Shown here: positions 1 through 64,000 of the stretch, piece after piece
Layout of the letters: every line of letters starts with the position of its first letter
Position numbering within the stretch: position 1 is the first letter of the stretch
Source of the DNA: Entrophospora sp. SA101
Lineage: Eukaryota > Glomeromycota > Glomeromycetes > Entrophosporales > Entrophosporaceae
Assembly: GCA_958430865.1 (NCBI GenBank)
Contig: CAUDNR010000313.1
Location: 47,656-111,655 of the forward strand
Length of the DNA: 64,000 bases
Direction of reading: 5' to 3'
The notes under the pieces: generated by a model
What the model saw: only the letters and a program-made list of their open reading frames with translations
What the model was told of the DNA's origin: nothing
The model's database searches: none
Position numbers and translations under genes: made by a program

Positions 1-208
1 ATAGATAAATGTTGGCGGGTTGACCTGATAACATTTATAATATTAATTTTAATGCTAATTAGATTTTTTTTTCAATTACTTCTTTAAATTTTTTGTTTTT
101 AACTAGTTCTTTTGTCAAAATTCTTCAAAAAAAATGCCTAGATAGCATACGGCTTAACAGTTTGCAAACAATCACCTCAATCGCAAACAATTATTTTTCT
201 TGAAAAAA

Positions 209-284
209 TGGTAGAGTATGGCGGGATCGAACCGCCGACCTTCTGCTTGTAAGGCAGACGCTCTCCCAGCTGAGCTAATACTCT
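209..284 (-). tRNA. tRNA-Val (anticodon UAC)
   Basis: A complete cloverleaf reads on the minus strand: acceptor AGAGTAT pairs with ATACTCT, the anticodon loop is CTTACAA (anticodon UAC) and the T loop is TTCGATC. The CCA end is encoded. It lies 27 bp from tRNA-Arg on the same strand. Confidence 0.96.
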
Positions 285-311
285 GTGGAGATATTATTAT
301 TTTTAACAAAA

Positions 312-387
312 TGGCGCCCATGGAGAGAATCGAACTCCCAACCTAATGCTTAGAAGGCATTTGCTCTATCCATTGAGCCACATGGGC
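312..387 (-). tRNA. tRNA-Arg (anticodon UCU)
   Basis: Cloverleaf on the minus strand with acceptor GCCCATG/CATGGGC, anticodon loop CTTCTAA (anticodon UCU, reads AGA/AGG) and encoded CCA. It is divergent from pepF, whose start codon is 22 bp away, so the promoters of both must lie in a very short space. Confidence 0.96.
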
Positions 388-409
388 TTCATAGTAAAAT
401 TTTAAGTAA

Positions 410-2200
410 ATGCAAAGAAAAGCAGCAAGTAGCCAGTATAAATGAAATTTTACCCATCTTTTTCCTCATCAGCAAGCCTGGGAGGGACAATTAAACAACC
501 TTAATCAAATCACCCAAAAACTAGTTAATCTCCAAGGAAAACTCAATAAATTAGCGAACTTTCGTCGCTATCTCCAATGAGAAAAAGAGTTGTCGCTTCA
601 ATTAGCCAAATTAGGTCAATATTTACATTACGCTGATTTAGATTTAGCCAATTTAGATTTTCAAAAATTAAATATTTTGTATGCTGATAAGTGTCAAGAA
701 ATTACTACTGCTTTGGCTTGGATTGAACCCGAACTAAAGAAAATTGGTTCAGAAACTATTACTAAATGAATAGAAAAAAATAAAGACTTACAACCTTATC
801 AACATAAATTTGAATTATTCTTTCGCTTAGCCAAGTATGTTTTAGCCGAAGAGCAAGAAAAATTGCTCAGCCAAGTAAGTATTTCGCGGCATATTTCCAC
901 CGAACTTTACGATACTTTGGCCTATGCTGACCGCCAACCAATTTTCCTTGATTACGAAGGCCAAAAACAAGAATTAACTTTGACTTTGTATACTAAAATT
1001 ATGGAAAAATCACGACCAAGAGAAGACCAAGATTTTCGCCACGAAGTTAGTCAAAAACGAACCGCTTACTTGCGAGAAAAAAAGCATTCTTTTGCCAAAA
1101 TTTACGAGGGGATTTTGCGGACAGGTGTCGAGGAATTAGCCTTACGGGGTTATCAGTCCACTTTGGAAATGGGATTAATTGGAGACAATGTTCCCCGTGG
1201 AGTTTACGCAAATTTAATCCAGATTGGTCAAAAAAAGGCCCAACTATATCGGGAGTTTCTCCAAATCAAGAAAAAGCATTTTGGTTTAGCCAAGTTCTAC
1301 GCCACGGACAACAGTTTAAAAATGACTCCCCAATACCGACACCAATTTACGGTTGACAAAGCTACCATTTTAAGCAAAAAAGTTCTCCAAATTCTCGGTC
1401 CGGAATACCAAGAAAAGTTAAATTTAGCCCTCCAACCCGGAAGAATTGATTATTACGAAGACACTAATAAGCGGGATGGTGCCTATTCTGCTGGCGGAAA
1501 CGGCGTTGAACCGGTTATTTTGCTGAATTGAGACGACACCCTAAACTCGGTTAATACCCTGGTTCACGAATTAGGTCATTCTGTTCATACTTTCTTTGCC
1601 GAGGAAAATCAACCTTACCCTAACGCTCACTACCCCATTATTTTAGCCGAAGTGGCTTCTACACTTAATGAACATTTGCTCTTTGATTACCTTTACCAAA
1701 ATAGCCAAACCAAAGCAGAAAAAATTTACCTGCTCCAAAGCCGGATTGAAGAAATTATGGGGACTTTCTTTCGGCAAGTCCAGTTCGCCAAATTTGAATG
1801 AGCAGCCCACCAAATGGTGGAAAAAGGAACACCGCTCAATGCTGACAATTTAGCAGATTTATTCCAAAAAATTAATGAAGAATTCGGTGCTGATTTTTTC
1901 GACAAAAAAGAACCAGACAAAAAATTTTCTGCTTGACCACGAATTTCCCATTTTTTCCATTCTCCTTATTACGTTTATAAATATGCCGTGGCAATTACAG
2001 TTTCTTTTCAATTATACCAAGAAGTCAAAAATAACTATATTGTTAATTTATTACAATTTTTAAAAGCCGGGGGGCACAAAGACCCCTTGGCTATTTTGCG
2101 GGATATTGGCATTGATTTAAATAAAACTGATGTTTACCAACCACTATTGGATAATTTGCAAGGAATGATTGAAGAATTAAAAAAATTGACGGGAAAATAA
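410..2200 (+). CDS. pepF: Oligoendopeptidase F (M3 family zinc peptidase)
   Basis: 596-residue cytosolic metallopeptidase that trims oligopeptides. The zinc site HELGHSVH is at residues 386-393, and the N-terminal YKWNFTHLF and the late SPYYVYKYA segment match the family layout. Several in-frame TGA codons fall where the family has Trp, for example in WPRISHFFHSPYY, so a standard-code reading splits it into pieces. The start at 410 is chosen because it gives the full N-terminal helix that begins PepF proteins; the next ATG in that area is out of frame. The length is typical of PepF and the gene looks intact. It stands alone, downstream of two divergent tRNAs. Confidence 0.95.
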
Positions 2201-2320
2201 GTAAAAACAAACGGGCATTAATTTTAGACCCAGTATGACTAATTTCTTTTCGGGACAGTAAAAATTATTATATGAAAAAATTGCAAAGCGAAAGATGAAA
2301 GGAATTACTTTCTAAATAAT

Positions 2321-3577
2321 ATGGCAGAGAAACCGAAGTTTGAGTTAAATAAAGAACACATTAATATTACCACTATTGGTCACGTTGACCACGGCAAGAC
2401 CACTTTAAGTGCGGCGATTACTAAATACGCTGCTAGCAAAGGTTGAGCGAAGTTCGTTGATTACAAAGAAATTGATAGAGCACCCGAAGAAAAAGCCCGA
2501 GGAATTACTATCAATGCTGCCCACTTGGAACTGGAAACCCAAACGAGACATTATTCTTTAACTGATTGTCCCGGACACGCCGATTACGTCAAAAATATGA
2601 TTACCGGAGCTTCCCAAGCCGACGGAGGCATTTTGGTCGTAGCTGCCACGGACGGAGCAATGCCCCAAACCAAGGAGCATTTGCGTTTAGCTCGGCAAAT
2701 TGGCATTAAACACTTGGTAGTTTTCATTAATAAGGTAGATGACGTTAGCGACCTTTCTTTTGTCGACTTAGTGGAAATGGAAATGCGTGATTTGCTCAAT
2801 CAATATAAATTTGACGGACAAAAAACTCCTTTTGTTAAAGGTTCAGCTTTATCGGCTTTGGAAGGAAAAAATCCAGAAATTGGCGAACAAAGAATCGAAG
2901 AATTATTAAATACTATTGATCAATATATTCCTAATCCAGTACGCGATATTTCTAAGCCTTTCTTAATGCCAATTGGCAAAGCGGAAACAAAAACTGGTTT
3001 AGGAACCATCGCCACTGGTAATGTTCTCCGCGGAAAATTAAAGTTAGAACCCCGGGGAACAAACGTGGAAATTGTGGGACTTGGTCCAACTACTAGTGCC
3101 GTAGCTACCGGAATTGAAATGTTTCATAAATCATTAAGCGAAGCCTTACCAGGCTACGATATTGGGGTGCTTCTACGGGGTATCAAACGGGAGCAAATTC
3201 GTCGCGGGCAAGTTCTCGCCGCTCCCGGAACAATTAAAGCTCACGCTAAATTCGAAGCTACTGCTTATATCCTAACCAAAGAAGAAGGTGGACGACACAC
3301 TCCCTTTGGTGGTAGCGACAAAGAAGGTAAAAAAGCCAAAAGCGGGAAAGAATACCGTCCGCAGTTTCATTTTCACACAGCGGATGTTACTGGTAGTATT
3401 TCCTCGCCAAAAAATCCCCAAACTGGCGAATTAGTGGAAATGGTAATGCCGGGAGATAACATTAACTTTACGGTGGAACTAGGTAGTCCGGTTGCCATTG
3501 AAAATAATACTCGCTTTTCCATTCGGGAAGGTGGAAAAACCGTGGGGGAAGGAACAATTACTAAAATTATTGAATAA
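2321..3577 (+). CDS. tuf: Translation elongation factor Tu, divergent
   Basis: 418-residue GTPase delivering aminoacyl-tRNA to the ribosome. G1 is GHVDHGKTT at residues 20-28, G3 DCPGH near 82, G4 NKVD near 137 and G5 SAL. Domains II and III are present but unusual: the normally invariant TGRVERG is TGNVLRG, and a lysine-rich insertion of about 13 residues (around 329-343) sits between HTPF and YRPQF. The stretch [14 protein letters not shown] and other segments remind me of mitochondrial EF-Tu. Its one early Trp codon is TGA (SKG-W-AKF). No fusA or rps genes are adjacent. An AAAGGA lies upstream but rather far from the ATG. Confidence 0.96.
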
Positions 3578-3742
3578 TATTGAATAATAAGAAAAAGGTT
3601 AAAAGCAAGAAAATATTTGCTTCAAATTGGTAATTACCATGAAAAAAAACTAAAACAAAAACAATCCGGATAACCTCAATGAAACAAAAAAACCATCCCC
3701 CACAAAAACAGCAAAAAAAAAAAAACGACACAATAAATCCTT

Positions 3743-3759
3743 TTTCCCTTTAAGGGAAA
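3743..3759. promoter_or_regulatory. Short palindrome upstream of ABC genes
   Basis: TTTCCC-TTTAA-GGGAAA is a perfect inverted repeat in the 244-bp gap between tuf and the ABC ATPase gene, followed by a short AG run (about 3772-3782). It could be a weak terminator of tuf or an operator; it has no clean T tract. The rest of this gap is A-rich and shows no gene. Confidence 0.3.
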
Positions 3760-3821
3760 TCAACAAATAATTAGAGAGAGAGTAGAAAGAAATAAAAATA
3801 CATTAATAAAGAAAATTGAGT

Positions 3822-4560
3822 ATGAATTACGCCATTGAAGTCAAAAATTTTACCAAAAGATTTGGGTATAAAACGGTTGTCAATAATGCTTCTTTCCGAG
3901 TAAAAAGAGGAAGCATTCACGGCTTTATTGGTCCTAATGGTGCCGGCAAAAGCACTACCCTTAATGCTCTTATGGGCTTAGTCATCAGCAGTGGCGGGGA
4001 ACTATTGATTGAAGAAAAAAAAGTAATTACTGACCCGAATTTTAACGCCAATGTTGGTTATGTTCCGGCCGAACCCCTTTTTCCGCGGAACATGAAAGTA
4101 AAAAGTTTCATTGAATTTTGTGGTCTTTTGCGGGATATTCCTGCTTCCCAAGTGGGTCAAAAATTAAATTCTTCCTCTTTAAACAGGTTAAGCAACCAAA
4201 AATGCGTCAGCCTTTCCACCGGACAAAAAAAGTTGCTTCAATTATTCGCGATTAATTTATACCAACCAAAAATTTTAATTCTTGACGAGCCTTTTAATGG
4301 CCTTGACCCGACTAAAAGAACATGGCCTTGACCCGACTAAAAGAACTTTACTTGCCAATAAAATCAAAGAAGTAAGAAGTCAAGGAGGCACGATTTTAAT
4401 GTCAACTCATATTTTATCCGATTTACAAGAATTAGCCGACGAAATTACCATGATTAAAAACGGAAAAATTGTCTATACCGGACTAAAAACGGACGACATT
4501 CAAAGAACTTATGAGCAATATTTCGTCCAGGGTAAGACCAGCGATGATTTATTTGCTTAA
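3822..4560 (+). pseudogene. ABC transporter ATPase broken by a 25-bp duplication
   Basis: ATP-binding subunit of an ABC-2 type exporter. Walker A GPNGAGKST lies near residues 38-46, the signature is LSTGQKK and Walker B ILILDEP. Just after Walker B a perfect 25-bp unit (4297-4321) is repeated at 4322-4346. Because 25 is not a multiple of three the frame shifts and translation ends within a few codons at a TAA. The remainder, including the switch histidine in STHIL, continues in another frame to 4560. Loss of one repeat copy would reopen the frame, so this may be a reversible switch or a fresh mutation. The next gene is its apparent permease, also damaged. Confidence 0.85.
4297..4346. repeat. 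Perfect 25-bp tandem duplication inside ABC ATPase gene
   Basis: Two adjacent identical 25-bp copies beginning ATGGCCTTGACCCG. The duplication lies directly after the Walker B codons and causes the frameshift in the ATPase gene. Similar in kind to the 11-bp duplication at 52506-52527. Confidence 0.95.
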
Positions 4561-4572
4561 AATTATAAATTT

Positions 4573-5401
4573 ATGGAAAAGAATATATTAAAATTGTATA
4601 AATATTACTTAAAAAAGTTATTGAAAAGTTGATATTTTTGGGTTTTTCTCATTTTAAGTTTAATTTGGATATTTGGCCTGCCTTTACTTATTATTTATAA
4701 CTTTGTCGGTTATTACAATATAAACACTCATAAATTTACGACATGAAAAGAAGCGTTTCCTAATTACCGAGAATTCTTGCGCGAGATTTCATCAGGGGTG
4801 ACTGGCGGGGGCAGAAACCACGCTTAATATTGATTTCCTAACCTCGTCAAAGACTTTTTTCTTCTTAATTCCGAAAGTGCTTGGAAGGATATTTTTAGTG
4901 TTCTTTGAAAATTCTTTATTTGGGGTACAATTGGCTTTTGTGCAAGTTTCCTTCTGCTTTTACCAAGTGCTTCCTCTTTAATCAATAGTCCGGAAAAAAA
5001 TGGGGAGGACAAAACTGCTTTAAATTTTTGTTATTCCTTATCTCATTTATTACTTTCTGATAGCGACAAAGGTTTCTTGGGCGGTAGTTTTGACCTTCTT
5101 CTTTTTTTCTAGTTTAATTTTCCCGCTTCTCTATTTTCTGTTGTTTGGAACAACTTTAATTTACTTAAACTCTTTATCGGTTTGATTAAGCGGAATTTTG
5201 GTTTTTATTTTGAATCTTTCACCAGTTATTTGAGAAAATATTAAAGGATGAGCCCGAAGTCCGCAAGTAAACGCAAAATGAGTAGAAAATTTGGCTAAAG
5301 CAAGTAGTAATCTTTTGGTAATTATCCCGCTGGCTTTGCTGATTGGTGGCTTATTTTTGTTTCTTTACCGGGAAAGATTTCGCAAAAAAGATTTTAGTTA
5401 A
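4573..5401 (+). pseudogene. ABC-2 type permease, decayed
   Basis: Starts 12 bp after the ATPase gene and codes for hydrophobic segments of a multi-span permease. The N-terminal frame reads MEKNILKLYKYYLKK and a membrane helix, then meets an in-frame TAA at 4825-4827. The same frame continues afterwards with plausible protein until about 5066, where a one-base shift moves the last third, with several further helices and the end RKKDFS, into another frame. Two lesions plus the broken partner argue for real decay of the transporter, not one sequencing slip. Substrate unknown. Confidence 0.7.
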
Positions 5402-5486
5402 AAAATTCTTGTGTTTCGCTTGGAAAAACCAATTTTGAATGGCTTCCAATAGGCTTTTCTTTTAGATTTATTGTTTCTTTTATTTT

Positions 5487-5487
<1 letters not shown>

Positions 5488-5522
<35 letters not shown>
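5488..5522. repeat. CT dinucleotide microsatellite (17.5 units)
   Basis: An uninterrupted 35-nt CT run, ending 61 bp before the ATG of the small membrane protein at 5584, so in its promoter/leader region. Tracts of this length change by slippage and commonly drive promoter phase variation in mycoplasmas. Similar tracts occur at 22315 and 52192. Confidence 0.95.
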
Positions 5523-5525
<3 letters not shown>

Positions 5526-5583
5526 AACAAAAATTTAACATATTTAACAAAAAAAATCAATACAAAACATAAAAATATAATAT

Positions 5584-5925
5584 ATGAATAAAGATGATAA
5601 AAAAAATAATCCAAAAAAAGTAACAGTTAAGTATAAAGGTCCAAAAGATACCGAAAAGAGAACATTTGAATTAGAAGTTAAAGACGAAGAGCAAACAGTC
5701 GATAACGAAAAGTTCAAAAATGTTAAGAGCAATCCATTTAGAACTAGTTATGAAATATATGTAGGAGGCTCGGATGATAAAAGCGGGAATGATTGAAAAA
5801 CTCAATTTAGCCTCGGAATAGCATCATGGATAGCAATCGCTGTTGGCGTTCTTGCTTTATTGGCTGGTCTATACTTCCTTTTCTTCCGCAAAAAAAAAAA
5901 TAAAAAGGAAGAAGAAGCCTTATAA
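5584..5925 (+). CDS. Small protein with single C-terminal membrane anchor
   Basis: 113 residues: a charged lysine/glutamate-rich N-terminal half (about 1-75) with no signal peptide, one membrane helix (roughly 80-100, WIAIAVGVLALLAGLYFLF) and a tail RKKKNKKEEEAL. An in-frame TGA (Trp 71) hides the C-terminal anchor in a standard-code reading. Expression may vary through the CT tract in its leader. It shares its design (one C-terminal helix, basic then acidic tail) with the proteins at 25853, 37015, 48818, 54098 and 54946. I recognise no family, so function is unknown; a membrane-tethered cytosolic or surface protein is likely. Confidence 0.8.
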
Positions 5926-6016
5926 GCAATTGGGCTTTTAAAAAAGGTTTCAAACTTGCCCTCTTTTCCCCACAAAATTTCATTCTCGGTGGGGAACATG
6001 AATTAATTAAAAAAAT

Positions 6017-6355
6017 ATGTTAAGTGATTTGGTGGATCCAATTGGTTCATTTTTAAAAAAAAACAACTCGCAATTACTCGAGAAAAGCAAACAGTATCCA
6101 TTAATAATAAAATTCTCCGCTAGTTGGTGCGGACCTTGTCGGCAATTACAAGAAAAAATCAACGAATTGCTAAAAGAAAAAAAAGATTTATTATTTTTGG
6201 AAATTGATATTGAAAAACATTCTTCCTTGGCACAAGAACTCAATATTACTAGCATTCCGGCTTCTTTTCTTTTTTTTCAAGGAAAAGTAATCAAAGGTCC
6301 GCAACTCGGAAGAATGGATTTGCCGCAATTGAGAGAATTTGCGAAAGTTGATTAA
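6017..6355 (+). CDS. trxA: Thioredoxin
   Basis: 112 residues, single thioredoxin fold. The redox site WCGPC lies at residues 38-42 and the cis-proline loop SIPASF near 76. It reduces disulfides in cytosolic proteins. The length is normal. The stop codon is 3 bp before tRNA-Glu on the same strand, so both are probably on one transcript separated by tRNA processing. Confidence 0.95.
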   Translation: MLSDLVDPIGSFLKKNNSQLLEKSKQYPLIIKFSASWCGPCRQLQEKINELLKEKKDLLFLEIDIEKHSSLAQELNITSIPASFLFFQGKVIKGPQLGRMDLPQLREFAKVD

Positions 6356-6358
6356 ATG

Positions 6359-6434
6359 GGCCCGTTGGTGAAGCGGCTAACACGCATGCCTTTCACGCAT
6401 GTATTCATGGGTTCGATTCCCATACGGGTCACCA
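6359..6434 (+). tRNA. tRNA-Glu (anticodon UUC)
   Basis: Acceptor GGCCCGT pairs with ACGGGTC, anticodon loop CTTTCAC (UUC), T loop TTCGATT, encoded CCA. It starts 3 bp behind trxA. Confidence 0.95.
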
Positions 6435-6489
6435 AAAATCTTTATTCTTTTTGCCAAGCACAAGCCAAGAAAAATTAAAATGAACGAGA

Positions 6490-7068
6490 ATGAAAGAAAA
6501 TAATCACCGTAGCCGTCCGGATTGAAATCCTTCTATTTCTACTTTTTTTTTAGCGGCTTCTTTCTTTCCTGCTTTAATGCTTACAATTATATTCTGATTG
6601 TTAGACGTTAAAATTTGTAGCAGGGGGTGAATTAGAGCTTTTTGTCTTCTTTGAATCTTTACAATGGCTACTACTGTAATCATTTATGTTTGCTATTTTT
6701 TGTTAAAAATGAGCCAAAGCAAAAATAGCAAAAAAAAGCAGGCAACAAAATATTTATTTTTTCTTTTTGGCGACCAATTGTTAATTAGTTTCCTAACTAT
6801 TGCCGCCTTACGAGCAAACAAATCATGGATAATTTTTTTAATATTACTAGTAATACCAAAAGGATTTTTCATTCATTATTTTTTTAGCCGACCGGTTATG
6901 AAACTGCTCCATAATCAATACCCTGATTATTTTCCCAAAATTTTTGATAAATGGCGACAAAGGTTCACAGGAAAAATAAAAACAACGGGTTGACCGCTAA
7001 TTTTAACCCTCTTTCTTGTTAATTTTCAAGTTACTTCTATGCTTTTTATTCAAAAATTAGTTAAGTAG
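6490..7068 (+). CDS. Multi-span membrane protein, unknown
   Basis: 192 residues with about five hydrophobic segments and basic loops (KMSQSKNSKKKQATK). The ATG at 6490 is used because the frame is open from there, with TGA read as Trp at four sites, and the first membrane helix (FFLAASFFPALMLTIIFWLL) would be lost with the later ATG at 6664. It converges on dnaE and the two 3' ends overlap by 8 bp. No family recognised; a sequence profile search for mycoplasma DUFs would be the check. Confidence 0.65.
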
Positions 7069-9076
7069 TTGTTCCGCGTTTGCTAATTTCGGTTAAATTA
7101 CGGCGGTAGATTTCCGCTTCGGCGAAAGAACAGTCAAAAACGAAAGCAAAAATTTGGCTAATTTGTTCTTCAAAAACCAGCGAACCATAAGTTTCCGCGA
7201 GAATTTGATTAAGAACCGGCGAAGAAAAAATTGCTTTTTGACCTTTTAGTTTCTTCTCCCGAATGACTTCAATGTTTTTTCTCGCTCCGGGACGATTAAG
7301 AGCCAAAATCAGCACCAAGTCTGCAAAATTTTGCGGTTGAAAATAATTAATTAATTCCCGAAAAGAAACAGTATCGAGTTGAGGAATGCCACTAACCAAA
7401 CCATTATTTAGTAATTTTCAAGTGTTTTTGTCTTGGAGATTACATTTTGGTAATTGTTCTTTACCCAAAATTTCTTTGATTTCCCGTAAAGTTCCTAAAC
7501 TGGTCAAATTGAGAAAGTCATATTTTTTTAAACCGAGAAGATTTAAATCTTTTTCCGAGTAATAACTAACTAAACAATCCTTATTTTGTTGGAGAGGAAG
7601 CAATTGTGTTAAAGACTTTTTTTTGTTTTCCGAAATAGCAAAGCCAGAAGCATGAAGAGAACTATTAAAATAAAAGTCTTTGATTTTTTTCGCCCAATTA
7701 AAGAGAAAAGGAAATTTGGCTTGCAAGGCTTTGGTTTTTAAATCTTCTTTCAGAACCTCATCTTTTACGCAACTCATTATTTCTTTTAATTGATTTTCAT
7801 CAGTAATTGGCTTTTTTTGTTGATAATTAACGATTTTGGCACCTTCTTGGAAAGCTTTTTTTCAACCTACTTTTTGGCGGGTAGCCACGCGGGCAATTTG
7901 GTCTTGACCATATTTGTTTTGTAAATAATTAATTACTTCTTTTTGGTTTTCGACATCAATGTCAATATCCGGCGGGGATTTTCTTTTTTCGTTTAAAAAT
8001 CTTTCAAAAAAAAGATTATATTCCAAGGGATCAATTTTGGTAATTCCTAAAAGATAAGCCACCAAAGAAGAAACGGCACTCCCCCTCCCGGGACCGACAA
8101 TAACATTTTGCTGGCGTAAGCCATTAACAATATCGTTAAAAATAAGAAAATAGCGGGTATAGCCTAATTTATTAATGACTTGTAATTCTTCTTCTAATCG
8201 CACTTCGTATTTTTCGCGGGAGGGCTTATTTGAATAAAATAATGCTTGTTCGCAACAAGTTTTTAATTCCGTAAAATCATTTTTGTTGACGACTGACTTG
8301 CTGCTGAAAGAAAATTTCAATTCGATTCGCCGGAGAAAATCCTTTAACCGAGTGAGCAGAATTCCGTAGAATAGTCTGTCGCTGGTACAAAGAGGAAGAA
8401 ACTCCTTTTCGTCGAGATAAGAGATAAATTTTTGGCGAATGTCTATTGGCAAGAAGGATTGGCTAAGCGAAGTTTTGGGCAAAGATTCCAAAAGCGAAGA
8501 ATCTTCCCGAATAAGTGTCTTAACCGCAAAAAAAGGTAATAAATAAGGTAAGATGTGAGCCGGTAATTCTTTTTTGGGGTCCTTAATATAAAAATCAAAG
8601 CCAAGATAAGTCTGTGAGTTCGCTTTTTCCTTGACGGAGAAAAATGATTGCTGGGAAAAGTAAATAATGTCTTTTAAATTATGAACCGAAAAAACTAATA
8701 AGCAATTTTTTTGGCAAGAAATCACCTCTTCCAGCAAAAAAACGCGGTCAACGGGGCTGTTAGGGTTAAAAAATTTTTTAATTAACTCCTTGTAAGCACT
8801 ACTATTTTGGGGATAGACAGTTAATAAATATTGTTTTTCGTTGACTTGGATAATCACTTTAATCCCGATTACTGGTTTAATTTTCTTTTCTTTGCATAAA
8901 TTATAGAAACGCAAAAATTCGTAAGGATAATAATCAGCAGTCACTAGATATTCGCTGCGATTTTTTACTGCTCAACCAATCAGTTCCGGGATTTTGATTA
9001 AAGAAAAAGAAAGATTAGAATTAGTTTGAACATTCAAATGGGGAACAGAGAATGAGCCCAAATCACCACTTACCAT
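7061..9076 (-). CDS. dnaE: DNA polymerase III alpha subunit (DnaE), C-terminally short
   Basis: 671 residues against about 1000 or more for bacterial DnaE. The PHP domain is present but weakly conserved (residues about 1-270). The polymerase core follows: GPGRGSAVSSL near 329, catalytic SPPDIDID near 367, and the third catalytic aspartate in KYDFLNLTSL near 519. The protein stops soon after the fingers motif YGSLVFEEQISQ (near 628), so the rest of the fingers, the beta-clamp binding region, the helix-hairpin-helix and the OB fold are missing. There is no downstream remnant: a convergent gene follows at once. It may be a degenerate second polymerase beside a PolC elsewhere, or a reduced active form. 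Confidence 0.88.
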
Positions 9077-9197
9077 ATAATGTTTTTAGCTCAATTCATC
9101 TTTCTTTCTGGGAAGAGGAGAATAATTAACTTTTGTTTTTTTAATTCCAACATCGTTTTTGTCTTTGCCAGATTTTAAGTAAAAATTTAATAAATTC

Positions 9198-10097
9198 ATG
9201 ACCATTTGAAAAAAAGCAAACGAAGAAGGTTTGAGAAAAAAACTTGGCGAATCTTCCAAAAATCCTTCAAATAACCCAGTTATTGCCAAACTTCAAACCG
9301 AAAAAGAGCAAACAAGAAAGGAAAAAGAATTGTATTTTTATCTCGTTGCAATTGCTTATGATGGCAGTAATTTTGCTGGTTGAGCCAAGCAACCACGGCA
9401 ATTTACTGCTCAGGGTTATATTGAAAAAGTTTTAAACAAAATTTTTAAAATAAACCAAACTTCTCAGCAAAAAATTAGTATTTTGGCCGCCAGCCGAACG
9501 GACAAAGGCGTTCATGCCCTCGACCAAAAATTCACTTTTCGCTTGCCTTTTTTTCTTGCCGGTCAGCAGTTAAAGCAAATCTTGGCTCAATCTTTGCAAA
9601 AATACATTCTAGTTAAAAGTGTTCGCCAAGTAAAAAAAACATTTCACCCGATTAAAAGCGTAAGCCAAAAAGAATATCGTTATTATATTAGCATCGGAGA
9701 ATGTAATTTTTTTTCCAAAAAGTACTGTTGAGAATACAATTTACCACTTGATGCCAAAAAACTCAATAATATTTTAACTATTTTTCAAGGAAAACACGAT
9801 TTTTTTAATTTTTCTTTTTGCCGCCAAAAAGATCAGTCTAAAACTTTCACTGAACGTACTATTGAAAAAATAAAATGTTGAAGAAGTAAAAAATTACTAA
9901 TAATTAGCATAATTGCCCGCAGTTTTTTACGTTATCAAATTCGAGCCATGATTGGCGAAAGCATTAAATGTTACGAAAGAAAACAAGTCCCGGAAAAACT
10001 CAAAGAAAAATTAACTTCCCCCGAACAAAAAAATTTAAAATACCAAGCATTAGCCCCAGCGACTGGTCTCTATCTCTACAAAATAATTTACCAGTAA
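9198..10097 (+). CDS. truA: tRNA pseudouridine(38-40) synthase TruA
   Basis: 299 residues. AYDGSNFAGW opens the catalytic domain, the catalytic aspartate lies in ASRTDKGVHAL, and SFLRYQIRAMIG is the usual C-terminal motif. It makes pseudouridine in the anticodon arm of tRNAs. The ATG at 9198 is the first after an in-frame stop and gives about 50 extra N-terminal residues (charged, K/E-rich) compared with usual TruA of about 245; a later non-ATG start near the LYFYLVAIAYDG segment is possible. Divergent from dnaE. Confidence 0.9.
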
Positions 10098-10121
10098 AGT
10101 TAAAAACTTTTAATAGAGAAA

Positions 10122-10430
10122 ATGTTCAATTGATTAAAAAATTTAGCGAAAGGTTTCCACCAATTGCTTAATGAACCTAGTTGGGATAGTTTAAAAATTT
10201 TTTTCCGGAATAATTGACCAGCAATTTTGCTTTTTATTATCTTAGTTTTTGTGATTTCTTATATTGTTTCTAAAATTTTTGAAATTGTGGTAAAGGCTGC
10301 TTTAGTAATTTTCCTCATTTGATTTATTTTTATGCTGATTTTCAAGCGCAAAGAACTAATGGAAGGTTTGCGAAATATCGGAAAAGGTAGTGAGAATAGT
10401 CAACAAACCGACAATCAATCTGATAAATAA
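10122..10430 (+). CDS. Small membrane protein downstream of truA
   Basis: 102 residues. A cytosolic start (MFNWLKNLAKGFHQLL), two adjacent hydrophobic segments (about 29-70, AILLFIILVFVISYIV and ALVIFLIWFIFMLIF) and a polar C-terminus rich in Q, N and D. Three Trp codons are TGA. It starts 24 bp after truA and is probably co-transcribed. No family recognised. Confidence 0.6.
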
Positions 10431-10487
10431 TTAAAGAAGAAAAAGAATAATAAATTTTAGTCTGGTTATAATAATTTCTTTAATGGT

Positions 10488-10516
10488 GGCGGGACAATCA
10501 TGAGCAAAAACCCGCC
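10488..10516. terminator. Possible hairpin between convergent genes
   Basis: GGCGGG and CCCGCC pair across a 17-nt loop, in the 214-bp gap between two convergent genes. There is no T run, so it is at best a weak bidirectional terminator. Nothing else is visible in this gap. Confidence 0.3.
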
Positions 10517-10644
10517 AAATAATAAGTTAGTTTAATTATCCAAGCAAAAGAGCAATGACAACGAAATCATGAAAAAACATTAATCATTGTGAACTATTTT
10601 TAGCAATTCAACTCTAACAAACTGTTGCTCGGGGTTTATTTTTT

Positions 10645-10992
10645 TTACTTTGGGTGAGTTAAAAGACAAGCGAAAGCAATTATTAATAAAAAGGCTCCCA
10701 AAGCAACACTAATCAAAAATGAAAAAAAGCCAATAATTAATAAAACAATCCCTATAATAACAAGGTTAGTTCTAGCTTTTTTCTTTTCCAAATCTTTTTT
10801 GCTAATCTCTTCTTCTTTTTCATTTTTTTCTTCCTCTTCTGTTTCTTTTTCCTGCTTACGCAAATTTCGCTCTACAATCATTTTTGTATAGCATTCTTTG
10901 TGGTAGCAACCACCCTTTTCAAATTCTCCCGAGCCCAATTCTCGCACTTCTTCTCCCTCGGGGATTTTTTCTAAACAATAATTACAAAGCAT
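10645..10992 (-). CDS. Zinc-ribbon membrane protein
   Basis: 115 residues. An N-terminal zinc-binding head (CNYC at residues 3-6, CYHKEC near 29-34), an acidic/basic coiled coil (about 40-72, KEEEISKKDLEKKK) and two close hydrophobic segments at the C-terminus. No signal peptide. The head resembles those of the proteins at 25853 and 37015. Unknown function; perhaps a membrane-tethered regulator or adaptor. Confidence 0.75.
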   Translation of the reverse strand: MLCNYCLEKIPEGEEVRELGSGEFEKGGCYHKECYTKMIVERNLRKQEKETEEEEKNEKEEEISKKDLEKKKARTNLVIIGIVLLIIGFFSFLISVALGAFLLIIAFACLLTHPK

Positions 10993-11133
10993 GATTTTAT
11001 TACCAATTTTTAATTGTCAAATATAAAGCCACACAAAAATAAGCCACGGAAAGAACTAACCAAATTCAGCCAATAGTGGTTCACCTTTGTTCTTCTTTAA
11101 TCACAAAAAAAATAGATAATTTGCGAAAAAAAA

Positions 11134-11210
11134 TGGTAGCAGGAAGAGGACTCGAACCTCCGACCTGACGAATATGAGTCGTCTGCTCTAACCAACTGAG
11201 CTATCCTGCC
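11134..11210 (-). tRNA. tRNA with anticodon CAU (elongator Met, or Ile2)
   Basis: Acceptor GGCAGGA/TCCTGCT, anticodon loop CTCATAT, T loop TTCGAGT, encoded CCA. It lacks the unpaired first base and the GGG/CCC stem of initiator tRNA-Met, so it is elongator Met or a lysidine-modified Ile tRNA. The 5' end overlaps the last codons of rpmA by 23 nt. Confidence 0.9.
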
Positions 11211-11502
11211 TTTGAACGATTTTCACAAAAGTTTTCTTTTCTCGACCTTTGTAGTATTTGACTGTTCCTTTTTTTAAAGCAAAAAGTGTCCAATCGCCTC
11301 CCGTTCCCACATTTGACCCAGCTTTAATCTTGTTGCCTAACTGACGAAATAAAATCATCCCGGCTTTTACTGTTTCTCCATCGTGTTTTTTAATCCCCCG
11401 CCTTTTGGAAATTGAATCATGGGAGCGATTAGTTTTCGCTGAGCCACCAGCTTTTTTTTGGGCAAAAAATTGCAAATCTAATTTAAAAATTTTTTTTTTC
11501 AT
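11188..11502 (-). CDS. rpmA: Ribosomal protein L27 with cleavable N-terminal extension
   Basis: 104 residues of the large subunit protein near the peptidyl transferase centre. The extension KLDLQFFAQKKAGG is the Firmicutes/Mollicutes site cut by protease Prp, which is encoded at 19779. AGGSAKTNRSHDSISKRRGIKKHDGE matches L27 in pieces. The last residues (about QDSSVG) and the TAG stop are encoded inside the downstream tRNA-CAU gene, so RNase P cleavage at the tRNA would remove the stop codon. rplU is not adjacent, unlike in most bacteria. Confidence 0.95.
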   Translation of the reverse strand: MKKKIFKLDLQFFAQKKAGGSAKTNRSHDSISKRRGIKKHDGETVKAGMILFRQLGNKIKAGSNVGTGGDWTLFALKKGTVKYYKGREKKTFVKIVQRQDSSVG

Positions 11503-11600
11503 AATATATTAGTTTTTAAATTTGTTCTGTTTTTTTCAAACTCACATTTTCTTTTAACATGCTTTTAAATTTTTTTTGACATTTAATCCATATTATTAAA

Positions 11601-11676
11601 TGGTAGGACTGAGTGGAATCGAACCACCCATCTCACCCTTATCAGGGGTGCGCTCTAGCCGCTGAGCCACAGTCCT
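11601..11676 (-). tRNA. tRNA-Ile (anticodon GAU)
   Basis: Acceptor AGGACTG/CAGTCCT, anticodon loop CTGATAA (GAU), T loop TTCGATT, encoded CCA. It begins 2 bp after the yebC stop codon on the same strand. Confidence 0.95.
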
Positions 11677-11678
11677 GT

Positions 11679-12395
11679 TTAATTTACATTAACTGCAAAA
11701 TTTAGTTCATTTTGGTTTTGCTTTATTCTTTGTTTTAGTTTTTGTGCGTACTCTTTTGCTTCTTGACTGACTAATTCTTGAAAAACCAACGGCTGCCAAA
11801 TTTTTTTCTTGCTTTTAATAAAACAGCAAACATCTCCAAAAAGGCAATTCTCTATTGCTTCACCAACTTCTTTCTCTATAAAAATAATTTTTACTTGATC
11901 TTTGGAAATTTCTATTTGTTCAATTTTATTAATTACTTCGGTAGGCAAAATTGTTAATAAATGCCCTTCGAGTTCGGCAGACTTATCTTTCTTTTCCAAC
12001 TCCCAAAGGTTAACTTTGCGAAAATAATAAAACAGATTGTCTTTGCTCATTTCTTTTCATTGTAACTCTTTGCTTAAAGAATTAATAATTTCCCGCGGTC
12101 TTTCTTCGTCTTTTCCTTCACAATAGAGGACAATTTCAAAAAGAGCTTGATATAATTTACCAAAATGCTCGTTGCCGTTGCTTTGCTTTTGTTTTCATTT
12201 TTCCCAAATTTGGTATACTTTTTCTTTGGGAAAACTGTGCTCACGAGCAAGGCTTAATGCTTTTTCGGAAACTCCTCCTTCTCGTTGGACTAGGAGTTCA
12301 ATTTCTCTTCTTACTCTTTGGTGTTCTTGACTGCGAACTTGGGCTTGGCGACCTTTTCTTCATTTCACATTTGCCGCGTGGGAGTGTCCTGCCAT
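11679..12395 (-). CDS. yebC: YebC/TACO1-family protein, divergent
   Basis: 238 residues, the usual YebC length. The start MAGHSHAANVKWRKGRQAQ fits the family opening MAGHSKWANIKxxKxxQ, and ALSLAREHSFPKEKVYQIWEK matches the helical segment that follows. Domains 2-3 are poorly conserved. YebC/TACO1 proteins relieve ribosome stalling at polyproline or act as transcription regulators. Two TGA-Trp codons hide the N-terminal half in a standard-code reading. It runs straight into tRNA-Ile, 2 bp later. Confidence 0.85.
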
Positions 12396-12617
12396 TTTTG
12401 TATATTTATATAAAGTTTTATTGAACTAAATCCTTAATCGCTCATTTTTGTCTGTACCCAAAATAACTATGAAAATAGAACGAAAGTTAACTCCAAGCAA
12501 GCCAAAAGTCAACCACGGTGGGCGTTTTTGTGTGGGGTACGAACTTCACCTGTTACCATTCTCGCAAATTATTTCTACAAGGAGAATTCAAACAAGAAAT
12601 TTTATTAAAAAAAGATT

Positions 12618-13376
12618 ATGACCTTTCTTGCTTTCGGCAATCATACTGTCCGTAGTTTAATAAATTCTCCTTATTTCCAATTAAAGAAAGTTCTGCTTTT
12701 GGCGGATAAATACGAAAACGATCAAGAATTGCTCCAATTATTAGAAACTAAAAAAATCTCTTGTCAATTGCTAGCCAAAAATGATTTTTCCCGTTATAGT
12801 TTTGACAAAAAAAATCAAGGCATTGTTGCTTTTATTAAAGAATATGCTCATACTTCGCTTCACACTTTACTAAAAAAAAAGCCAAACCGCCAATTCCCTT
12901 TGTTAATTATGCTCGATAGCATTCAAGATCCCCACAATTTTGGGGCAATTTTACGGACTTGTGCCGCTTTAAAAATAGATGGAGTGATTATTGCCACTGA
13001 AAACCAAGTCCCAGTGAATAGCACTGTAATCAAAGTTTCCGTGGGTGGCGCAGCTTATGTTCCTGTTTGCCAAGTCAATAACTTGTTAGAGGCTATTAAT
13101 GAGTTAAAAAAAGCTGGCTACCGAATTGTTTCAACAGTTTGCCAATCAGGAGCCCAAGAATATAATCAAATAGAGTTTAGTTTCCCCACTTGTTTAGTTT
13201 TTGGTAGCGAGCACCAAGGAATTAGGCAAAAAATTATTCAAAAGAGTGATAATTCTCTTTATATCCCAATGAGTAATAATATTAGTTCTTTAAATGTTTC
13301 TGTCAGTTGCGGAATTATCCTAGCCCAGATAATTAATCAGTGAGAAAGAAAAATAAGAAATTTCCAAAGTAATTAG
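12618..13376 (+). CDS. rlmB: 23S rRNA 2'-O-methyltransferase (TrmH/RlmB family)
   Basis: 252 residues if the TGA at 13341 is read as Trp (241 otherwise). SPOUT motifs: MLDSIQDPHNFGAILRTCAA (motif 1), FGSEHQGIRQK (motif 2) and IPMSNNISSLNVSVS (motif 3). An N-terminal substrate-binding domain precedes them (MTFLAFGNHTVRSLI). It methylates a ribose in 23S rRNA or a tRNA. The 222 bp upstream carry only a doubtful 60-codon open frame. Confidence 0.92.
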
Positions 13377-13468
13377 GTTCAAAAAACAATTTTATTAAAT
13401 TTGTCCCAGTGATTATTTTTGTAGAAAAATTATGAATGAAATATTTGTTAACGTTTAAAATCTTTCAA

Positions 13469-16400
13469 TTAACTTGTATAAAATTTGATATCAGTAATTT
13501 TGCGACCTTTATCTTTTAATAAATTTTTGCTTCGACTTTCGTTATTTTTTAAGAAATCAGCCAAATCTTTTTTGTTGTATCAGCAAACATCTTCTTGGGT
13601 CAATAAATATATTTCAGGGTTCCCCTCTTTATTGACTAGACGCACATGCTGTAGAGGATTTTCTACCGAGGCTTTGTGTTTCTTTGTGGCTTGTTCTTGG
13701 CACTTTTCACAGCCTTTTCTTTCGGTTTTCAACTTATTCAAAGTTAGGCATTTAGTTCGGTTGCCAAGGGCTTCGTGACGGAGTTTGGTGCTTTGTTCTT
13801 TTTTTTTCTCTAAATCAGTGGTTAATTTTTGAACTTCTTTGGCCGCGTCCGGTTTGGTTTTCTTTCAGTTTTCTAGTTTTTCTTTTATTTCTTCGATTTT
13901 CTCTTTGGCTTGCTGAATTTGTTTGTCATACTTGTGGCAATGATTACAAGTCTCGTGCTTGACCATTTCTTCTTGAGTTTTTTGCTCATGATTACTACAA
14001 TATTTTTGGCAATCTCGGCATTTTTTATTTTTTTCCTTAAAATCATTTATTTTATCATGCTGACTTTTATATTCGTCAAGTAGTTTCTGGTAAGTTGCTC
14101 CTTTTTGTTTTAAATCTTGGGTTTGAGTGGCAATAGCTACTTCACCAATGGTTGGGTCAACCGGAGAGTTAGCAATTTTTCTTGCCATTTCTTTGGTATT
14201 TACTCCGGTAATTATTTTGCTATCTTTCATTATTTTCTCCTTAACTTCTAGCGGCAGAGTAGATTTTAGTATCCTCTCTTCGGCTTTTTCTTTTTCCTCC
14301 CGCAATTCGCTTTCAACTTTGTCTTTGGCTTTTTTCAATTTTTCTAAATCAATTCAATGTTTTTTACAATAAGGCGTTTTTTTTAATTTACTACTATCGG
14401 AACTGATTCAAGTTTTAGTCGCCGACAGTGGCTTTTTTTCACCCGCATTATCTTTTTTAATTAAGAGCAGCAGCAGATTGTCCTTGTTTTCTCCGGCTTT
14501 GATTATTAATAAGTCGATTACTTGTTCACACTTTACTTGCTTGCGGGTTTGTTTAGTAAATAATTGGGGATTTTGACAGCCTTGACATTCTTTAATTTCA
14601 GTGGTTAATTTTCTAAATTGGGAGCAACGAGAATAAGCCTTAACACCTTGACTTTTATCGCAACAATTAGCAGTTTTGTGTTTCTTTAACTGGTTTTGGT
14701 GAACGGGACAATAAATTGCTTTTCCTTCTTCATCCTTTTTTCTCATCTGGCGGTAAAGCGGAGTTTTTAAATTTTTTACTTGGCCATCCTTGCCTTTCCG
14801 TTTCAGAATAATTTCTATTTCTTCATCGCCTTGAATCAAAACGCTTTTAATAATTTCGTCACCACTACCGGTTCATTTTTCTTGACAATTATTACATTCC
14901 TTAATTTGCTTTTGAATTTCTCTTAATTGTGGACAACCAATACCACAAACATGAGCAATAGTTTTATGTTCGGCTAATTGGCTCTGGTGAAGCGAACATT
15001 TTTCAATAGTTTTTTGGTAAAGACTAATTAATTTCTTCCCTGATTTGCTGATATTTTGCAGTTTTTCGGTCGGAATGAGTTTAATTTTTCCTTTGCGGGT
15101 GATAATAAGCAGAAATTTCTCGGCAAACCCTTCTTGGACTGGCAAAGCCGTGGTGAAGAATTCTTGGGATTTCAGCGTTGGTTTTAATTCTCCTTTTCTA
15201 ATTCTCGTGAAATACTCCTCGTCTAAGTTAGTAGTTTTATTGAAAGCGACAAATTTATAGAAAGTAAGGCTATATAATCTACCATAACTAGAAAAACATC
15301 ACAAATCATCGCGACGGTCCAGTTTAATCAGGGCTCAATTATCGCCCCGGGTTTTTAGTTCTTTGCCTTGGCTAGGAATATTGGTTGGCTCCACTGCCGA
15401 AAGACTGTGTGCCGTTAAATAATTATTAACTTTATTTTCTTTCTTGTTTTCTGAACGGCTCAATAAAACAATTCTTTCTTCGTGGGGAATTAATTGTCTT
15501 TCTTCAATTGAGTGTTGGGTTGAAGTAACTGTCGTTTTTCTTTTATCTTGGGGATAATCATTTTTTAATGCTTGTAATTCTTGAATTAATTTTTCTTTTC
15601 TTTTGGCTTGGTCAGTAATTACTAATTGTTGCTCATTATTGTCTTGTTGTAATTTATCAATATCATTTTGTAGTTTTTCTCGGCGTTCGGGAGTAAATTG
15701 GCGAAAACTAGCGGGCGTATCTAAAATGCGATTAATGGCTTCTTGTTCTAAATTGCTGGTTTTTTCCGGTGAATCAGGTGATTTCTCCTGGATGGTTCGC
15801 AATTGGTGCTCTAACTTTTTTAACTCGGCTTGGAAACGAGTTCTTAATTTTTGTTCTCGTTCTTCATCGGAGGAAGCACCATGAGCAATTTGGGCGATTT
15901 CCTGGTAATTTTCAATAATGAAGCGGCGGGTTTCTAAATTAATCAATTCTTTCTGATTTTTGTGATAAATAAATTGGGCCTTTTTTTGAATATTTTCTAA
16001 GCGTTGATTAATAAATCCTTGCAGAACTTCTTTGAGCGAAAAAATCTTGGGTTGGTCATCAATCAAGGCCCGCATTTTCACCGAAAAAGAATTTTGTAGT
16101 CTGGTAGTTTTGAATAGTTGATTGAGAATAACTTCCCCATCGTAATTAGGGTCAAAGCGGCAATGAATATTAACCGGTTCTTCATAACTGGAATAATCAG
16201 CAACATTACGCAAACCATCAATTTTTTTGTCTTTAATTATTCGACTGATGTTTTCTACTAATTTGGCCTTGTTAACTTTATAAGGTAATTCAGTAATATG
16301 AATTAAATCTTTTTTTGGTTTAGTGGAATTATCTTCTTTCTCCGGCTTGCTAGAAATAATTTCGGCTTTGGCCCGAATGTAAATAGTCCCTTCGCCTTTT

Positions 16401-19359
16401 TCGTAGATACTATGTAATTTCTCTTGTTCTAAAATTTGACCACCGGTTGGGAAATCAGGTCCTGGCAGATGAGTAATTAATTGTTCCAAAGTAATTTCTG
16501 GTTCCTGAATAAGACTAATGGTCGCATTAACTACTTCTCCTAAATTATGGGGCGGAATATTAGTACTCATTCCGACGGCAATACCACTGGAACCGTTTAA
16601 TAATAAATTAAGACTAGCTGGTAAAATCTTGGGTTCTTTTTGGTTTCATCGTAATTATCAATTCATTCCACCGTTTCAAAAGCCAAATCTTCTAGCAGAT
16701 AAGCACCAAATTTAGTTAAACGAGCTTCGGTATAACGCATCGCAGCGGCGGGGTCACCATCCATTGAACCTCAATTTCCTTGACCATCCACCAATGGATA
16801 ACGACAATGGAAGTCCTGAGCCATTTTTACCATGGCTTGGTAAATACTTTGGTCGCCGTGGGGGTGATAATCACCCATTACGTCCCCGATAATTTTGGAG
16901 GCTTTGCGATGGGCTTTGCCCGGAAGCAGATTTAATTGATAAAGAGTATAAAGTATTCTTCTTTGGACTGGTTTTAAACCATCATATAATTGCGGCAAAG
17001 CCCGGTCTTCCACGACCGCATAAGCATAATCCAAGAATTTGACCAATAAAGCCTGACCAATGTCTACCTTATTATCAACGACTGTTAATTGAGCATTTTT
17101 ATGTTCGCCACTTTCTAAACGTCTTTTGCGTGGTTCACTTTTGGCGCCCATTAAATCTTCAATGATGTCCCGAATAGAAGGGGGGTTAGGGAAAAGTAAT
17201 TCGTGGAGACAACGCTTCTTGACCGCCATGGTAGTTTCCCGTAATTGTTGGGGATTCATTTCTCCTAATCCTTTAAAGCGTTGTAAACGACCAGCCGTTC
17301 CTTTGGTTTGCTGTTGGTAAGTCTCTAATTCATAATCATTATAGAAGTATTTAGTTTCTTTTTTAGTTTGTAAGCGGTAAAGAGGGGTCACTGCCAAATA
17401 AAGTCGATGTTCATCAATCAAGTAGCGGAAATAGCGGACAAAAAAAGTTAAAGCCAAACATTCAATATGCTTACCGTCCGCATCGGCGTCGGTCATGATT
17501 ACTACTTTTCCGTAGCGGAGTTTTTTTAATAGGCTTTCTTGGGTTTTCTCAACTATGGTTCGTAATTGTTCTCCGGTGAGAAAAGTGTGAGCCGGAATTA
17601 TTTGTTCTTGTTCGTTTTCGTCTTGATAAATAAATTCTTCGGGGATTTCTAATTCTTCGGTAATATCACTTTCTATTTTCGTTCGAAAGCGATTATAGTG
17701 ATTTTGGGTGGCTTCGCTGACACTAAACCCTAAGGCATTGATTAAATTCTTTATTTCTTCGTTCTCTAAAATTTTGTTCCGCTCGGCTTTTTCTACATTG
17801 ATGATTTTTCCCTGAACTGGTAAAACCGCTTGATTATAAGGGTCACGAGCCGACTTAGCACTACCGCCCGCCGATTCTCCTTCCACAATAAATAATTCGT
17901 TGTTGACTGCTTCTTTGGAAATACAAGGGGCTAGTTTGCCGGGCAAAGCGGCACCGCGTCCTCCCTCCCGCAAGGATTTTTGGTATTCCTCGGTTTTCGC
18001 TCGATTTTGGGCGGTTTCAATGATTTTTTGGCTAATTGCTTCCGCACTATTGCCGTGGTCTTGGAGGAATTTTTTAACTAAATCGTAAGTAATGTTTTTA
18101 ACTATATCCCGCACGGGAGTCATTGCCAAACGATATTTAGTTTGACCAGAGAATTGGGGGTCTTTCACCCGAATAGCCAAAATGGCAACTAATCCTTCCA
18201 AAATGTCGTCGGCTTTTATGCTTAATTTCAGATTAGTATATTTTTCTTTGATTCAATCACGACAAGCACTAATTAAGCCATTTTCAAAACCGTCCAGGTG
18301 GCTTCCCCCACCGCCAGTGCTAATGTTATTACAAAAAGACTTAATTTGGCTCTTTTTTTGTTCTTGATTATACTGAAAAGCAAAATTTAAGTAAAAATAC
18401 TCTTTTTGGTAATTTCCTTCTTCATTTTTTCTTATTGGAATCAGGTCAGTTCATTCCTCCGTGCAGACTTCGGTATTTTCTAAGTAATTCTCTTGGTTTA
18501 GTTCCTTTACTCAGCCGGCTAAGCCACTGCTAAAATGATAAGTAATTGGTGCGGCGTCAGGAGAAGGGTGAAAAATTAAAGTTAAATTAGGATTAAGATA
18601 AGCCAAATCTTTGAGGCGATTTTGAATAGTCTCAATTTTGAAATAAGTAAATTCAGGAAAAATTTTCGAGTCGGGAGTAAAGGTAACAATAATTCCGCTT
18701 GGTCTTCCCGGAGTGTCAATAACTTGTGAATTTACTAAATTTCCTTCCCGGAATTCGACTATTCCTGTTTTATCTTTTTCTTGACAATTATTGCACCCCT
18801 TAATTTGCTTTCTTAATTCTTCTAATTGTTGACGGCAAGTTACACTCCCACAAGGGTGGTTATCGTCTTCGTGTTTTGCTCATTGGGTTTGGTGAAGCGG
18901 ACACTTTTCAATTACTTTTCGGCTACTTTCGGCTCGCAGATAGGTTGACAAAGCGTTAACGGCGGTTACTCCTACTCCGTGTAATCCCCCCGAGGTTTTG
19001 TAAACTTTACTTTTTAATTTACCACCAGCGTGAAGGATAGTAAAAATGGTTTCCAAAGAATTTTTTTTAATAGTAAGGTGTTTTTCAATAGGAGCACCAC
19101 GCCCATTATCTTCTACCGTAATAGTTTTTTGGTCCGCTGAAAGAGTTATTTTGATTTGACTACAATAACCAACGACTGCTTCGTCAATCGAGTTATCAAT
19201 TACTTCTTGAAAAAGATGATGTCAACCTTGTTCGTCAGTTGAGCCAATATACATTGCCGGGTAATTTCTGACTGAGTCAATATCTCCTTTTGGAACTTGA
19301 ATACTTTCGGCTTCGTAATCAATCTCTTGTTCTTCTATGATTTTTTTTTTGTCATCCAT
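13469..19359 (-). CDS. gyrBA: GyrB-GyrA fusion topoisomerase with zinc insertions; one -1 frameshift
   Basis: A single minus-strand frame runs from a GyrB start ([12 protein letters not shown] at 19359) through the whole B subunit into GyrA without a stop or ATG at the joint. B part: GHKL ATPase ([36 protein letters not shown]), Toprim ([19 protein letters not shown]), end [12 protein letters not shown] near residue 745. A part: [15 protein letters not shown] from about 773, catalytic tyrosine in [10 protein letters not shown] near 876, [17 protein letters not shown]. At 16637-16641 a run of five A (coding strand) puts the following sequence in the -1 frame; otherwise the product is about 1963 residues. 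The GyrA tail lacks a recognisable GyrA box (QRRGGKG) and is rebuilt from zinc modules and coiled coils. TGA is Trp, e.g. DGQGN-W-GSMDGD. Gyrase or topo IV cannot be decided. No other gyr or par gene is in the window. Confidence 0.9.
13700..13999 (-). other. Zinc staple module A4 in GyrA tail (long hairpin)
   Basis: Opens with YCSNHEQ (C-x2-H) and closes with GCEKCQ (C-x2-C-Q) 100 residues later. The interior is predicted helical and rich in K, E and Q ([23 protein letters not shown]). An extra H-x2-C-x2-C cluster ([10 protein letters not shown]) lies near its start. Last of four such modules in the C-terminal part. Confidence 0.6.
14009..14368 (-). other. Zinc staple module A3 in GyrA tail (long hairpin)
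   Basis: Opens with YCKKHW (C-x2-H) and closes with KCRDCQK (C-x2-C-Q), 120 residues in total. The span between is a long charged helical region ([17 protein letters not shown]) with a short non-helical middle. Same ends as modules A1, A2 and B1, but with the hairpin greatly lengthened. Confidence 0.55.
14576..14710 (-). other. Zinc staple module A2 in GyrA C-terminal domain
   Basis: 45 residues from [14 protein letters not shown] to IKECQGCQ. Pattern C-x2-H-x6-H, internal C-C and C, closing C-x2-C. It sits between two predicted beta strands ([11 protein letters not shown] and [14 protein letters not shown]). Confidence 0.75.
14885..14998 (-). other. Zinc staple module A1 in GyrA C-terminal domain
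   Basis: 38 residues from [14 protein letters not shown] to [10 protein letters not shown], with inner H, C and C ligands (VCGIGC). Its closing residues IKxCNNCQEK are shared with the GyrB module B1, which is strong evidence that the two copies are related by descent. It follows the strand [19 protein letters not shown] typical of the GyrA propeller. Confidence 0.8.
16637..16641 (-). other. -1 frameshift site in gyrBA (A5 run before GAACCC)
   Basis: On the coding strand ACC AAA AAG AAC is followed in frame by about ten codons and a TAA; re-reading the G as GAA CCC AAG gives the conserved GyrA continuation KEPKILPAS. The motif C-AAA-AAG resembles the A-AAA-AAG class of -1 slippery sites, but a single missing A through mutation or sequencing error explains it equally well. 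Confidence 0.8.
18784..18903 (-). other. Zinc staple module B1 inserted in GyrB ATPase domain
   Basis: Residues about 153-192 of the fusion: [12 protein letters not shown], then CGSVTC, then [10 protein letters not shown]. It replaces the tight turn between the strands that in ordinary GyrB read RDGKxYxQxF; the flanking [12 protein letters not shown] and [10 protein letters not shown] correspond to those strands. Ordinary GyrB has no cysteines here. Confidence 0.85.
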
Positions 19360-19500
19360 GGATTATATTAATTTTTACAGTATAATTCGTTAAATTTTGG
19401 TTTATTTGTTCAGCAATTCAAAAACTAGTAAAAAACAATTGAAATTGATTTACTAGGAAAAAATTGGAAAAAAGAACTAATTTTCAATAAAATTATCAAT

Positions 19501-19719
19501 ATGAGTTGAAAATTTTGGTGACCATGAAGCGCCGGGGTAATGATTGGTGTCATTCTAGCCTGGCTTATTTTTATCGGAATTTGGGTTGCACAAATAATTC
19601 GTTTGTCTAAAAGAAAAGATAAAACTCTGATGTGGGTAGTGTTAATTTTAGGTTTTGCCATTACGCCTTTTCTCGCTGGCTTAATAGGTTTATTTCTTGG
19701 TAGAGAGAGAGATAATTAA
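19501..19719 (+). CDS. Small two-helix membrane protein
   Basis: 72 residues beginning MSWKFWWPWSAGVMIG, with four TGA-Trp or TGG codons in the first nine. Two hydrophobic helices (about 12-34 and 43-65) separated by RLSKRKDK. It is divergent from gyrBA, 142 bp away, and 60 bp upstream of prp. No family recognised. Confidence 0.55.
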
Positions 19720-19778
19720 GCGTTTATTTTTGAGTGCGAGAGAAGCGGTTTAATAAATTCAGGGCAAATTAGAGAATA

Positions 19779-20108
19779 ATGATTAAGATATTTTACCAGT
19801 TGGAGTTGGGCAAAAATAAGAAGCAATTTAAATATATCAAAGTCCAGGGTCATGCTAATTCTGCCCCCAAAGAAAAAGATTTAGTTTGTGCGGGAATTTC
19901 GGCAATTGTTAACGGCACCGTTAATTTTTTGCAAGAAAATTATGCTGAAGACTGCCAAATTTCAGTTTTTCCCGCGGAGATAATTATCAATTGTTTTTTG
20001 CCAAGTAATCAAAATTTTCAACTGTTGCTAGAAATGTTTTTTTATCAATTAAAGAATGTTGCTTTGACTTACCCCCAATATTTTCAATTCTTTGAGAGAA
20101 ATGGGTAA
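19779..20108 (+). CDS. prp: Ribosomal-processing cysteine protease Prp
   Basis: 109 residues. The catalytic pair is the His of VQGHANSAPK (about residue 27) and the Cys of DLVCAGISAIVN (about 41). Prp removes the N-terminal extension of ribosomal protein L27; the matching substrate site LDLQFFA is present in rpmA at 11188-11502. In most Firmicutes prp lies between rplU and rpmA; here it is 8 kb away from rpmA. Confidence 0.9.
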   Translation: MIKIFYQLELGKNKKQFKYIKVQGHANSAPKEKDLVCAGISAIVNGTVNFLQENYAEDCQISVFPAEIIINCFLPSNQNFQLLLEMFFYQLKNVALTYPQYFQFFERNG

Positions 20109-20133
20109 AGCATTTCGTGCGAGAAATGTTTTT

Positions 20134-21826
20134 TTATCAATTTTTATGTGATTTTGTCACGTCTCCCTTAGTGATATACAAAAGTCTTCATTTTTCGGCT
20201 TTTCTTGCTTCTTCACCTAGTTCTAAATTTAAATCATTTACTCATTTTGATTTTTTTTCTGTTATTTCCGGATTAGGATTATTATCATCTTTAACTTCGA
20301 CTAGCCAGTGAATACCATTCGTCTATTACCAAAAAATCTGGAAAATAGTGTCTTTGCTTTTTACCATAAAGAATATAAGTTTCATCTCCCCATTGTAAAA
20401 GTCTAATTTAGAGTAATCTTAAGCAAACTATCTCAATCATCTCCCGATTTATCAATATCTTCTTCGGTAATAAACAAATAAGTTCACTTCTTAGTTTGTT
20501 TAGAATTTAGTTTTTCTATTTATTTGTTAGCCGCTTCTGCTTTTCTTCGCACAATCTCGTTGTTCCTGTCTTCTTCTGATTTTATCTCTACTAAATAATA
20601 TAACTCTTCATTATCAATAACAATAAAGTCAGGATAGTAGCGACGATAACCATTATATCAATAATTAAGGTAGATATTATCCGTTATAAGTAGTCTAATT
20701 CATTTTCTAATTTTCTTACTTTTGTCAATTAAAGCAGCAAATTTTCTTTCAATACTACTTTGAAAACTATCATAAGTATATAAACTTTTCTGAAATCCAT
20801 AGCCAATTCATCTCAACCTTCTTTAAGCATTCCCACCGCGATAATAATTTTCTTGGGATTATTAAAATCATCAATAGTTTGTAATTCTTGGGCCAGAGTC
20901 TCGTTAATATTACTGCTGTCTATGCGAATTATCTTTTCAGTTAAATTATGTTCGCTTTTCAACAATACTTCTGTTTCCTCGGCATGTTGAATATTCTCGG
21001 CTATTATTAACATTAAAGCCTTTCGCGGTTCCAATTTGTAAATTTTAGTGTAAAGGTCAAGTTGCTCTTGCTTTCGGTTAAGAGTGATAAGAGCATCTTC
21101 CAGTTTAGTTTTCTCATTATCATAACTGTCTTTTCGACCAACAATTACCGGCTTTTTAATTAATTTGTCTTTTAAAGCATAGGCCAAAGGGTAGCGATAA
21201 ATTATTTCTTGCGGCGGAGTTTCTTTGTGAGGTGTGCCAGTTAGTCCAATTAAAATTTTAGGTTTTAGTTCCCGAATGGCTTCGGAAAACTTTTCTCCAT
21301 AATATAAATGGTGTTCGTCGGCAAAAATAACCAAATCATCTAATTTGCTTAAATGTTCCCGTAAAGATTGACCTAATAATTCGTCATAATTGCTAGTTTT
21401 GCGAGCTGTTTTGCCGCGGGCTTGGGTTAAAGATTGAACGGTAAAAATAAATAATTTAACCGAGTTTTTGTCAGTAATTTTAGCAGTGTGAAAGTTTTTG
21501 ATGTCAATAATATGGGGTGGTTTAATGGTTAATTTATCAGCCAAAGAGTTAGGTTTGTTAAGTGAAAAATTGTTAATGGTCTTTTCTCTGATTATTTTTC
21601 CCGGAGCCACAATTAGAAAATTAGTTATTTTTTCGGCTTCGGCTAAATAGTTTAAAATAGCCGCCATGATATAAGTTTTTCCTACTCCGGTGGCTACCGA
21701 GAGAATACATTCAGACCAATTTTCAGACTTGTAATAATAATTTAAAAGGGTTTGAACTGCTTCTTTATTTGGTCGGCGGAGTTCCAGTTTTTTGGCAATG
21801 TTGTCGAGGATGATTTGGTTAAGCAT
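20134..21826 (-). pseudogene. Type III restriction subunit (Res), broken and internally deleted
   Basis: The N-terminal helicase part (338 residues, 20813-21826) is open: Walker A ATGVGKTYIMA near residue 45, DEAH-like box ADEHHLYYG, and GLTGTPHKE. After VGMLKEGWDE the frame no longer matches a helicase. In other frames follow two remnants of the C-terminal nuclease region, one with YYPDFIVIDNEELYYLVEIKSE (in two pieces, a stop inside) and a second, related one with RHYFPDFLVID and WLVEVKDDNN ending near 20134. So the helicase C-half is gone and two nuclease tails lie in tandem. The partner Mod gene is upstream. The locus is probably not an active nuclease. Confidence 0.8.
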
Positions 21827-21853
21827 TTTTTAATAAATTATACTATCTGCATA

Positions 21854-22276
21854 TTATACTAGACAAATTGGAATAGAAGTGGCTATGCCAACTAATGTTA
21901 TATTTTTTACTTCGTATCCTGAATCTTTAATTTCTTTTTCATAAATCCTTAACTTTTTTTCTAAATCTACATTGTCTGGCTCGCCCAAAGAATTAATCAC
22001 TATTTATAGATTGTCCAGTATAATTTCACCTAACCTTGCTCAAATGAAAGGCTGTTTTTCTTGTGAAAAATTTTTTGGGTAAATAAGTAGCGAAGGATCT
22101 TTGAGAGTTTTTTCATCGTAAACCATTGGAGAATCATTAAAAGAGACAGTCAAGAACCGAAAAAAATTCAATGGGGTTCTCAAATTTTTAGTAATTTCTT
22201 TTAGCAAGAATCATTGCAAATAATTTTTTTTTACTTTCTCCTCAGTAATAAATTTGCCACTTTTGTTATCTTTCAT
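21854..22276 (-). pseudogene. Hypothetical gene between mod and res, with internal stop
   Basis: Starts at an ATG that overlaps the last codons of the mod-type gene, so translation is probably coupled. 90 codons are open (MKDNKSGKFITEEKVKK to WARLGEIILDNL) until a TAA at 22004-22006; the same frame then continues for about 50 codons to 21854 (EKEIKDSGYEVKNITLVGIATSIP). No family recognised. It may be a small accessory protein of the restriction locus. Confidence 0.5.
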
Positions 22277-22308
22277 TTTCATTGAAAAAGGAATAGGAGT
22301 TATAATTC

Positions 22309-22348
<40 letters not shown>

Positions 22349-24710
22349 TTTTAAATTGAGATTGTTTTTCTTTTGCTTCTTTCTCTTGGTCTGTTGAGTT
22401 AATTAAGTCTGCTATGCTTTTTATTAAGTCGTTAATACATGCTTTTCCTAAATTCCAGGTCAAAGATGTTTCTGTTTCTTTCTCGATTTCGATGCCTAAT
22501 ATTTTTTTTTCCGACTGCTTATTTTTTAATTGTTCTGCAACGAATTGAAATCGGCTACGTCCTCTTAGATTCTCATTCTTTTCTGGGTTATAATTCTTTA
22601 TCTGCCCTTTTATTAGACCCTGGATGAACTGCCCGGCATCCATTTCTTCTATTTCCTTTTCTTTTCCTTTCTTTTTTTTATAATAAATAGTTGGAAATCT
22701 GTTTCTTTTTACTTCTATACCTACTGACTTGTTTTCTTTATTCTCAAAAAACGGACTAATAAGTATGTCTATATCAGACTCCTTGTTGGGGAGTTTGTGG
22801 TTAAACTTGACCTCAAAATTTAGTTCTTTTTCGCGACTTTGCTCTTCACTCTTAAAAAAATGGTTCATTATTTCTAAAAAAGTCGGTTTAAATAGGTTAA
22901 AATTATGACTTATAGAACCATATTTAAACAATTCTATCTCTGATTCTTTTCAATTTTCGTTTTTGTGAATAAAAAGGTTTCATTTTCCGTTTTGAGAATC
23001 TAGGGGCAACAGAACTGCTTCTTTTCTGTTAATATCCATCCAAAAAGAGAGCAAGTAAATACCTATATTTTTCCACCACATCACAAAATAATCTCTTTCT
23101 TGAGCATTAATAGAACTTACTCCTTGACTGATTCTTGCAACAATCGGAAGTATTTTTTCACTTCATGATTCCCTGATTGTTCTGTCATTAGTTGTTCCAA
23201 CAATTCCGTGAAAAACCCACACACCTTTTTCTTTTCCATAACGAAAATATTCAGGATTTGAATTCAGCAAAAAGTTTAACAATCCATCCGTTAACATGCC
23301 TTCCACTACTGCTAATAAAACATCTCCTTTTTTGCCGCAAAAATATTCATTTTCCGGCTGGTAATCATACTCTAACTGGGTCGCCACCAATTTCGCTAAT
23401 TTACCATTCAAAACATTTTCAGCCAAGCAAATTATTCCGGAATGAGTGTCGAACATAGATTTTTCCACTGAAAAATAAGTAAATCCGCTGCCGCCAGTTC
23501 AATTTACCTCTTCACTAATTCCACCTTTATCCTCACCATCAACAACTTTTTTCAAACGAGGAACCACAAAATTATTAATCGTATCCTCATTTTTTTCAAC
23601 AATAACTCACTTTCTCTTTAATTTTTGAGCCACGGCAGCGGTAGTTCCAGAACCAGCAAAATAATCCAGCACGATATCGTCTTCATTCGTAGCGATTTGG
23701 ATAATTCTTTTTAGCAGTCTTTCCGGTTTGGGAGTTTGAAATGGCTCATTGTTCGGAAATAATTTTAAGATTTCTTTTTTTGGCTTCGTCGTTGCGTCCT
23801 GCTTCATCGTGCGGTCATCAAGTTGTTGGCATTTTCTCGCTCGCTTCGGAAAGAAAAAATTTTATTCTTGGAATATTGTCTCCCTCTTTGCCAAAATATA
23901 TGCGATTATCTTTTTTTAATTCCTCAAACTTTTCCTCATTCATTCGCCAAGAGCGTCCAACGGGAGGAACAATTTCTTTTCCGCTTGGCGTGATAATTGT
24001 GTATCTGTTTTTTGTGATAGTTCCAACAGTAAAATCACTTCCTCGCCAGGGTCCACGTGGGTCGTTGTCAAAGTTTTATAGTTTTTATCCATTTTGGTAT
24101 CACGAGGTAGGCGGTTAAAATCTAACTTTTCTTTGTCTTTGGCAAAAATTAATAAATTATCATGGCTAAAAGAAATAAATTTTGATAGTCCTTTCGGTGA
24201 ATAATTTTTCTGTCAAACCACATTCGCTACAAAATTTTCTTTCCCAAAAATTTCATCCAAAACCAGTTTAAAATGATATAATTCGGTGTCGTCTAAATGA
24301 ACTCATAAAGAGCCATCATCACTTAATAATTCATAGGCTTTTAGCACTCTATCTCGCATCATAGTTAACCAAACTGAATGCTCTAATTGGTCGTCATAAT
24401 TAGCAAACATTTGTCCGGTATTAAAAGGAGGGTCAATGTAAATTAACTTGACTTTATTAACATACTTTTTTCGGTATTCCGGAATTTTGTTTAAACTGGT
24501 TAAAGCATTTAAACTATCGCCATAAATTATTAGGTTATCAGCAGAGTTTTCACCAAATTTCTCCATTTCTTTTAGTAATCTTACTTCCGAAACCCGGTAA
24601 TCATTGGGTTCCACTCATTCATACTTAACTTTCTCATAATCACTAACAATTAAAGTTTTATTTTTGTTAACTCAATTTAGTTCTAATTTGCCGGATAATT
24701 TATTGTTCAT
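22266..24710 (-). CDS. Type III DNA methyltransferase (Mod) fused to a nuclease-like domain; frameshifts
   Basis: N-terminus MNNKLSGKLELNW, then YGDSLNALTSL and the catalytic IYIDPPFNTGQ (motif IV). The AdoMet site DYFAGSGTTAAV (motif I) is near 23650, giving the beta-class order. About 300 bp in between (24077-23781) are in another frame: a T4 run at 24074-24077 and a T7 run at 23775-23781 (plus strand) give two compensating single-base shifts, while the shifted stretch keeps Mod sequence (GPWRGSDFTV, PPVGRSWRMNEE). The same frame continues without stop past the usual Mod end into a region with ESDIDILIS and VGIEVKR, which looks like a PD-(D/E)xK fold, and ends in an RE repeat coded by the CT tract. 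Host-DNA methylation is inferred. Confidence 0.75.
22315..22352. repeat. CT13 plus T12 tract inside coding sequence
   Basis: 26 nt of CT followed by twelve T on the plus strand. On the coding (minus) strand they give KKKK then RERERERE near the C-terminus of the Mod fusion protein. Slippage of either run changes the final ~15 residues and the coupling to the next gene, a classic phase-variation layout for methyltransferases. Confidence 0.9.
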
Positions 24711-24880
24711 GATTCTTTTTCTTTTTAATTTTCTTTCTTTGCAGATACTCAAGGAACATCAAATAAATTCATTTCATTAAATTAAATAACTAATTTACTT
24801 AAACAGTATTGCACGTTTTAATTCGACTCACATCAGGACGGTTTCTGTACATAGTAGATAGTATAATTTTTAATAGTTAT

Positions 24881-25040
24881 TTAGGTGGACGAGTTCTTGG
24901 TCTTTGTTATTTTTTTCTTAAATTCTCTTTTTTTCTGGGCTTGCTGGCTTTGTTTTTTACCTCAAAGTTTCCAGTAAACTAAGCAAATCAGCAAAATCGG
25001 AAAAAATAAGAGGGTTAGGAAAAATCTAGCATTGGACATA
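24881..25040 (-). pseudogene. Small MSN-type membrane peptide, frameshifted
   Basis: Start MSNAR, then an A6 run on the plus strand (25020-25025) shifts the frame; with one base fewer the hydrophobic stretch LTLLFFPILL and a basic tail follow, closely matching the intact 41-residue protein at 42126-42251. The rest of the gap 24711-25174 shows no gene apart from a 20-codon leader frame before 25175. Confidence 0.5.
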
Positions 25041-25174
25041 AAAAGGCGTATGAAAAAGGAGAACGGAAAATAATATAAAAAAATATTTATAAATGTAAAA
25101 TATATATATTATGAAAACAATAGTAATAATTAAAAAGCAAATAAATAAAATAGTGAAAGGAGGAAAAAGATAGT

Positions 25175-25837
25175 ATGACATGAGATTCTAGCAGCGTAAA
25201 TAAAGATACAAAAGATTTTAAAACAGCAAGTTTAACCATTGCTGGGATAAACAAACGTGCTAGTTCTGATATAAAAGAAAACGAAAAAGGTTCACAAGCA
25301 ATAAACGAAACAACTTGACCTTATCGTGTTCAAACCAAAGAAAGCCTTCTTTACGCTAATGGTGAATTCAACAATTTAAGTATTTTTCGTATTCCCTATT
25401 CAAATCATCCAAGTGGGAGAAACAGAGAAACAAATCTTGATGTATTTTATTTCTTTGTCTACTTTTTAAACCGAGAAATAGAAATACCGCTTAGATTCAA
25501 ATTTGTGAGCGAAGCAAACGTAGCCTATTTTGGATTAAGCACAGGAGATAATAGTTCCAATGATGTAGCATGAGTAAAAAATATTATTCAAACAGAAAAA
25601 TCCCGTTGAGATGCTCTTGGTTATACTGAACCCGAAGACTTAATCCAAGAAAATAAACAGTATGTAGATAAAGGAATTAGAAAAGAACACCGTAATCGTC
25701 CTTCTTATGAAGATTTACAAACTCAATTAGAACAAGCCAAAAAAGACAAAGAAGAAAATGAAGCCCCTAGTTTTGAATCTTTCGTGGAAACCGAAGCCAA
25801 GACTCTCCAACAACCTAATTATCCCTCTCAGAAATAA
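25175..25837 (+). CDS. Hypothetical soluble protein with strong ribosome binding site
   Basis: 220 residues, charged, without signal peptide or membrane helix. N-terminal half has beta-like segments (FNNLSIFRIPY, NLDVFYFFVYFL); the C-terminal part is a coiled coil (DLQTQLEQAKKDKEENE). GAAAGGAGG lies 11 nt before the ATG, at the end of a 20-codon open frame (MKTIVIIKKQ) that stops 2 bp before the start; leader frames of this kind also precede 48818 and 54946. Probably co-transcribed with the zinc-ribbon gene that starts 15 bp later. No family recognised. Confidence 0.65.
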
Positions 25838-25852
25838 AACTAATATAAAACT

Positions 25853-26083
25853 ATGACTAAATGTGATATCTGCGGCAAAAAGTTTAGCGGGAGTATTCTG
25901 CGCTATAATGGCACTACTTACTGTCCCGACTGCCGCCAACAAGCCGAAAGCCAAGGCAACGCTCCTTGAAATAAATTTTTAAAACCTGGTGGTCTTCACT
26001 TAGGCTGGTGAATTGGAATTGGAGTTCTTTTATTAGTAGGATTAGGAGTTTTGATTTATTGACTAATAAAAAGAAAAAAATAA
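25853..26083 (+). CDS. Zinc-ribbon protein with C-terminal membrane anchor
   Basis: 76 residues. A four-cysteine ribbon KCDICGKKFSG...YCPDCRQQ (CxxC at residues 4-7 and 24-27), then one membrane helix (about 50-72, WWIGIGVLLLVGLGVLIYWLI) and the tail KRKK. No signal peptide. Three TGA-Trp codons hide the anchor in a standard-code reading. Same design as the proteins at 10645 and 37015. Function unknown. Confidence 0.75.
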
Positions 26084-26259
26084 TACAACAGCAAAAAAGA
26101 AACTAAAAATCAGCCAAAAAATTTTAGCAAAAGGGCAGCCAGTTGTCATTTTTTTACTTATTGAACTTTTACAGTTTTCTTTTCTTGTTTTTGAATTATT
26201 TGAGTTTGGCATTTTTATCTTTTAAAGCCCTTTTTTTGCTAAAATTTTAAATAAATTAA

Positions 26260-27591
26260 ATGTTTCGCAATTATAATTGTTCGCAATTAACTTCTCAACT
26301 AGAAAACAAAAAGGCAGTTTTGAATGGCTGAACGAGAAGGATGCGAAAATTAGGGAGTTTGTTATTTTTTGATTTGCACGACTCTTCCGGAATGGTTCAG
26401 GTAATTGTAAAAAAAAAAGAACTAATCAGCCCTCTCCAAAGAATTAATTCTGAAACTTTGCTCCGGATTTGTGGAACCATCCGGCCAAAAATTACTCGTC
26501 AGCCAAAGCAAGAAATTGAAATAGAACTCGAAAAATACCAAGTAATCAACCGAACTAAGCCTTTGCCTTTTGAAATTAAAGACGAAGTAAACATTAATGA
26601 AGACACCCGCTTCCGTTATCGCTATTTAGATTTGCGCCGTAATATTAGCAAAAAACCTTTAATTATCAGACACCATTTTCTTCACCAAACAAGGAATTAT
26701 TTATCCAAGCGAGGATTTGTTGAAGTAGAAACACCAATTTTAGCCCAAAATTCCCCCGAAGGTTCTAACTGTTTCGTTGTTCCTTCTCCGCTAGGAAAGC
26801 AAAGATATTACACTCTGCCGCAATCTCCCCAAATTTTTAAGCAATTGTTAATGGTGAGCGGCTTTGCTAAACACTACCAAATTGACAAAAGTTTTCGCAA
26901 CGAGGGCGCCCGAAGTAATCGACAAATTGAATTTTCTCAACTAGACTTAGAAATGAGTTTTACCTCAGCAAAAAAAATAATGAGTTTTGTAGAAAAGTTT
27001 CTAAAACCTGTCCTAAAAAAAATCTTTGGCTACCACTTGAAAACTCCTTTTCTTACTCTAACTTATCAACAAGTAATGGAAAAATACGGCACTGATAAAC
27101 CTGATTTGCGTAATCCTAATAACAAAAATGAACTAAATTTTTTGTGAATTGTCGATTGACCGCTTTTTGAATATAACAAAGAGGCCAAAAAATACGAAAC
27201 TTTGCGGCACCCTTTCACTTTACCAAAAAAAAAATACATTGAACCTTTGCTAAATGATAAGATTAAACCAGAAAAAGTAATTTGTGAAGCTTTTGATTTA
27301 GTTTGCAATGGCGAAGAAGTATTAAGCGGCAGTTTAAGGATTTACCAGCGAGAATTACAAGAAAAAATTTTCGCAATTTTAGGTTATACTCAGCAAAGAC
27401 AGGAAAAATATTTTGGTTATTTTTTGCAAGCCTTGGAGTTTGCGGCTCCTCCGCACGGAGGTTTTGGCTTAGGAATTGACCGCTTGCTAGCAATAATCCT
27501 TAATTTAAAAAGTTTAAAAGAAATTATTGCTTTTCCCAAAAATATTGATGGCAGTTGCTCCTTAACCGGAACTCCTAATCATTTTGAATAG
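26260..27591 (+). CDS. aspS: Aspartyl-tRNA synthetase lacking the GAD domain
   Basis: 443 residues against about 590 for bacterial AspRS. OB fold at the N-terminus (GWTRRMRKLGSLLFFDLHD), motif 2 FRNEGARSNRQIEFSQLD (bacterial consensus FRDEDxRADRQPEFTQ), motif 3 GGFGLGIDRLLA. KYGTDKPDLR is followed almost at once by LWIVDWPLFEY, so the GAD insertion domain of bacterial enzymes is cleanly absent. It charges tRNA-Asp, and perhaps tRNA-Asn if a GatCAB route exists (a GatC-like gene is at 59353). It converges on no gene and is followed by tmk, 68 bp later. Confidence 0.93.
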
Positions 27592-27659
27592 AAAGTAAAA
27601 TTTAAAAAAAATGAAATGTTTTTGTTTGGCCTCTTAATTTAATCATTAAAAATATAAAT

Positions 27660-28313
27660 ATGCCTTTGTTGATTAGTTTTGAAGGAATTGATGGTAGCGG
27701 TAAAACTAGTTTGGTGGAAAAATTAAGCCAAAAATTACCAGATTCCTTTATCACTAAGGAACCCCGGGGCACAGAATTAGGCAAAAGAGTTTGACAATTA
27801 ACCAACGAAGCCTTGGCAAATGAAAAACTCACTATTGACAGTTGAAGCCAGTTTTTTCTTTTTGCGGCAGCCCACAACGAACACCTTAAAACAATAATCA
27901 GACCGCAGTTAGAACAGGGAAAATTAGTATTAGTCGACCGCTATATTGACAGCACTTTTGTTTACCAAGGATTGCGGGGAAATTTGGCAGAAGAGCAAAA
28001 AAAAATGAGAGTAAACTCAATCAGGGAAGTTTTCCAAAAATTTATCAACACCCCTTTTCCTCACTTAACTTTCATTCTCGATTTAGAACCAGCCAAAGCC
28101 CAAACTAGATTAAACAAGCGGGAAGAAGTAAATAATTGAGATAATTTAAACTTGGAATTTCACCACCAAATTCGCCAAGGTTACTTAAAATTAAAAGAAT
28201 ACTTTCCCCACCGGAATTATTACGTTATTGATGCCGACCGTCCTTTAAAAAATATAGAGGAAGAAATTCACCAAGTTATCGTTAATTTTCAAAATAATTC
28301 AAAAAGGAGATAG
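27660..28313 (+). CDS. tmk: Thymidylate kinase
   Basis: 217 residues. P-loop FEGIDGSGKTS at residues 7-17, the TKEPRGTELG loop, and DRYIDSTFVYQG for nucleotide binding. It converts dTMP to dTDP for DNA synthesis. Four Trp codons are TGA, so it is not seen in a standard-code translation. Length is normal; the end AAAAAGGAGATAG provides a ribosome binding site for the next frame. Confidence 0.95.
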
Positions 28314-28368
28314 AAAACATGAATAATCATTGAAATTCTTAGATTTGCCTTTTAATGGAAAAGCAAAA

Positions 28369-28908
28369 ATGTCAAAAAAAATTATTAATATGGAAAAATG
28401 AGAATGAGTTGATTGATTAGATAAAGGAGAAATCCGTTTAACTGACACCCTGCTTGCCGACATTAAAAAAGAAAAGAGTTATTATGGTAATACTTTTTTC
28501 TCCCTCCATTTAGTAAAAGGCAATGAAACTTACGAAGCAGTTGCTTTTGTAGGAAAAGAAGAAGTAATTAGTTTAGAAGAAAGAATTGAAAGAAAGTTAA
28601 ATTCCTTTATTAACATTAAAAAACTTATCCAAAAAGCAGGAAAAGACAATAATGAAATAATGGAAAAATTGACCAAACTAGAAGAGCAAGTAGAACTAAT
28701 TAAACAAGATTTAAAAGAAAACACTACTAATAATGAATGGCAAAAAAGCCGAATTCAAAGAGAGAAAGAAAGAGTAGAGGAAAGATTAAACAAATATAGC
28801 CAACTAAAAGCCGGTAATTATTACCATTTTCACCTCAAAATGAAAGAGAAAAAAGGAGAAACTTATTATGTTTTGTTAGATTTCCAAGAGGTAAATAGGG
28901 GAAATTAG
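28369..28908 (+). CDS. Hypothetical coiled-coil protein
   Basis: 179 residues. N-terminal MSKKIINMEKWEWVDWLDKG, a central coiled coil (about 100-150: EIMEKLTKLEEQVELIKQDL), and a C-terminal beta-like part (YYHFHLKMKEKK, YYVLLDFQEV). No signal peptide or membrane helix. It lies 55 bp after tmk. I recognise no family. Confidence 0.6.
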
Positions 28909-28941
28909 ATTTGCAAGGGTGCGAAAACACAAAGCAAGCAA

Positions 28942-30216
28942 CTATTCTGCTTCTGCTGGCAAATAATTGCAGGTTCAATCAACTAATTTTTCTTGCTCAA
29001 TTATGAATTCTTTTTTTTCTTGGCAATCTCTTATCAATATTTTCCCTTTCTCTAATTCTTTTTTGCCAACAATGACAGCCAAACGAGGAGAATAGTAATT
29101 AATATTTTTGAAAATGTTTTTAACTCTTTTGACTTCTAAATTAGAAACAATTTTGTAATTTTTGCTTAATTTTTCTCGTCAAGCAAGAACAAGTGGATAA
29201 GCCGCTTTTTCTAAAATCAAAAAAAGAATATCGGGGGAGAGATTTAGATAATTACCGTGCTGTTTTTCTAAAAAAGACAAATAATTGACTAGACGGTCGA
29301 CACCCAAAGCAAATCCGGCGGCTGGTGAATCAATCATTCCCAGTTGCTGAAAAAGTTGGTCATACCTGCCTCCTCCTAAAATAACTTGTTTATCATCAGT
29401 TAATGAGAGTTCAAAAACTATTCCAGTATAATAATCCAACCCACGGACCAAATGTTCATTATAAAAATGCTTAATTGCTAAACCGTTTAAAATTTTATTC
29501 AATTCTCCTAAATAAATTAAATCATTTTCTGTCAATACTTCTTTATACGAAGGCAAATTGTCTCAATGACAAACTTTACAATCTAAAATTCGCAAAGGGT
29601 TAAGTTGATAACGCTTTTGGCAATCAACACAAAGTTCTTTATTCGTTAAGTACTCTTTCAATATTGCTTTATATTTTTCTTTGGTTTCCGGTTTACCCAG
29701 GTAATTTCAGTGGAGAACAGCGGCTTTTTTTAAGTCAAATGATTTAACAATTTGCTTAATTAATCAAAATAATTCTCCATCGGCAATTATCCCCTCAACA
29801 TTAATTAATTCTACTCCTAGTTGCCAAAATTCCCGGTAACGACCCTTTTGGGGTCGCTCATAGCGAAACATATTTCCTCAATAGTATAATCGCAAAGGAT
29901 ACCCAGGATTAACTAACTTATTTTGACAAACTAAACGTACAACGCTTGCTGTTCCCTCGGGACGCAAGGCTAGTTGTCGCCCTTTGCGGTCCGAAAAAAT
30001 AAACATTTCCTTTTGGACAATATCGGTGGTTTCACCGACGGAAATGGTAAATAGTTCTCGATATTCATAAGTGGGTAAAATAACTGGTTGATAACCAGCC
30101 TTATTGAGAATATTTTTGGTGATTTGTTGAATTTGTTGGTAAAAAAATGCCTGAACTGGCAAAATATCCTGGGTACCGCGGGCTTTGGCGAATAATTTAC
30201 TTGATTTTTCGGTCAT
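28942..30216 (-). CDS. hisS: Histidyl-tRNA synthetase
   Basis: 424 residues, normal length. [12 protein letters not shown] at the start, motif 2 [11 protein letters not shown], the HisRS zinc-like segment [19 protein letters not shown], HisA signature [15 protein letters not shown], and motif 3 [11 protein letters not shown]. Several TGA-Trp codons break it in a standard-code reading. In many Firmicutes hisS and aspS are adjacent in one operon; here they are convergent and separated by tmk. Confidence 0.95.
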
Positions 30217-30299
30217 TAATTAAAGTATTTGCTTTTGTTCACTTTTTCTTTGAAATCTTTGGCTAATTTTTTGATTTCTTCTAGATCAGTCTGAGTCAT
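30216..30299 (-). CDS. 27-codon open frame overlapping the hisS start
   Basis: MTQTDLEEIKKLAKDFKEK and a few more residues, ending in TAA whose last base is shared with the hisS ATG (TAATG). The spacing suggests translational coupling, as in a leader peptide. It could also be chance; there is no homology that I recognise. Confidence 0.35.
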   Translation of the reverse strand: MTQTDLEEIKKLAKDFKEKVNKSKYFN

Positions 30300-30446
30300 A
30301 GCATTTATGTAATATTTTTATCCTAAAACTATTATCATTCTCACTACGCGTGAGTTATATATGAACCACCATAAAGAAAACGAAACTATTAAGATTAAGC
30401 CTTAATCTACAAAATTGTAATCAATAAAATTAAAAATGATTTATAT

Positions 30447-31118
30447 ATGAACAAACTCAAACATTCTAAACGCTATCGGGAAATTTCCCAAAAAATCGAG
30501 CCAAATAAACGCTATTCCCTTAACGAAACTTTAAAATTTCTCCAAGAAAATAATCAAGAAAGGTCAAAGAATATTGAAATGGCTATTTCTTTACATTGAA
30601 GCGAAAAAAAAGTGCCACTCAGAAGCCAGTTAAGTTTACCTCACCCTATTAAGAGACAAGAAAAAATTATTATCATTGGCGAAGAATTGCCCCCAACTCT
30701 TCAAAATAAAGAAGAAATAGAATTAGTCAGTGCCGGAAAGGTTGCTCAATTGGTTAATAAGGAAAAAAAAATGATAATATTAACCCACACCTCTTACCAA
30801 GATAAAATTAAGCCCCTAGCTAAGATTTTGGGACCAAAAGGAATATTTCCGAATAGTAAAAATGGCACTTTAACGGATGATTTAGAAAAAGCAGTAAAAG
30901 AAATTCAGCAAGGGAGAATAGAAATCAAGACTGATAAGCAAGGCAATATTCATATTTTATTAGGAAAAGCCTCGTTTTCCTTAGAGCAACTAAAAAAGAA
31001 TTACGAAATTGCTTATGAAACTATTAAATCTTTAAAACCAACTAATTGAAAGGGTGATTATATTCGCAATTCTACCCTTTCTACCACCATGGGTCCAGGA
31101 ATTAGAGTTTTGACCTAA
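30447..31118 (+). CDS. rplA: Ribosomal protein L1
   Basis: 223 residues of the L1-stalk protein. KHSKRYREISQKIEPNKRYSL opens the family pattern, AKILGPKGIFPNSKNGT is the conserved hinge loop and STTMGPGIRVLT the C-terminus. Two TGA-Trp codons. rplK, normally just upstream, is not present; the gene stands alone. Confidence 0.95.
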
Positions 31119-31240
31119 TTTTGCCAAAATTTTCCCGTCTTTTCTAAATAGGAATAGGAGCGGTTCGCTAGCACGCACGATTACTTCCTGTATGGCATAA
31201 TTTTCAAAGATTTACTGGGGTTTTACTAAAATTGTCAAAA

Positions 31241-31696
31241 CTACCCATTTTTTATCCCTCGCAAGACTAAGTTAACACATTCTATTCGTTGGGGAAATTG
31301 GGGCAAATCACCAAAAACTGCCATTTGCGGACAGTTGTTTAATTGATATTTTTGTCCTTGGAGCATTTTTTCGATATTTCCGATTTCTGTTTTTACTAAT
31401 TCAATTTTTTTATTTTCCATTCAATGGCAAAGTATATTAGCTGCCGCAACCGTCAGACAACAGGCTTGTTGCTCACTGGCAAAACGGGCCAACTTGACTA
31501 GATTATTTTTTTGTTGAATAAGTAAGTGAATGGTGTCCCCACAACTAGTATTTAAACTGAAAAAAGTCCGAAAAGGAACATTCAAGGAATTGCTAATTTC
31601 TTGTAATTTAGCCAAAGAAATTTCCTGAGTAGGGTTATTAAAATTTTCGAGAATCATTTGGCGTTTTTTTTCTCTATCAAAAGATAAGTTAGACAT
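31241..31696 (-). CDS. sufU: SufU/IscU-like iron-sulfur cluster scaffold
   Basis: 151 residues. Ligand cysteines in NTSCGDTIHLL (near residue 52), in QQACCLTVAAANI (near 79), and in RIECVNLVLRG (near 139), with the conserved Asp after the first Cys. It assembles or relays Fe-S clusters or sulfur. The partner cysteine desulfurase is not in the window. One TGA-Trp (CH-W-MENK) joins the two halves. Confidence 0.82.
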
Positions 31697-32293
31697 AAGA
31701 AATTTTTGTTGGTTTTTTATTAGGGTTTTATTTAGATTTTTTGGCTAGACTAACAGTTAGAAAAAGTAAGGGAATTGTCAAGCAGGATTAGTTATTTTTT
31801 CCTGGAATCGGGGATGCCGTAAGGTTCTTTTTGGAGGACTTTGGTTTCCAATTCTGCTTCTTCCACTTCTTCAGTTCTCGTGACATGCTGGTCAGTAATC
31901 CTGGCATTATAGCAAGAAAGAGAGTGATTATAAATACTTGTAATACCTGTCGCACCCCTATTTACTCAGGAGAACCTATTTATGGTTCGTAAGATAGCAG
32001 CGGTTTTCAGTATCGATAAGGAGATTATGGAGAAGCCAGCCATACCCCAATGATTCCATTCCAATGCTGCTTGCCATGGAGGAACTTATGGAGAATATAG
32101 CAGGCATTGAAATAACGCCGAAATTTGAACCCAATGCGCGGGTGATGCTATGATGAATGACAAAAGAAAATAGAGGTTAAAGAGAATGAAAAAAAGAGAT
32201 AACTAGTGAAACAGGTTAAAGAGAGCATTTATTTTTTATATTGTATTAAAATAAATCAATAAACAAAAATAATGATAAAAATAAAAAAATTAT
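31697..32293. other. 597-bp stretch with broken zinc-ribbon frames
   Basis: No intact gene. On the plus strand a frame holds NTCNTCRTPIYSGEPIYGS (CxxC) and stops near 31990; one frame over, MVRKIAAVFSIDKEI continues with FHSNAACHGG to about 32170. Together they look like a shifted zinc-ribbon protein of the kind at 10645 and 37015. On the minus strand an acidic open frame (TRTEEVEEAELETKV) ends near 31795. The base composition of 31800-32170 is richer in G and C than its surroundings. Confidence 0.4.
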
Positions 32294-32911
32294 ATGTTGC
32301 GTCTATTATTTAGCCTGACCTCGCAATTTCTTTTTATTGCTCTTTTAGAGGATGAAAAATGCTTAAAAAGCCGCCAAAGAGTTAACTTTCGCCAACATTC
32401 CGAAAACTTTTTCCCTATTTTAAAGCAAGTTTTAGCAAAAACCAATCACTCTTTAAAGGAGATTGAGGAAGTTTATTTCACTAACTTGCCAGGCAGTCAA
32501 ACTGGGCACCGAATTAGTTTAACTTTTGTGCTTACTTTGCAAGTACTAAATCCCCAAATTAAAGTTTACCATCTCAACAGTTTGCTTTTTCAAGCCGGAA
32601 AAAGTAGAGCCATTAGTTTAATCAGCATTGACCAAAAAAAAACTAAGTATCATTGTGCTGTTTATCAGGTCACTAAATGTTTGGTTGAGCCAAGTGAAAT
32701 TGACCTAAATGTCAGCCAAAATAAAGAATTAATCCAAATCCAAAAGCAGTTTTCTGATTATCTTATTTATGAGGACTTCCACCAAATGCTCTGTCACGAT
32801 TTGAACAACTTACCTCCCAAAAAGATAAGATTTTTGGCTAACTTTCGGCAATTGTTTCCCTATTTTCAATTGTTAGAAAACGAAAAATTAATCAATCAGC
32901 AACAAAATTAG
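32294..32911 (+). CDS. tsaB: tRNA t6A biosynthesis protein TsaB, divergent
   Basis: 205 residues. The N-terminal ASKHA fold reads MLRLLFSLTSQFLFIALLED, then RQHSENFFPILKQVL and NLPGSQTGHRISLTF, matching TsaB's RQHSExLxP and GPGSFTGLR. TsaB partners TsaD/TsaE in making N6-threonylcarbamoyladenosine on tRNAs that read ANN codons. The C-terminal half is poorly conserved. Confidence 0.85.
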   Translation: MLRLLFSLTSQFLFIALLEDEKCLKSRQRVNFRQHSENFFPILKQVLAKTNHSLKEIEEVYFTNLPGSQTGHRISLTFVLTLQVLNPQIKVYHLNSLLFQAGKSRAISLISIDQKKTKYHCAVYQVTKCLVEPSEIDLNVSQNKELIQIQKQFSDYLIYEDFHQMLCHDLNNLPPKKIRFLANFRQLFPYFQLLENEKLINQQQN

Positions 32912-32976
32912 CAAGGTTGGCAAAAAAATTAGGAAAAATTTAACCTAACATTGTTGATTAAAAACTAGCTAAAATA

Positions 32977-33135
32977 ATGATGAAAAGAACAGAAAATAAA
33001 ACTTATATGCTTGGTGGGCAAAAATTACTAGAAAGCGAAAATTTTAGGAAAGAAGAGAGAGGCATTGAACTAGCAGAGAAAGTTAGTTCGGCAAATTGGC
33101 ATTATCTCCTGTTTAATTTTAATGGTGATAGTTAA
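32977..33135 (+). CDS. Short hypothetical frame
   Basis: 52 codons, MMKRTENKTYMLGGQKLL to LFNFNGDS. Charged, no membrane helix, between tsaB and prmC on the same strand. No family recognised; may be a remnant or chance. Confidence 0.3.
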   Translation: MMKRTENKTYMLGGQKLLESENFRKEERGIELAEKVSSANWHYLLFNFNGDS

Positions 33136-33196
33136 CCCCTGATTTGTGAATTTAGTTGAACATAAGGAAAAAACACGGCAAAAAATAGTGAGAAAT

Positions 33197-34102
33197 ATGA
33201 CAAAACCCATCAAATCTTATTCCTACCAAGATTGCTGAAATTATTTTTTGCGTATTTTAGCAAAAAGCGCCCATTTAAACGAGAACCAAAAAAGAGATTT
33301 AATTAGCCTTTGCCAAACCACTCCTGCTGAATTTTGGTTGAATTTTCCTCATAAAACCTTAACTTCAACTGATTATCACCAAGTTTGTCAAAAAATCCGG
33401 CGGTACCAAGCAAAAAGCATCCCAGCGGCTTACTTAAACAAGCAAACTGATTTTTATAATTTACCCTTTAAAATCGAAAAAGGAGTATTTATTCCCCAAA
33501 AAGATACGGAAATCTTGCTAGAAAAAACTATTGAATTAATTAAGCGGCATTGAAAAAAACCAAAAAGATTAAAAATCTTGGATATTGGCACTGGCTGTGG
33601 CAATTTAGCGATTTGTTTAGCCAAAGTTAACCCCCAATGGAAAATAACGGCCACAGATATCAGCAAAAAAGCCTTAAAAATAGCACAAAAAAATGTGTTA
33701 CTACACCAAGCAAAAAATGTCAAAATAGAAGAAGTGAAAGAAAAAGAAAGCAATTTATTTAATGAAAATTCGGAAGCAAAAAAAACAAAGAAATATAATG
33801 TAATTATTACCAATCCTCCTTATATTAATGAAAAAGAGCACCATGAACTTCCCTTTTCCACTAAGCAGCAGCCAAAAAGAGCCCTGGTTGCACAAAATGA
33901 CGGCTATTGATTTTACGAAAAAATTATCCAGCAAGCTCAATCGCACTTAACTAAAAAGTTTCTCTTAATTATGGAAATCGGCTACCAACAAAAAGAAAAA
34001 ATTCTAAAAATGTTAATAAGAGAATTTCCCCAAGCAAAGGCGGAAATTTTTCTTGATTGAGCCGGCAAAGAACGAGTGATTGCGGCTTACAGGGTTGTAT
34101 AG
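33197..34102 (+). CDS. prmC: Release factor glutamine methyltransferase PrmC
   Basis: 301 residues. The helical N-terminal domain is followed by ILDIGTGCGNLAICLAK (AdoMet binding, near residue 131) and the catalytic TNPPYINEKE. It methylates the GGQ glutamine of release factors. The region between these motifs carries a short lysine/glutamate-rich insertion. The TAG stop (34100-34102) is inside tRNA-Phe, overlapping it by 10 nt. Confidence 0.93.
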
Positions 34103-34169
34103 CTCAGTTGGTTAGAGCGCTTGCCTGAAGAGCAAGAGGTCGGCAGTTCGACACTGCCTACAACCACCA
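34093..34169 (+). tRNA. tRNA-Phe (anticodon GAA)
   Basis: Acceptor GGTTGTA/TACAACC, anticodon loop CTGAAGA (GAA), T loop TTCGACA, encoded CCA. Its first 10 nt are also the last codons of prmC. Confidence 0.95.
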
Positions 34170-34213
34170 TAAAAAACAAAAAAAATCAAAAAGACGTGTA
34201 TAAAATATAACAT

Positions 34214-34714
34214 ATGAACAAAGTAAATATGATAGGTACAAAAGAATTAATAGAAAGAACAGTTAAAAGCGTAAAAAAAAAAGATAAAGAATTAAGTAAG
34301 CAGTTGCCGGGGGCTTGAAAAAGTTTTGTGGCGTCAGGAAGGGTTCTCGTAAAAGTAATTGAAGAACATTTTTTTTTAGTCATTAAGGAAGCTTTAAACA
34401 ATGGTGAAGAAATAGCAATTAAAAACTTTTTCACTATCAAGCGACAAACACCAAAAACAAAAGGTAGTAAACGCTGTGATAAACACGAAAGAGAAATAGA
34501 AAGTTTTCGTCGGGCAAATAAAGGGAAAGGCATTCAAGCTTACGCCAAATCGGAAATTTTTAAAAAATTGGTTACTGACACTAGAAATTGCAACAATTGT
34601 AAAATAAAAAAACAACAAATAGCAAAATCAGCCAAACCAACTACCCGAATAACTTTGAAAACGAGCAAAAATTTCTGAAAGGTTGTTAAGTCCCCCGTTA
34701 AAGGAAAAAGATAA
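34214..34714 (+). CDS. HU-like nucleoid protein with zinc staple in the DNA-binding arm
   Basis: 166 residues against about 90 for HU. The dimerisation half fits HU (ELIERTVKSVKKKD, FFLVIKEALNNGEEIAIKNFFTIKRQTPKTK). Where ordinary HU has the tip of its beta-arm, 42 residues RCDKH...RNCNNCKIK are inserted; the return strand TTRITLKTSKNFWKVVKSP then matches the HU C-terminus. CDKH and CNNC are zinc-ligand pairs as in the gyrase modules, and CNNC is identical. The protein is very basic. It follows tRNA-Phe and ends 16 bp before tRNA-Gly. Confidence 0.8.
34475..34600 (+). other. Zinc staple module H1 in the HU arm
   Basis: 42 residues from CDKHEREIESFRRANK to TRNCNNCK. C-x2-H at one end, C-x2-C at the other, helical and charged between, no inner Cys/His. 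It is the simplest copy of the module also seen in GyrB and GyrA. Confidence 0.8.
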
Positions 34715-34730
34715 AGGCAAATTCGCCTTT

Positions 34731-34804
34731 GCGAATGTAGTTCAACGGTAGAACTTTAGCCTTCCAAGCTAATAATGGGGGTTCGATTCCCCTCATTCGC
34801 TCCA
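34731..34804 (+). tRNA. tRNA-Gly (anticodon UCC)
   Basis: Acceptor GCGAATG/CATTCGC, anticodon loop CTTCCAA (UCC), T loop TTCGATT, encoded CCA. It begins 16 bp after the HU-like gene. Confidence 0.95.
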
Positions 34805-34863
34805 GTTTTTTCACTTATTTTTGATAATGACAACAACATAAATGCTTAAGAATCTCAATTTAA

Positions 34864-35052
34864 AAGGAAATAGACATCGATGGTGTAATTGAAGGCATCA
34901 AAGCCGGAACCATAACTCCATGTGATAAAAAAAAAAAAATTCGCATGAATAATGATTTAACCAAGCAAGAAATTTTCCAAAAGCTAGGAGAAGGAATAAA
35001 AAAGTTAGTAGTCAAGAATAAAGATTTGTCTGACCAACCGTTTGCCATTTAA
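34864..35052 (+). pseudogene. Open fragment without clear start
   Basis: Open from 34864 to a TAA at 35050 (EIDIDGVIEGIKAGTITPC ... KQEIFQKLGEGIKKLVV). The only ATG is at 34945, after an A13 run. The amino-acid composition looks coding, but no start or family is apparent. Possibly the 3' remnant of a gene. Confidence 0.3.
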
Positions 35053-35131
35053 GGCTTTTATTTCGTTCATATTTTATTTGCCATATAGATAAAAATGAAA
35101 TCAGCTAAAAAAATTCCGCTAAAAATAACTT

Positions 35132-35494
35132 ATGAAAAAAAATGTTCATAATTACGAAATAATATGTTTGTTTTCTGACCGAGAAGAAGAAAAAAAAGAA
35201 AATTTGATAAAGAAAATTCAAGGTCTAGCTCCTCAGAAATTAGAAGTAAAAAATCTGGAAGCCGAAAAATTAGCTTGACCAGTCGAAGTAAAAAATTACT
35301 TACTTCTTCATTTAGCAACCGGTTCTGAAAAGGTTCAACAAACGGAAAAAATTCTTCAGCAGTCGCTTATTCAATACTTATTAATCAACTTAGATAGGGA
35401 AAAGAAATTAAAGATCAAAAAACACGATAGTTCAGATACTTCCCAGAAGGATATTTTCAGTGAAGAAGAAGAAAAGATGAAGCCGAAAAATTAG
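35132..35494 (+). CDS. rpsF: Ribosomal protein S6
   Basis: 120 residues. NYEIICLFS is the first strand, and KLAWPVEVKNYLLLHLATG followed by QSLIQYLLINLDREKK fits the S6 fold. The usual partners ssb and rpsR are not downstream; 145 bp with no gene separate it from a HAD phosphatase. The C-terminus is a charged tail (SEEEEKMKPKN). Confidence 0.8.
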
Positions 35495-35639
35495 AATATT
35501 ACACTACTCAAATGACTAATGTAAAATTTTCTATATTATTGCCAAAAAAAATAATTGAAGTTAGATTAAATGCCAATTAAAGTTCTTTGACTTAAATAAA
35601 TTAGGAAAAATCAATGCCAAAACTAATAAAAATATAAGT

Positions 35640-36593
35640 ATGGCAGAGAAAACAACAAAAAAAGATATCCAAGCAACAGAAAAAAAATTAATTTTAATTG
35701 ATTTAGATGGCACCACTTTAGACAAAGACTTTCGAACTTTTAATCAGTTGAATCAAAAAGTACTTACTCATTTACATAAATTAGGTCACAAAGTTTGTAT
35801 TGCTACTGGTCGTAATTACTTGTCCGCTTTACCTTACTACGAAAAATTAGGTTTAAATACTTTAATGGCAACTTACAACGGAGCCTATATTAATAATCCA
35901 AAAAAAGAAAAACTAAAAAAAGCACCGGAAACCCTCAATGTTAATCATATCCCAAATGGAGTGATTAGAGGAATTATGCAAGAAAAGATAGTTAAAGATA
36001 ATTTGCTAAATTCGTTGGTGGACAGTATTGACCGAGAAATAATTTGCACGGAGAATAAAGATGTTTATTGACACGAAGTTTGATTTAACATGAATAAGTT
36101 TACTCACACTAACGATATCTTAAAAAGTTTGGGAGAGAAAAATGCTTTGCAATTAGTTTTGGAGTTCGCTAATAACGAAAAAAAACTTAACGCAATTATC
36201 TCTGCTTTACGCAGTAAATACCATTCTTCTGTTTTTTTTGACGTTGTTAATAAATTAAAAAAAGACCCGAAAAATTCCAAATCTCCTACCCTTGTCCCCG
36301 ACCCCGAAAAAATTGTCATTCGCATTCGTTCAGCAATCGCGGATAAAGGCAGAGCGGCGGAAAGATTAGCCGTTCATTATAATATCCCTTTGAAAGACAC
36401 TGTTGCTTTTGGTGATAGCGAAAATGATATCGAAATGATTCGTGATGTTGGCTGAGGAGTAGCCATGGCGAATGCCGAAACTTATTTGAAAACTTTGGGT
36501 CGAGATATCACCGAAAAAAAAAATTACGAAGGAGGAGTAGGGGATTACTTAATCAAATATTTTAACCTTTCTCCAAGCATTGGTAAAAAATAA
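35640..36593 (+). CDS. HAD-superfamily (Cof-type) phosphatase
   Basis: 317 residues. Motif I LILIDLDGTTLD (nucleophile Asp near residue 22), motif II CIATGRN, motif IV VAFGDSENDIEMI, and GVAMANAE. The cap between motifs II and III marks the Cof/YidA group, which dephosphorylates sugar phosphates and related metabolites. Slightly longer than most members. It ends 6 bp before rpsQ and is probably on the same transcript. Confidence 0.9.
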
Positions 36594-36599
36594 TCTTAT

Positions 36600-36866
36600 A
36601 TGAACCAAATTTATTCAGGAACAGTAATTAGCCAAAATAGTCTAAAGACAGTGAGCGTAGAATTAATTTTTCATCGTCGTCATCCTAAATACCAAAGAGT
36701 TCTTAAAATTAGAAAGAAGCTCCAAGTTCATAATGAAGATTTTTCCCTCAAAGTTGGTGATAAAGTAATCATTAAAAACAGCCGACCCTATTCTAAAACG
36801 AAAAGATTTTTAGTGGTCAAAAAAGGAGAAATAACTAAGGAAAGCCAACTAGACCAAGAAGAATAA
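36600..36866 (+). CDS. rpsQ: Ribosomal protein S17
   Basis: 88 residues. MNQIYSGTVISQNSLKTVSVE, HPKYQRVLKIRKKLQVHNED and the family signature VGDKVIIKNSRPYSKTKR. In nearly all bacteria rpsQ is followed by rplN and rplX; here those genes lie about 6.7 kb downstream, so the spc cluster is broken between S17 and L14. Confidence 0.93.
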   Translation: MNQIYSGTVISQNSLKTVSVELIFHRRHPKYQRVLKIRKKLQVHNEDFSLKVGDKVIIKNSRPYSKTKRFLVVKKGEITKESQLDQEE

Positions 36867-37014
36867 AGTCAAAAAAGAATATGAAATAGGAAGTTATCTT
36901 AAGGAGCGGCCAAATCGATATTTTTGCTTATCTTGCTTGCGATAATGGCTTTTTTGAGTTCTCTTTTTCTGCTAATCAGAATTTTTTATTTATAAAAAGC
37001 ATAAAAAATAGTAT

Positions 37015-37563
37015 ATGAACGAGCATGGATATTGTGATTATTGCTCCAAAGCCATTGAAGGAGGGAGTAGTTATTGTGAAGTAAAGATTATGGTAATAAG
37101 GGGTTTTGAGGAGTGAAAAAGAGAATGAAGAGGAAACTTCTGCTCCGTTGAATGTCGTGAAAGGTGGAGTAAAGAAACAGGTGAAGAATTTATGAAAAAA
37201 TTTATTCAATGGTTTAAGGAACAAAATATCAAGCAAATAATTCTCACTCCGGACGGAAAATTAAAGATTGAATACCATGATAACAAGCCAAAAGAAGAAT
37301 TGTCTTCTCAGCAAATAGATATGCAACCCCACAAACAACAGCTTAACAATGTTAAAGAATATTTACAAAAAACTAATAAAAAAAGTTTTGACGAACAAAA
37401 ATTGAATGATTTAGAGAAAAAGTTAAATAACTTAACTAATGAATTTTTGTCTACTGAAAAACCCAAGGACTATAAAGTTTTATGGGTTAGTTTAGGAGGA
37501 ATAGGATTATTAGTTATCGGGGGATTGCTTGGTTGATTATTGGCAAAAAAGCGCAGAAATTAA
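37015..37563 (+). CDS. Zinc-ribbon protein with C-terminal membrane anchor
   Basis: 182 residues. Head YCDYCSKAIEGG...NFCSVECRERW (two CxxC/CxxxC pairs, residues about 7-10 and 48-52), a middle helical region with coiled coil (KLNDLEKKLNNLTNEF), a membrane helix (about 155-178, VLWVSLGGIGLLVIGGLLGWLL) and tail AKKRRN. No signal peptide. Several TGA-Trp codons. Larger relative of the proteins at 10645 and 25853 by design. Function unknown. Confidence 0.75.
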
Positions 37564-37675
37564 TAAAGCGAAAGAATAGACTAGTTTTGTTTGTTTTCTT
37601 TATCCTTGTTTACTCACTAAAAGCAAATTAAACTAACTAAAAAAAAGCAAAGAAATAGCCAAAGCCGAAATTGTA

Positions 37676-38980
37676 TTACGATTTTTTAAAAACCAACTTA
37701 ATTGGCAAGTAGGTCAAAGCAAGCTTTTTTCGTAGACAATTCGCTATATATCGTTGATAAGAAAAATGAACTAATTGGGAGTTATTGACAAAAAAAATAA
37801 AATAATGAGTTAACCCTGGTTGGTGTTTAGCAAAATAAATTTTTAATCTACTTCCTTTGTAAGAAAAAGGATTTTTAACTGACATATCTTCAACTGCTTT
37901 GGCGATTTCTCTTTTCGTAAATTGCTTTTGGCTTTCTTTGAGGAGGAGAGCAAAAGCCTTCAATAAAGAATTAATTCCTTCTCCTTGTAATGCCGAAAGA
38001 CAAATAACTGGTGCGTAACGTAAACTTTTTAATCTAGCCATTATTTGTTCGTGAATTAGTTTTTTTTGTTTAATTTCGATTAAATCAGCTTTATTGACAA
38101 TGATAATTAAAGGTTTTTGGTATTCTTCGGCTAAATGGATAATTTGAAGAGTTTGCTTGGTTAAAGGTAAAGTAGCGTCAATAACTACCCAGACTAAATC
38201 ACTTTGCCGAAAAGTTTTTTGGTTTTCGCGGTAGATTTGCCTTTCTTGAAGCAAGGATTTGCTAATTCCTGCCGTATCGGCAATATCAAAAGACCAATTT
38301 TGCCAATTTCAATAATCTTTCACTGGTTCTTGGGTGGTTCCTGCCACCGGACTGACTAGGGAGCGGTTTTTTTGGAGTAAATAATTTAGTAAGGTGGATT
38401 TTCCCGAATTCGGAGGGCCGAAAATAGTTAATTTTATTTTGTCGTCTTTCTCTATTTGTGGCAAGTCTGAACTAGGAATAAGACTAATAATCTTTTCCAT
38501 CACTTCTTCTAAATTAGTAGTTTTTTGTAATGAAAAAGGATAAAGATGTGTCTGTCCTAATCGTTGGAAAAGGGAGAATTGATATTCTTTTTGTTCTATT
38601 AAATCTAATTTATTTAAAATTAGTATTTGAGGGAGGGGGAATTGCCGCAAATATTTATTCAATTTTTCCGTTGCTTGGCTGATTACTTGAGTTGCGTCGA
38701 TAATTCAAAGGATTAAATCACTTTTCCTCATCAATTCCTCGGTTTGTTTTTGAATAGCTTTCTCGATTTCGGTGTGCGGACCGAGAAGAAAAGAAGGTGT
38801 ATCAATGAGAAAGTAGCAATTATTTTTGAATTGAACAAGGTGTTCAGCATAATTAACCAGAGGACTGATTTTTATCGCAGGTGCTTGCTTGAAAGCATAT
38901 TCTTTAACTAATTTTCGGTAAAAAGTAGTTTTGCCGGTTCCTTGGTAGCCCAGAAGAATAATTTTTTTTGTTTTTGACAT
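37676..38980 (-). CDS. der: GTPase Der (EngA)
   Basis: 434 residues, two GTPase domains and a KH-like end, as in Der, a 50S assembly factor. Second domain is standard: GPPNSGKST, ADTAGIS, VNKADL. The first is altered: G1 reads GYQGTGKTT (family GRPNVGKST) and G3 DTPSF (family DTGG/DTAG), with NKLD kept. The ATG at 38980 is chosen as it places MSKTKKIILLG at the start; upstream open codons give no Der sequence. Confidence 0.92.
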
Positions 38981-39066
38981 GTGGGAAAAAGAATTAGAAA
39001 TTGAGACACTTAACAACAAAAAATCGCAAATTAAGTATTGAGTTTTTGCCTTTAAATTGTTTTTAA

Positions 39067-39270
39067 TGAGCACTGATTAAAAATAAGTATTGTGTAAATG
39101 CTCAGAAATGATTAGAAGAAAACTTTCTCGTTGATAGTGAAAAAATCTTTGGAGATAACCAAAACTTGCTTACTAAGCGAGCTGAACCGAGCCAACTAGA
39201 AAAACATTTAGCCAGTTTACAACAAAATCAAGAAGCGGTTAATTGTCAAGCTCAGATTATTCAAAAATAA
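39067..39270 (+). pseudogene. Fragment of an NAQxWL leucine-rich-repeat type protein
   Basis: 67 open codons without an ATG: CVNAQKWLEENF ... PSQLEKHLASLQQNQEAV. The NAQKWL start resembles DAQNWLNSAIP at the beginning of the LRR protein at 45058, so it is probably the remnant of a paralogue, flanked by the toxin-antitoxin island. Confidence 0.4.
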
Positions 39271-39299
39271 CTTTTTGCTGTTCTGCTTTTACTGCAAAA

Positions 39300-39581
39300 T
39301 TAAGCAATCAAAACCAAGTCTCCCTTAATCATTTCCTTAAATTCTGGGCTCATCCATTCTCAATATACTAAATCTACTTTAAAAGGCAAATAAGACTTTT
39401 CTAAATCTTCTTTCAGACGACCAAAAGTGTTCCAAGATATTTCTTCATAATAGCAAAGGTCTAAATCGGAGTATTCTTTGGCTTGGTTTTTGACTCTTGA
39501 GCCATAAGCATAGAACTTGTAGGGATATTGGACTAAAATTTGCTGGATTATTTGTCAGTGCCTATTTTCCATTTGCAGCAT
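39300..39581 (-). CDS. MNT-type nucleotidyltransferase (antitoxin of HEPN pair)
   Basis: 93 residues. The nucleotidyltransferase motif AYGSRVKNQAKEYSDLDL carries the GS and DxD metal residues. Its start overlaps the end of the HEPN gene by about 20 bp, the usual arrangement of MNT/HEPN toxin-antitoxin pairs in which the nucleotidyltransferase AMPylates and silences the HEPN RNase. A second, closely similar gene is at 47703. Confidence 0.82.
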
Positions 39582-39984
39582 ACTTGGGTGCCTCCTTTTC
39601 TAATCTTGCTAAAAAATAGTCTAAATCTTTTAAAAATTCTTTGGTTATGGAGAAAAATAAACCATCCAAAATTTCCTTACGATAAGTATGAACCGTGATA
39701 TTTCTTTTATCTAAATAAGAGAACCAAACTTCGGAACTGGTAATCAGTTTTAATTTAGCCGTTTCGCGAAAAGTATCTCGAACATTGTCAGTGTCTATTC
39801 CGTGAAAGGTTAATACTCTTTTCATTACTCGTCAAGCTAATTCATAGCAGAATTCAAAGGCTTTGATGGTTCCGGCTTTTTCATAATCATTGCGAGCATT
39901 TTTGATAATGTCGGCTAGAAAGTTACGGGCTTGAATTAGTGAAGTATAGTTAACTCCGCCATAGAGATATTGTTTTTCGGACAT
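39562..39984 (-). CDS. HEPN-domain protein (HI0074-like)
   Basis: 140 residues, all helical. The HEPN Rx4-6H motif appears as KRNITVHTYRKE near residue 97. FLADIIKNARNDYEKAGTIKAF is nearly repeated in the decayed copy at 48051. It is the likely RNase toxin (or substrate-binding) partner of the overlapping nucleotidyltransferase. The stop codon of the preceding frame lies 2 bp before its ATG. Confidence 0.8.
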
Positions 39985-39985
39985 T

Positions 39986-40222
39986 TTATAGGAATTTTAC
40001 TAAAAGTTTGCTTTTTTTATTGCAGTATCTTCACACATTACACCTCTCCTTCCTCAGCAGAGCATTTTTTACATAATCCATTATCACTGTCCACCTTTTT
40101 ATAGCACATTCGCCTTTTGCTCATTCAGTTTCTAATAGTCCGCTTTTCTTTTGTTCCCTTTCGTATTCAGCAATTATTTTCTCTCTTTTGGCTTTGATTT
40201 TTGCGATTGATGATATAGTCAT
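39986..40222 (-). CDS. Hypothetical frame in the toxin-antitoxin operon
   Basis: 78 codons, MTISSIAKIKAKREKIIAEY then ECAIKRWTVIMDYV, ending 2 bp before the HEPN gene. Overlaps most of the next frame (40038-40280) in a different register. The helical, charged composition and the tight coupling support it, but only one of the two frames may be real, or they are halves of one frameshifted gene. Confidence 0.4.
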
Positions 40223-40280
40223 GAACTTGGTTAAGTAATTGTTGACTAGGAAGTTGTTTTAGCGGCTTTTTAGTTTTCAT
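40038..40280 (-). CDS. Hypothetical frame overlapping the mazF end
   Basis: 80 codons. N-terminal MKTKKPLKQLPSQQLLNQVH looks coding; the C-terminal part (RRMCYKKVDSDNGLCKKC) is less convincing. Its ATG overlaps the mazF stop (ATGAAAACTAA). It may be the N-terminal half of a gene whose rest is in the register of 39986-40222. Confidence 0.4.
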
Positions 40281-40620
40281 AATCTTCCTCCAATTCACAA
40301 ATAATATGCAATAGCTTGCTGACCTTTTGCATTATTTCTTTGCTAACTTTCCCCAAGCGACTTTTTACTCTCTTTTTACTTACTGAACGGATTTGTTCAG
40401 GCAAAATGTAGGCTACTTTACCTGCTAGTTTTATTTTGATGTGCAAAACATTAGAAACTGGCTGCGAAGTAAGGGGAATAATAATTATGCGGGTGCTAGC
40501 CTCGTTTTGCTGGTCATTACTAATTACTAAACAAGGTCTGATTTTGTAAATTTCCGTACCCACAGTTCGGCCTAAGTCGATTCAATAGATTTCTTGCCTG
40601 CTAATTTTCTTCTTCGTCAT
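40270..40620 (-). CDS. MazF/PemK-type endoribonuclease toxin
   Basis: 116 residues. EIYWIDLGRTVGTEIYKIRP is the usual first strand-loop of the family and RPCLVISNDQQN and IIPLTS follow. Such toxins cut mRNA at short motifs. The first 20 bases of the gene lie within the antitoxin gene upstream, giving a coupled antitoxin-toxin pair. A damaged paralogue is at 52331. Confidence 0.88.
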
Positions 40621-40858
40621 CGATGCTGTCTCACAATTTTACTTCTTCTTGGTAGTTTTTATCTTTTTCTAAGGCTTGATAAGCTTTCTTTCAGTCTTCT
40701 TTGGTTAGTTTGCTTAAATCTGCTACTCCGTATTCGGTAATTATTTCATCGCTCTCCAATAATTTAAATAATTCTTCACTAACTAATTTCTTTTCCCTGA
40801 TTCGATATTTTAATTCTTGCAATAGTTCCTTGTTATCTACTTTTCTTAATTCAGTCAT
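40601..40858 (-). CDS. Putative antitoxin of the MazF pair
   Basis: 85 residues, acidic and helical: MTELRKVDNKELLQELKYR, KLTKEDWKKAYQALEKDK, end DDEEEN. Position (upstream of and overlapping mazF by 20 bp), size and acidity fit an antitoxin; the fold is not a clear MazE. The two Trp codons are TGA. Confidence 0.6.
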
Positions 40859-41202
40859 ATAATTATTTATATTTTACCTTTCGACTGTTATAATTAACCT
40901 AATTGAATGATAACTATAGGTAAATAAACAATTAATCTCTTTATAGTTAACAAAAGAGGTCATTGTGATAAGCATTTAGAGCATGGAATTGACCGAGATT
41001 CAATTATTTAACTAGTAAAACTGCTAAATAATCGCTATTTTCCCCGAAAACAAGCAGCCCGAAAAAAAGAACTATTTCAAAACTTATCCGGAATTACACG
41101 GAAAAAGACATAAACTAGTTTGGTGATGATGAAAAGAAGTAGACACTTATCTTTGAGTGCGAACTTGCCACCCTGATTAGTAAAATTAGAGTATATAAAA
41201 TC
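40859..41202. other. Gene debris between toxin-antitoxin island and HExxH genes
   Basis: No intact gene. Short open pieces (for instance RYFPRKQAARKKELFQNLSG near 41030, then KTYPELHGKRHKLVW in the next register) look like a decayed coding sequence on the plus strand. Confidence 0.4.
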
Positions 41203-41337
41203 ATGAAAAAAAACCAAGGGCAAGAAATCATTGAAATTCCTATTAACGCTGAGGAAGAGAAAGTTTTTCAGCGAGTAGAAAGCGATGAATACTTGGGCAG
41301 TTTGGTTGAGGTGGGTTTGAATGTCATTCATAGTTAA
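41203..41337 (+). CDS. Short hypothetical frame
   Basis: 44 codons, MKKNQGQEIIEIPINAEEEK to VEVGLNVIHS. Composition looks coding. It may be an intact small gene or the end of the debris upstream. It converges on the HExxH gene at 41345. Confidence 0.35.
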   Translation: MKKNQGQEIIEIPINAEEEKVFQRVESDEYLGSLVEVGLNVIHS

Positions 41338-41344
41338 ATTTTAA

Positions 41345-41872
41345 TTATTTTCAATAATTTTTTAATTCTTGGTATTCGGAGGAAGTTTCAATTAGTTTTA
41401 AAATCTCGGCTTGAACTTTATCGTGTTCCTTGCCGTGTCCGCCGTTGATTTCTTGGGTGGCGGGTTGAGTATCAGTTAAAACGACATGCCCTAACTCGTG
41501 AGCTAGCACTCTAATCAAGTTATCTAAACCAAACAATTCTTTAAATTCAGTAGGATTAATAAAGTAAACTCGTAATCCTAATTGCTGGTATAAAAATAAG
41601 CGATTAAGGTAAATAGTGCGGTTATAAATTGCTAGCTCTCCCATTTGGCAAAAAGGCTCGCGGTCATGTCAACCACACTGGATTTTTACTTGCTTTTTAT
41701 CATCTAATCAAGGTTTTTCAAGCATAAAACCGCCAAAACGCACCACGGGTTCGGATTGAAAATAACCAAAAGGGATACCTAACTGCTGACGGAAACGATA
41801 ATAGTAAGTATTAATTAAGTAATCAAAAAATCTATCCCAAGTTTCTAACTTTCCAATATCTCGTAAGTTCAT
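41345..41872 (-). CDS. HExxH protein (putative zinc peptidase), copy 1
   Basis: 175 residues. A zinc-peptidase type helix LIRVLAHELGHVVLTD (HELGH near residue 125), preceded by YLNRLFLYQQLGLRVYFINP and followed by GKEHDKVQAEILKLIETSSEYQEL. Four TGA-Trp codons. It is related along most of its length to the protein at 42261. No signal peptide. I do not recognise the family; activity is inferred from the motif only. Confidence 0.65.
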
Positions 41873-41979
41873 TTTCGCTCTTTAACCTTACCTTGTTTGT
41901 CAAAATTAACCACTTGTCCGCAAGCTAATAACTGTTTTTTGGGATTAGGGTTAATGTTCTTTATTTGCTTTTTTTCCAT
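41845..41979 (-). CDS. Short frame upstream of HExxH copy 1
   Basis: 44 codons, MEKKQIKNINPNPKKQLLAC to RKWTYEILES, overlapping the start of the HExxH gene by 28 bp in another register. May be a coupled small gene; unproven. Confidence 0.35.
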
Positions 41980-42125
41980 ATAAGTTATTTTTGCTTATTT
42001 TGGGCTGTTTTGGGGATTTTTTAGGCTTTTTCTTTCGTTTCTTGCTAATATTCCGTCAGCGTCTATTCTTTAACCGAGCAGGAGAAAAGTTTTTAATATG
42101 AGCTAACAATTTTTTCTTGGTTTCC

Positions 42126-42251
42126 TTACGGTTTTTTTCTTGCTGATGCTGTTTTTTTGCCGTAGAATTTTCAATAAATTATCCAGGCAATGAGAAACAC
42201 CAACAAAAGCGGGAAAAATAAGAGGGTTAGGAGGAATTTATCGTTTGACAT
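42126..42251 (-). CDS. Small MSN-type membrane peptide
   Basis: 41 residues: MSNDKFLLTLLFFPLLLVFL, the rest of one membrane helix, and a basic tail (GKKTASARKKP). It starts 10 bp after the HExxH copy 2 gene. Matches the frameshifted copy at 24881-25040, so it is a real small family. Function unknown. Confidence 0.55.
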
Positions 42252-42260
42252 TTAATTAGT

Positions 42261-42692
42261 TTAAGCCTCGGGGTCGTTCCATCACTCCTTAAATTTCTCA
42301 TATTCAGCCGAATTAACTATCATTTGTTTAATTTCTTTCGTAAATTGTGCGTGTTCTTTCACTAATTCCGGAGCCAGGAATTCACCATTAGCATCTTTTT
42401 TACCACTACTTTCACAACTGCTTTTACCATATTTAACAAATTGAATGTAATGGGCTAATTCGTGGCTAATAGTTTCAGTTAAAGCACTAAAATCAATCAT
42501 TAAATAGCGTTCAGGAGTGGCAAAATAACGCTTATGACCTAATTTGTTAAGTAAATATAACTGATTAAGTTTAATAATCACTAATTTATTTTGTTCGTCA
42601 TAGCCACAATTTCCCATCTCGCCTTGGTTTTCGCCATCAGAGAGAGATTTTTGGTAAAAGCCGCCAAAAATTAAAGATAATAACATTACCAT
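42261..42692 (-). CDS. HExxH protein (putative zinc peptidase), copy 2
   Basis: 143 residues. ALTETISHELAHYIQFVKYG carries HELAH near residue 81. The flanks IKLNQLYLLNKLGHKRYFATP and HAQFTKEIKQMIVNSAEYEKF align with copy 1 at 41345, from which it differs by a shorter N-terminus and an insertion (CESSGKKDANGEF). Ends WWNDPEA through two consecutive TGG/TGA Trp codons. Confidence 0.65.
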
Positions 42693-42758
42693 ATTTGTGT
42701 TAAATGAAAAGACAGCCAGTTTGCAAAAACTGTTTTGTTAATCTTTCTATAAAAGTGT

Positions 42759-43349
42759 ATGAAAAAAGAGTCAAATGTAAAACTCCTCGTTGGTCTGGGT
42801 AATCCCGGAATAGAATACCAAAAGACCCGTCATAATTTAGGTTTTCAAGTAATTGCTCATTTAGCCAATAAATTAAATCTTCCCTGGCAAAAAGAAAAAT
42901 TTAAAGGATTGTATACCACTAGCATCTATTTAAAACAAAAAATTATGCTTTTAAAGCCTTTAACTTATATGAATAATTCTGGTGAGTGTATTCGGGATTT
43001 TGTGAACTACTGGCAAATACCGTTAGCAAATATTTTGGTCATTTACGATGACTTGTCTCTCCCTTTGGGAACTTTTCGCTACCGGCAACAAGGTTCTAGC
43101 GGAGGACACAATGGGGTAAAAAATATTATTGAATGTTTAGGAACGCAAAATTTTAAAAGATTAAAAATTGGAATTGGTCCTAAGCGGGAAACGCTCGGGA
43201 ATGATAATTATCAGTTTTTTAGGCAAAAAGGTTCGATAAAAGATTGGGTTTGCCAAAAATTTACCCAAGAAGAAGTGAAAGAAATTGAAAAAATCCTTCC
43301 TGATTTAGTTGACAAATTATTAGAATGGTTAGGAAATAATAGTTTATAA
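42759..43349 (+). CDS. pth: Peptidyl-tRNA hydrolase
   Basis: 196 residues. KLLVGLGNPGIEYQKTRHNLGF holds the catalytic His, LTYMNNSGE the conserved Asn, IYDDLSLPLGTFR the Asp, and GSSGGHNGVKNI the substrate loop. It recycles peptidyl-tRNA after drop-off. Length normal, intact. Confidence 0.96.
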   Translation: MKKESNVKLLVGLGNPGIEYQKTRHNLGFQVIAHLANKLNLPWQKEKFKGLYTTSIYLKQKIMLLKPLTYMNNSGECIRDFVNYWQIPLANILVIYDDLSLPLGTFRYRQQGSSGGHNGVKNIIECLGTQNFKRLKIGIGPKRETLGNDNYQFFRQKGSIKDWVCQKFTQEEVKEIEKILPDLVDKLLEWLGNNSL

Positions 43350-43566
43350 AAAACCCGTAATGATAGATTTTCCCGAACCTGTGAATAATATTCCGAGTCT
43401 CGATCCGGGAAATGAGCGTTCCGTAATTTTTACCACTTCTGACTTTTGGCTGGTTTTTTCCTCAAGCGGGCATGTATTTTCTTTCATCTCTATTTTGCTC
43501 TAGATATTTTGCTCTAGACAAAAATGAATGGTGGAAAAAAAGTTCTGATTGTTAAAAATAATTTAT

Positions 43567-43941
43567 ATGTTTCAAAATGAGTCTCGTTTGTTGGTAGCTG
43601 ATAATTCTGGGGCTAAGGAGTTGCTAATTATTCGTTGTTTAGGTGGTTCTAATCGCAAATTTAGCCACATAGGAGACCGAGTAATTGCTACCGTGAAAAA
43701 AGTTGACCCTCACGCTTCCAATATTAAAAAAGGGCAGATAGTCACGGCTTTAATCATTACTAGCAAAAAAGGATTTCACCGCACTAATGGCAACTTTGTT
43801 GGTTTTAGTAAAAATTATGCTGTCTTGATAAAAAAAGAAGACCAACAATTAATTGGCACGCGAATTTTAGTGCCAATTTTGCGTGAGTTTGAAGGATGAG
43901 GTTATAAAAAACTTCTTTCTTTGACCAAGGAAGTAATTTAA
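43567..43941 (+). CDS. rplN: Ribosomal protein L14
   Basis: 124 residues. MFQNESRLLVADNSGAKELL, IGDRVIATVKKVDP, VGFSKNYAVLI and IGTRILVPILREF are the L14 pattern. Start at 43567 fits the family; an upstream in-frame non-ATG start at 43549 adds nothing conserved. Ends 1 bp before rplX. The 217 bp upstream hold no convincing gene but contain a short direct repeat (ATTTTGCTCTAGA) near 43490-43520. Confidence 0.94.
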
Positions 43942-43942
43942 T

Positions 43943-44221
43943 ATGGCGAAGTTAAGATTAAAATCAGGTGATCTAGTAAAAGTAATTACTGGTAAATTCC
44001 GTGGTCTGGTAGACAATATTCATCATCTAGAACCAAAAAAAGAACAAGTTTACTTAACCAAAGCAGCGAGGAAAACTTACAATAAATCTCCTGACGTCAA
44101 AAAAAAAAGTCGATTAAAAGATGTTTTGGTTCCTCTCCATATTTCTAACGTGATGGCTTGTAAAGAGGAATTATCACCAAAGAAAAGCAGTTTAGGGCAA
44201 AAAAAGAAAAAAGTTAAGTAA
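43943..44221 (+). CDS. rplX: Ribosomal protein L24
   Basis: 92 residues. KLRLKSGDLVKVITGKFRGL is the KOW motif, and PLHISNVMAC the C-terminal family signature. Co-transcribed with rplN. The next gene of the usual spc order, rplE, is missing; a convergent nusG follows. Confidence 0.94.
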   Translation: MAKLRLKSGDLVKVITGKFRGLVDNIHHLEPKKEQVYLTKAARKTYNKSPDVKKKSRLKDVLVPLHISNVMACKEELSPKKSSLGQKKKKVK

Positions 44222-44276
44222 ACAAAAGTTAATACGAAAAAGTGTAAACTTTGGCAACATTAACAAAAGCAGAAAA

Positions 44277-44819
44277 TTAACTTTTCTTTATTTTCAGGCA
44301 ATCAGTCAGCAAAACTTTAATCGGATTCAAGCGACCAAGAAAATCAACATTAATGGTAATTAGATTTTTTTTTGGTTCAATCTCAGTAATTTCTCCTTGG
44401 CAGTCGGCATAAATTCCGTGAATAACTTTTATCAAGTCTCCGCGTTTAAAATTGTTGTCTTCGGCTTTTTCTTGGTCAATTTCTCCTTTTTCGGCTTTTT
44501 GAAGTAAAGTTAAAAAATCAGCAGTTTTTTGGGGAGACAAGGGAATAGGTAAAGTTTTTTCGCTTCTAGTGTGGTTGAGAAAAACAATTACCCCAGGAAT
44601 GTTGTAAATTAATTGAACTAATGATTCATCTAAAGAACAGTAACAAAAAGTATATCCTGAAATCAAACTTTTTCCTTTTGCATTCTTGGGAAGAAAACGT
44701 AAATCAGCAACTTTTTCTTGGGAGTTGGTTTTTTCTAACTCGTCTTGAATTTTGGTGATTACTTCTTTTTCTTTACCACCGCGTACTAATAATATGTATC
44801 AAAAATAATTTAAATTCAT
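44277..44819 (-). CDS. nusG: Transcription factor NusG
   Basis: 180 residues. NGN domain opens NYFWYILLVRGGKEKEVI and holds ISGYTFCYCSL and IPGVIVFLN; the C-terminal KOW domain reads FKRGDLIKVIHGIYADCQGE. NusG binds RNA polymerase and links it with the ribosome. secE and rplK are not adjacent, again a broken standard cluster. Confidence 0.88.
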
Positions 44820-45057
44820 TATAAAACGAAATAATAGGCATTATCTAGAATCGTTTATACCATGGCTACTTTTTTATTTCGCCTATGCCTATAATTAATT
44901 TTTAGTGTTGTTTAATCGGAAGGGTACAAAAAAACCGGCGAACACAAAGAGGGATTAGGTTGAACTGCAACCTTTTTAGACTTTTTAAAAAATCATTATA
45001 TAGTTGATTAGTTAATGAAAATTAATAAATTACAATTAGTTATATAAAAATAGAAAT

Positions 45058-45898
45058 ATGACAGATGCGCAAAACTGATTAAACAGTGCCATTCCTATTA
45101 ATCACAGGAGAAACATTCAAGAATTACATATTTTTCGTGATGGTGTACAAAACAATGAGGACCACGAAATAGTTTATCAACATGCTGAGAATAAATATTA
45201 TCTTTCTTTGGAGGATAGTTTGACGGGAAGTTTAGAATTGTCCACTTTCCCTTATTTAGAAAAATTAACTATCGAAGAGCAATGTATTACTCATTTAAAT
45301 TTAACTAATTGCGAACAACTCGAAACTATTCAATTAACCAAAAATTATTTAAGAGACATTATTTGACCTACACAAGCACCACGACTGAGAGATGTTGATT
45401 TAAATGATAATAATCTTTCGGCTCGTGATTTGTCTTGCTTTGCTAATTTTCCTAGCATAAAAAATTTTGTATTTAGGAACAGATAATGAAGACAGAATAA
45501 ATTGTAATATTTATAATCGTTGGAATGGCTCTTTGTCTCATCTCAATCATTTGAGGGATTTAGAAAAATTAGACATTAATGCTACTGATATCAATGGAGG
45601 CTTGCTTTATTTGCCCACCGATTACTTATATCATTTTACTTTTGGCAATTGTGGTCGAACCAATGCTGGAGTGGATAGTTTCAAAATATTTTTAGAAAGG
45701 GACGTTGAATTAAGAGAGGGAGAAACTATGGAAGATTGAGCTAGGATGGGAATTGAGGCAACTGATGAAAATGATAACTATTTGGATGAGGATGCGCACA
45801 AAATAGAAATTATTGAAAGATGACAGCAAAGAGTAGGGCGGGAATTACAGCAACAGCTTCAACAAACTCAAATTCAAGTTTCTCCAAGAGGTCAATAA
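45058..45898 (+). pseudogene. Leucine-rich-repeat-like protein, one frameshift
   Basis: Starts MTDAQNWLNSAIPINHRRN; repeats in the leucine-rich style follow (TGSLELSTFPYLEKLTIEEQ, ITHLNLTNCEQLETIQL, LRDVDLNDNNLSARDLS). At the T4 run 45465-45468 the frame shifts: one T fewer would join IKN to LYLGTDNEDRINCNI and a Q-rich C-terminus ending 45898. The combined product would be about 280 residues. LRR proteins of this sort usually mediate protein-protein contact, possibly with the host. No signal peptide or anchor seen. Confidence 0.6.
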
Positions 45899-46421
45899 AC
45901 AGGAAAGAGGTAAATACTGGTCTTATCTCCGCAATACTTTTTTGTATCATGCCCTTTCTAATAGTTTATAAATGACTTTTTAGGGAAACGAAGGACGTTT
46001 TTCTTTCAAATAGTAACGAGAACAAACGAATAATCAAGCCTATATCTTTTTTTATATGGGTCAGCAATTCCCTTTCAATTTTTCCTTATTGCTCAATCTT
46101 TTTATAACATTTTAGCATCACCTTTTTTTTGCTTAACTTTTTTCAGCATTTTTTACTACTCTGAGACTATCCGGCAAAAGAAAAATGGTGATAATTGGAT
46201 ACACTGATAATTTCTTAAAGTATGTAGCGAACTTTATTAAGAAGTTTTTCAATTTGTTTTTCTTCGGAAAAACGCACTTTTATTTCTTTTTTTTGCCATT
46301 GCATTCGCATTTACTTTGTTTTTTATTACAGTTACCGCAAACTACTCTTCTTTGTCCCATATAAGATTTTTAGTTGAAGTTGCAAAAATCAATCCTGCTA
46401 TCAATTTGGTTCCTGAGTTAA
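45899..46421. other. 523-bp intergenic region before tmRNA
   Basis: No convincing gene. A 31-codon minus-strand frame (MRMQWQKKEIKVRFSEEKQ) near 46218-46310 has a coding-like composition but no support. Otherwise T-rich unstructured sequence. Confidence 0.4.
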
Positions 46422-46795
46422 TGGTGGAGATGAGGGGATTGAACCCCTGTCCTTAAATAGTGAATAATTAGGTCTACAGCTTATTCAGTTAAAGTTTTTT
46501 TGGCTTAATATTAACTGACAAATACTAGTTAGCCAAATAGTTCATTTTCAATAATCAACCAAGGAGTAAATGAACAAACTCGCTTGACCAATTCCCTGTC
46601 ATTACGAATTACTTGTAGGGAGTAAGCAATAAGAACTAGTTAAGAATTTAAATTCTTGCGTAGTTAGTTCTGTAGTTGTTATTCAACAAACTTGCAGGAA
46701 TATTTGGACTTTCGTCAATTTCATTAGTATCTTGATTTTTTTCAAGTTTTTGCTGCCCTAATTATCGGCTGAATTAAGTCAAAACTAACATCCCC
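46422..46795 (-). ncRNA. ssrA: tmRNA (ssrA)
   Basis: 374 nt on the minus strand. The tRNA-like ends pair GGGGATG with CATCTCC, and ACAGGGGTTCAATCCCCT forms the T arm; CCA is encoded. Inside, the open frame GGG CAG CAA AAA CTT ... gives a tag of about 34 residues (QQKLEKNQDTNEIDE at the start, NYRTNYARI at the end, then TAA). Long tags are typical of mycoplasmas, but those known end in hydrophobic YAFA-like residues. It rescues ribosomes on mRNAs lacking stop codons. Confidence 0.95.
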
Positions 46796-46834
46796 ATTTA
46801 CGAAGTCATTGCTCATTCCCATCAGCGGGAAACA

Positions 46835-47686
46835 TTATCAATACTTCGTATTATTATTTTTAAGAGTTTTGTAATTTATTTTTTCTTTTAATCAGATTAA
46901 AAAATAGGACAATAAAGAAAAACCTACATAAGCGACGAGAACCACACTAATTATTCAAAAAAGACGAGAGGTTAGATTTTGAGAATAATTAACATCTTTT
47001 TCGTGTACTTGTTGACCCATAATGCGGTAAAAGAAAGGATAAGGATAATTTCGCGGAAAGTCGTAGGATAATTTGCCGGGGTGAACTCAGCGATTGCTGG
47101 CTTTTTCGCGCAAAATAACATAAAAAAAAATAAATGCTTGGATTTACTAAAATTCCAATAGTGGTTAATTTGAAATTTTTTTTTAATCGATCGACTTCAC
47201 TAAATTTGTAAAAGTAATAAAACAATAATAAGGGAATAAAAATATGCGAAATAGCCGTATTAAATCAGTAGTAGGTTTGGGTTTTTATTTCTCAGGAATT
47301 GAAAAGATTAATTGTTCGGTTCGGGTTATCAGCGTCCGGCACGTAAATTCATTCTATTTTCTTCTTAGAGAGATAATAAATTGCAAAGTTGCCAATAAAG
47401 GCAAAAAGCATTATCAGGTTAGCAATTAAAATAGTCAAATCAAAAATTTGCTCAAAATAACTGCTTTTTTGTCCTTTTATTAATTTATAAATAACTCAAA
47501 TTATCGTTAATCAACCTACTCAAACACACCACCAACTAGAAATTCAAAGCCAATATCCAAGATTACTAGCTCGGGCAAAAGAATACTCAGAGCGACGAAA
47601 CAAGTCCAAATGAGCAGCCATAAAAATACATAAAGCATGAGTTAGACCGATAGTTAAAAAAAGAAATACATTTTTTTTTTTTTCAT
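46835..47686 (-). pseudogene. Multi-span membrane protein, two homopolymer shifts
   Basis: The ATG at 47686 is followed by 13 A; the frame in register with it ends quickly, while the next register gives a long hydrophobic protein (NVFLFLTIGLTHALCIFMAA, WLTIIWVIYKLIKG, IANLIMLFAFIGNFAIYYL, ISHIFIPLLLFYYFY). At the A9 run 47122-47130 (plus strand) a second shift leads to REKASNRWVHPGKLSYDFPR and NYPYPFFYRIMGQQ and a last helix. With both repaired the product has six or seven helices. WVHPxK...YPYPFF suggests a conserved mycoplasma membrane family, which I cannot name with certainty. Either phase-variable or error-affected. Confidence 0.6.
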
Positions 47687-47702
47687 ATTTTTGTGCTTGG
47701 GT

Positions 47703-47993
47703 TTAACTATGATTAATCAAAAGAGTTAAGTCAGGCTCAATTAGTCTGCGAAAAGCAGGGCTCATGTTTTTTCAATTAACTAATTCCACACAAAAAGGTA
47801 AATCAGATTCTTTAAATTCCTCTTCGATTTGGAAAACAATTGCGTCGGGTATCTCCTCTTGGTAGCAAAGATCTAAATCAGATAAACGGCGAGCATTACC
47901 CTTTGCCCGGGAACCATAAGCGTAAAAGCGATAAGGTCTTTTGCTAAGTATTTGTTGGACTATTTTTTGGTGTCTAGCTTCTAATTGAATCAT
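47703..47993 (-). CDS. MNT-type nucleotidyltransferase, copy 2
   Basis: 96 residues. FYAYGSRAKGNARRLSDLDL has the GS and DxD residues; the alignment with copy 1 at 39300 runs from RHQKIVQQIL through NWKNMSPAFRRLI. Its HEPN partner upstream is deleted in the middle, so this antitoxin is orphaned. Confidence 0.8.
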
Positions 47994-48050
47994 ATGTAGT
48001 TTAGGGGATTTCGTAATATGTCTCAGGTATTTCTTTGGGAGTAGCATAAA

Positions 48051-48245
48051 CTAACTGTGCCCGGAGAAGTAATACTTTCCTAATGGCATGCTAGCTAATT
48101 CATAGCACACTTCAAAAGCTTGGATGACCCCAGCTCTTTCGTAATCATTTTGTGCATTTTGGAGAATTTCTGCTAAAAAATTACGAGTAGAGATAAGCGG
48201 TCTGATATTGATTTTTCTGTCTTGTTTATTGTTTTTTTCCGTCAT
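48051..48245 (-). pseudogene. HEPN-domain gene, internally deleted
   Basis: 64 open codons. STRNFLAEILQNAQNDYERA and FEVCYELA match the intact HEPN gene at 39562, then the frame runs out. The Rx4-6H region is gone; a scrap of the C-terminus (VYATPKEIPETYYEIP) survives in another register just downstream. So the toxin half of this second pair is dead. Confidence 0.65.
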
Positions 48246-48400
48246 TTACTTAGAATCTTTTTTGACATTTCATTTAATTTTAGCCATACCCAATCAGCAA
48301 AAATTTGTGCTGATATTAAGTTTAAAAGACAAGATAATTCACTACTGGATTCGCTGGTGCTTTGGTCTAGTTGTTAGAGAGAAGTTCTGAATTTAAAACT

Positions 48401-48799
48401 CTACTTCTCTTTTTCTAACTTCGCTAATTCTTCCCGGAGAGCGTCAACTCTGTGTTGATAACTCGTTCACTTGCGGAAACGGAAAAGAGCCCAAAAGATT
48501 CAAGTTGTAACTCAAGCAAAAACAAAAACAAACATTCCTCATTTAATATAGTCCAAGCGTATTTGGGCATCATAAGGTAATTTCTCTTTAAGAACTCCAT
48601 TAGTATCTAAATGATCCTTAGTGCCTAGTTTAGCAATGATTTTCGGCATTAACCATAAAATGGCAACAGCAATAGCTAATGCTATCACCAGCGTAAGAAG
48701 ATTAACAAAAAACCATTTTAAACTGCGGTCTCTTTCTCTTTCGGCTTTGGCTATTTCTTTTTCAATTTCTAATTTTCTTAGTTTTGTATTCGTGTCCAT
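48401..48799 (-). CDS. Two-helix membrane protein next to the 1078-residue protein
   Basis: 132 residues. Charged start (KLRKLEIEKEIAKAERERDR), first helix about 29-52 (WFFVNLLTLVIALAIAVAIL), a loop, second helix about 88-108 (MFVFVFAWVTTWIFWALFRF) and a C-terminal coiled coil (VDALREELAKLEKEK). It starts 19 bp after the stop of the giant gene at 48818-52054 and is probably its operon partner. Unknown function. Confidence 0.65.
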
Positions 48800-48817
48800 A
48801 ATTTTATTTCCCTCTGC

Positions 48818-51800
48818 TTATTTCTCCGTCTCGGTCTCAGTTGTTTCTGCTTCTTCTTCACTGCCTTCTTTTTTGCCACCTCATCAACCCATGAAGTAAC
48901 CTAGACCACCAATCAAGAGTAAGGCAGCGATCGGAGCCCAAAATATGGCATAACCGCCTTTTTTGTACCATTCCTTATCAGGCTGGGCTTGTGCTTCACC
49001 TTTGTCACCACCTTTGTCACCACCTTTGTCACCACCTTTGTCACCACCTTTGTCACCTTCTTCCTCTTTTCCTGGCTTTTCATCACTTGGAGGAGGAGTT
49101 TTCGTTTCTTGCAAAGTAGCATTGTGAGCAGTCAGTTGCTGATAGAAAATTTTTTGTTCATCGGTAGCAAGGTCGTGGTCAATCAAGTCCTTGTAAAGGT
49201 CAATTACTTTTTCTAATTTATCTTTTTCTTTCGCCGTAATTTTTTTCAGTTCTTCGGCGTTAGTTATTCCTTCCTTAGCAATTTGGTGATTGCGAACTTC
49301 GGCGTGTAATTTTTTCGGATCAGTGTCCCAAACTTTCTTTGGGTCCTTATCTTTCAGAAATTCCTCGTCCATTCCGTCTTTTAAACTTTTAATTGTTTCC
49401 TCTTTATAACTCATTCATTTTTCAATAATCTTATATTCGGAACTGTCGCTAGTAGACAAGCCCATAATTTCCCCTCTGCCACGGGCAAGACTTTTAACAA
49501 AATCATTCAAGACTTTATCACCTGTTTTACCATCTCCGCCGGTAATGTCAGAAAAATAATCTATGTCTTGCTGACAAGTTTTGGCTTCATTAATTCAATT
49601 TAAAACGGTCTCTCTTTTAAAATCTTTCCGGTTTTCAGTACTCTCCTTGATAAACTGAATTAAGCGATATCTTAAAATGTAACCAAGAAAATCATCTTTC
49701 AGGTCAGTTAAGTTTTTGCTTTTTTCAATAATTCAGTCCGCCAGAGTTCCTGAATAATTAGGACCTCCTTGATCAGTGCCTTTTTTCCAAGTTTCGAAAT
49801 CTGTGTCAGTGCGTAAATCAGTTTTGTAAGTAATTAAGTCGTGAAATTTGTTTCCTTCCCCGTAACCGGCTCTTTGCCAGATACTCAAATGTGTTGAGCG
49901 ATATTTGCTCCCCAAAATTTCTTTGAGGGTGGCTTCAAGGTTCTTCGCAGTGATGTCAGAATCGGCAATCATTTTACGAGCTTTGGCGTCAAATTCACTT
50001 AAGACAATTTCTTTATCCAGTTCATCCAAATTTTTTAACATTTCCTTAGCAGCGTTAGCGTTGGCTTTGTCTTTCAATCAAGTTTCAAATTGTTTTTCCT
50101 CTCGGGTTATTTTATGTAGACTATAAAGTTCTGCCAATCTACTTTTTTGTTTGATAGTTTTTTGCTTAATTCCGGGTTCAGTAGTGCTTTCGTTATCATA
50201 AATTTTGTAGCCTTCTCGGATTTTAGTCAAGGCTTTTTTCGTTTCATCATCGTCGTTTTTAAAGTAAGAATCACTTTGAGCCGGAATAATTATATTAAAG
50301 TTTTTGTAGTTATCACTATCTTCTTTCAATTTATCTTTATTTTGGCTTTCATCTTTTAAACGTTCCCTTACTACTTCATTTAATTTTCCAATAAGTTTAG
50401 CATAATTCTCGTAATGTTCCCAATGTCTTTTTCTCTTGGCACTCACATCTCTGATTAGTCCCTCGGAACTTTTAGTAGCCTGAATTCGTAAATTTTTTTC
50501 GTTATCACCAGTTATATTTCTAATTTCTTTTTGTAGTTCAAGAATTTTTCTTTCACATAAAGCTTGTTCTGCTAAGGCAGTTGCTCTATTGCCTTCAAAA
50601 TAATCAACTTGAAGTTTGGCTAATTCATCTTTTTTGTCTTGAAGTTTTTTTCTTTTTTCTTCGTCGTCTATATAAGTAGTTGTTAAATCTCCTGCTTGGA
50701 AGCCACTTAATCTTGACGTTGAAAAATATGTGGTTCTATTTTTACCGACAAAACCAGGTACTGTTAGTATGTTTTCTTCACAATTGTTAAACGCTGCGAC
50801 GATATTTGGTGTAAAAATGTCATCGATAACATCAATCAATCCAAAGACACCAGGTTCGATCTTGTCAAATCGGTATGGTAAATCATTAGGATCTACATCA
50901 AAATAATTCCAACCACTAAAATCAGTCTCTCCTGGAAGTCCATGAGCAACGTGATCTTCAAACTTGCGACTACTTTCTTTGCCATCTTTAGGAGTTCAAT
51001 AAGCGAGATGAAGGCTTTTGAATACATTATTTTTTCTAATTGTTTCGGGAGTTAAAAGAAATTTCCCAGGTTGAATTAGTAAATTACTGCCACGAGTAGA
51101 CTTGGGAATAAGAGACTTGAGATAAAAAATAAGATCTGCTGTATAATAATCTTCGTAAGCAATTTTTCTAGGAGTTTGTCCAGGAACATTCATTACACCG
51201 CTTAAAATAAAAAGAAAAGGAAGTTTTACATCATTATTGCTTTGAGGTGTAAACAAATATTCTTCAATTCGAGCTTGATTAGTTTGCTTGTTATCGTTAA
51301 TAATTTTTTGAACATCCTTGTAGAGAGAAGATGAAGAATATGGACCTTGATATACTAAAGGTGTTAGCAAAACTGAATATCCTTTAAGATCATCTTTGGT
51401 TGCAATAACAAAACTGTTGGACACATATGTGACATGAAATTTTCATCAACGTTTGAATCATTCATAAGAATGGGTCTTTGGTTCTTTTATTCTTGAGTCT
51501 GAATGCACGTCCTTGATTTCTCATTCAGGATCTATTTTCTTATTATCATCATCAACTTTGTGAAGGATGTCTGCTCGTGAAGGAGCATCACTTCCTAGCA
51601 TGCTAGTAATTAATTGTACCTTTTCATCATCGCTAAATGATTTGCTTCCTTGCCCGTCATCTGGAAAAGGACAATCTAAACGAGCAAGATAAACATTTAT
51701 TTGCCTAAGAAAATTATTTAATTGTCCATACGACACTCTTAACTCCTTTCCGCCATGATAAACTAAATAAATTTCATCTGGTTTGCCAGTACCACTTGTT

Positions 51801-52054
51801 TGTCTTCAATAATTAAATGATTTGAGTTTAGCTTGATTTGCTTTATTATTTTCCTCAATTTCACTTATTTCTTTCTCCAAAGCACTTATTTCTTTCTCCA
51901 ATTGTTCTTTTTCTCTTACAATTTTCTCGTATTCTTTTTTACTTAATGAATCGCCAATTTCCGTGATTTTGTCGGTTAATCTTTGAATTTCTCTTTGGTT
52001 AGATTCTATTTTTCTTTTTTGTTCTTCAGTTAAATCTTTTTCTTCGTAATTCAT
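48818..52054 (-). CDS. Very large protein with C-terminal anchor and GGDK repeat
   Basis: 1078 residues in one uninterrupted frame once TGA is Trp (about nine TGA codons). N-terminal coiled coil (about 1-80, EKEQLEKEISALEKEISEIE); a globular middle with no family I recognise (YSVLLTPLVYQGPYSSSS, LLIQPGKFLLTPETIRK); a helical, lysine-rich region (about 430-900); the GGDK repeat (near 1000-1020); one membrane helix (FWAPIAALLLIGGLGYFMGWW) and an acidic tail. No signal peptide. AAAGGAG lies 16 nt before the ATG, and a CT microsatellite sits 138 bp upstream. It may be a surface or secretion-associated protein; its role is unknown. Confidence 0.75.
48997..49057. repeat. 12-bp tandem repeat coding GGDK
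   Basis: About five copies of CCACCTTTGTCA (plus strand), coding GGDK on the minus strand just before the membrane anchor of the large protein. As 12 is a multiple of three, copy-number changes alter stalk length without breaking the frame. Confidence 0.9.
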
Positions 52055-52191
52055 ATATATTATTTTATTCTCCTTTCAAAGTAATTTTGTTTTATCTTCA
52101 TCATAAATGTTTTTTTACAGATTATTTTCATATGTATATTTTTATATATGTTATACACGTTTTTTTTCCTTATTAAACCTTATTAAATTTA

Positions 52192-52211
52192 CTCTCTCTC
52201 TCTCTCTCTCT
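52192..52211. repeat. CT microsatellite upstream of the 1078-residue protein
   Basis: About ten CT units, 138 bp before the ATG at 52054 (AG on the coding strand). Placement resembles the tract at 5488-5522. The surrounding 52055-52330 shows no gene apart from a 15-codon leader frame (MMKIKQNYFERRIK) ending just before the large gene. Confidence 0.85.
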
Positions 52212-52330
52212 TGTTATTTTTTTTGCTTTCGCAGTTCTCTTTTTTTGTTTACCCGAAAGCCAAATTCAGTTTAATCTTTACCTAATTCTTTCAAACTTTT
52301 TCATACTTATTTTTTTAATGAAATTTTTAA

Positions 52331-52833
52331 CTAAAACTCCTCAATTTTTGCCAAAATTTTTTCTCAATCTAATTCTTTGGTTTTAATCCGGCGAACTAAT
52401 TCTAAAAGTAATTGTTCGTTAGCCAGAGACTTAATTAATTCCAAGCCATCAAGGATTTTTCTTTCCACTTCTTTTAGAGTTTTTGGGCTAAGGGTCCCCA
52501 AATGTTTTATTATTCTTTTATTATTCTTTTTTTATCAATATTTTTGACTTGGTCGCACATAATTTTCCCTTTTTCGTTATTGAAATTGGAATAAACTTCT
52601 CAACTCTCATAAAAAGGTTTGAGAGTATGAGTGAGAGGAACCACCGTAATTCGACTACTCTTTTGATTTTGGATGTTGTTAGAAATTACCACGGCAGGGT
52701 GCGGGTCTTTGATTTCAGTATTTATGACTTTTTTCTGGAATTTGCCCTTTTTGAGTGGGTCAAAACGAATTAAGTAAACTTCACCACGCTTGACTTCTAT
52801 TTTTTTGGCTGTTTTTGCTTTAATTACTACCAT
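52331..52833 (-). pseudogene. MazF-type toxin gene broken by an 11-bp duplication
   Basis: Start MVVIKAKTAKKIEVKRGEVY, then HPAVVISNNIQNQ and VVPLTH as in MazF proteins, and NEKGKIMCDQVKNID. At 52506-52527 an 11-bp unit is present twice in tandem; this shifts the frame into two TAA codons. The C-terminal helix (GTLSPKTLKEVERKIL, ending near 52331) continues in another register. So the toxin is truncated near its C-terminus. Loss of one unit would restore the frame. Overlaps the antitoxin-like gene upstream. Confidence 0.8.
52506..52527. repeat. 11-bp tandem duplication in MazF-type gene
   Basis: TTTATTATTCT repeated twice, exactly adjacent. It causes the frameshift in the MazF-type gene, as the 25-bp duplication does in the ABC ATPase. 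Confidence 0.95.
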
Positions 52834-53122
52834 TATTTATTTGGGCTTCGTCCTGCTCTTGAATTTCGTCTCACTCAGCAATTTCTTTTTTTCTAGTTTC
52901 GTCTTTTTCTGCCAATTCTCAATCTTTGGCTAATTTTGCCTGTTTGGCTTGGGTAATTTTTTCGTAGTTGTTGACTAAGTGGCGCAGGCTATTAATAATG
53001 AGGAATTTTTTCACTTCTTTGATTTCGTTTTTAATTTCTCTTAATTCTTGAAAAACTCGGTTTTCCGTAGCCAATTGTTCGTAGTTGCTGGCTTGGGCGT
53101 TTAATCTTTTGTGATCGTTCAT
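52820..53122 (-). CDS. Putative antitoxin partner of the broken MazF
   Basis: 100 residues, charged and helical (RVFQELREIKNEIKEVKK, DETRKKEIAEWDEIQE). Two TGA-Trp codons. Its last 14 bases overlap the MazF start, the same layout as 40601/40620. No sequence family recognised. Confidence 0.55.
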
Positions 53123-53282
53123 TTTATTTGCCTATTATTGTTAATTTTAATTCTTGTTTATTGAGTTCTGGGAATTCTTTTGCTTGAAATTTACCTCTTT
53201 TTACCTGCTTTTCAAAAATCTTTGTTCACTTTATAAATGATACGCGATTAGTCAGTTAGCACTTTTCATTGGTGAAGAATTT

Positions 53283-53720
53283 TTACTCCTCTACCGTGGT
53301 TATTTTAACTTGTTTTAGTTTACTTTGCGCCACCTTGGGAATAGTAAGTTTTAAAATTCCGCTACGGTAATTACCTTCAATCCTATCTTTGTCAATGGGA
53401 GTGTTAAAATGATAATCCCGGTTGAAGGAGCCATAAGCAAATTCGGTATAAAATTGGTGCGAGTTTTCTTTGCGTTTTTCTTCTTTTCTTTCTCCGTGAA
53501 TATGGAGATATTTTTCTCCGGCTTCTACTTTAATATTATCTCGACCCACTCCGGGCAGTTCAACCTGTAAATAATAATTATTTTCGTCTTCGGCTAAAGA
53601 ACTAGGAATTGCATTTCAATTACTTTCCCCCATTGGAGCGAAAAAATCACTCAAAAATTGCCTTTCTATTTTTTCTAAATCCCTAAACGGACTTCTTTGT
53701 TTAATAATTCGATTGTTCAT
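53283..53720 (-). CDS. Small heat-shock protein (Hsp20/alpha-crystallin)
   Basis: 145 residues. Alpha-crystallin domain: YYLQVELPGVGRDNIKVEAG, HIHGERKEEK, FNRDYHFNTPIDKDRI and the signature GILKLTIPK. The N-terminus SPFRDLEKIERQFLSDFF is typical. It is an ATP-independent holdase that keeps denatured proteins soluble. Intact. Confidence 0.93.
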
Positions 53721-53750
53721 ATTTTTATATAATATAATTTTACAAAGTTT

Positions 53751-53844
53751 TTAACTTGCCCCAAGACAACGAGGACAGTAAAATTTGATGAGAGCCTCGG
53801 CAAAATATTGACCCAGTTTTTTTGACAACCGTAGCTTTTTCCAT
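53751..53844 (-). pseudogene. Short CPRC-type frame with homopolymer shift
   Basis: MEKATVV then, past a T7 run at 53817-53823 (plus strand), FAEALIKFYCPRCLGAS in the next register. A zinc-knuckle-like CxxC end. One base fewer would give a 30-residue protein. Low support. Confidence 0.3.
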
Positions 53845-53860
53845 GTAAGCTCTTCAATTT

Positions 53861-54073
53861 TTAGTTTTTAGGGACCAAAAGACCCTTTTCTCCTTCTTTC
53901 TCAACTAGCAAAGTTTTATTACAATCTTTGCCTCCACATACCACCCAGGCTTGATTATGTTTAATATTAATCTTTTGCTTTTCACGTTGATGAAGAGATA
54001 ATTCACCAAATCTCAATATATCTTCTTCTAAATGTTTAAAGTTTATACCTTCTTTAATTTCTAATTCTGTCAT
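53861..54073 (-). CDS. Small hypothetical protein with CGGKDC motif
   Basis: 70 residues. Helical start (MTELEIKEGINFKHLEEDIL), then AWVVCGGKDCNKTLLVEKEG with a possible Cys pair. No anchor or signal. Between hsp20 and the PPC-domain gene on the same strand. Confidence 0.5.
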   Translation of the reverse strand: MTELEIKEGINFKHLEEDILRFGELSLHQREKQKINIKHNQAWVVCGGKDCNKTLLVEKEGEKGLLVPKN

Positions 54074-54097
54074 AATATTAATTTTTAGTATCTTTAT

Positions 54098-54694
54098 TTA
54101 TTTTTTATTTTTCTTTTTGCTCGTGAAGAGGAGAGTAATGATTGCCATTAATCCCAAAATAATTAGCCCTACGGGCAACATAACTTGCCAAGAAAAACCA
54201 GGTTTATTTGTATTATTTGGTTGGGGTTCTTCGTATTTTTCGGCGGAATAAGGAGGAAGATTTAATAATTTTACGTTCACCCTTTCATCTAATTTACGAG
54301 TAATTTTTTCTTTACTTAAAACCACTACTTTTATTTCGGCAGTCAAACCCACCGATTGGGCTTCTATTAAATGTCCACCAAAAGCTTTTTCCAGTTCGTT
54401 GTCAATAAAAGTAGCGTGTAAATGCACGGCTGGTTGAGTAGGGTCAGCGTGGTCCCAAGCCAAGCATCCGTCAGCATTTAGTAATTCTAATGGTCCCTCC
54501 GCTTTTTTTTCAATGTAGCCAGTTTCAAAACCGACCGAAAAAGCGTATTTAACTTGTTTGAATCCGCCACCAATGGCAGTAATTCAAGCATAACCAATCT
54601 GCGTGTCCCGCGCAAATTTTTCTAAACTAGCCATTAATGGTTCCCCGGGCTCTATCCGAATAATGTAATGATTTTCAAATTTTTTAACTTGCAT
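54098..54694 (-). CDS. PPC-domain (DUF296) protein with C-terminal membrane anchor
   Basis: 198 residues. The PPC fold (about 1-130): MQVKKFENHYIIRIEPGEPL, YAWITAIGGGFKQVKYAF, EGPLELLN, HLHATFIDN and FGGHLIEAQSVGLTAEI. Prokaryotic PPC proteins are usually free trimers of about 140 residues; here a linker rich in P and N leads to one membrane helix (about 168-190, MLPVGLIILGLMAIITLLF) and the tail SKKKNKK. The domain is probably cytosolic and the helix tethers it. Function of the domain is unclear (DNA-associated in plants). Confidence 0.8.
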
Positions 54695-54945
54695 AATGAT
54701 TTGTTTTTAAGTAATTAGTGAATTTTTTTTCTTACGCTTGTCTCGTGGTAAAATGTTCGTTTTTGTATAAACTGTATTGCTAACTTAACAAATAAATAAC
54801 AAAATAATAAACACTATAAAAAATGAGAAAGCAAAAAAAATCAATCACCTTCTACCTAAAAATATAAATATGAATTGAAAGATAAAAAAAATTGATATGG
54901 AAATAAATCAAGATAATAAAGTGAAAGGAATAAAAATATAAATAT

Positions 54946-57546
54946 ATGAACAAACAAGAATTCGGAAATGCTTTTTTAAGAGAAATAAACTCAAGCAGTG
55001 ATGCAACACTTAGAGAATTGGTTAATAGTAATATTACATGGGGTGCTGGTCCTGGTGGGGCTGGTCCTGGTGGGAATAATTATACTAGTGGTAATGCTAT
55101 AATTGATGGTTGATATCATCACTGTATAGACAATACGGCAGGGACAGAAGCGGGTGGAATTGCCGCACTTGCTTTGGAAGCAACAGGAGCAGCTGCTACG
55201 GCAGGAAATGCCATGCTAGGGGTTACTATAGGCGGAAGAGATGTTGAGAATAACGACGTTGATGATTGACAAAACGCAGGCGATAATGCCGTGGTCAATG
55301 ATCAATATAATTCGGCCGAAGCGGGAAAAGTTTGTGCCAAACTGGCTTTACGTGGCTGACATTTTGTAAATTTTGTCAGTAATAATAATACGCTCGAAGT
55401 TAGTGCTAATGGCGAATACGCTGGCGGAAGTGTTGCTGGTGCTCCGGCTACTATCGCTGGCACACGAGCAATTCACGCGAGAAATAATTACGAGCATTGA
55501 GAAACTCGTTTAAAAGCGGCATTAAAAGCTATTCCTGCCGCTAATAAGATAAGGACTGACCTCACCTCAGAACAAGCCCGAGATTGGCTGAATAAATTAC
55601 ATGAGTTAAAAGGAAACGTATTAGTAAGTGCTGCTAACGGTGGTAGTAATGCACCAGCGATAAGCCATACTGCACCAGGGGGCGTTCCTCACGCTAACAA
55701 CGACGATTTAAGAAATGCCGGAGTTGGTCAAGGAATAAGTATTGACCAGTGAGTTGTAAGAATAGCACGAATTCACAACTCAGGTTGAAATGCGGAGGAT
55801 ATCACTTTCGATGGCGGTGGTGGTAATAACCAACGTGCTATGCAGGTTGCAGCAAACGTTGCTCCAAATAATACAGCATTAAGGGGTTCTTATTGTATTA
55901 CTGTTTGTAATAATACTGGTGCTGGGGCAGTTGCTAATGCTAACTTAGTAACTCCAATTGCTAATAATAAATATAATCTTGTCCAAACTACAGTTTATAC
56001 TATCCTTCAAACTGGTGTTGGTGGTGGAGCAGCTATCAGTGCTGGTTCTTTAAGAACGCAAGAAATTGGTGCGGCAGGTGGTGTTACGGCTGCTCACATT
56101 AAAAAAGCCAAAGAATTCGACAGTGCTTTAGCTAAACTAAGAAAAGCTAGTGGTGCTGGCACTAAAACTAACACAGCGATAAATTCTAGCACTGGAGCTG
56201 TTGTTAATGCTGTTGAAAATTGACGACTTGGCGGTACTTACACCACTCAAGAAGCTTTGCGAGTGCTAGCCCGAATTTTCGCTAACGGCTGAGAAATGGA
56301 CGACATTAGCCTTTCGAGTAATAATGAGATTGAAGTCACAACGAGCAAATCTCCCGACGGCACTCAATTAGTTGGTTCCCAAGCCCTTGTTGACCCGGCT
56401 AACCACAAAGTCCGATTAGCCATCAAGCGAGCTAAAACCCACGATGATTTAGGGAATACTTGGAAAACTACTGGCAACTTACCAATAACTAGTGGCTTGC
56501 TTGATTCCATTTTTGACAGACTTGACGTGGGTGGAAATTTAAATATTCCTGATAATCCAAAAGAAAATATGGAAAGAATAAAAGCGACGCAGAAATATTT
56601 GCGAATTGTGCAAGAAATTTATGATTTAAATAAATATAGCGAAGAACTATCAACGTACTTACACATTGGAAAAAACAGTGCTGCTGCTGACCCGCTTAAC
56701 ATTGCTTATCAGGCAGTAAATACAGGTCATCATTCAGAGCGGGCAATTACAAAAATTGATCGATTAGAAAAACTCCAAGATAAAGAGAAAAAAGATGAAA
56801 AAGGAGGGGAGGAAAAATCATCCCAAAACAAAGACCCAGAGGCAAACCAAAATCAGATAAATAAAGGAAGAACAGATGCTAAGAAAGAATTAAACACTAT
56901 AAGAGACAGTGTCAAAGTTTCTGAACTAGATACAGTGGAGAAAATTGACAATGCCATAACGACTTTGAAAGATTTTCCAGTTTCACGAGCCTCAGAGTTT
57001 TGGGGACAAGCTGAGACGGTTTGGAAAGAAGATGTCCCAACCCAAAATTTAATTAAAGACCTCGAAAAGAAAAGAGCAGAATTGACTGGGGAAAAGGAAA
57101 AACCAACAGAAAAACCAACAGAAAAACCAACAGAAAAACCAACAGAAAAACCAACAGAAAAACCAACAGAAGAATCATTAACAGAACTCCGCAAAAAAGC
57201 TCATGATGAAATCGAGGCAGAGATTACGCAAGAAGGAATTGATAAGAAGAAAAGAATGCCGGGAATTCTGGCAAAAGCCTTAGAAATTTATAACATTAAA
57301 GTCGATAAGAATGAAGCTAAAAATCTAACTATCCAAGAAGCATTAGACAAATTAACTAAGCCCGAAGATATTAAGAGTTTCCAGTCAGCTGTTCGTAAAT
57401 CCATTGAAAAAACTGCTCAAACTTCAAGATGATACAAAAACCCTTGAACTTGGATAGGTATTTTTGGAGGATTAGTTATCATTGGTGGTCTAATTTGATA
57501 CTTCACGAAAAAACCAAGCAAACCAGAAGGAGAAGAGGAAGAGTAA
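54946..57546 (+). CDS. Very large Gly/Ala/Asn-rich membrane-anchored protein
   Basis: 866 residues in one frame with TGA as Trp (ten or more sites). The first half (to about 450) is rich in G, A and N and holds diverged copies of a module around GW: KLALRGWHFVNFVSNNN, RIARIHNSGWNAEDITFD, RVLARIFANGWEMDDISLSS. Then a helical, lysine-rich region (about 480-710), six KPTE repeats (near 719-742), another helical part, one membrane helix (about 833-852, WIGIFGGLVIIGGLIWYF) and an acidic tail. No signal peptide. GTGAAAGGA lies before the ATG. Likely a surface or host-facing protein of an unknown family. Confidence 0.75.
57100..57171. repeat. 12-bp tandem repeat coding KPTE (six copies)
   Basis: AAACCAACAGAA repeated exactly six times, in frame. 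It forms a proline-spaced stalk segment of the 866-residue protein. Copy-number change keeps the frame. Confidence 0.95.
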
Positions 57547-57645
57547 AATCTTCCTTTAAGGCAGTTATAATCCGGAGATAGTTTTGCAAAATCGACCTGC
57601 TACTTTCCGTTAATTTAACGCCGGCTTTTGAAAATACCGTGGAAA

Positions 57646-58056
57646 ATGTGAAACCTTTACCGTTTACGCAAAACTTGGAATTTTTCGGAAGTGCTTAACC
57701 AAGGAAAAAAAGTAGTTAACTCCGAATTTGTGGTTTTTTATCTGCATAACCAGTTAAACAATTGCCGCTTTGGCATTAGTGTTCCCCGTAAAGGAGTAAA
57801 GAAAGCAACCCAAAGAAATTACTGTAAACGCCAAATCAAAAATATCCTTACTACCTCCTTAAAAAAAAGCAAAGATACTTGTCAATTTGGTCAGCCTAAT
57901 CATTATGATTTAGTAATTATCATTCGTTCAGGTTTTTTGACCACTGACGAGTTTTCTGCTAAACAAAAATCACTCGTCGAATTACTTAATTCAATTTCCC
58001 AAAAAGAACTATGTTCGGTTAATTTGACCAAAAACAAGAGAATTCCCTATGCCTAG
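57646..58056 (+). CDS. rnpA: Ribonuclease P protein component
   Basis: 136 residues. YRLRKTWNFSEVLNQGKK is the family N-terminus (two codons after a TGA-Trp at residue 2), FGISVPRKGVKKATQRNYCKR the RNA-binding signature. It forms RNase P with its RNA for 5' maturation of tRNAs, relevant here because several genes run straight into tRNAs. rpmH is not found upstream. The stop overlaps the start of the next gene by 8 bp. Confidence 0.9.
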
Positions 58057-59380
58057 CCAAAAAAAAAAATTTGCTTTTTTTTACCGGATTTTTACCAAAG
58101 TTGTTGCGGTTTTCTTTATCATTCTTCTCATCCATTCTTTTCCTTTTTTTTCCTTTTTCAAAAAATCTGCCCAAGTTGTTCATTACCAAGAATATATCAG
58201 AGGTGAAAAAAATATTGGTAGTGACCAAGGAAAAATTGCGGAAGGAGCCCAAACTTTAACTGAGATTGAGAAAATTGAAAAAGCTATTTTGGCCGAAGTC
58301 GAAGTTAAACTACACAAGAAAGGCAAAAGTCGGCAAGAAAATCAAGAATTAAAGCAAGCCAAAGAAGAACTAACCAAAGCCGAAAAAGAACACGAAGCAA
58401 GAAAGAAAACTTACGAAGAGGAAGAAAAAAAATATAAAGAGCGAATTATCTCACCAGCCAAAGACATGGCTACATTTTCTCCCGAAGAACAAAAAATAAA
58501 TGATGATTACGGAAAAGCCAAAGCTTCTGAAGAATCAGCCGAAAATCATCGCCAAGAAAAACTAAAAAATGTTCGCGAAAAGGTCATCGAAAATATTCAA
58601 GCCGAATTAAAAGAAGCCGAACTAGCAATCACTGACTTAAATATTGAATTTACTAACGAAGAGACTTGAGAAAAGCGTTCTTGGCAAAAGTCAATATGGC
58701 TTGACCCAATAAGATTTTTCTTAATCCAACCCTTACAATGAATTTCTCGCCAGTGCGGAATAATCAGTTTAGGAATTATTTGGGATTTACTCCTAAAAGC
58801 CTTAATCATGCGTTTACTTTTAAATTGAATTAGTTACCCCCCAAAATTAGCCGATTTAGACCTCGCCAAACCTCGCGAAAAATCGGAACCAACTGATTTA
58901 GCCTCCTTAGAAGAAGAAAGGGAAATGGCCAAGAAGCAGTTAGAAGCAATGAAACAAACTTTCTTCAACATTGCCATGAGTTTCCTTTTAATTAGTGCTT
59001 TTTCTCTTCATCCTTTTGCTTTTGACCGGAGCAATGAATTTTTTAGCGGAAAACAATCACACTTTTTTCCTTGAATGATCATTTACTTAGTTGTGTTTTT
59101 CTTTTCTCAGTTTATTACTACTCTCAATTACCAAAAAGTATCACTAGGAAACTATTTGCGGAAGGGTTGAATTGGAATTGCCATTGGGTTTGGATTTGGT
59201 TGCCTTTTTTACATGCAAAGTGGTAGATTTGGCGACTATTTATTTGCTTTACTGAGTGAAGTTATTAACATTTTCATTAACCTAGTAAAAATGGCTTACC
59301 GCCGGAGCCAACCACCAAAAAAAGCAAAAATTAAATGAGAACGAAAAAAAGCATGAAGTTATCACAATTACAAGAATTAG
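58049..59380 (+). CDS. Putative YidC/OxaA membrane insertase, divergent
   Basis: 443 residues. Position directly after and overlapping rnpA, as yidC in most bacteria, is the main evidence. First helix about 9-35 (VVAVFFIILLIHSFPFF), then a coiled-coil domain of about 150 residues (KQAKEELTKAEKEHEARKK), then four or five helices: SLGIIWDLLLKALIMRLLLN, FFNIAMSFLLISAFSLHPFAF, WMIIYLVVFFFSQFITTLN. The large charged domain and poor core similarity are unusual. If YidC, it inserts membrane proteins. Eight TGA-Trp codons. Confidence 0.5.
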
Positions 59381-59676
59381 CCAAGAAAGTGCAATTAGAA
59401 ATAAAATCGGAGGAAACAGAATATTTACTAACCAGTTTTTCCAAATTAGAGGAAATGTTGGCGAAATTTCAGCAATCACAGTTGAAAGATAGTCAGCCTT
59501 ACCAAAAACAAACCAAACTTACTTTAAGAAATCTCCACCAACTAACTAAGGCTTATTCAACCCATTCTATTAAGAAAGAAACTGTTCGCCGTAATGCCAT
59601 AGTTTCCTCAAATGATTTTATTGTAATTTACAAAAAGTATTTAGACCCAAAGGAGACGGTGAAGCCAATGAGTTAG
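59353..59676 (+). CDS. Putative GatC subunit of tRNA amidotransferase
   Basis: 107 residues from the ATG at 59353 (a start at 59335 is also open); it overlaps the end of the YidC-like gene by 28 bp. MKLSQLQELAKKVQLEIKSE and FSKLEEMLAKFQQ match the N-terminal helices of GatC, and RRNAIVSSNDFIVIYKKYLD its C-terminal belt. GatCAB amidates Glu-tRNA-Gln or Asp-tRNA-Asn. gatA/gatB are not in the window. After it, 59677-59804 hold an open hydrophobic frame without ATG (LKEQIFLVACVLTIAIFWAN). Confidence 0.5.
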   Translation: MKLSQLQELAKKVQLEIKSEETEYLLTSFSKLEEMLAKFQQSQLKDSQPYQKQTKLTLRNLHQLTKAYSTHSIKKETVRRNAIVSSNDFIVIYKKYLDPKETVKPMS

Positions 59677-59914
59677 AAAGCCTTCTCAAAGAGCAAATTT
59701 TTTTAGTTGCCTGTGTTTTAACAATTGCTATTTTTTGGGCAAATCAAAAACCAAAGGTGACAAGGAACAAGAAAAAAGTTAGTTTTGGTTCTCGTCAAAA
59801 TTAGTTTTGAGAAGCAGTAACTTGAAAATTAATTAAAGCCCTTTGAAAAAATCCAATATTTTCATTACATTTTTTTTTTAGATATTAACACCTTCGTTCT
59901 TAAAATATTTTGAT

Positions 59915-60535
59915 ATGACAAAAAATGACTATCCACGGATTAAAGACCCTAATTTTTTCACCATCAGTGCCGTCGAATTAGCCCAAAAATTACTGGGTAA
60001 AATACTGGTTCGGAACCTTAATGGTCAAATTATTAAAGTGAAAATTGTCGAAACCGAAGCCTATATAGGTAGAATTGACCGAGCTTGCCACGCGCATCAG
60101 GAAAATAGGTCGAAATGAAAAGCTGCCGCTCTGTATAATCGCGGCGGTTGCGCTTATATTTATCTTATTTACAGCATGTATTATTGTTTCAATATTGCTT
60201 CTTTTCTCGAAGGAGATCCACAAGGAGTATTAATTCGCGCTGCTGAAACGCTTGACCGTCATACTGTCCCAGTTATTTCTCAGCATGACAAAAGAAAAAA
60301 ATATCATTATTACACCAACGGTCCAGGAAAATTATGCCGGGCATTGAGTATCGATATTAGCCTCAATAATGTTGATTTAACTACTAGCAATTTAATTTAT
60401 TTAGAAGACCAGCCGGAACTTAATCAAGAGGAAATCGTTGCTACTAAAAGGGTCAACATTGACTACGCAGGAAGCGATAAAGACCGTTTGTGAAGGTTTT
60501 ACATTAAAGGTAATCAATTTGTTTCTAGGAAATAA
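59915..60535 (+). CDS. mpg: 3-methyladenine DNA glycosylase (MPG/AAG type)
   Basis: 206 residues. IVETEAYIGRIDRACHAHQ carries the catalytic Glu, AALYNRGGCAYIYLIYSMYYCFN the DNA-binding strands, GVLIRAAETL and NGPGKLCRALSID follow. It removes alkylated purines in base excision repair. Length normal, intact, two TGA-Trp codons. Confidence 0.94.
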
Positions 60536-60669
60536 TTTTTTGTAGCGTAATTAATATTTTAAAATTGAATAGCCGGAAGCCAAACTTAATAATTACCAAA
60601 GTCAACAGTCAATAAGAAAAATTTTTATTCGGGAGAAAATTTATTTTGTTGCCGGAGAAAGAAATAGTT

Positions 60670-62280
60670 TTAATGTTCAACAACAATGGTAATTTTTGCG
60701 TGATGAATGGTTAAATTTTCGACTTTTTTTTTCCATTGGTCGCGATTACTTTTATCCAACGAGTTCCAAGCCTCGTCTAAAATTAAAACCTGGCTTTGTC
60801 TTTGTGGGTCAACAGAGTTGTAGTTGCCTTTCAGCAGAGCATCTTCTAATTCTTGGATTTGTTTTTCTCCTTCGGAACCTTCTTTCAGTAAAGTCTGATT
60901 AGAGACATAAGCAATTTGCTTGCGCCAATGAACTAAGTTTATTTTTTTTAAATCGTAGTGATTATTAATAATGATTTTTCCTTTTTGGGGTTTGAGCAGT
61001 CCTAAAATAAGTAAAATAATCGTAGATTTGCCAAAGCCATTTCGTCCTTCAATTTTGGTGATTTTCCCGACCACGAACTCTTGGTTGTAATTTTGTAAAA
61101 GATATTTTTTTTGACTAGGATAACGGAAGTAGACATTGCGTAATTCAATTTTTTCAATTGGCTCCACCAAGCAAATTTTGGGAGTTTTTTCTTTTACTGG
61201 CAATTTAGTTGTTTGGTAATAATTAGCCAAGCGGTGGCTAGAAGCCAAAACAGTTGGCAGGCCACGCATTGCCACCAAAACGCTTTTTAGTTGTTTAAGA
61301 GCATTGTCAGTGGCTATTGTGGCTTGAAAATCCAGAGTGAAAGCAAACAAAATCATCCCGATTGCTCGCGGCAAGAGATAATTAGGGTAAACCCCATTGG
61401 CAACAATTAAAAATTTATCTTTTTCTCTTTTTTTGGTATTTTTACGCATTGTTTGGTTAACTTCCTTTAAAAAAACTGGACTTAATTCTTTTTTTTTCAG
61501 TAATTCAATATTGTCTAGTAAATTATCAATTTTTCGGCTTTCTTGGTCTAAGGATTTTTTAAATCTTTTTTCCTTTTTCACTAATAATTGTTGTAAGAAA
61601 ATAACAAATAGCAGGGTAAAAATAATTGCTCCTAAGAGAATGAAAATGCCTTTTTTGTTTTCGTTTCTTTGAAGAAAACTAATTGCCAAAGCAGTATGGA
61701 GTACCGTGTCCGCAGTTTGGTAAAAAATTTGGTTAAAGTCTTGCCCTTTGGCTCCGCCGGCAAATGAATAGCTTAATAAAGGAATATCTAATAAAAGAAT
61801 ATTTCGTAGTTTGCTTTTCATTACTTGGGTTTCTAAATAGGGAAGTTGGATGTAGCGATTAAGCGAAGAATGGACTAAGTGTTCCCGAATTTTATCTTCC
61901 AAGGTTCAGCCTATGTACATATGAATGTAAGATAAGTGAGTTTGAACCAAAACCGCCAGTAAATAAGCAATCACAAAACTGCGAAAATCTAATTGGTAAG
62001 TTCTCCAAGGTAAAGGAAAAGGAAAGGTTTTATTTTTAATAATTTCTCAGTTTTCCGCAAAACTTTTGCCAACGGTTATACCTTCAAAAACTTGCAAACC
62101 AGTGGCTACTAGAAAAATTTTTCCCAAAAGTGCAATACCAGCCGCTATTCAATGGGCAAAGATTCACCACCGCAATTTTTTTTGAATTAGACGAAAAGCA
62201 AAAACTTTATTTAGACTGAAAAGAAACAAGCAACCTAAAAAAAAAACAAAAACCGCAACTAAAACGAAATTCATTCTCAT
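60670..62280 (-). CDS. ABC exporter (fused permease-ATPase) with reduced helical subdomain
   Basis: 536 residues. N-terminal membrane domain with about six helices (MNFVLVAVFVFFLGCLFLFSL, IAAGIALLGKIFLVATGL and others), then the ATPase: IEGRNGFGKSTIILLILG (Walker A), Q-loop YVSNQTL and Walker B QVLILDEAWNSLD, switch His in IVVEH at the very end. The alpha-helical subdomain is nearly absent: only about ten residues separate the Q-loop from GSEGEKQIQ, a degenerate LSGGQ signature. Transport is therefore doubtful or non-standard. Followed at 62281-62475 by scraps of open frame (RHIRAVYHAGRAQRILEGG, minus strand) of unknown origin. Confidence 0.8.
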
Positions 62281-62475
62281 TTGCCAAAGTTTCTGCTCTT
62301 TATTTGCTGACTTGGGCTGCCTCCCATATTAATTTATTTTTTAATGGTAATTTACCTCCCTCGAGTATTCGTTGTGCCCTACCGGCATGATAAACTGCTC
62401 GAATGTGTCTTTCTTGGTTTAAGAGTTAGTAAAGCGATTAATTTTCCCTGACAGCCCATTCCCGTAGAAGACAAA

Positions 62476-63837
62476 TTAAATTACATCTTTTTCTTGTAAT
62501 TGTTTTCTTATTTGGTCGGCTTCGAAAAATTGTTTACTTTGGCGAAGTTTGTGTCATTTGTCAAGTAAATAACGAATTTTTCAATTATAAGCAACTAACT
62601 CAAATTTAAATCCTAAAATGTCTAAAATAAAGTAAAAAATGCCACTTAATTCTTGGATTAAGTTTGCTTCTTTTTGTTTGTCTAATTCCTTATTTAAACG
62701 ATAAATTATTCCCTCTAAGTAATAAAACACTTTAATAGTATTCAGATTATTAGCCAAAGCCTGAATAACTTCTTGATAAAATGGATTACTTTTGTTAACT
62801 TTTTGCTGATTAATAATTATTTTTTGCCAATAAAAATGTAATTTTAATCTTTTAAGGAGATTTTTAATCTTTTGCGTGTAGTCTTGAGCCTGTTGGAGCA
62901 ATTTTTCGTTGAAATTAATTACTTGGTTGTAATGGCTATTCAAAAAAAGGTAACGGAGCACATTAGCCCCATATTTTTGGTAAAAATGCTTGGCTAAAAT
63001 TACATTTCCCCAAGATTTGGACATTTTTTCTTGGTCCCAATGTAAATGCCCAATGTGCAATCAGATTTTGCTTAATTCTTGATTATTAACGGCTAAATAC
63101 TGAATTCTTTCGTTTTCGTGATGAGGAAATAATAAGTCTTGCCCCCCACCATGAATATCAATAGTTTCTCCCCCAAATAGTTCCTGAATGAAAACTACAC
63201 ATTCCGTGTGTCAACCCGGTCGACCACTCCCCGGTGGGTAATGCCAATTAATTCCCTGCTTGGTATTTTTTCACAAAACGAAGTCTTGCGGGGTTTCTTT
63301 ATCAATCTGAGTAATTTCCCGGGCATTTTGTCTTTTTTCCCCGCTTTGTAATTTCTCAACTTTTTGTTTAGAAAGTTGACCGTACTCTTGATTGCCTTTT
63401 GCTCGGAATAAAACATCATTTCCTTGCCGGTAAGCTTGGTTTTTTTTGAGCAAATTATTAATGAACTTCTGAATTTGGGGAATATAATCAGTTACTTTTG
63501 GAGTAAAAGTTGGTTGAAGAATGTTATAATTTGCCAAATTTTGAAAATAAGCCTTGGTGTAATGCCGAGTGATTTGTTGTTCGGATTTTTTTTCTCTTTG
63601 GGCCTTTTGGATAATCTTGTCGTCAATATCGGTTAAATTATGCACATATTTCACTCCATAACCATAGGAGAGGAAAAAACGATGCAAGACGTCAAAAACA
63701 ATTACTGGTCGGAGATTACCAACGTGAATATGGTCATAAACAGTCGGTCCACATAGGTAAATATTAACAATTTGCCGAGATTCAAGAATTAAACAATCAT
63801 TTTGATTAGTTAAAGAATTAAATAAATGTATTTCCAT
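62476..63837 (-). CDS. cysS: Cysteinyl-tRNA synthetase
   Basis: 453 residues. Zinc/HIGH region [18 protein letters not shown], then [33 protein letters not shown] and KMSKSWGN (KMSKS). TGA at Trp of FVLWK and GRPGW fixes UGA as Trp in this genome. The C-terminal anticodon domain is full length with the end [19 protein letters not shown]. mrnC, the frequent neighbour, is not recognisable downstream. Confidence 0.96.
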
Positions 63838-63855
63838 AGGTTAAACTAAGCAATT

Positions 63856-64000
63856 TTGGGCTTTTTCTATATAGATTTTTGGGTAATTTTACTTGCTGGC
63901 TTGGCATATATGGCTAATGTTAGGTCAGCAAAATATGTTTCTAGTCAAAATCAATTAATCGGTGAGGAACATAACCAAGTAAAATTTTTTCCACAATGGC
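63856..64000 (+). CDS. Partial membrane protein running off the window
   Basis: Open to the window end from a TTG at 63856, or from an ATG at 63910. A hydrophobic start (GFFYIDFWVILLAGLAYMA) is followed by polar residues (RSAKYVSSQNQLIGEEHN). Could be a signal-anchored protein; too short to name. Confidence 0.35.
   Translation, partial: MGFFYIDFWVILLAGLAYMANVRSAKYVSSQNQLIGEEHNQVKFFPQW

Follow-up and report, generated by a model that had tools for sequence, protein, structure and literature searches.

The locus analysed here raises the question of why DNA gyrase and HU, two proteins that rank among the best conserved in bacteria, both carry inserts bounded by pairs of cysteine and histidine residues, and what these inserts could do. 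The window, i.e. the whole stretch of 64,000 nucleotides that was analysed, corresponds to positions 47656-111655 of contig C293 (127,492 bases), inside the 101-Mb assembly obtained from the fungus Entrophospora sp. SA101. Its genes are open once TGA is read as tryptophan (code 4), and the best database match is the endosymbiont GvMRE of Glomus versiforme. The window therefore comes from a Mycoplasma-related endobacterium (MRE, which uses code 4) whose contig lies within a fungal assembly. Relatives of its gyrase and HU genes were found on contigs C1609, C2028, C326, and C792.

In the code-4 translation, six stretches of the window start with CxxH and end with CxxC, exactly at the positions proposed by a first-pass annotation of the sequence. 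This annotation had also reported that three of the copies end with CNNC, that the string IKxCNNCQEK is common to GyrB and GyrA, and that all the hosts are gyrase or HU. We recovered all three features, the six pattern starts falling within these proteins among 39 ORFs. The ORF set used for the count (at least 150 residues, taken longest first, with overlaps of less than 60 bases) contains 14,768 residues, in which CxxH-x20..120-CxxC has six starts. Residue shuffling gave a mean of 0.06 and a maximum of 2, and six starts were reached in none of 1000 shuffles. We refer to these units as staples. An intein, an intron or a bypassed stretch was set aside on visual inspection as their explanation, since no intein blocks were seen and the frame is open through every staple.

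Five staples lie in gyrase. GyrB and GyrA had been described as two hosts; staples do occur in both parts, but these parts belong to one fused gene, gyrBA, which is a single uninterrupted ORF on C1609 (1999 residues) and C2028 (2069 residues). On the minus strand of the window, the first part (16597..19359, 920 aa in code 4) encodes the whole of GyrB and the start of GyrA, with the Pfam GyrB domains and DNA_topoisoIV 1-129 in one ORF, and the second part (13469..16570, minus strand, 1033 aa in code 4) encodes the remainder of GyrA with its C-terminal pinwheel. The frame, intact on C1609 and C2028, is broken in the window near an A-run around 16597-16654, for which a sequencing error, decay or slippage would account equally well. 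The window parts, like P0025, P0034, and P0017, score above the Pfam cut-offs for the GHKL, transducer, Toprim and topoisomerase IIA breakage domains. The C-terminal beta-pinwheel is present. NCBIfam gyrase models rank first on the window parts but below their full-length cut-offs. A search with the C2028 gyrBA (7988 candidates scored; best 120 of 203 matches) returned, among the matches listed, fused gyrases of the MRE group (GvMRE, DhMRE, Moeniiplasma and metagenomes), roughly 1560-2040 residues long, together with fused gyrases from a handful of other bacteria, Mariprofundus and Photobacterium among them. An ORF named by eye as transposase-like (C2028:3582-4520) adjoins gyrBA on that contig.

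All the gyrase staples are encoded on the minus strand. The GyrB staple (18784-18903, CPLH...CNNC) sits in the ATPase region, within an insert covering about 18775-18918 that replaces a short turn of relatives in the alignment. In the GyrA pinwheel, the blade-1 staple (14885-14998, CSLH...CNNC) is modelled as two helices (192-204 and 213-224) between strands. The blade-2 staple (14576-14710, CPVH...HK...CCDK...C...CQGC; model helices 288-299, 309-314, and 316-327) represents the canonical GyrA unit, CxxH-x6-HK-x3-CCDK...C...CxxC, with its extra cysteines and histidine. The two remaining copies are coiled-coil versions with extra CxxC pairs inside or adjoining: the long staple (14009-14368, CKKH...CRDC) has about 110 residues between its pairs, mostly helical in the model, and the last-blade staple (13700-13999, CSNH...CNHC...CEKC) is an expanded form of a copy found throughout the aligned relatives.

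These relatives were examined in a gyrase alignment of 28 rows, from which five incomplete fungal gene models (P0020, P0021, P0022, P0024, and P0041) and five distant rows were set aside, leaving 18 MRE gyrases. All 18 carry the complete last-blade staple. A complete blade-2 staple is found in 15 rows, and a complete long staple likewise in 15; five rows have the blade-1 staple and two, both from SA101 contigs, the GyrB staple. No staple site is half-kept in these 18 proteins; the set-aside gene models hold parts of staple sites and the five distant rows hold none. The number of staples per gyrase thus varies from one to five in the MRE series, P0034-P0036 carrying only that of the last blade. 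The MRE clade has 100% support in the gyrase tree and the position of P0034-P0036 only 67%, so the tree does not give the order in which staples were gained. Two unaligned fused gyrases, P0038 and P0039, have intein-type domains in their Pfam lists and one CxxH...CxxC pair near their end. A separate CxxC-x10-CxxC ribbon occurs in the GyrA body, before GPDFPTGG, in four of the 18 rows (C1609, C2028, P0016, and P0017), and the window copy does not have it.

The GyrB copy allows an origin to be proposed. In the window it is identical to the GyrA blade-1 staple at 29/46 residues and 105/137 bases. When units were compared, a GyrA blade-1 staple was the best match of all three GyrB copies, with 27/45 residues identical, and HU was far behind. 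Blade-1 staples are present in P0016-P0018, where the GyrB staple is absent, which suggests a direction of copying from GyrA to GyrB. Judging from these sequence comparisons, the GyrB staple was most likely copied within gyrBA from GyrA blade 1. The insert is present in each of the assembly's three long gyrB matches. It is 0.77-0.84 identical between the three contigs for flanks that are 0.85-0.87 identical, and in a tree of the GyrB N-part these three rows split from the other seven at 100%. In the whole-protein gyrase tree, from which the window was left out, the two SA101 rows are not grouped, although the GyrB N-part does group them, a pattern consistent with recombination or with loss of the GyrB copy. 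This discord between the two trees, which concerns P0014, P0015, P0016, and P0017, is a sign of recombination between endobacteria.

Assembly chimeras and absence from close relatives had been named in the first-pass annotation as grounds for doubting the inserts. A chimera was rejected for the HU and GyrA staples, which are present in GvMRE, Moeniiplasma, DhMRE and metagenome records. Outside the SA101 rows, no aligned MRE gyrase has the GyrB insert; it is carried by three contigs of one assembly, so that its confirmation comes from SA101 only, and our searches found no record of it outside SA101.

The sixth staple is in an HU-family protein of 166 aa (34214..34714, plus strand). It spans 34475-34600 on the plus strand (CDKH...CNNC; C88, H91, C126, and C129) and is modelled as helices 89-101, 114-125, and 127-139. 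HU chains align to residues 25-158 of the model. An HU profile search returned 66 proteins, 37 of which have a precomputed PF00216 assignment. With the window protein added (67 rows), CxxH is found in all; 65 rows have letters at all four sites, and these read C, H, C, C in 64, the exception being the fungal gene model P0013. In P0187 and P0188 the second half of the staple is absent. GvMRE has three stapled HU proteins, and two stapled paralogues were observed on the 226-kb contig C792 (30752-31081 and 135338-135682; they share 43% and 39% identity with the window HU). Of ten proteins scanned with PF00216, seven, all picked from relatives already assigned to that family, pass the gathering cut-off of 22.4; the window HU (18.3 bits), P0001 (20.4), and P0009 (16.1) fall below it. 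In all ten, the match stops between positions 57 and 71 of the 90-position profile, i.e. at the arm, and we did not find the DNA-binding beta-ribbon arm in the model, in which region 89-139 is helical. In the model, the staple thus appears to take the place of the DNA-gripping beta-arm.

Do the HU and GyrA staples derive from one unit? A profile of 18 GyrA units, with no HU in it, finds HU in a set of 3218 ORFs: C293 with 26.4 bits, C326 with 25.6, and C792 with 18.6 and 13.7. Conversely, with a 64-row HU profile, GyrA blade 2 scores 30.9 bits on C293 and 30.0 on C2028, the C1609 gyrase not being found. The maximum on reversed ORFs was 4.6 bits for the GyrA profile and 8.3 for the HU profile. 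Much of the score of the GyrA profile on HU comes from cysteines and histidines: once these were masked, it fell to 16.3, 9.1, and 9.1 bits with one HU lost and the window HU at E 0.29, and the HU profile gave 13.0 and 10.9 bits on GyrA. The insignificant masked score of the window HU, together with the absence from HU units of CCDK and of the third cysteine that GyrA units have, speaks for separate origins, a clasped hairpin dictating by itself a similar cysteine pattern. Yet the likeness extends to a non-ligand stretch, G-I-x-A-Y...F-K-K-L/I, and the C326 fragment, devoid of the CxxH half, scores 25.6 bits on its other half and still 16.3 when masked, which makes separate origins rather unlikely. 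Common descent of the two staples is likely from sequence, and the masked window result keeps it short of proof.

The annotation had proposed an insertion domain spread within this lineage. The spread of a common unit within the MRE lineage is supported, as is the relatedness of the GyrB and blade-1 copies, the GyrA-HU homology being the part that stays at likely. Above the inclusion line, the canonical-unit profile retrieved only gyrase, HU and one decayed HU relic from the 3218 ORFs (a set that took in about 33 of the 226 kb of C792), and when the whole assembly was searched with a single unit, each of the eight matches at E<=1 fell in gyrase or HU. No relatives were found in GTDB contigs or IMG/VR with a few exact patterns, a result that does not imply absence. 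The relic (L038:5666-5788, minus strand of contig C1543) is a fragment retaining the CxxC half, with 28.8 bits against the HU profile and 14.3 when C/H were masked; C1543 also encodes a BTB/BACK protein, and the fragment is apparently endobacterial DNA in the fungal genome. Short MRE gyrase matches on C1556, C1965, C314, and C2094, 70-79% identical and one with an internal TAG, are possibly further relics or small MRE contigs.

Copying into GyrB and a copy number that varies among relatives are also what one would see with a selfish or neutral in-frame insertion peptide tolerated in surface loops. Rickettsia palindromic elements offer a precedent, as short in-frame peptides recurring in different genes. 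However, a mobile peptide should scatter, whereas the staple was found in gyrase and HU only; its four ligands show all-or-none, lineage-wide conservation in HU and gyrase, and in all the HU relatives found it stands at the site of the functional arm. Ligand conservation disfavours this explanation, which we consider highly improbable.

As to the common fold expected of a shared domain, the HU and GyrA models have the same predicted secondary-structure layout: CxxH begins a helix and CxxC comes after one. The four Cys/His ligands are conserved across the HU rows and the aligned gyrases. They would most likely hold one zinc ion at the clasp, and perhaps a second one in the canonical GyrA unit, which has an additional H, CC and C. 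The HU staple carries a net charge of +4, or +8 when the nine residues that follow are counted; blade 2 carries +6, and blade 1 and GyrB each carry +1, a value that argues against DNA contact for these two copies. The GyrA box is QRRGGKG; in the window and SA101 copies, blade 1 has GKELKTRG instead and no box-like string was found, while such strings occur further along the C-terminal domain in 8 of 25 MRE proteins.

From the sequence, conservation, distribution, GyrA-GyrB kinship and predicted layout of the staple, we infer its function as follows. The module would grow from a beta-loop into a rigid structural finger, the two ends of the hairpin being clasped by the putative metal. In HU, the finger would occupy the site of the beta-arm; in GyrA, it would stand on loops between the pinwheel strands round which DNA wraps, on a protein whose blade 1 is devoid of the canonical box. 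A substitute wrapping surface is plausible because the window and SA101 gyrases lack a box-like string. The finger may thus add contact surface for wrapping or bending and be kept by selection, the module having presumably multiplied inside the gyrase gene, with blade 1 passing to GyrB in an ancestor of the SA101 strains. We give roughly even chances to this reading of the staple as a lineage-specific module of ~45 residues, a helical hairpin clasped by CxxH and CxxC that offers a putative DNA- or partner-contact surface and was copied from blade 1 to GyrB.

The hairpins could instead bind each other, among HU, GyrA and GyrB, or a common partner, and so bring gyrase to HU-coated DNA. The same unit in two protein families, its restriction to gyrase and HU in the whole-assembly search and the long helical arms of the third and fourth GyrA copies are in line with such docking or self-association; P0034-P0036 manage with one gyrase staple only, and we regard the proposal as unlikely. 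A zinc or redox sensor, in which metal loss or disulfide formation would alter supercoiling and nucleoid packing, is suggested by the presence of Cys/His ligands on proteins that control DNA topology. Nothing beyond the ligands points to it, and structural zinc sites are far commoner than sensor ones, making a sensor very improbable. Returning to the contact-surface reading, its broadest form is possible, if on the doubtful side: a private metal-clasped domain, copied between chromosome-shaping genes, would replace the HU arm and decorate the fused gyrase, so that bending and supercoiling would both depend on one metal-dependent contact.

Gyrase and HU are known families; the staple domain itself is apparently uncatalogued. 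In the staple region, no match above the curated cut-offs was obtained with Pfam in the proteins scanned or with NCBIfam in the window proteins, matches below cut-off being NFACT_N (E 0.0029) and Neugrin (E 0.0082) in P0009 and DUF4428 (E 0.0068) in P0169. PADLOC assigned no defence family to three proteins, and no solved chain matched the GyrA unit profile below E 0.7. As for the MRE literature, a passage search of PMC10507103 and PMC11423566 found no mention of gyrase, a fusion, zinc or topoisomerase; the 2015 MRE genome papers may do so. The stapled lineage, with its apparently replaced HU arm, its one-chain gyrase, a blade 1 without a box and one kind of clasped hairpin in both proteins, is a natural test of rebuilt DNA wrapping, and a series of one to five domain copies with copying within a gene is unusually clear.

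Finally, the staple can be set beside known systems. In the Rad50 zinc hook, DksA-type proteins and other zinc-clasped helical hairpins, a metal ties the helices of a hairpin or coiled coil, as it putatively does here, but the staple has its clasp at the hairpin base and pairs CxxH with CxxC. The MRE HU resembles the HU/IHF family (PF00216) in its N-terminal helices and first strands and differs in the arm region, which is modelled as a stapled helical hairpin. Canonical DNA gyrase has separate GyrB and GyrA, whereas the MRE enzyme is one fused chain that, in the SA101 copies, bears five clasped inserts and no QRRGGKG-like string.
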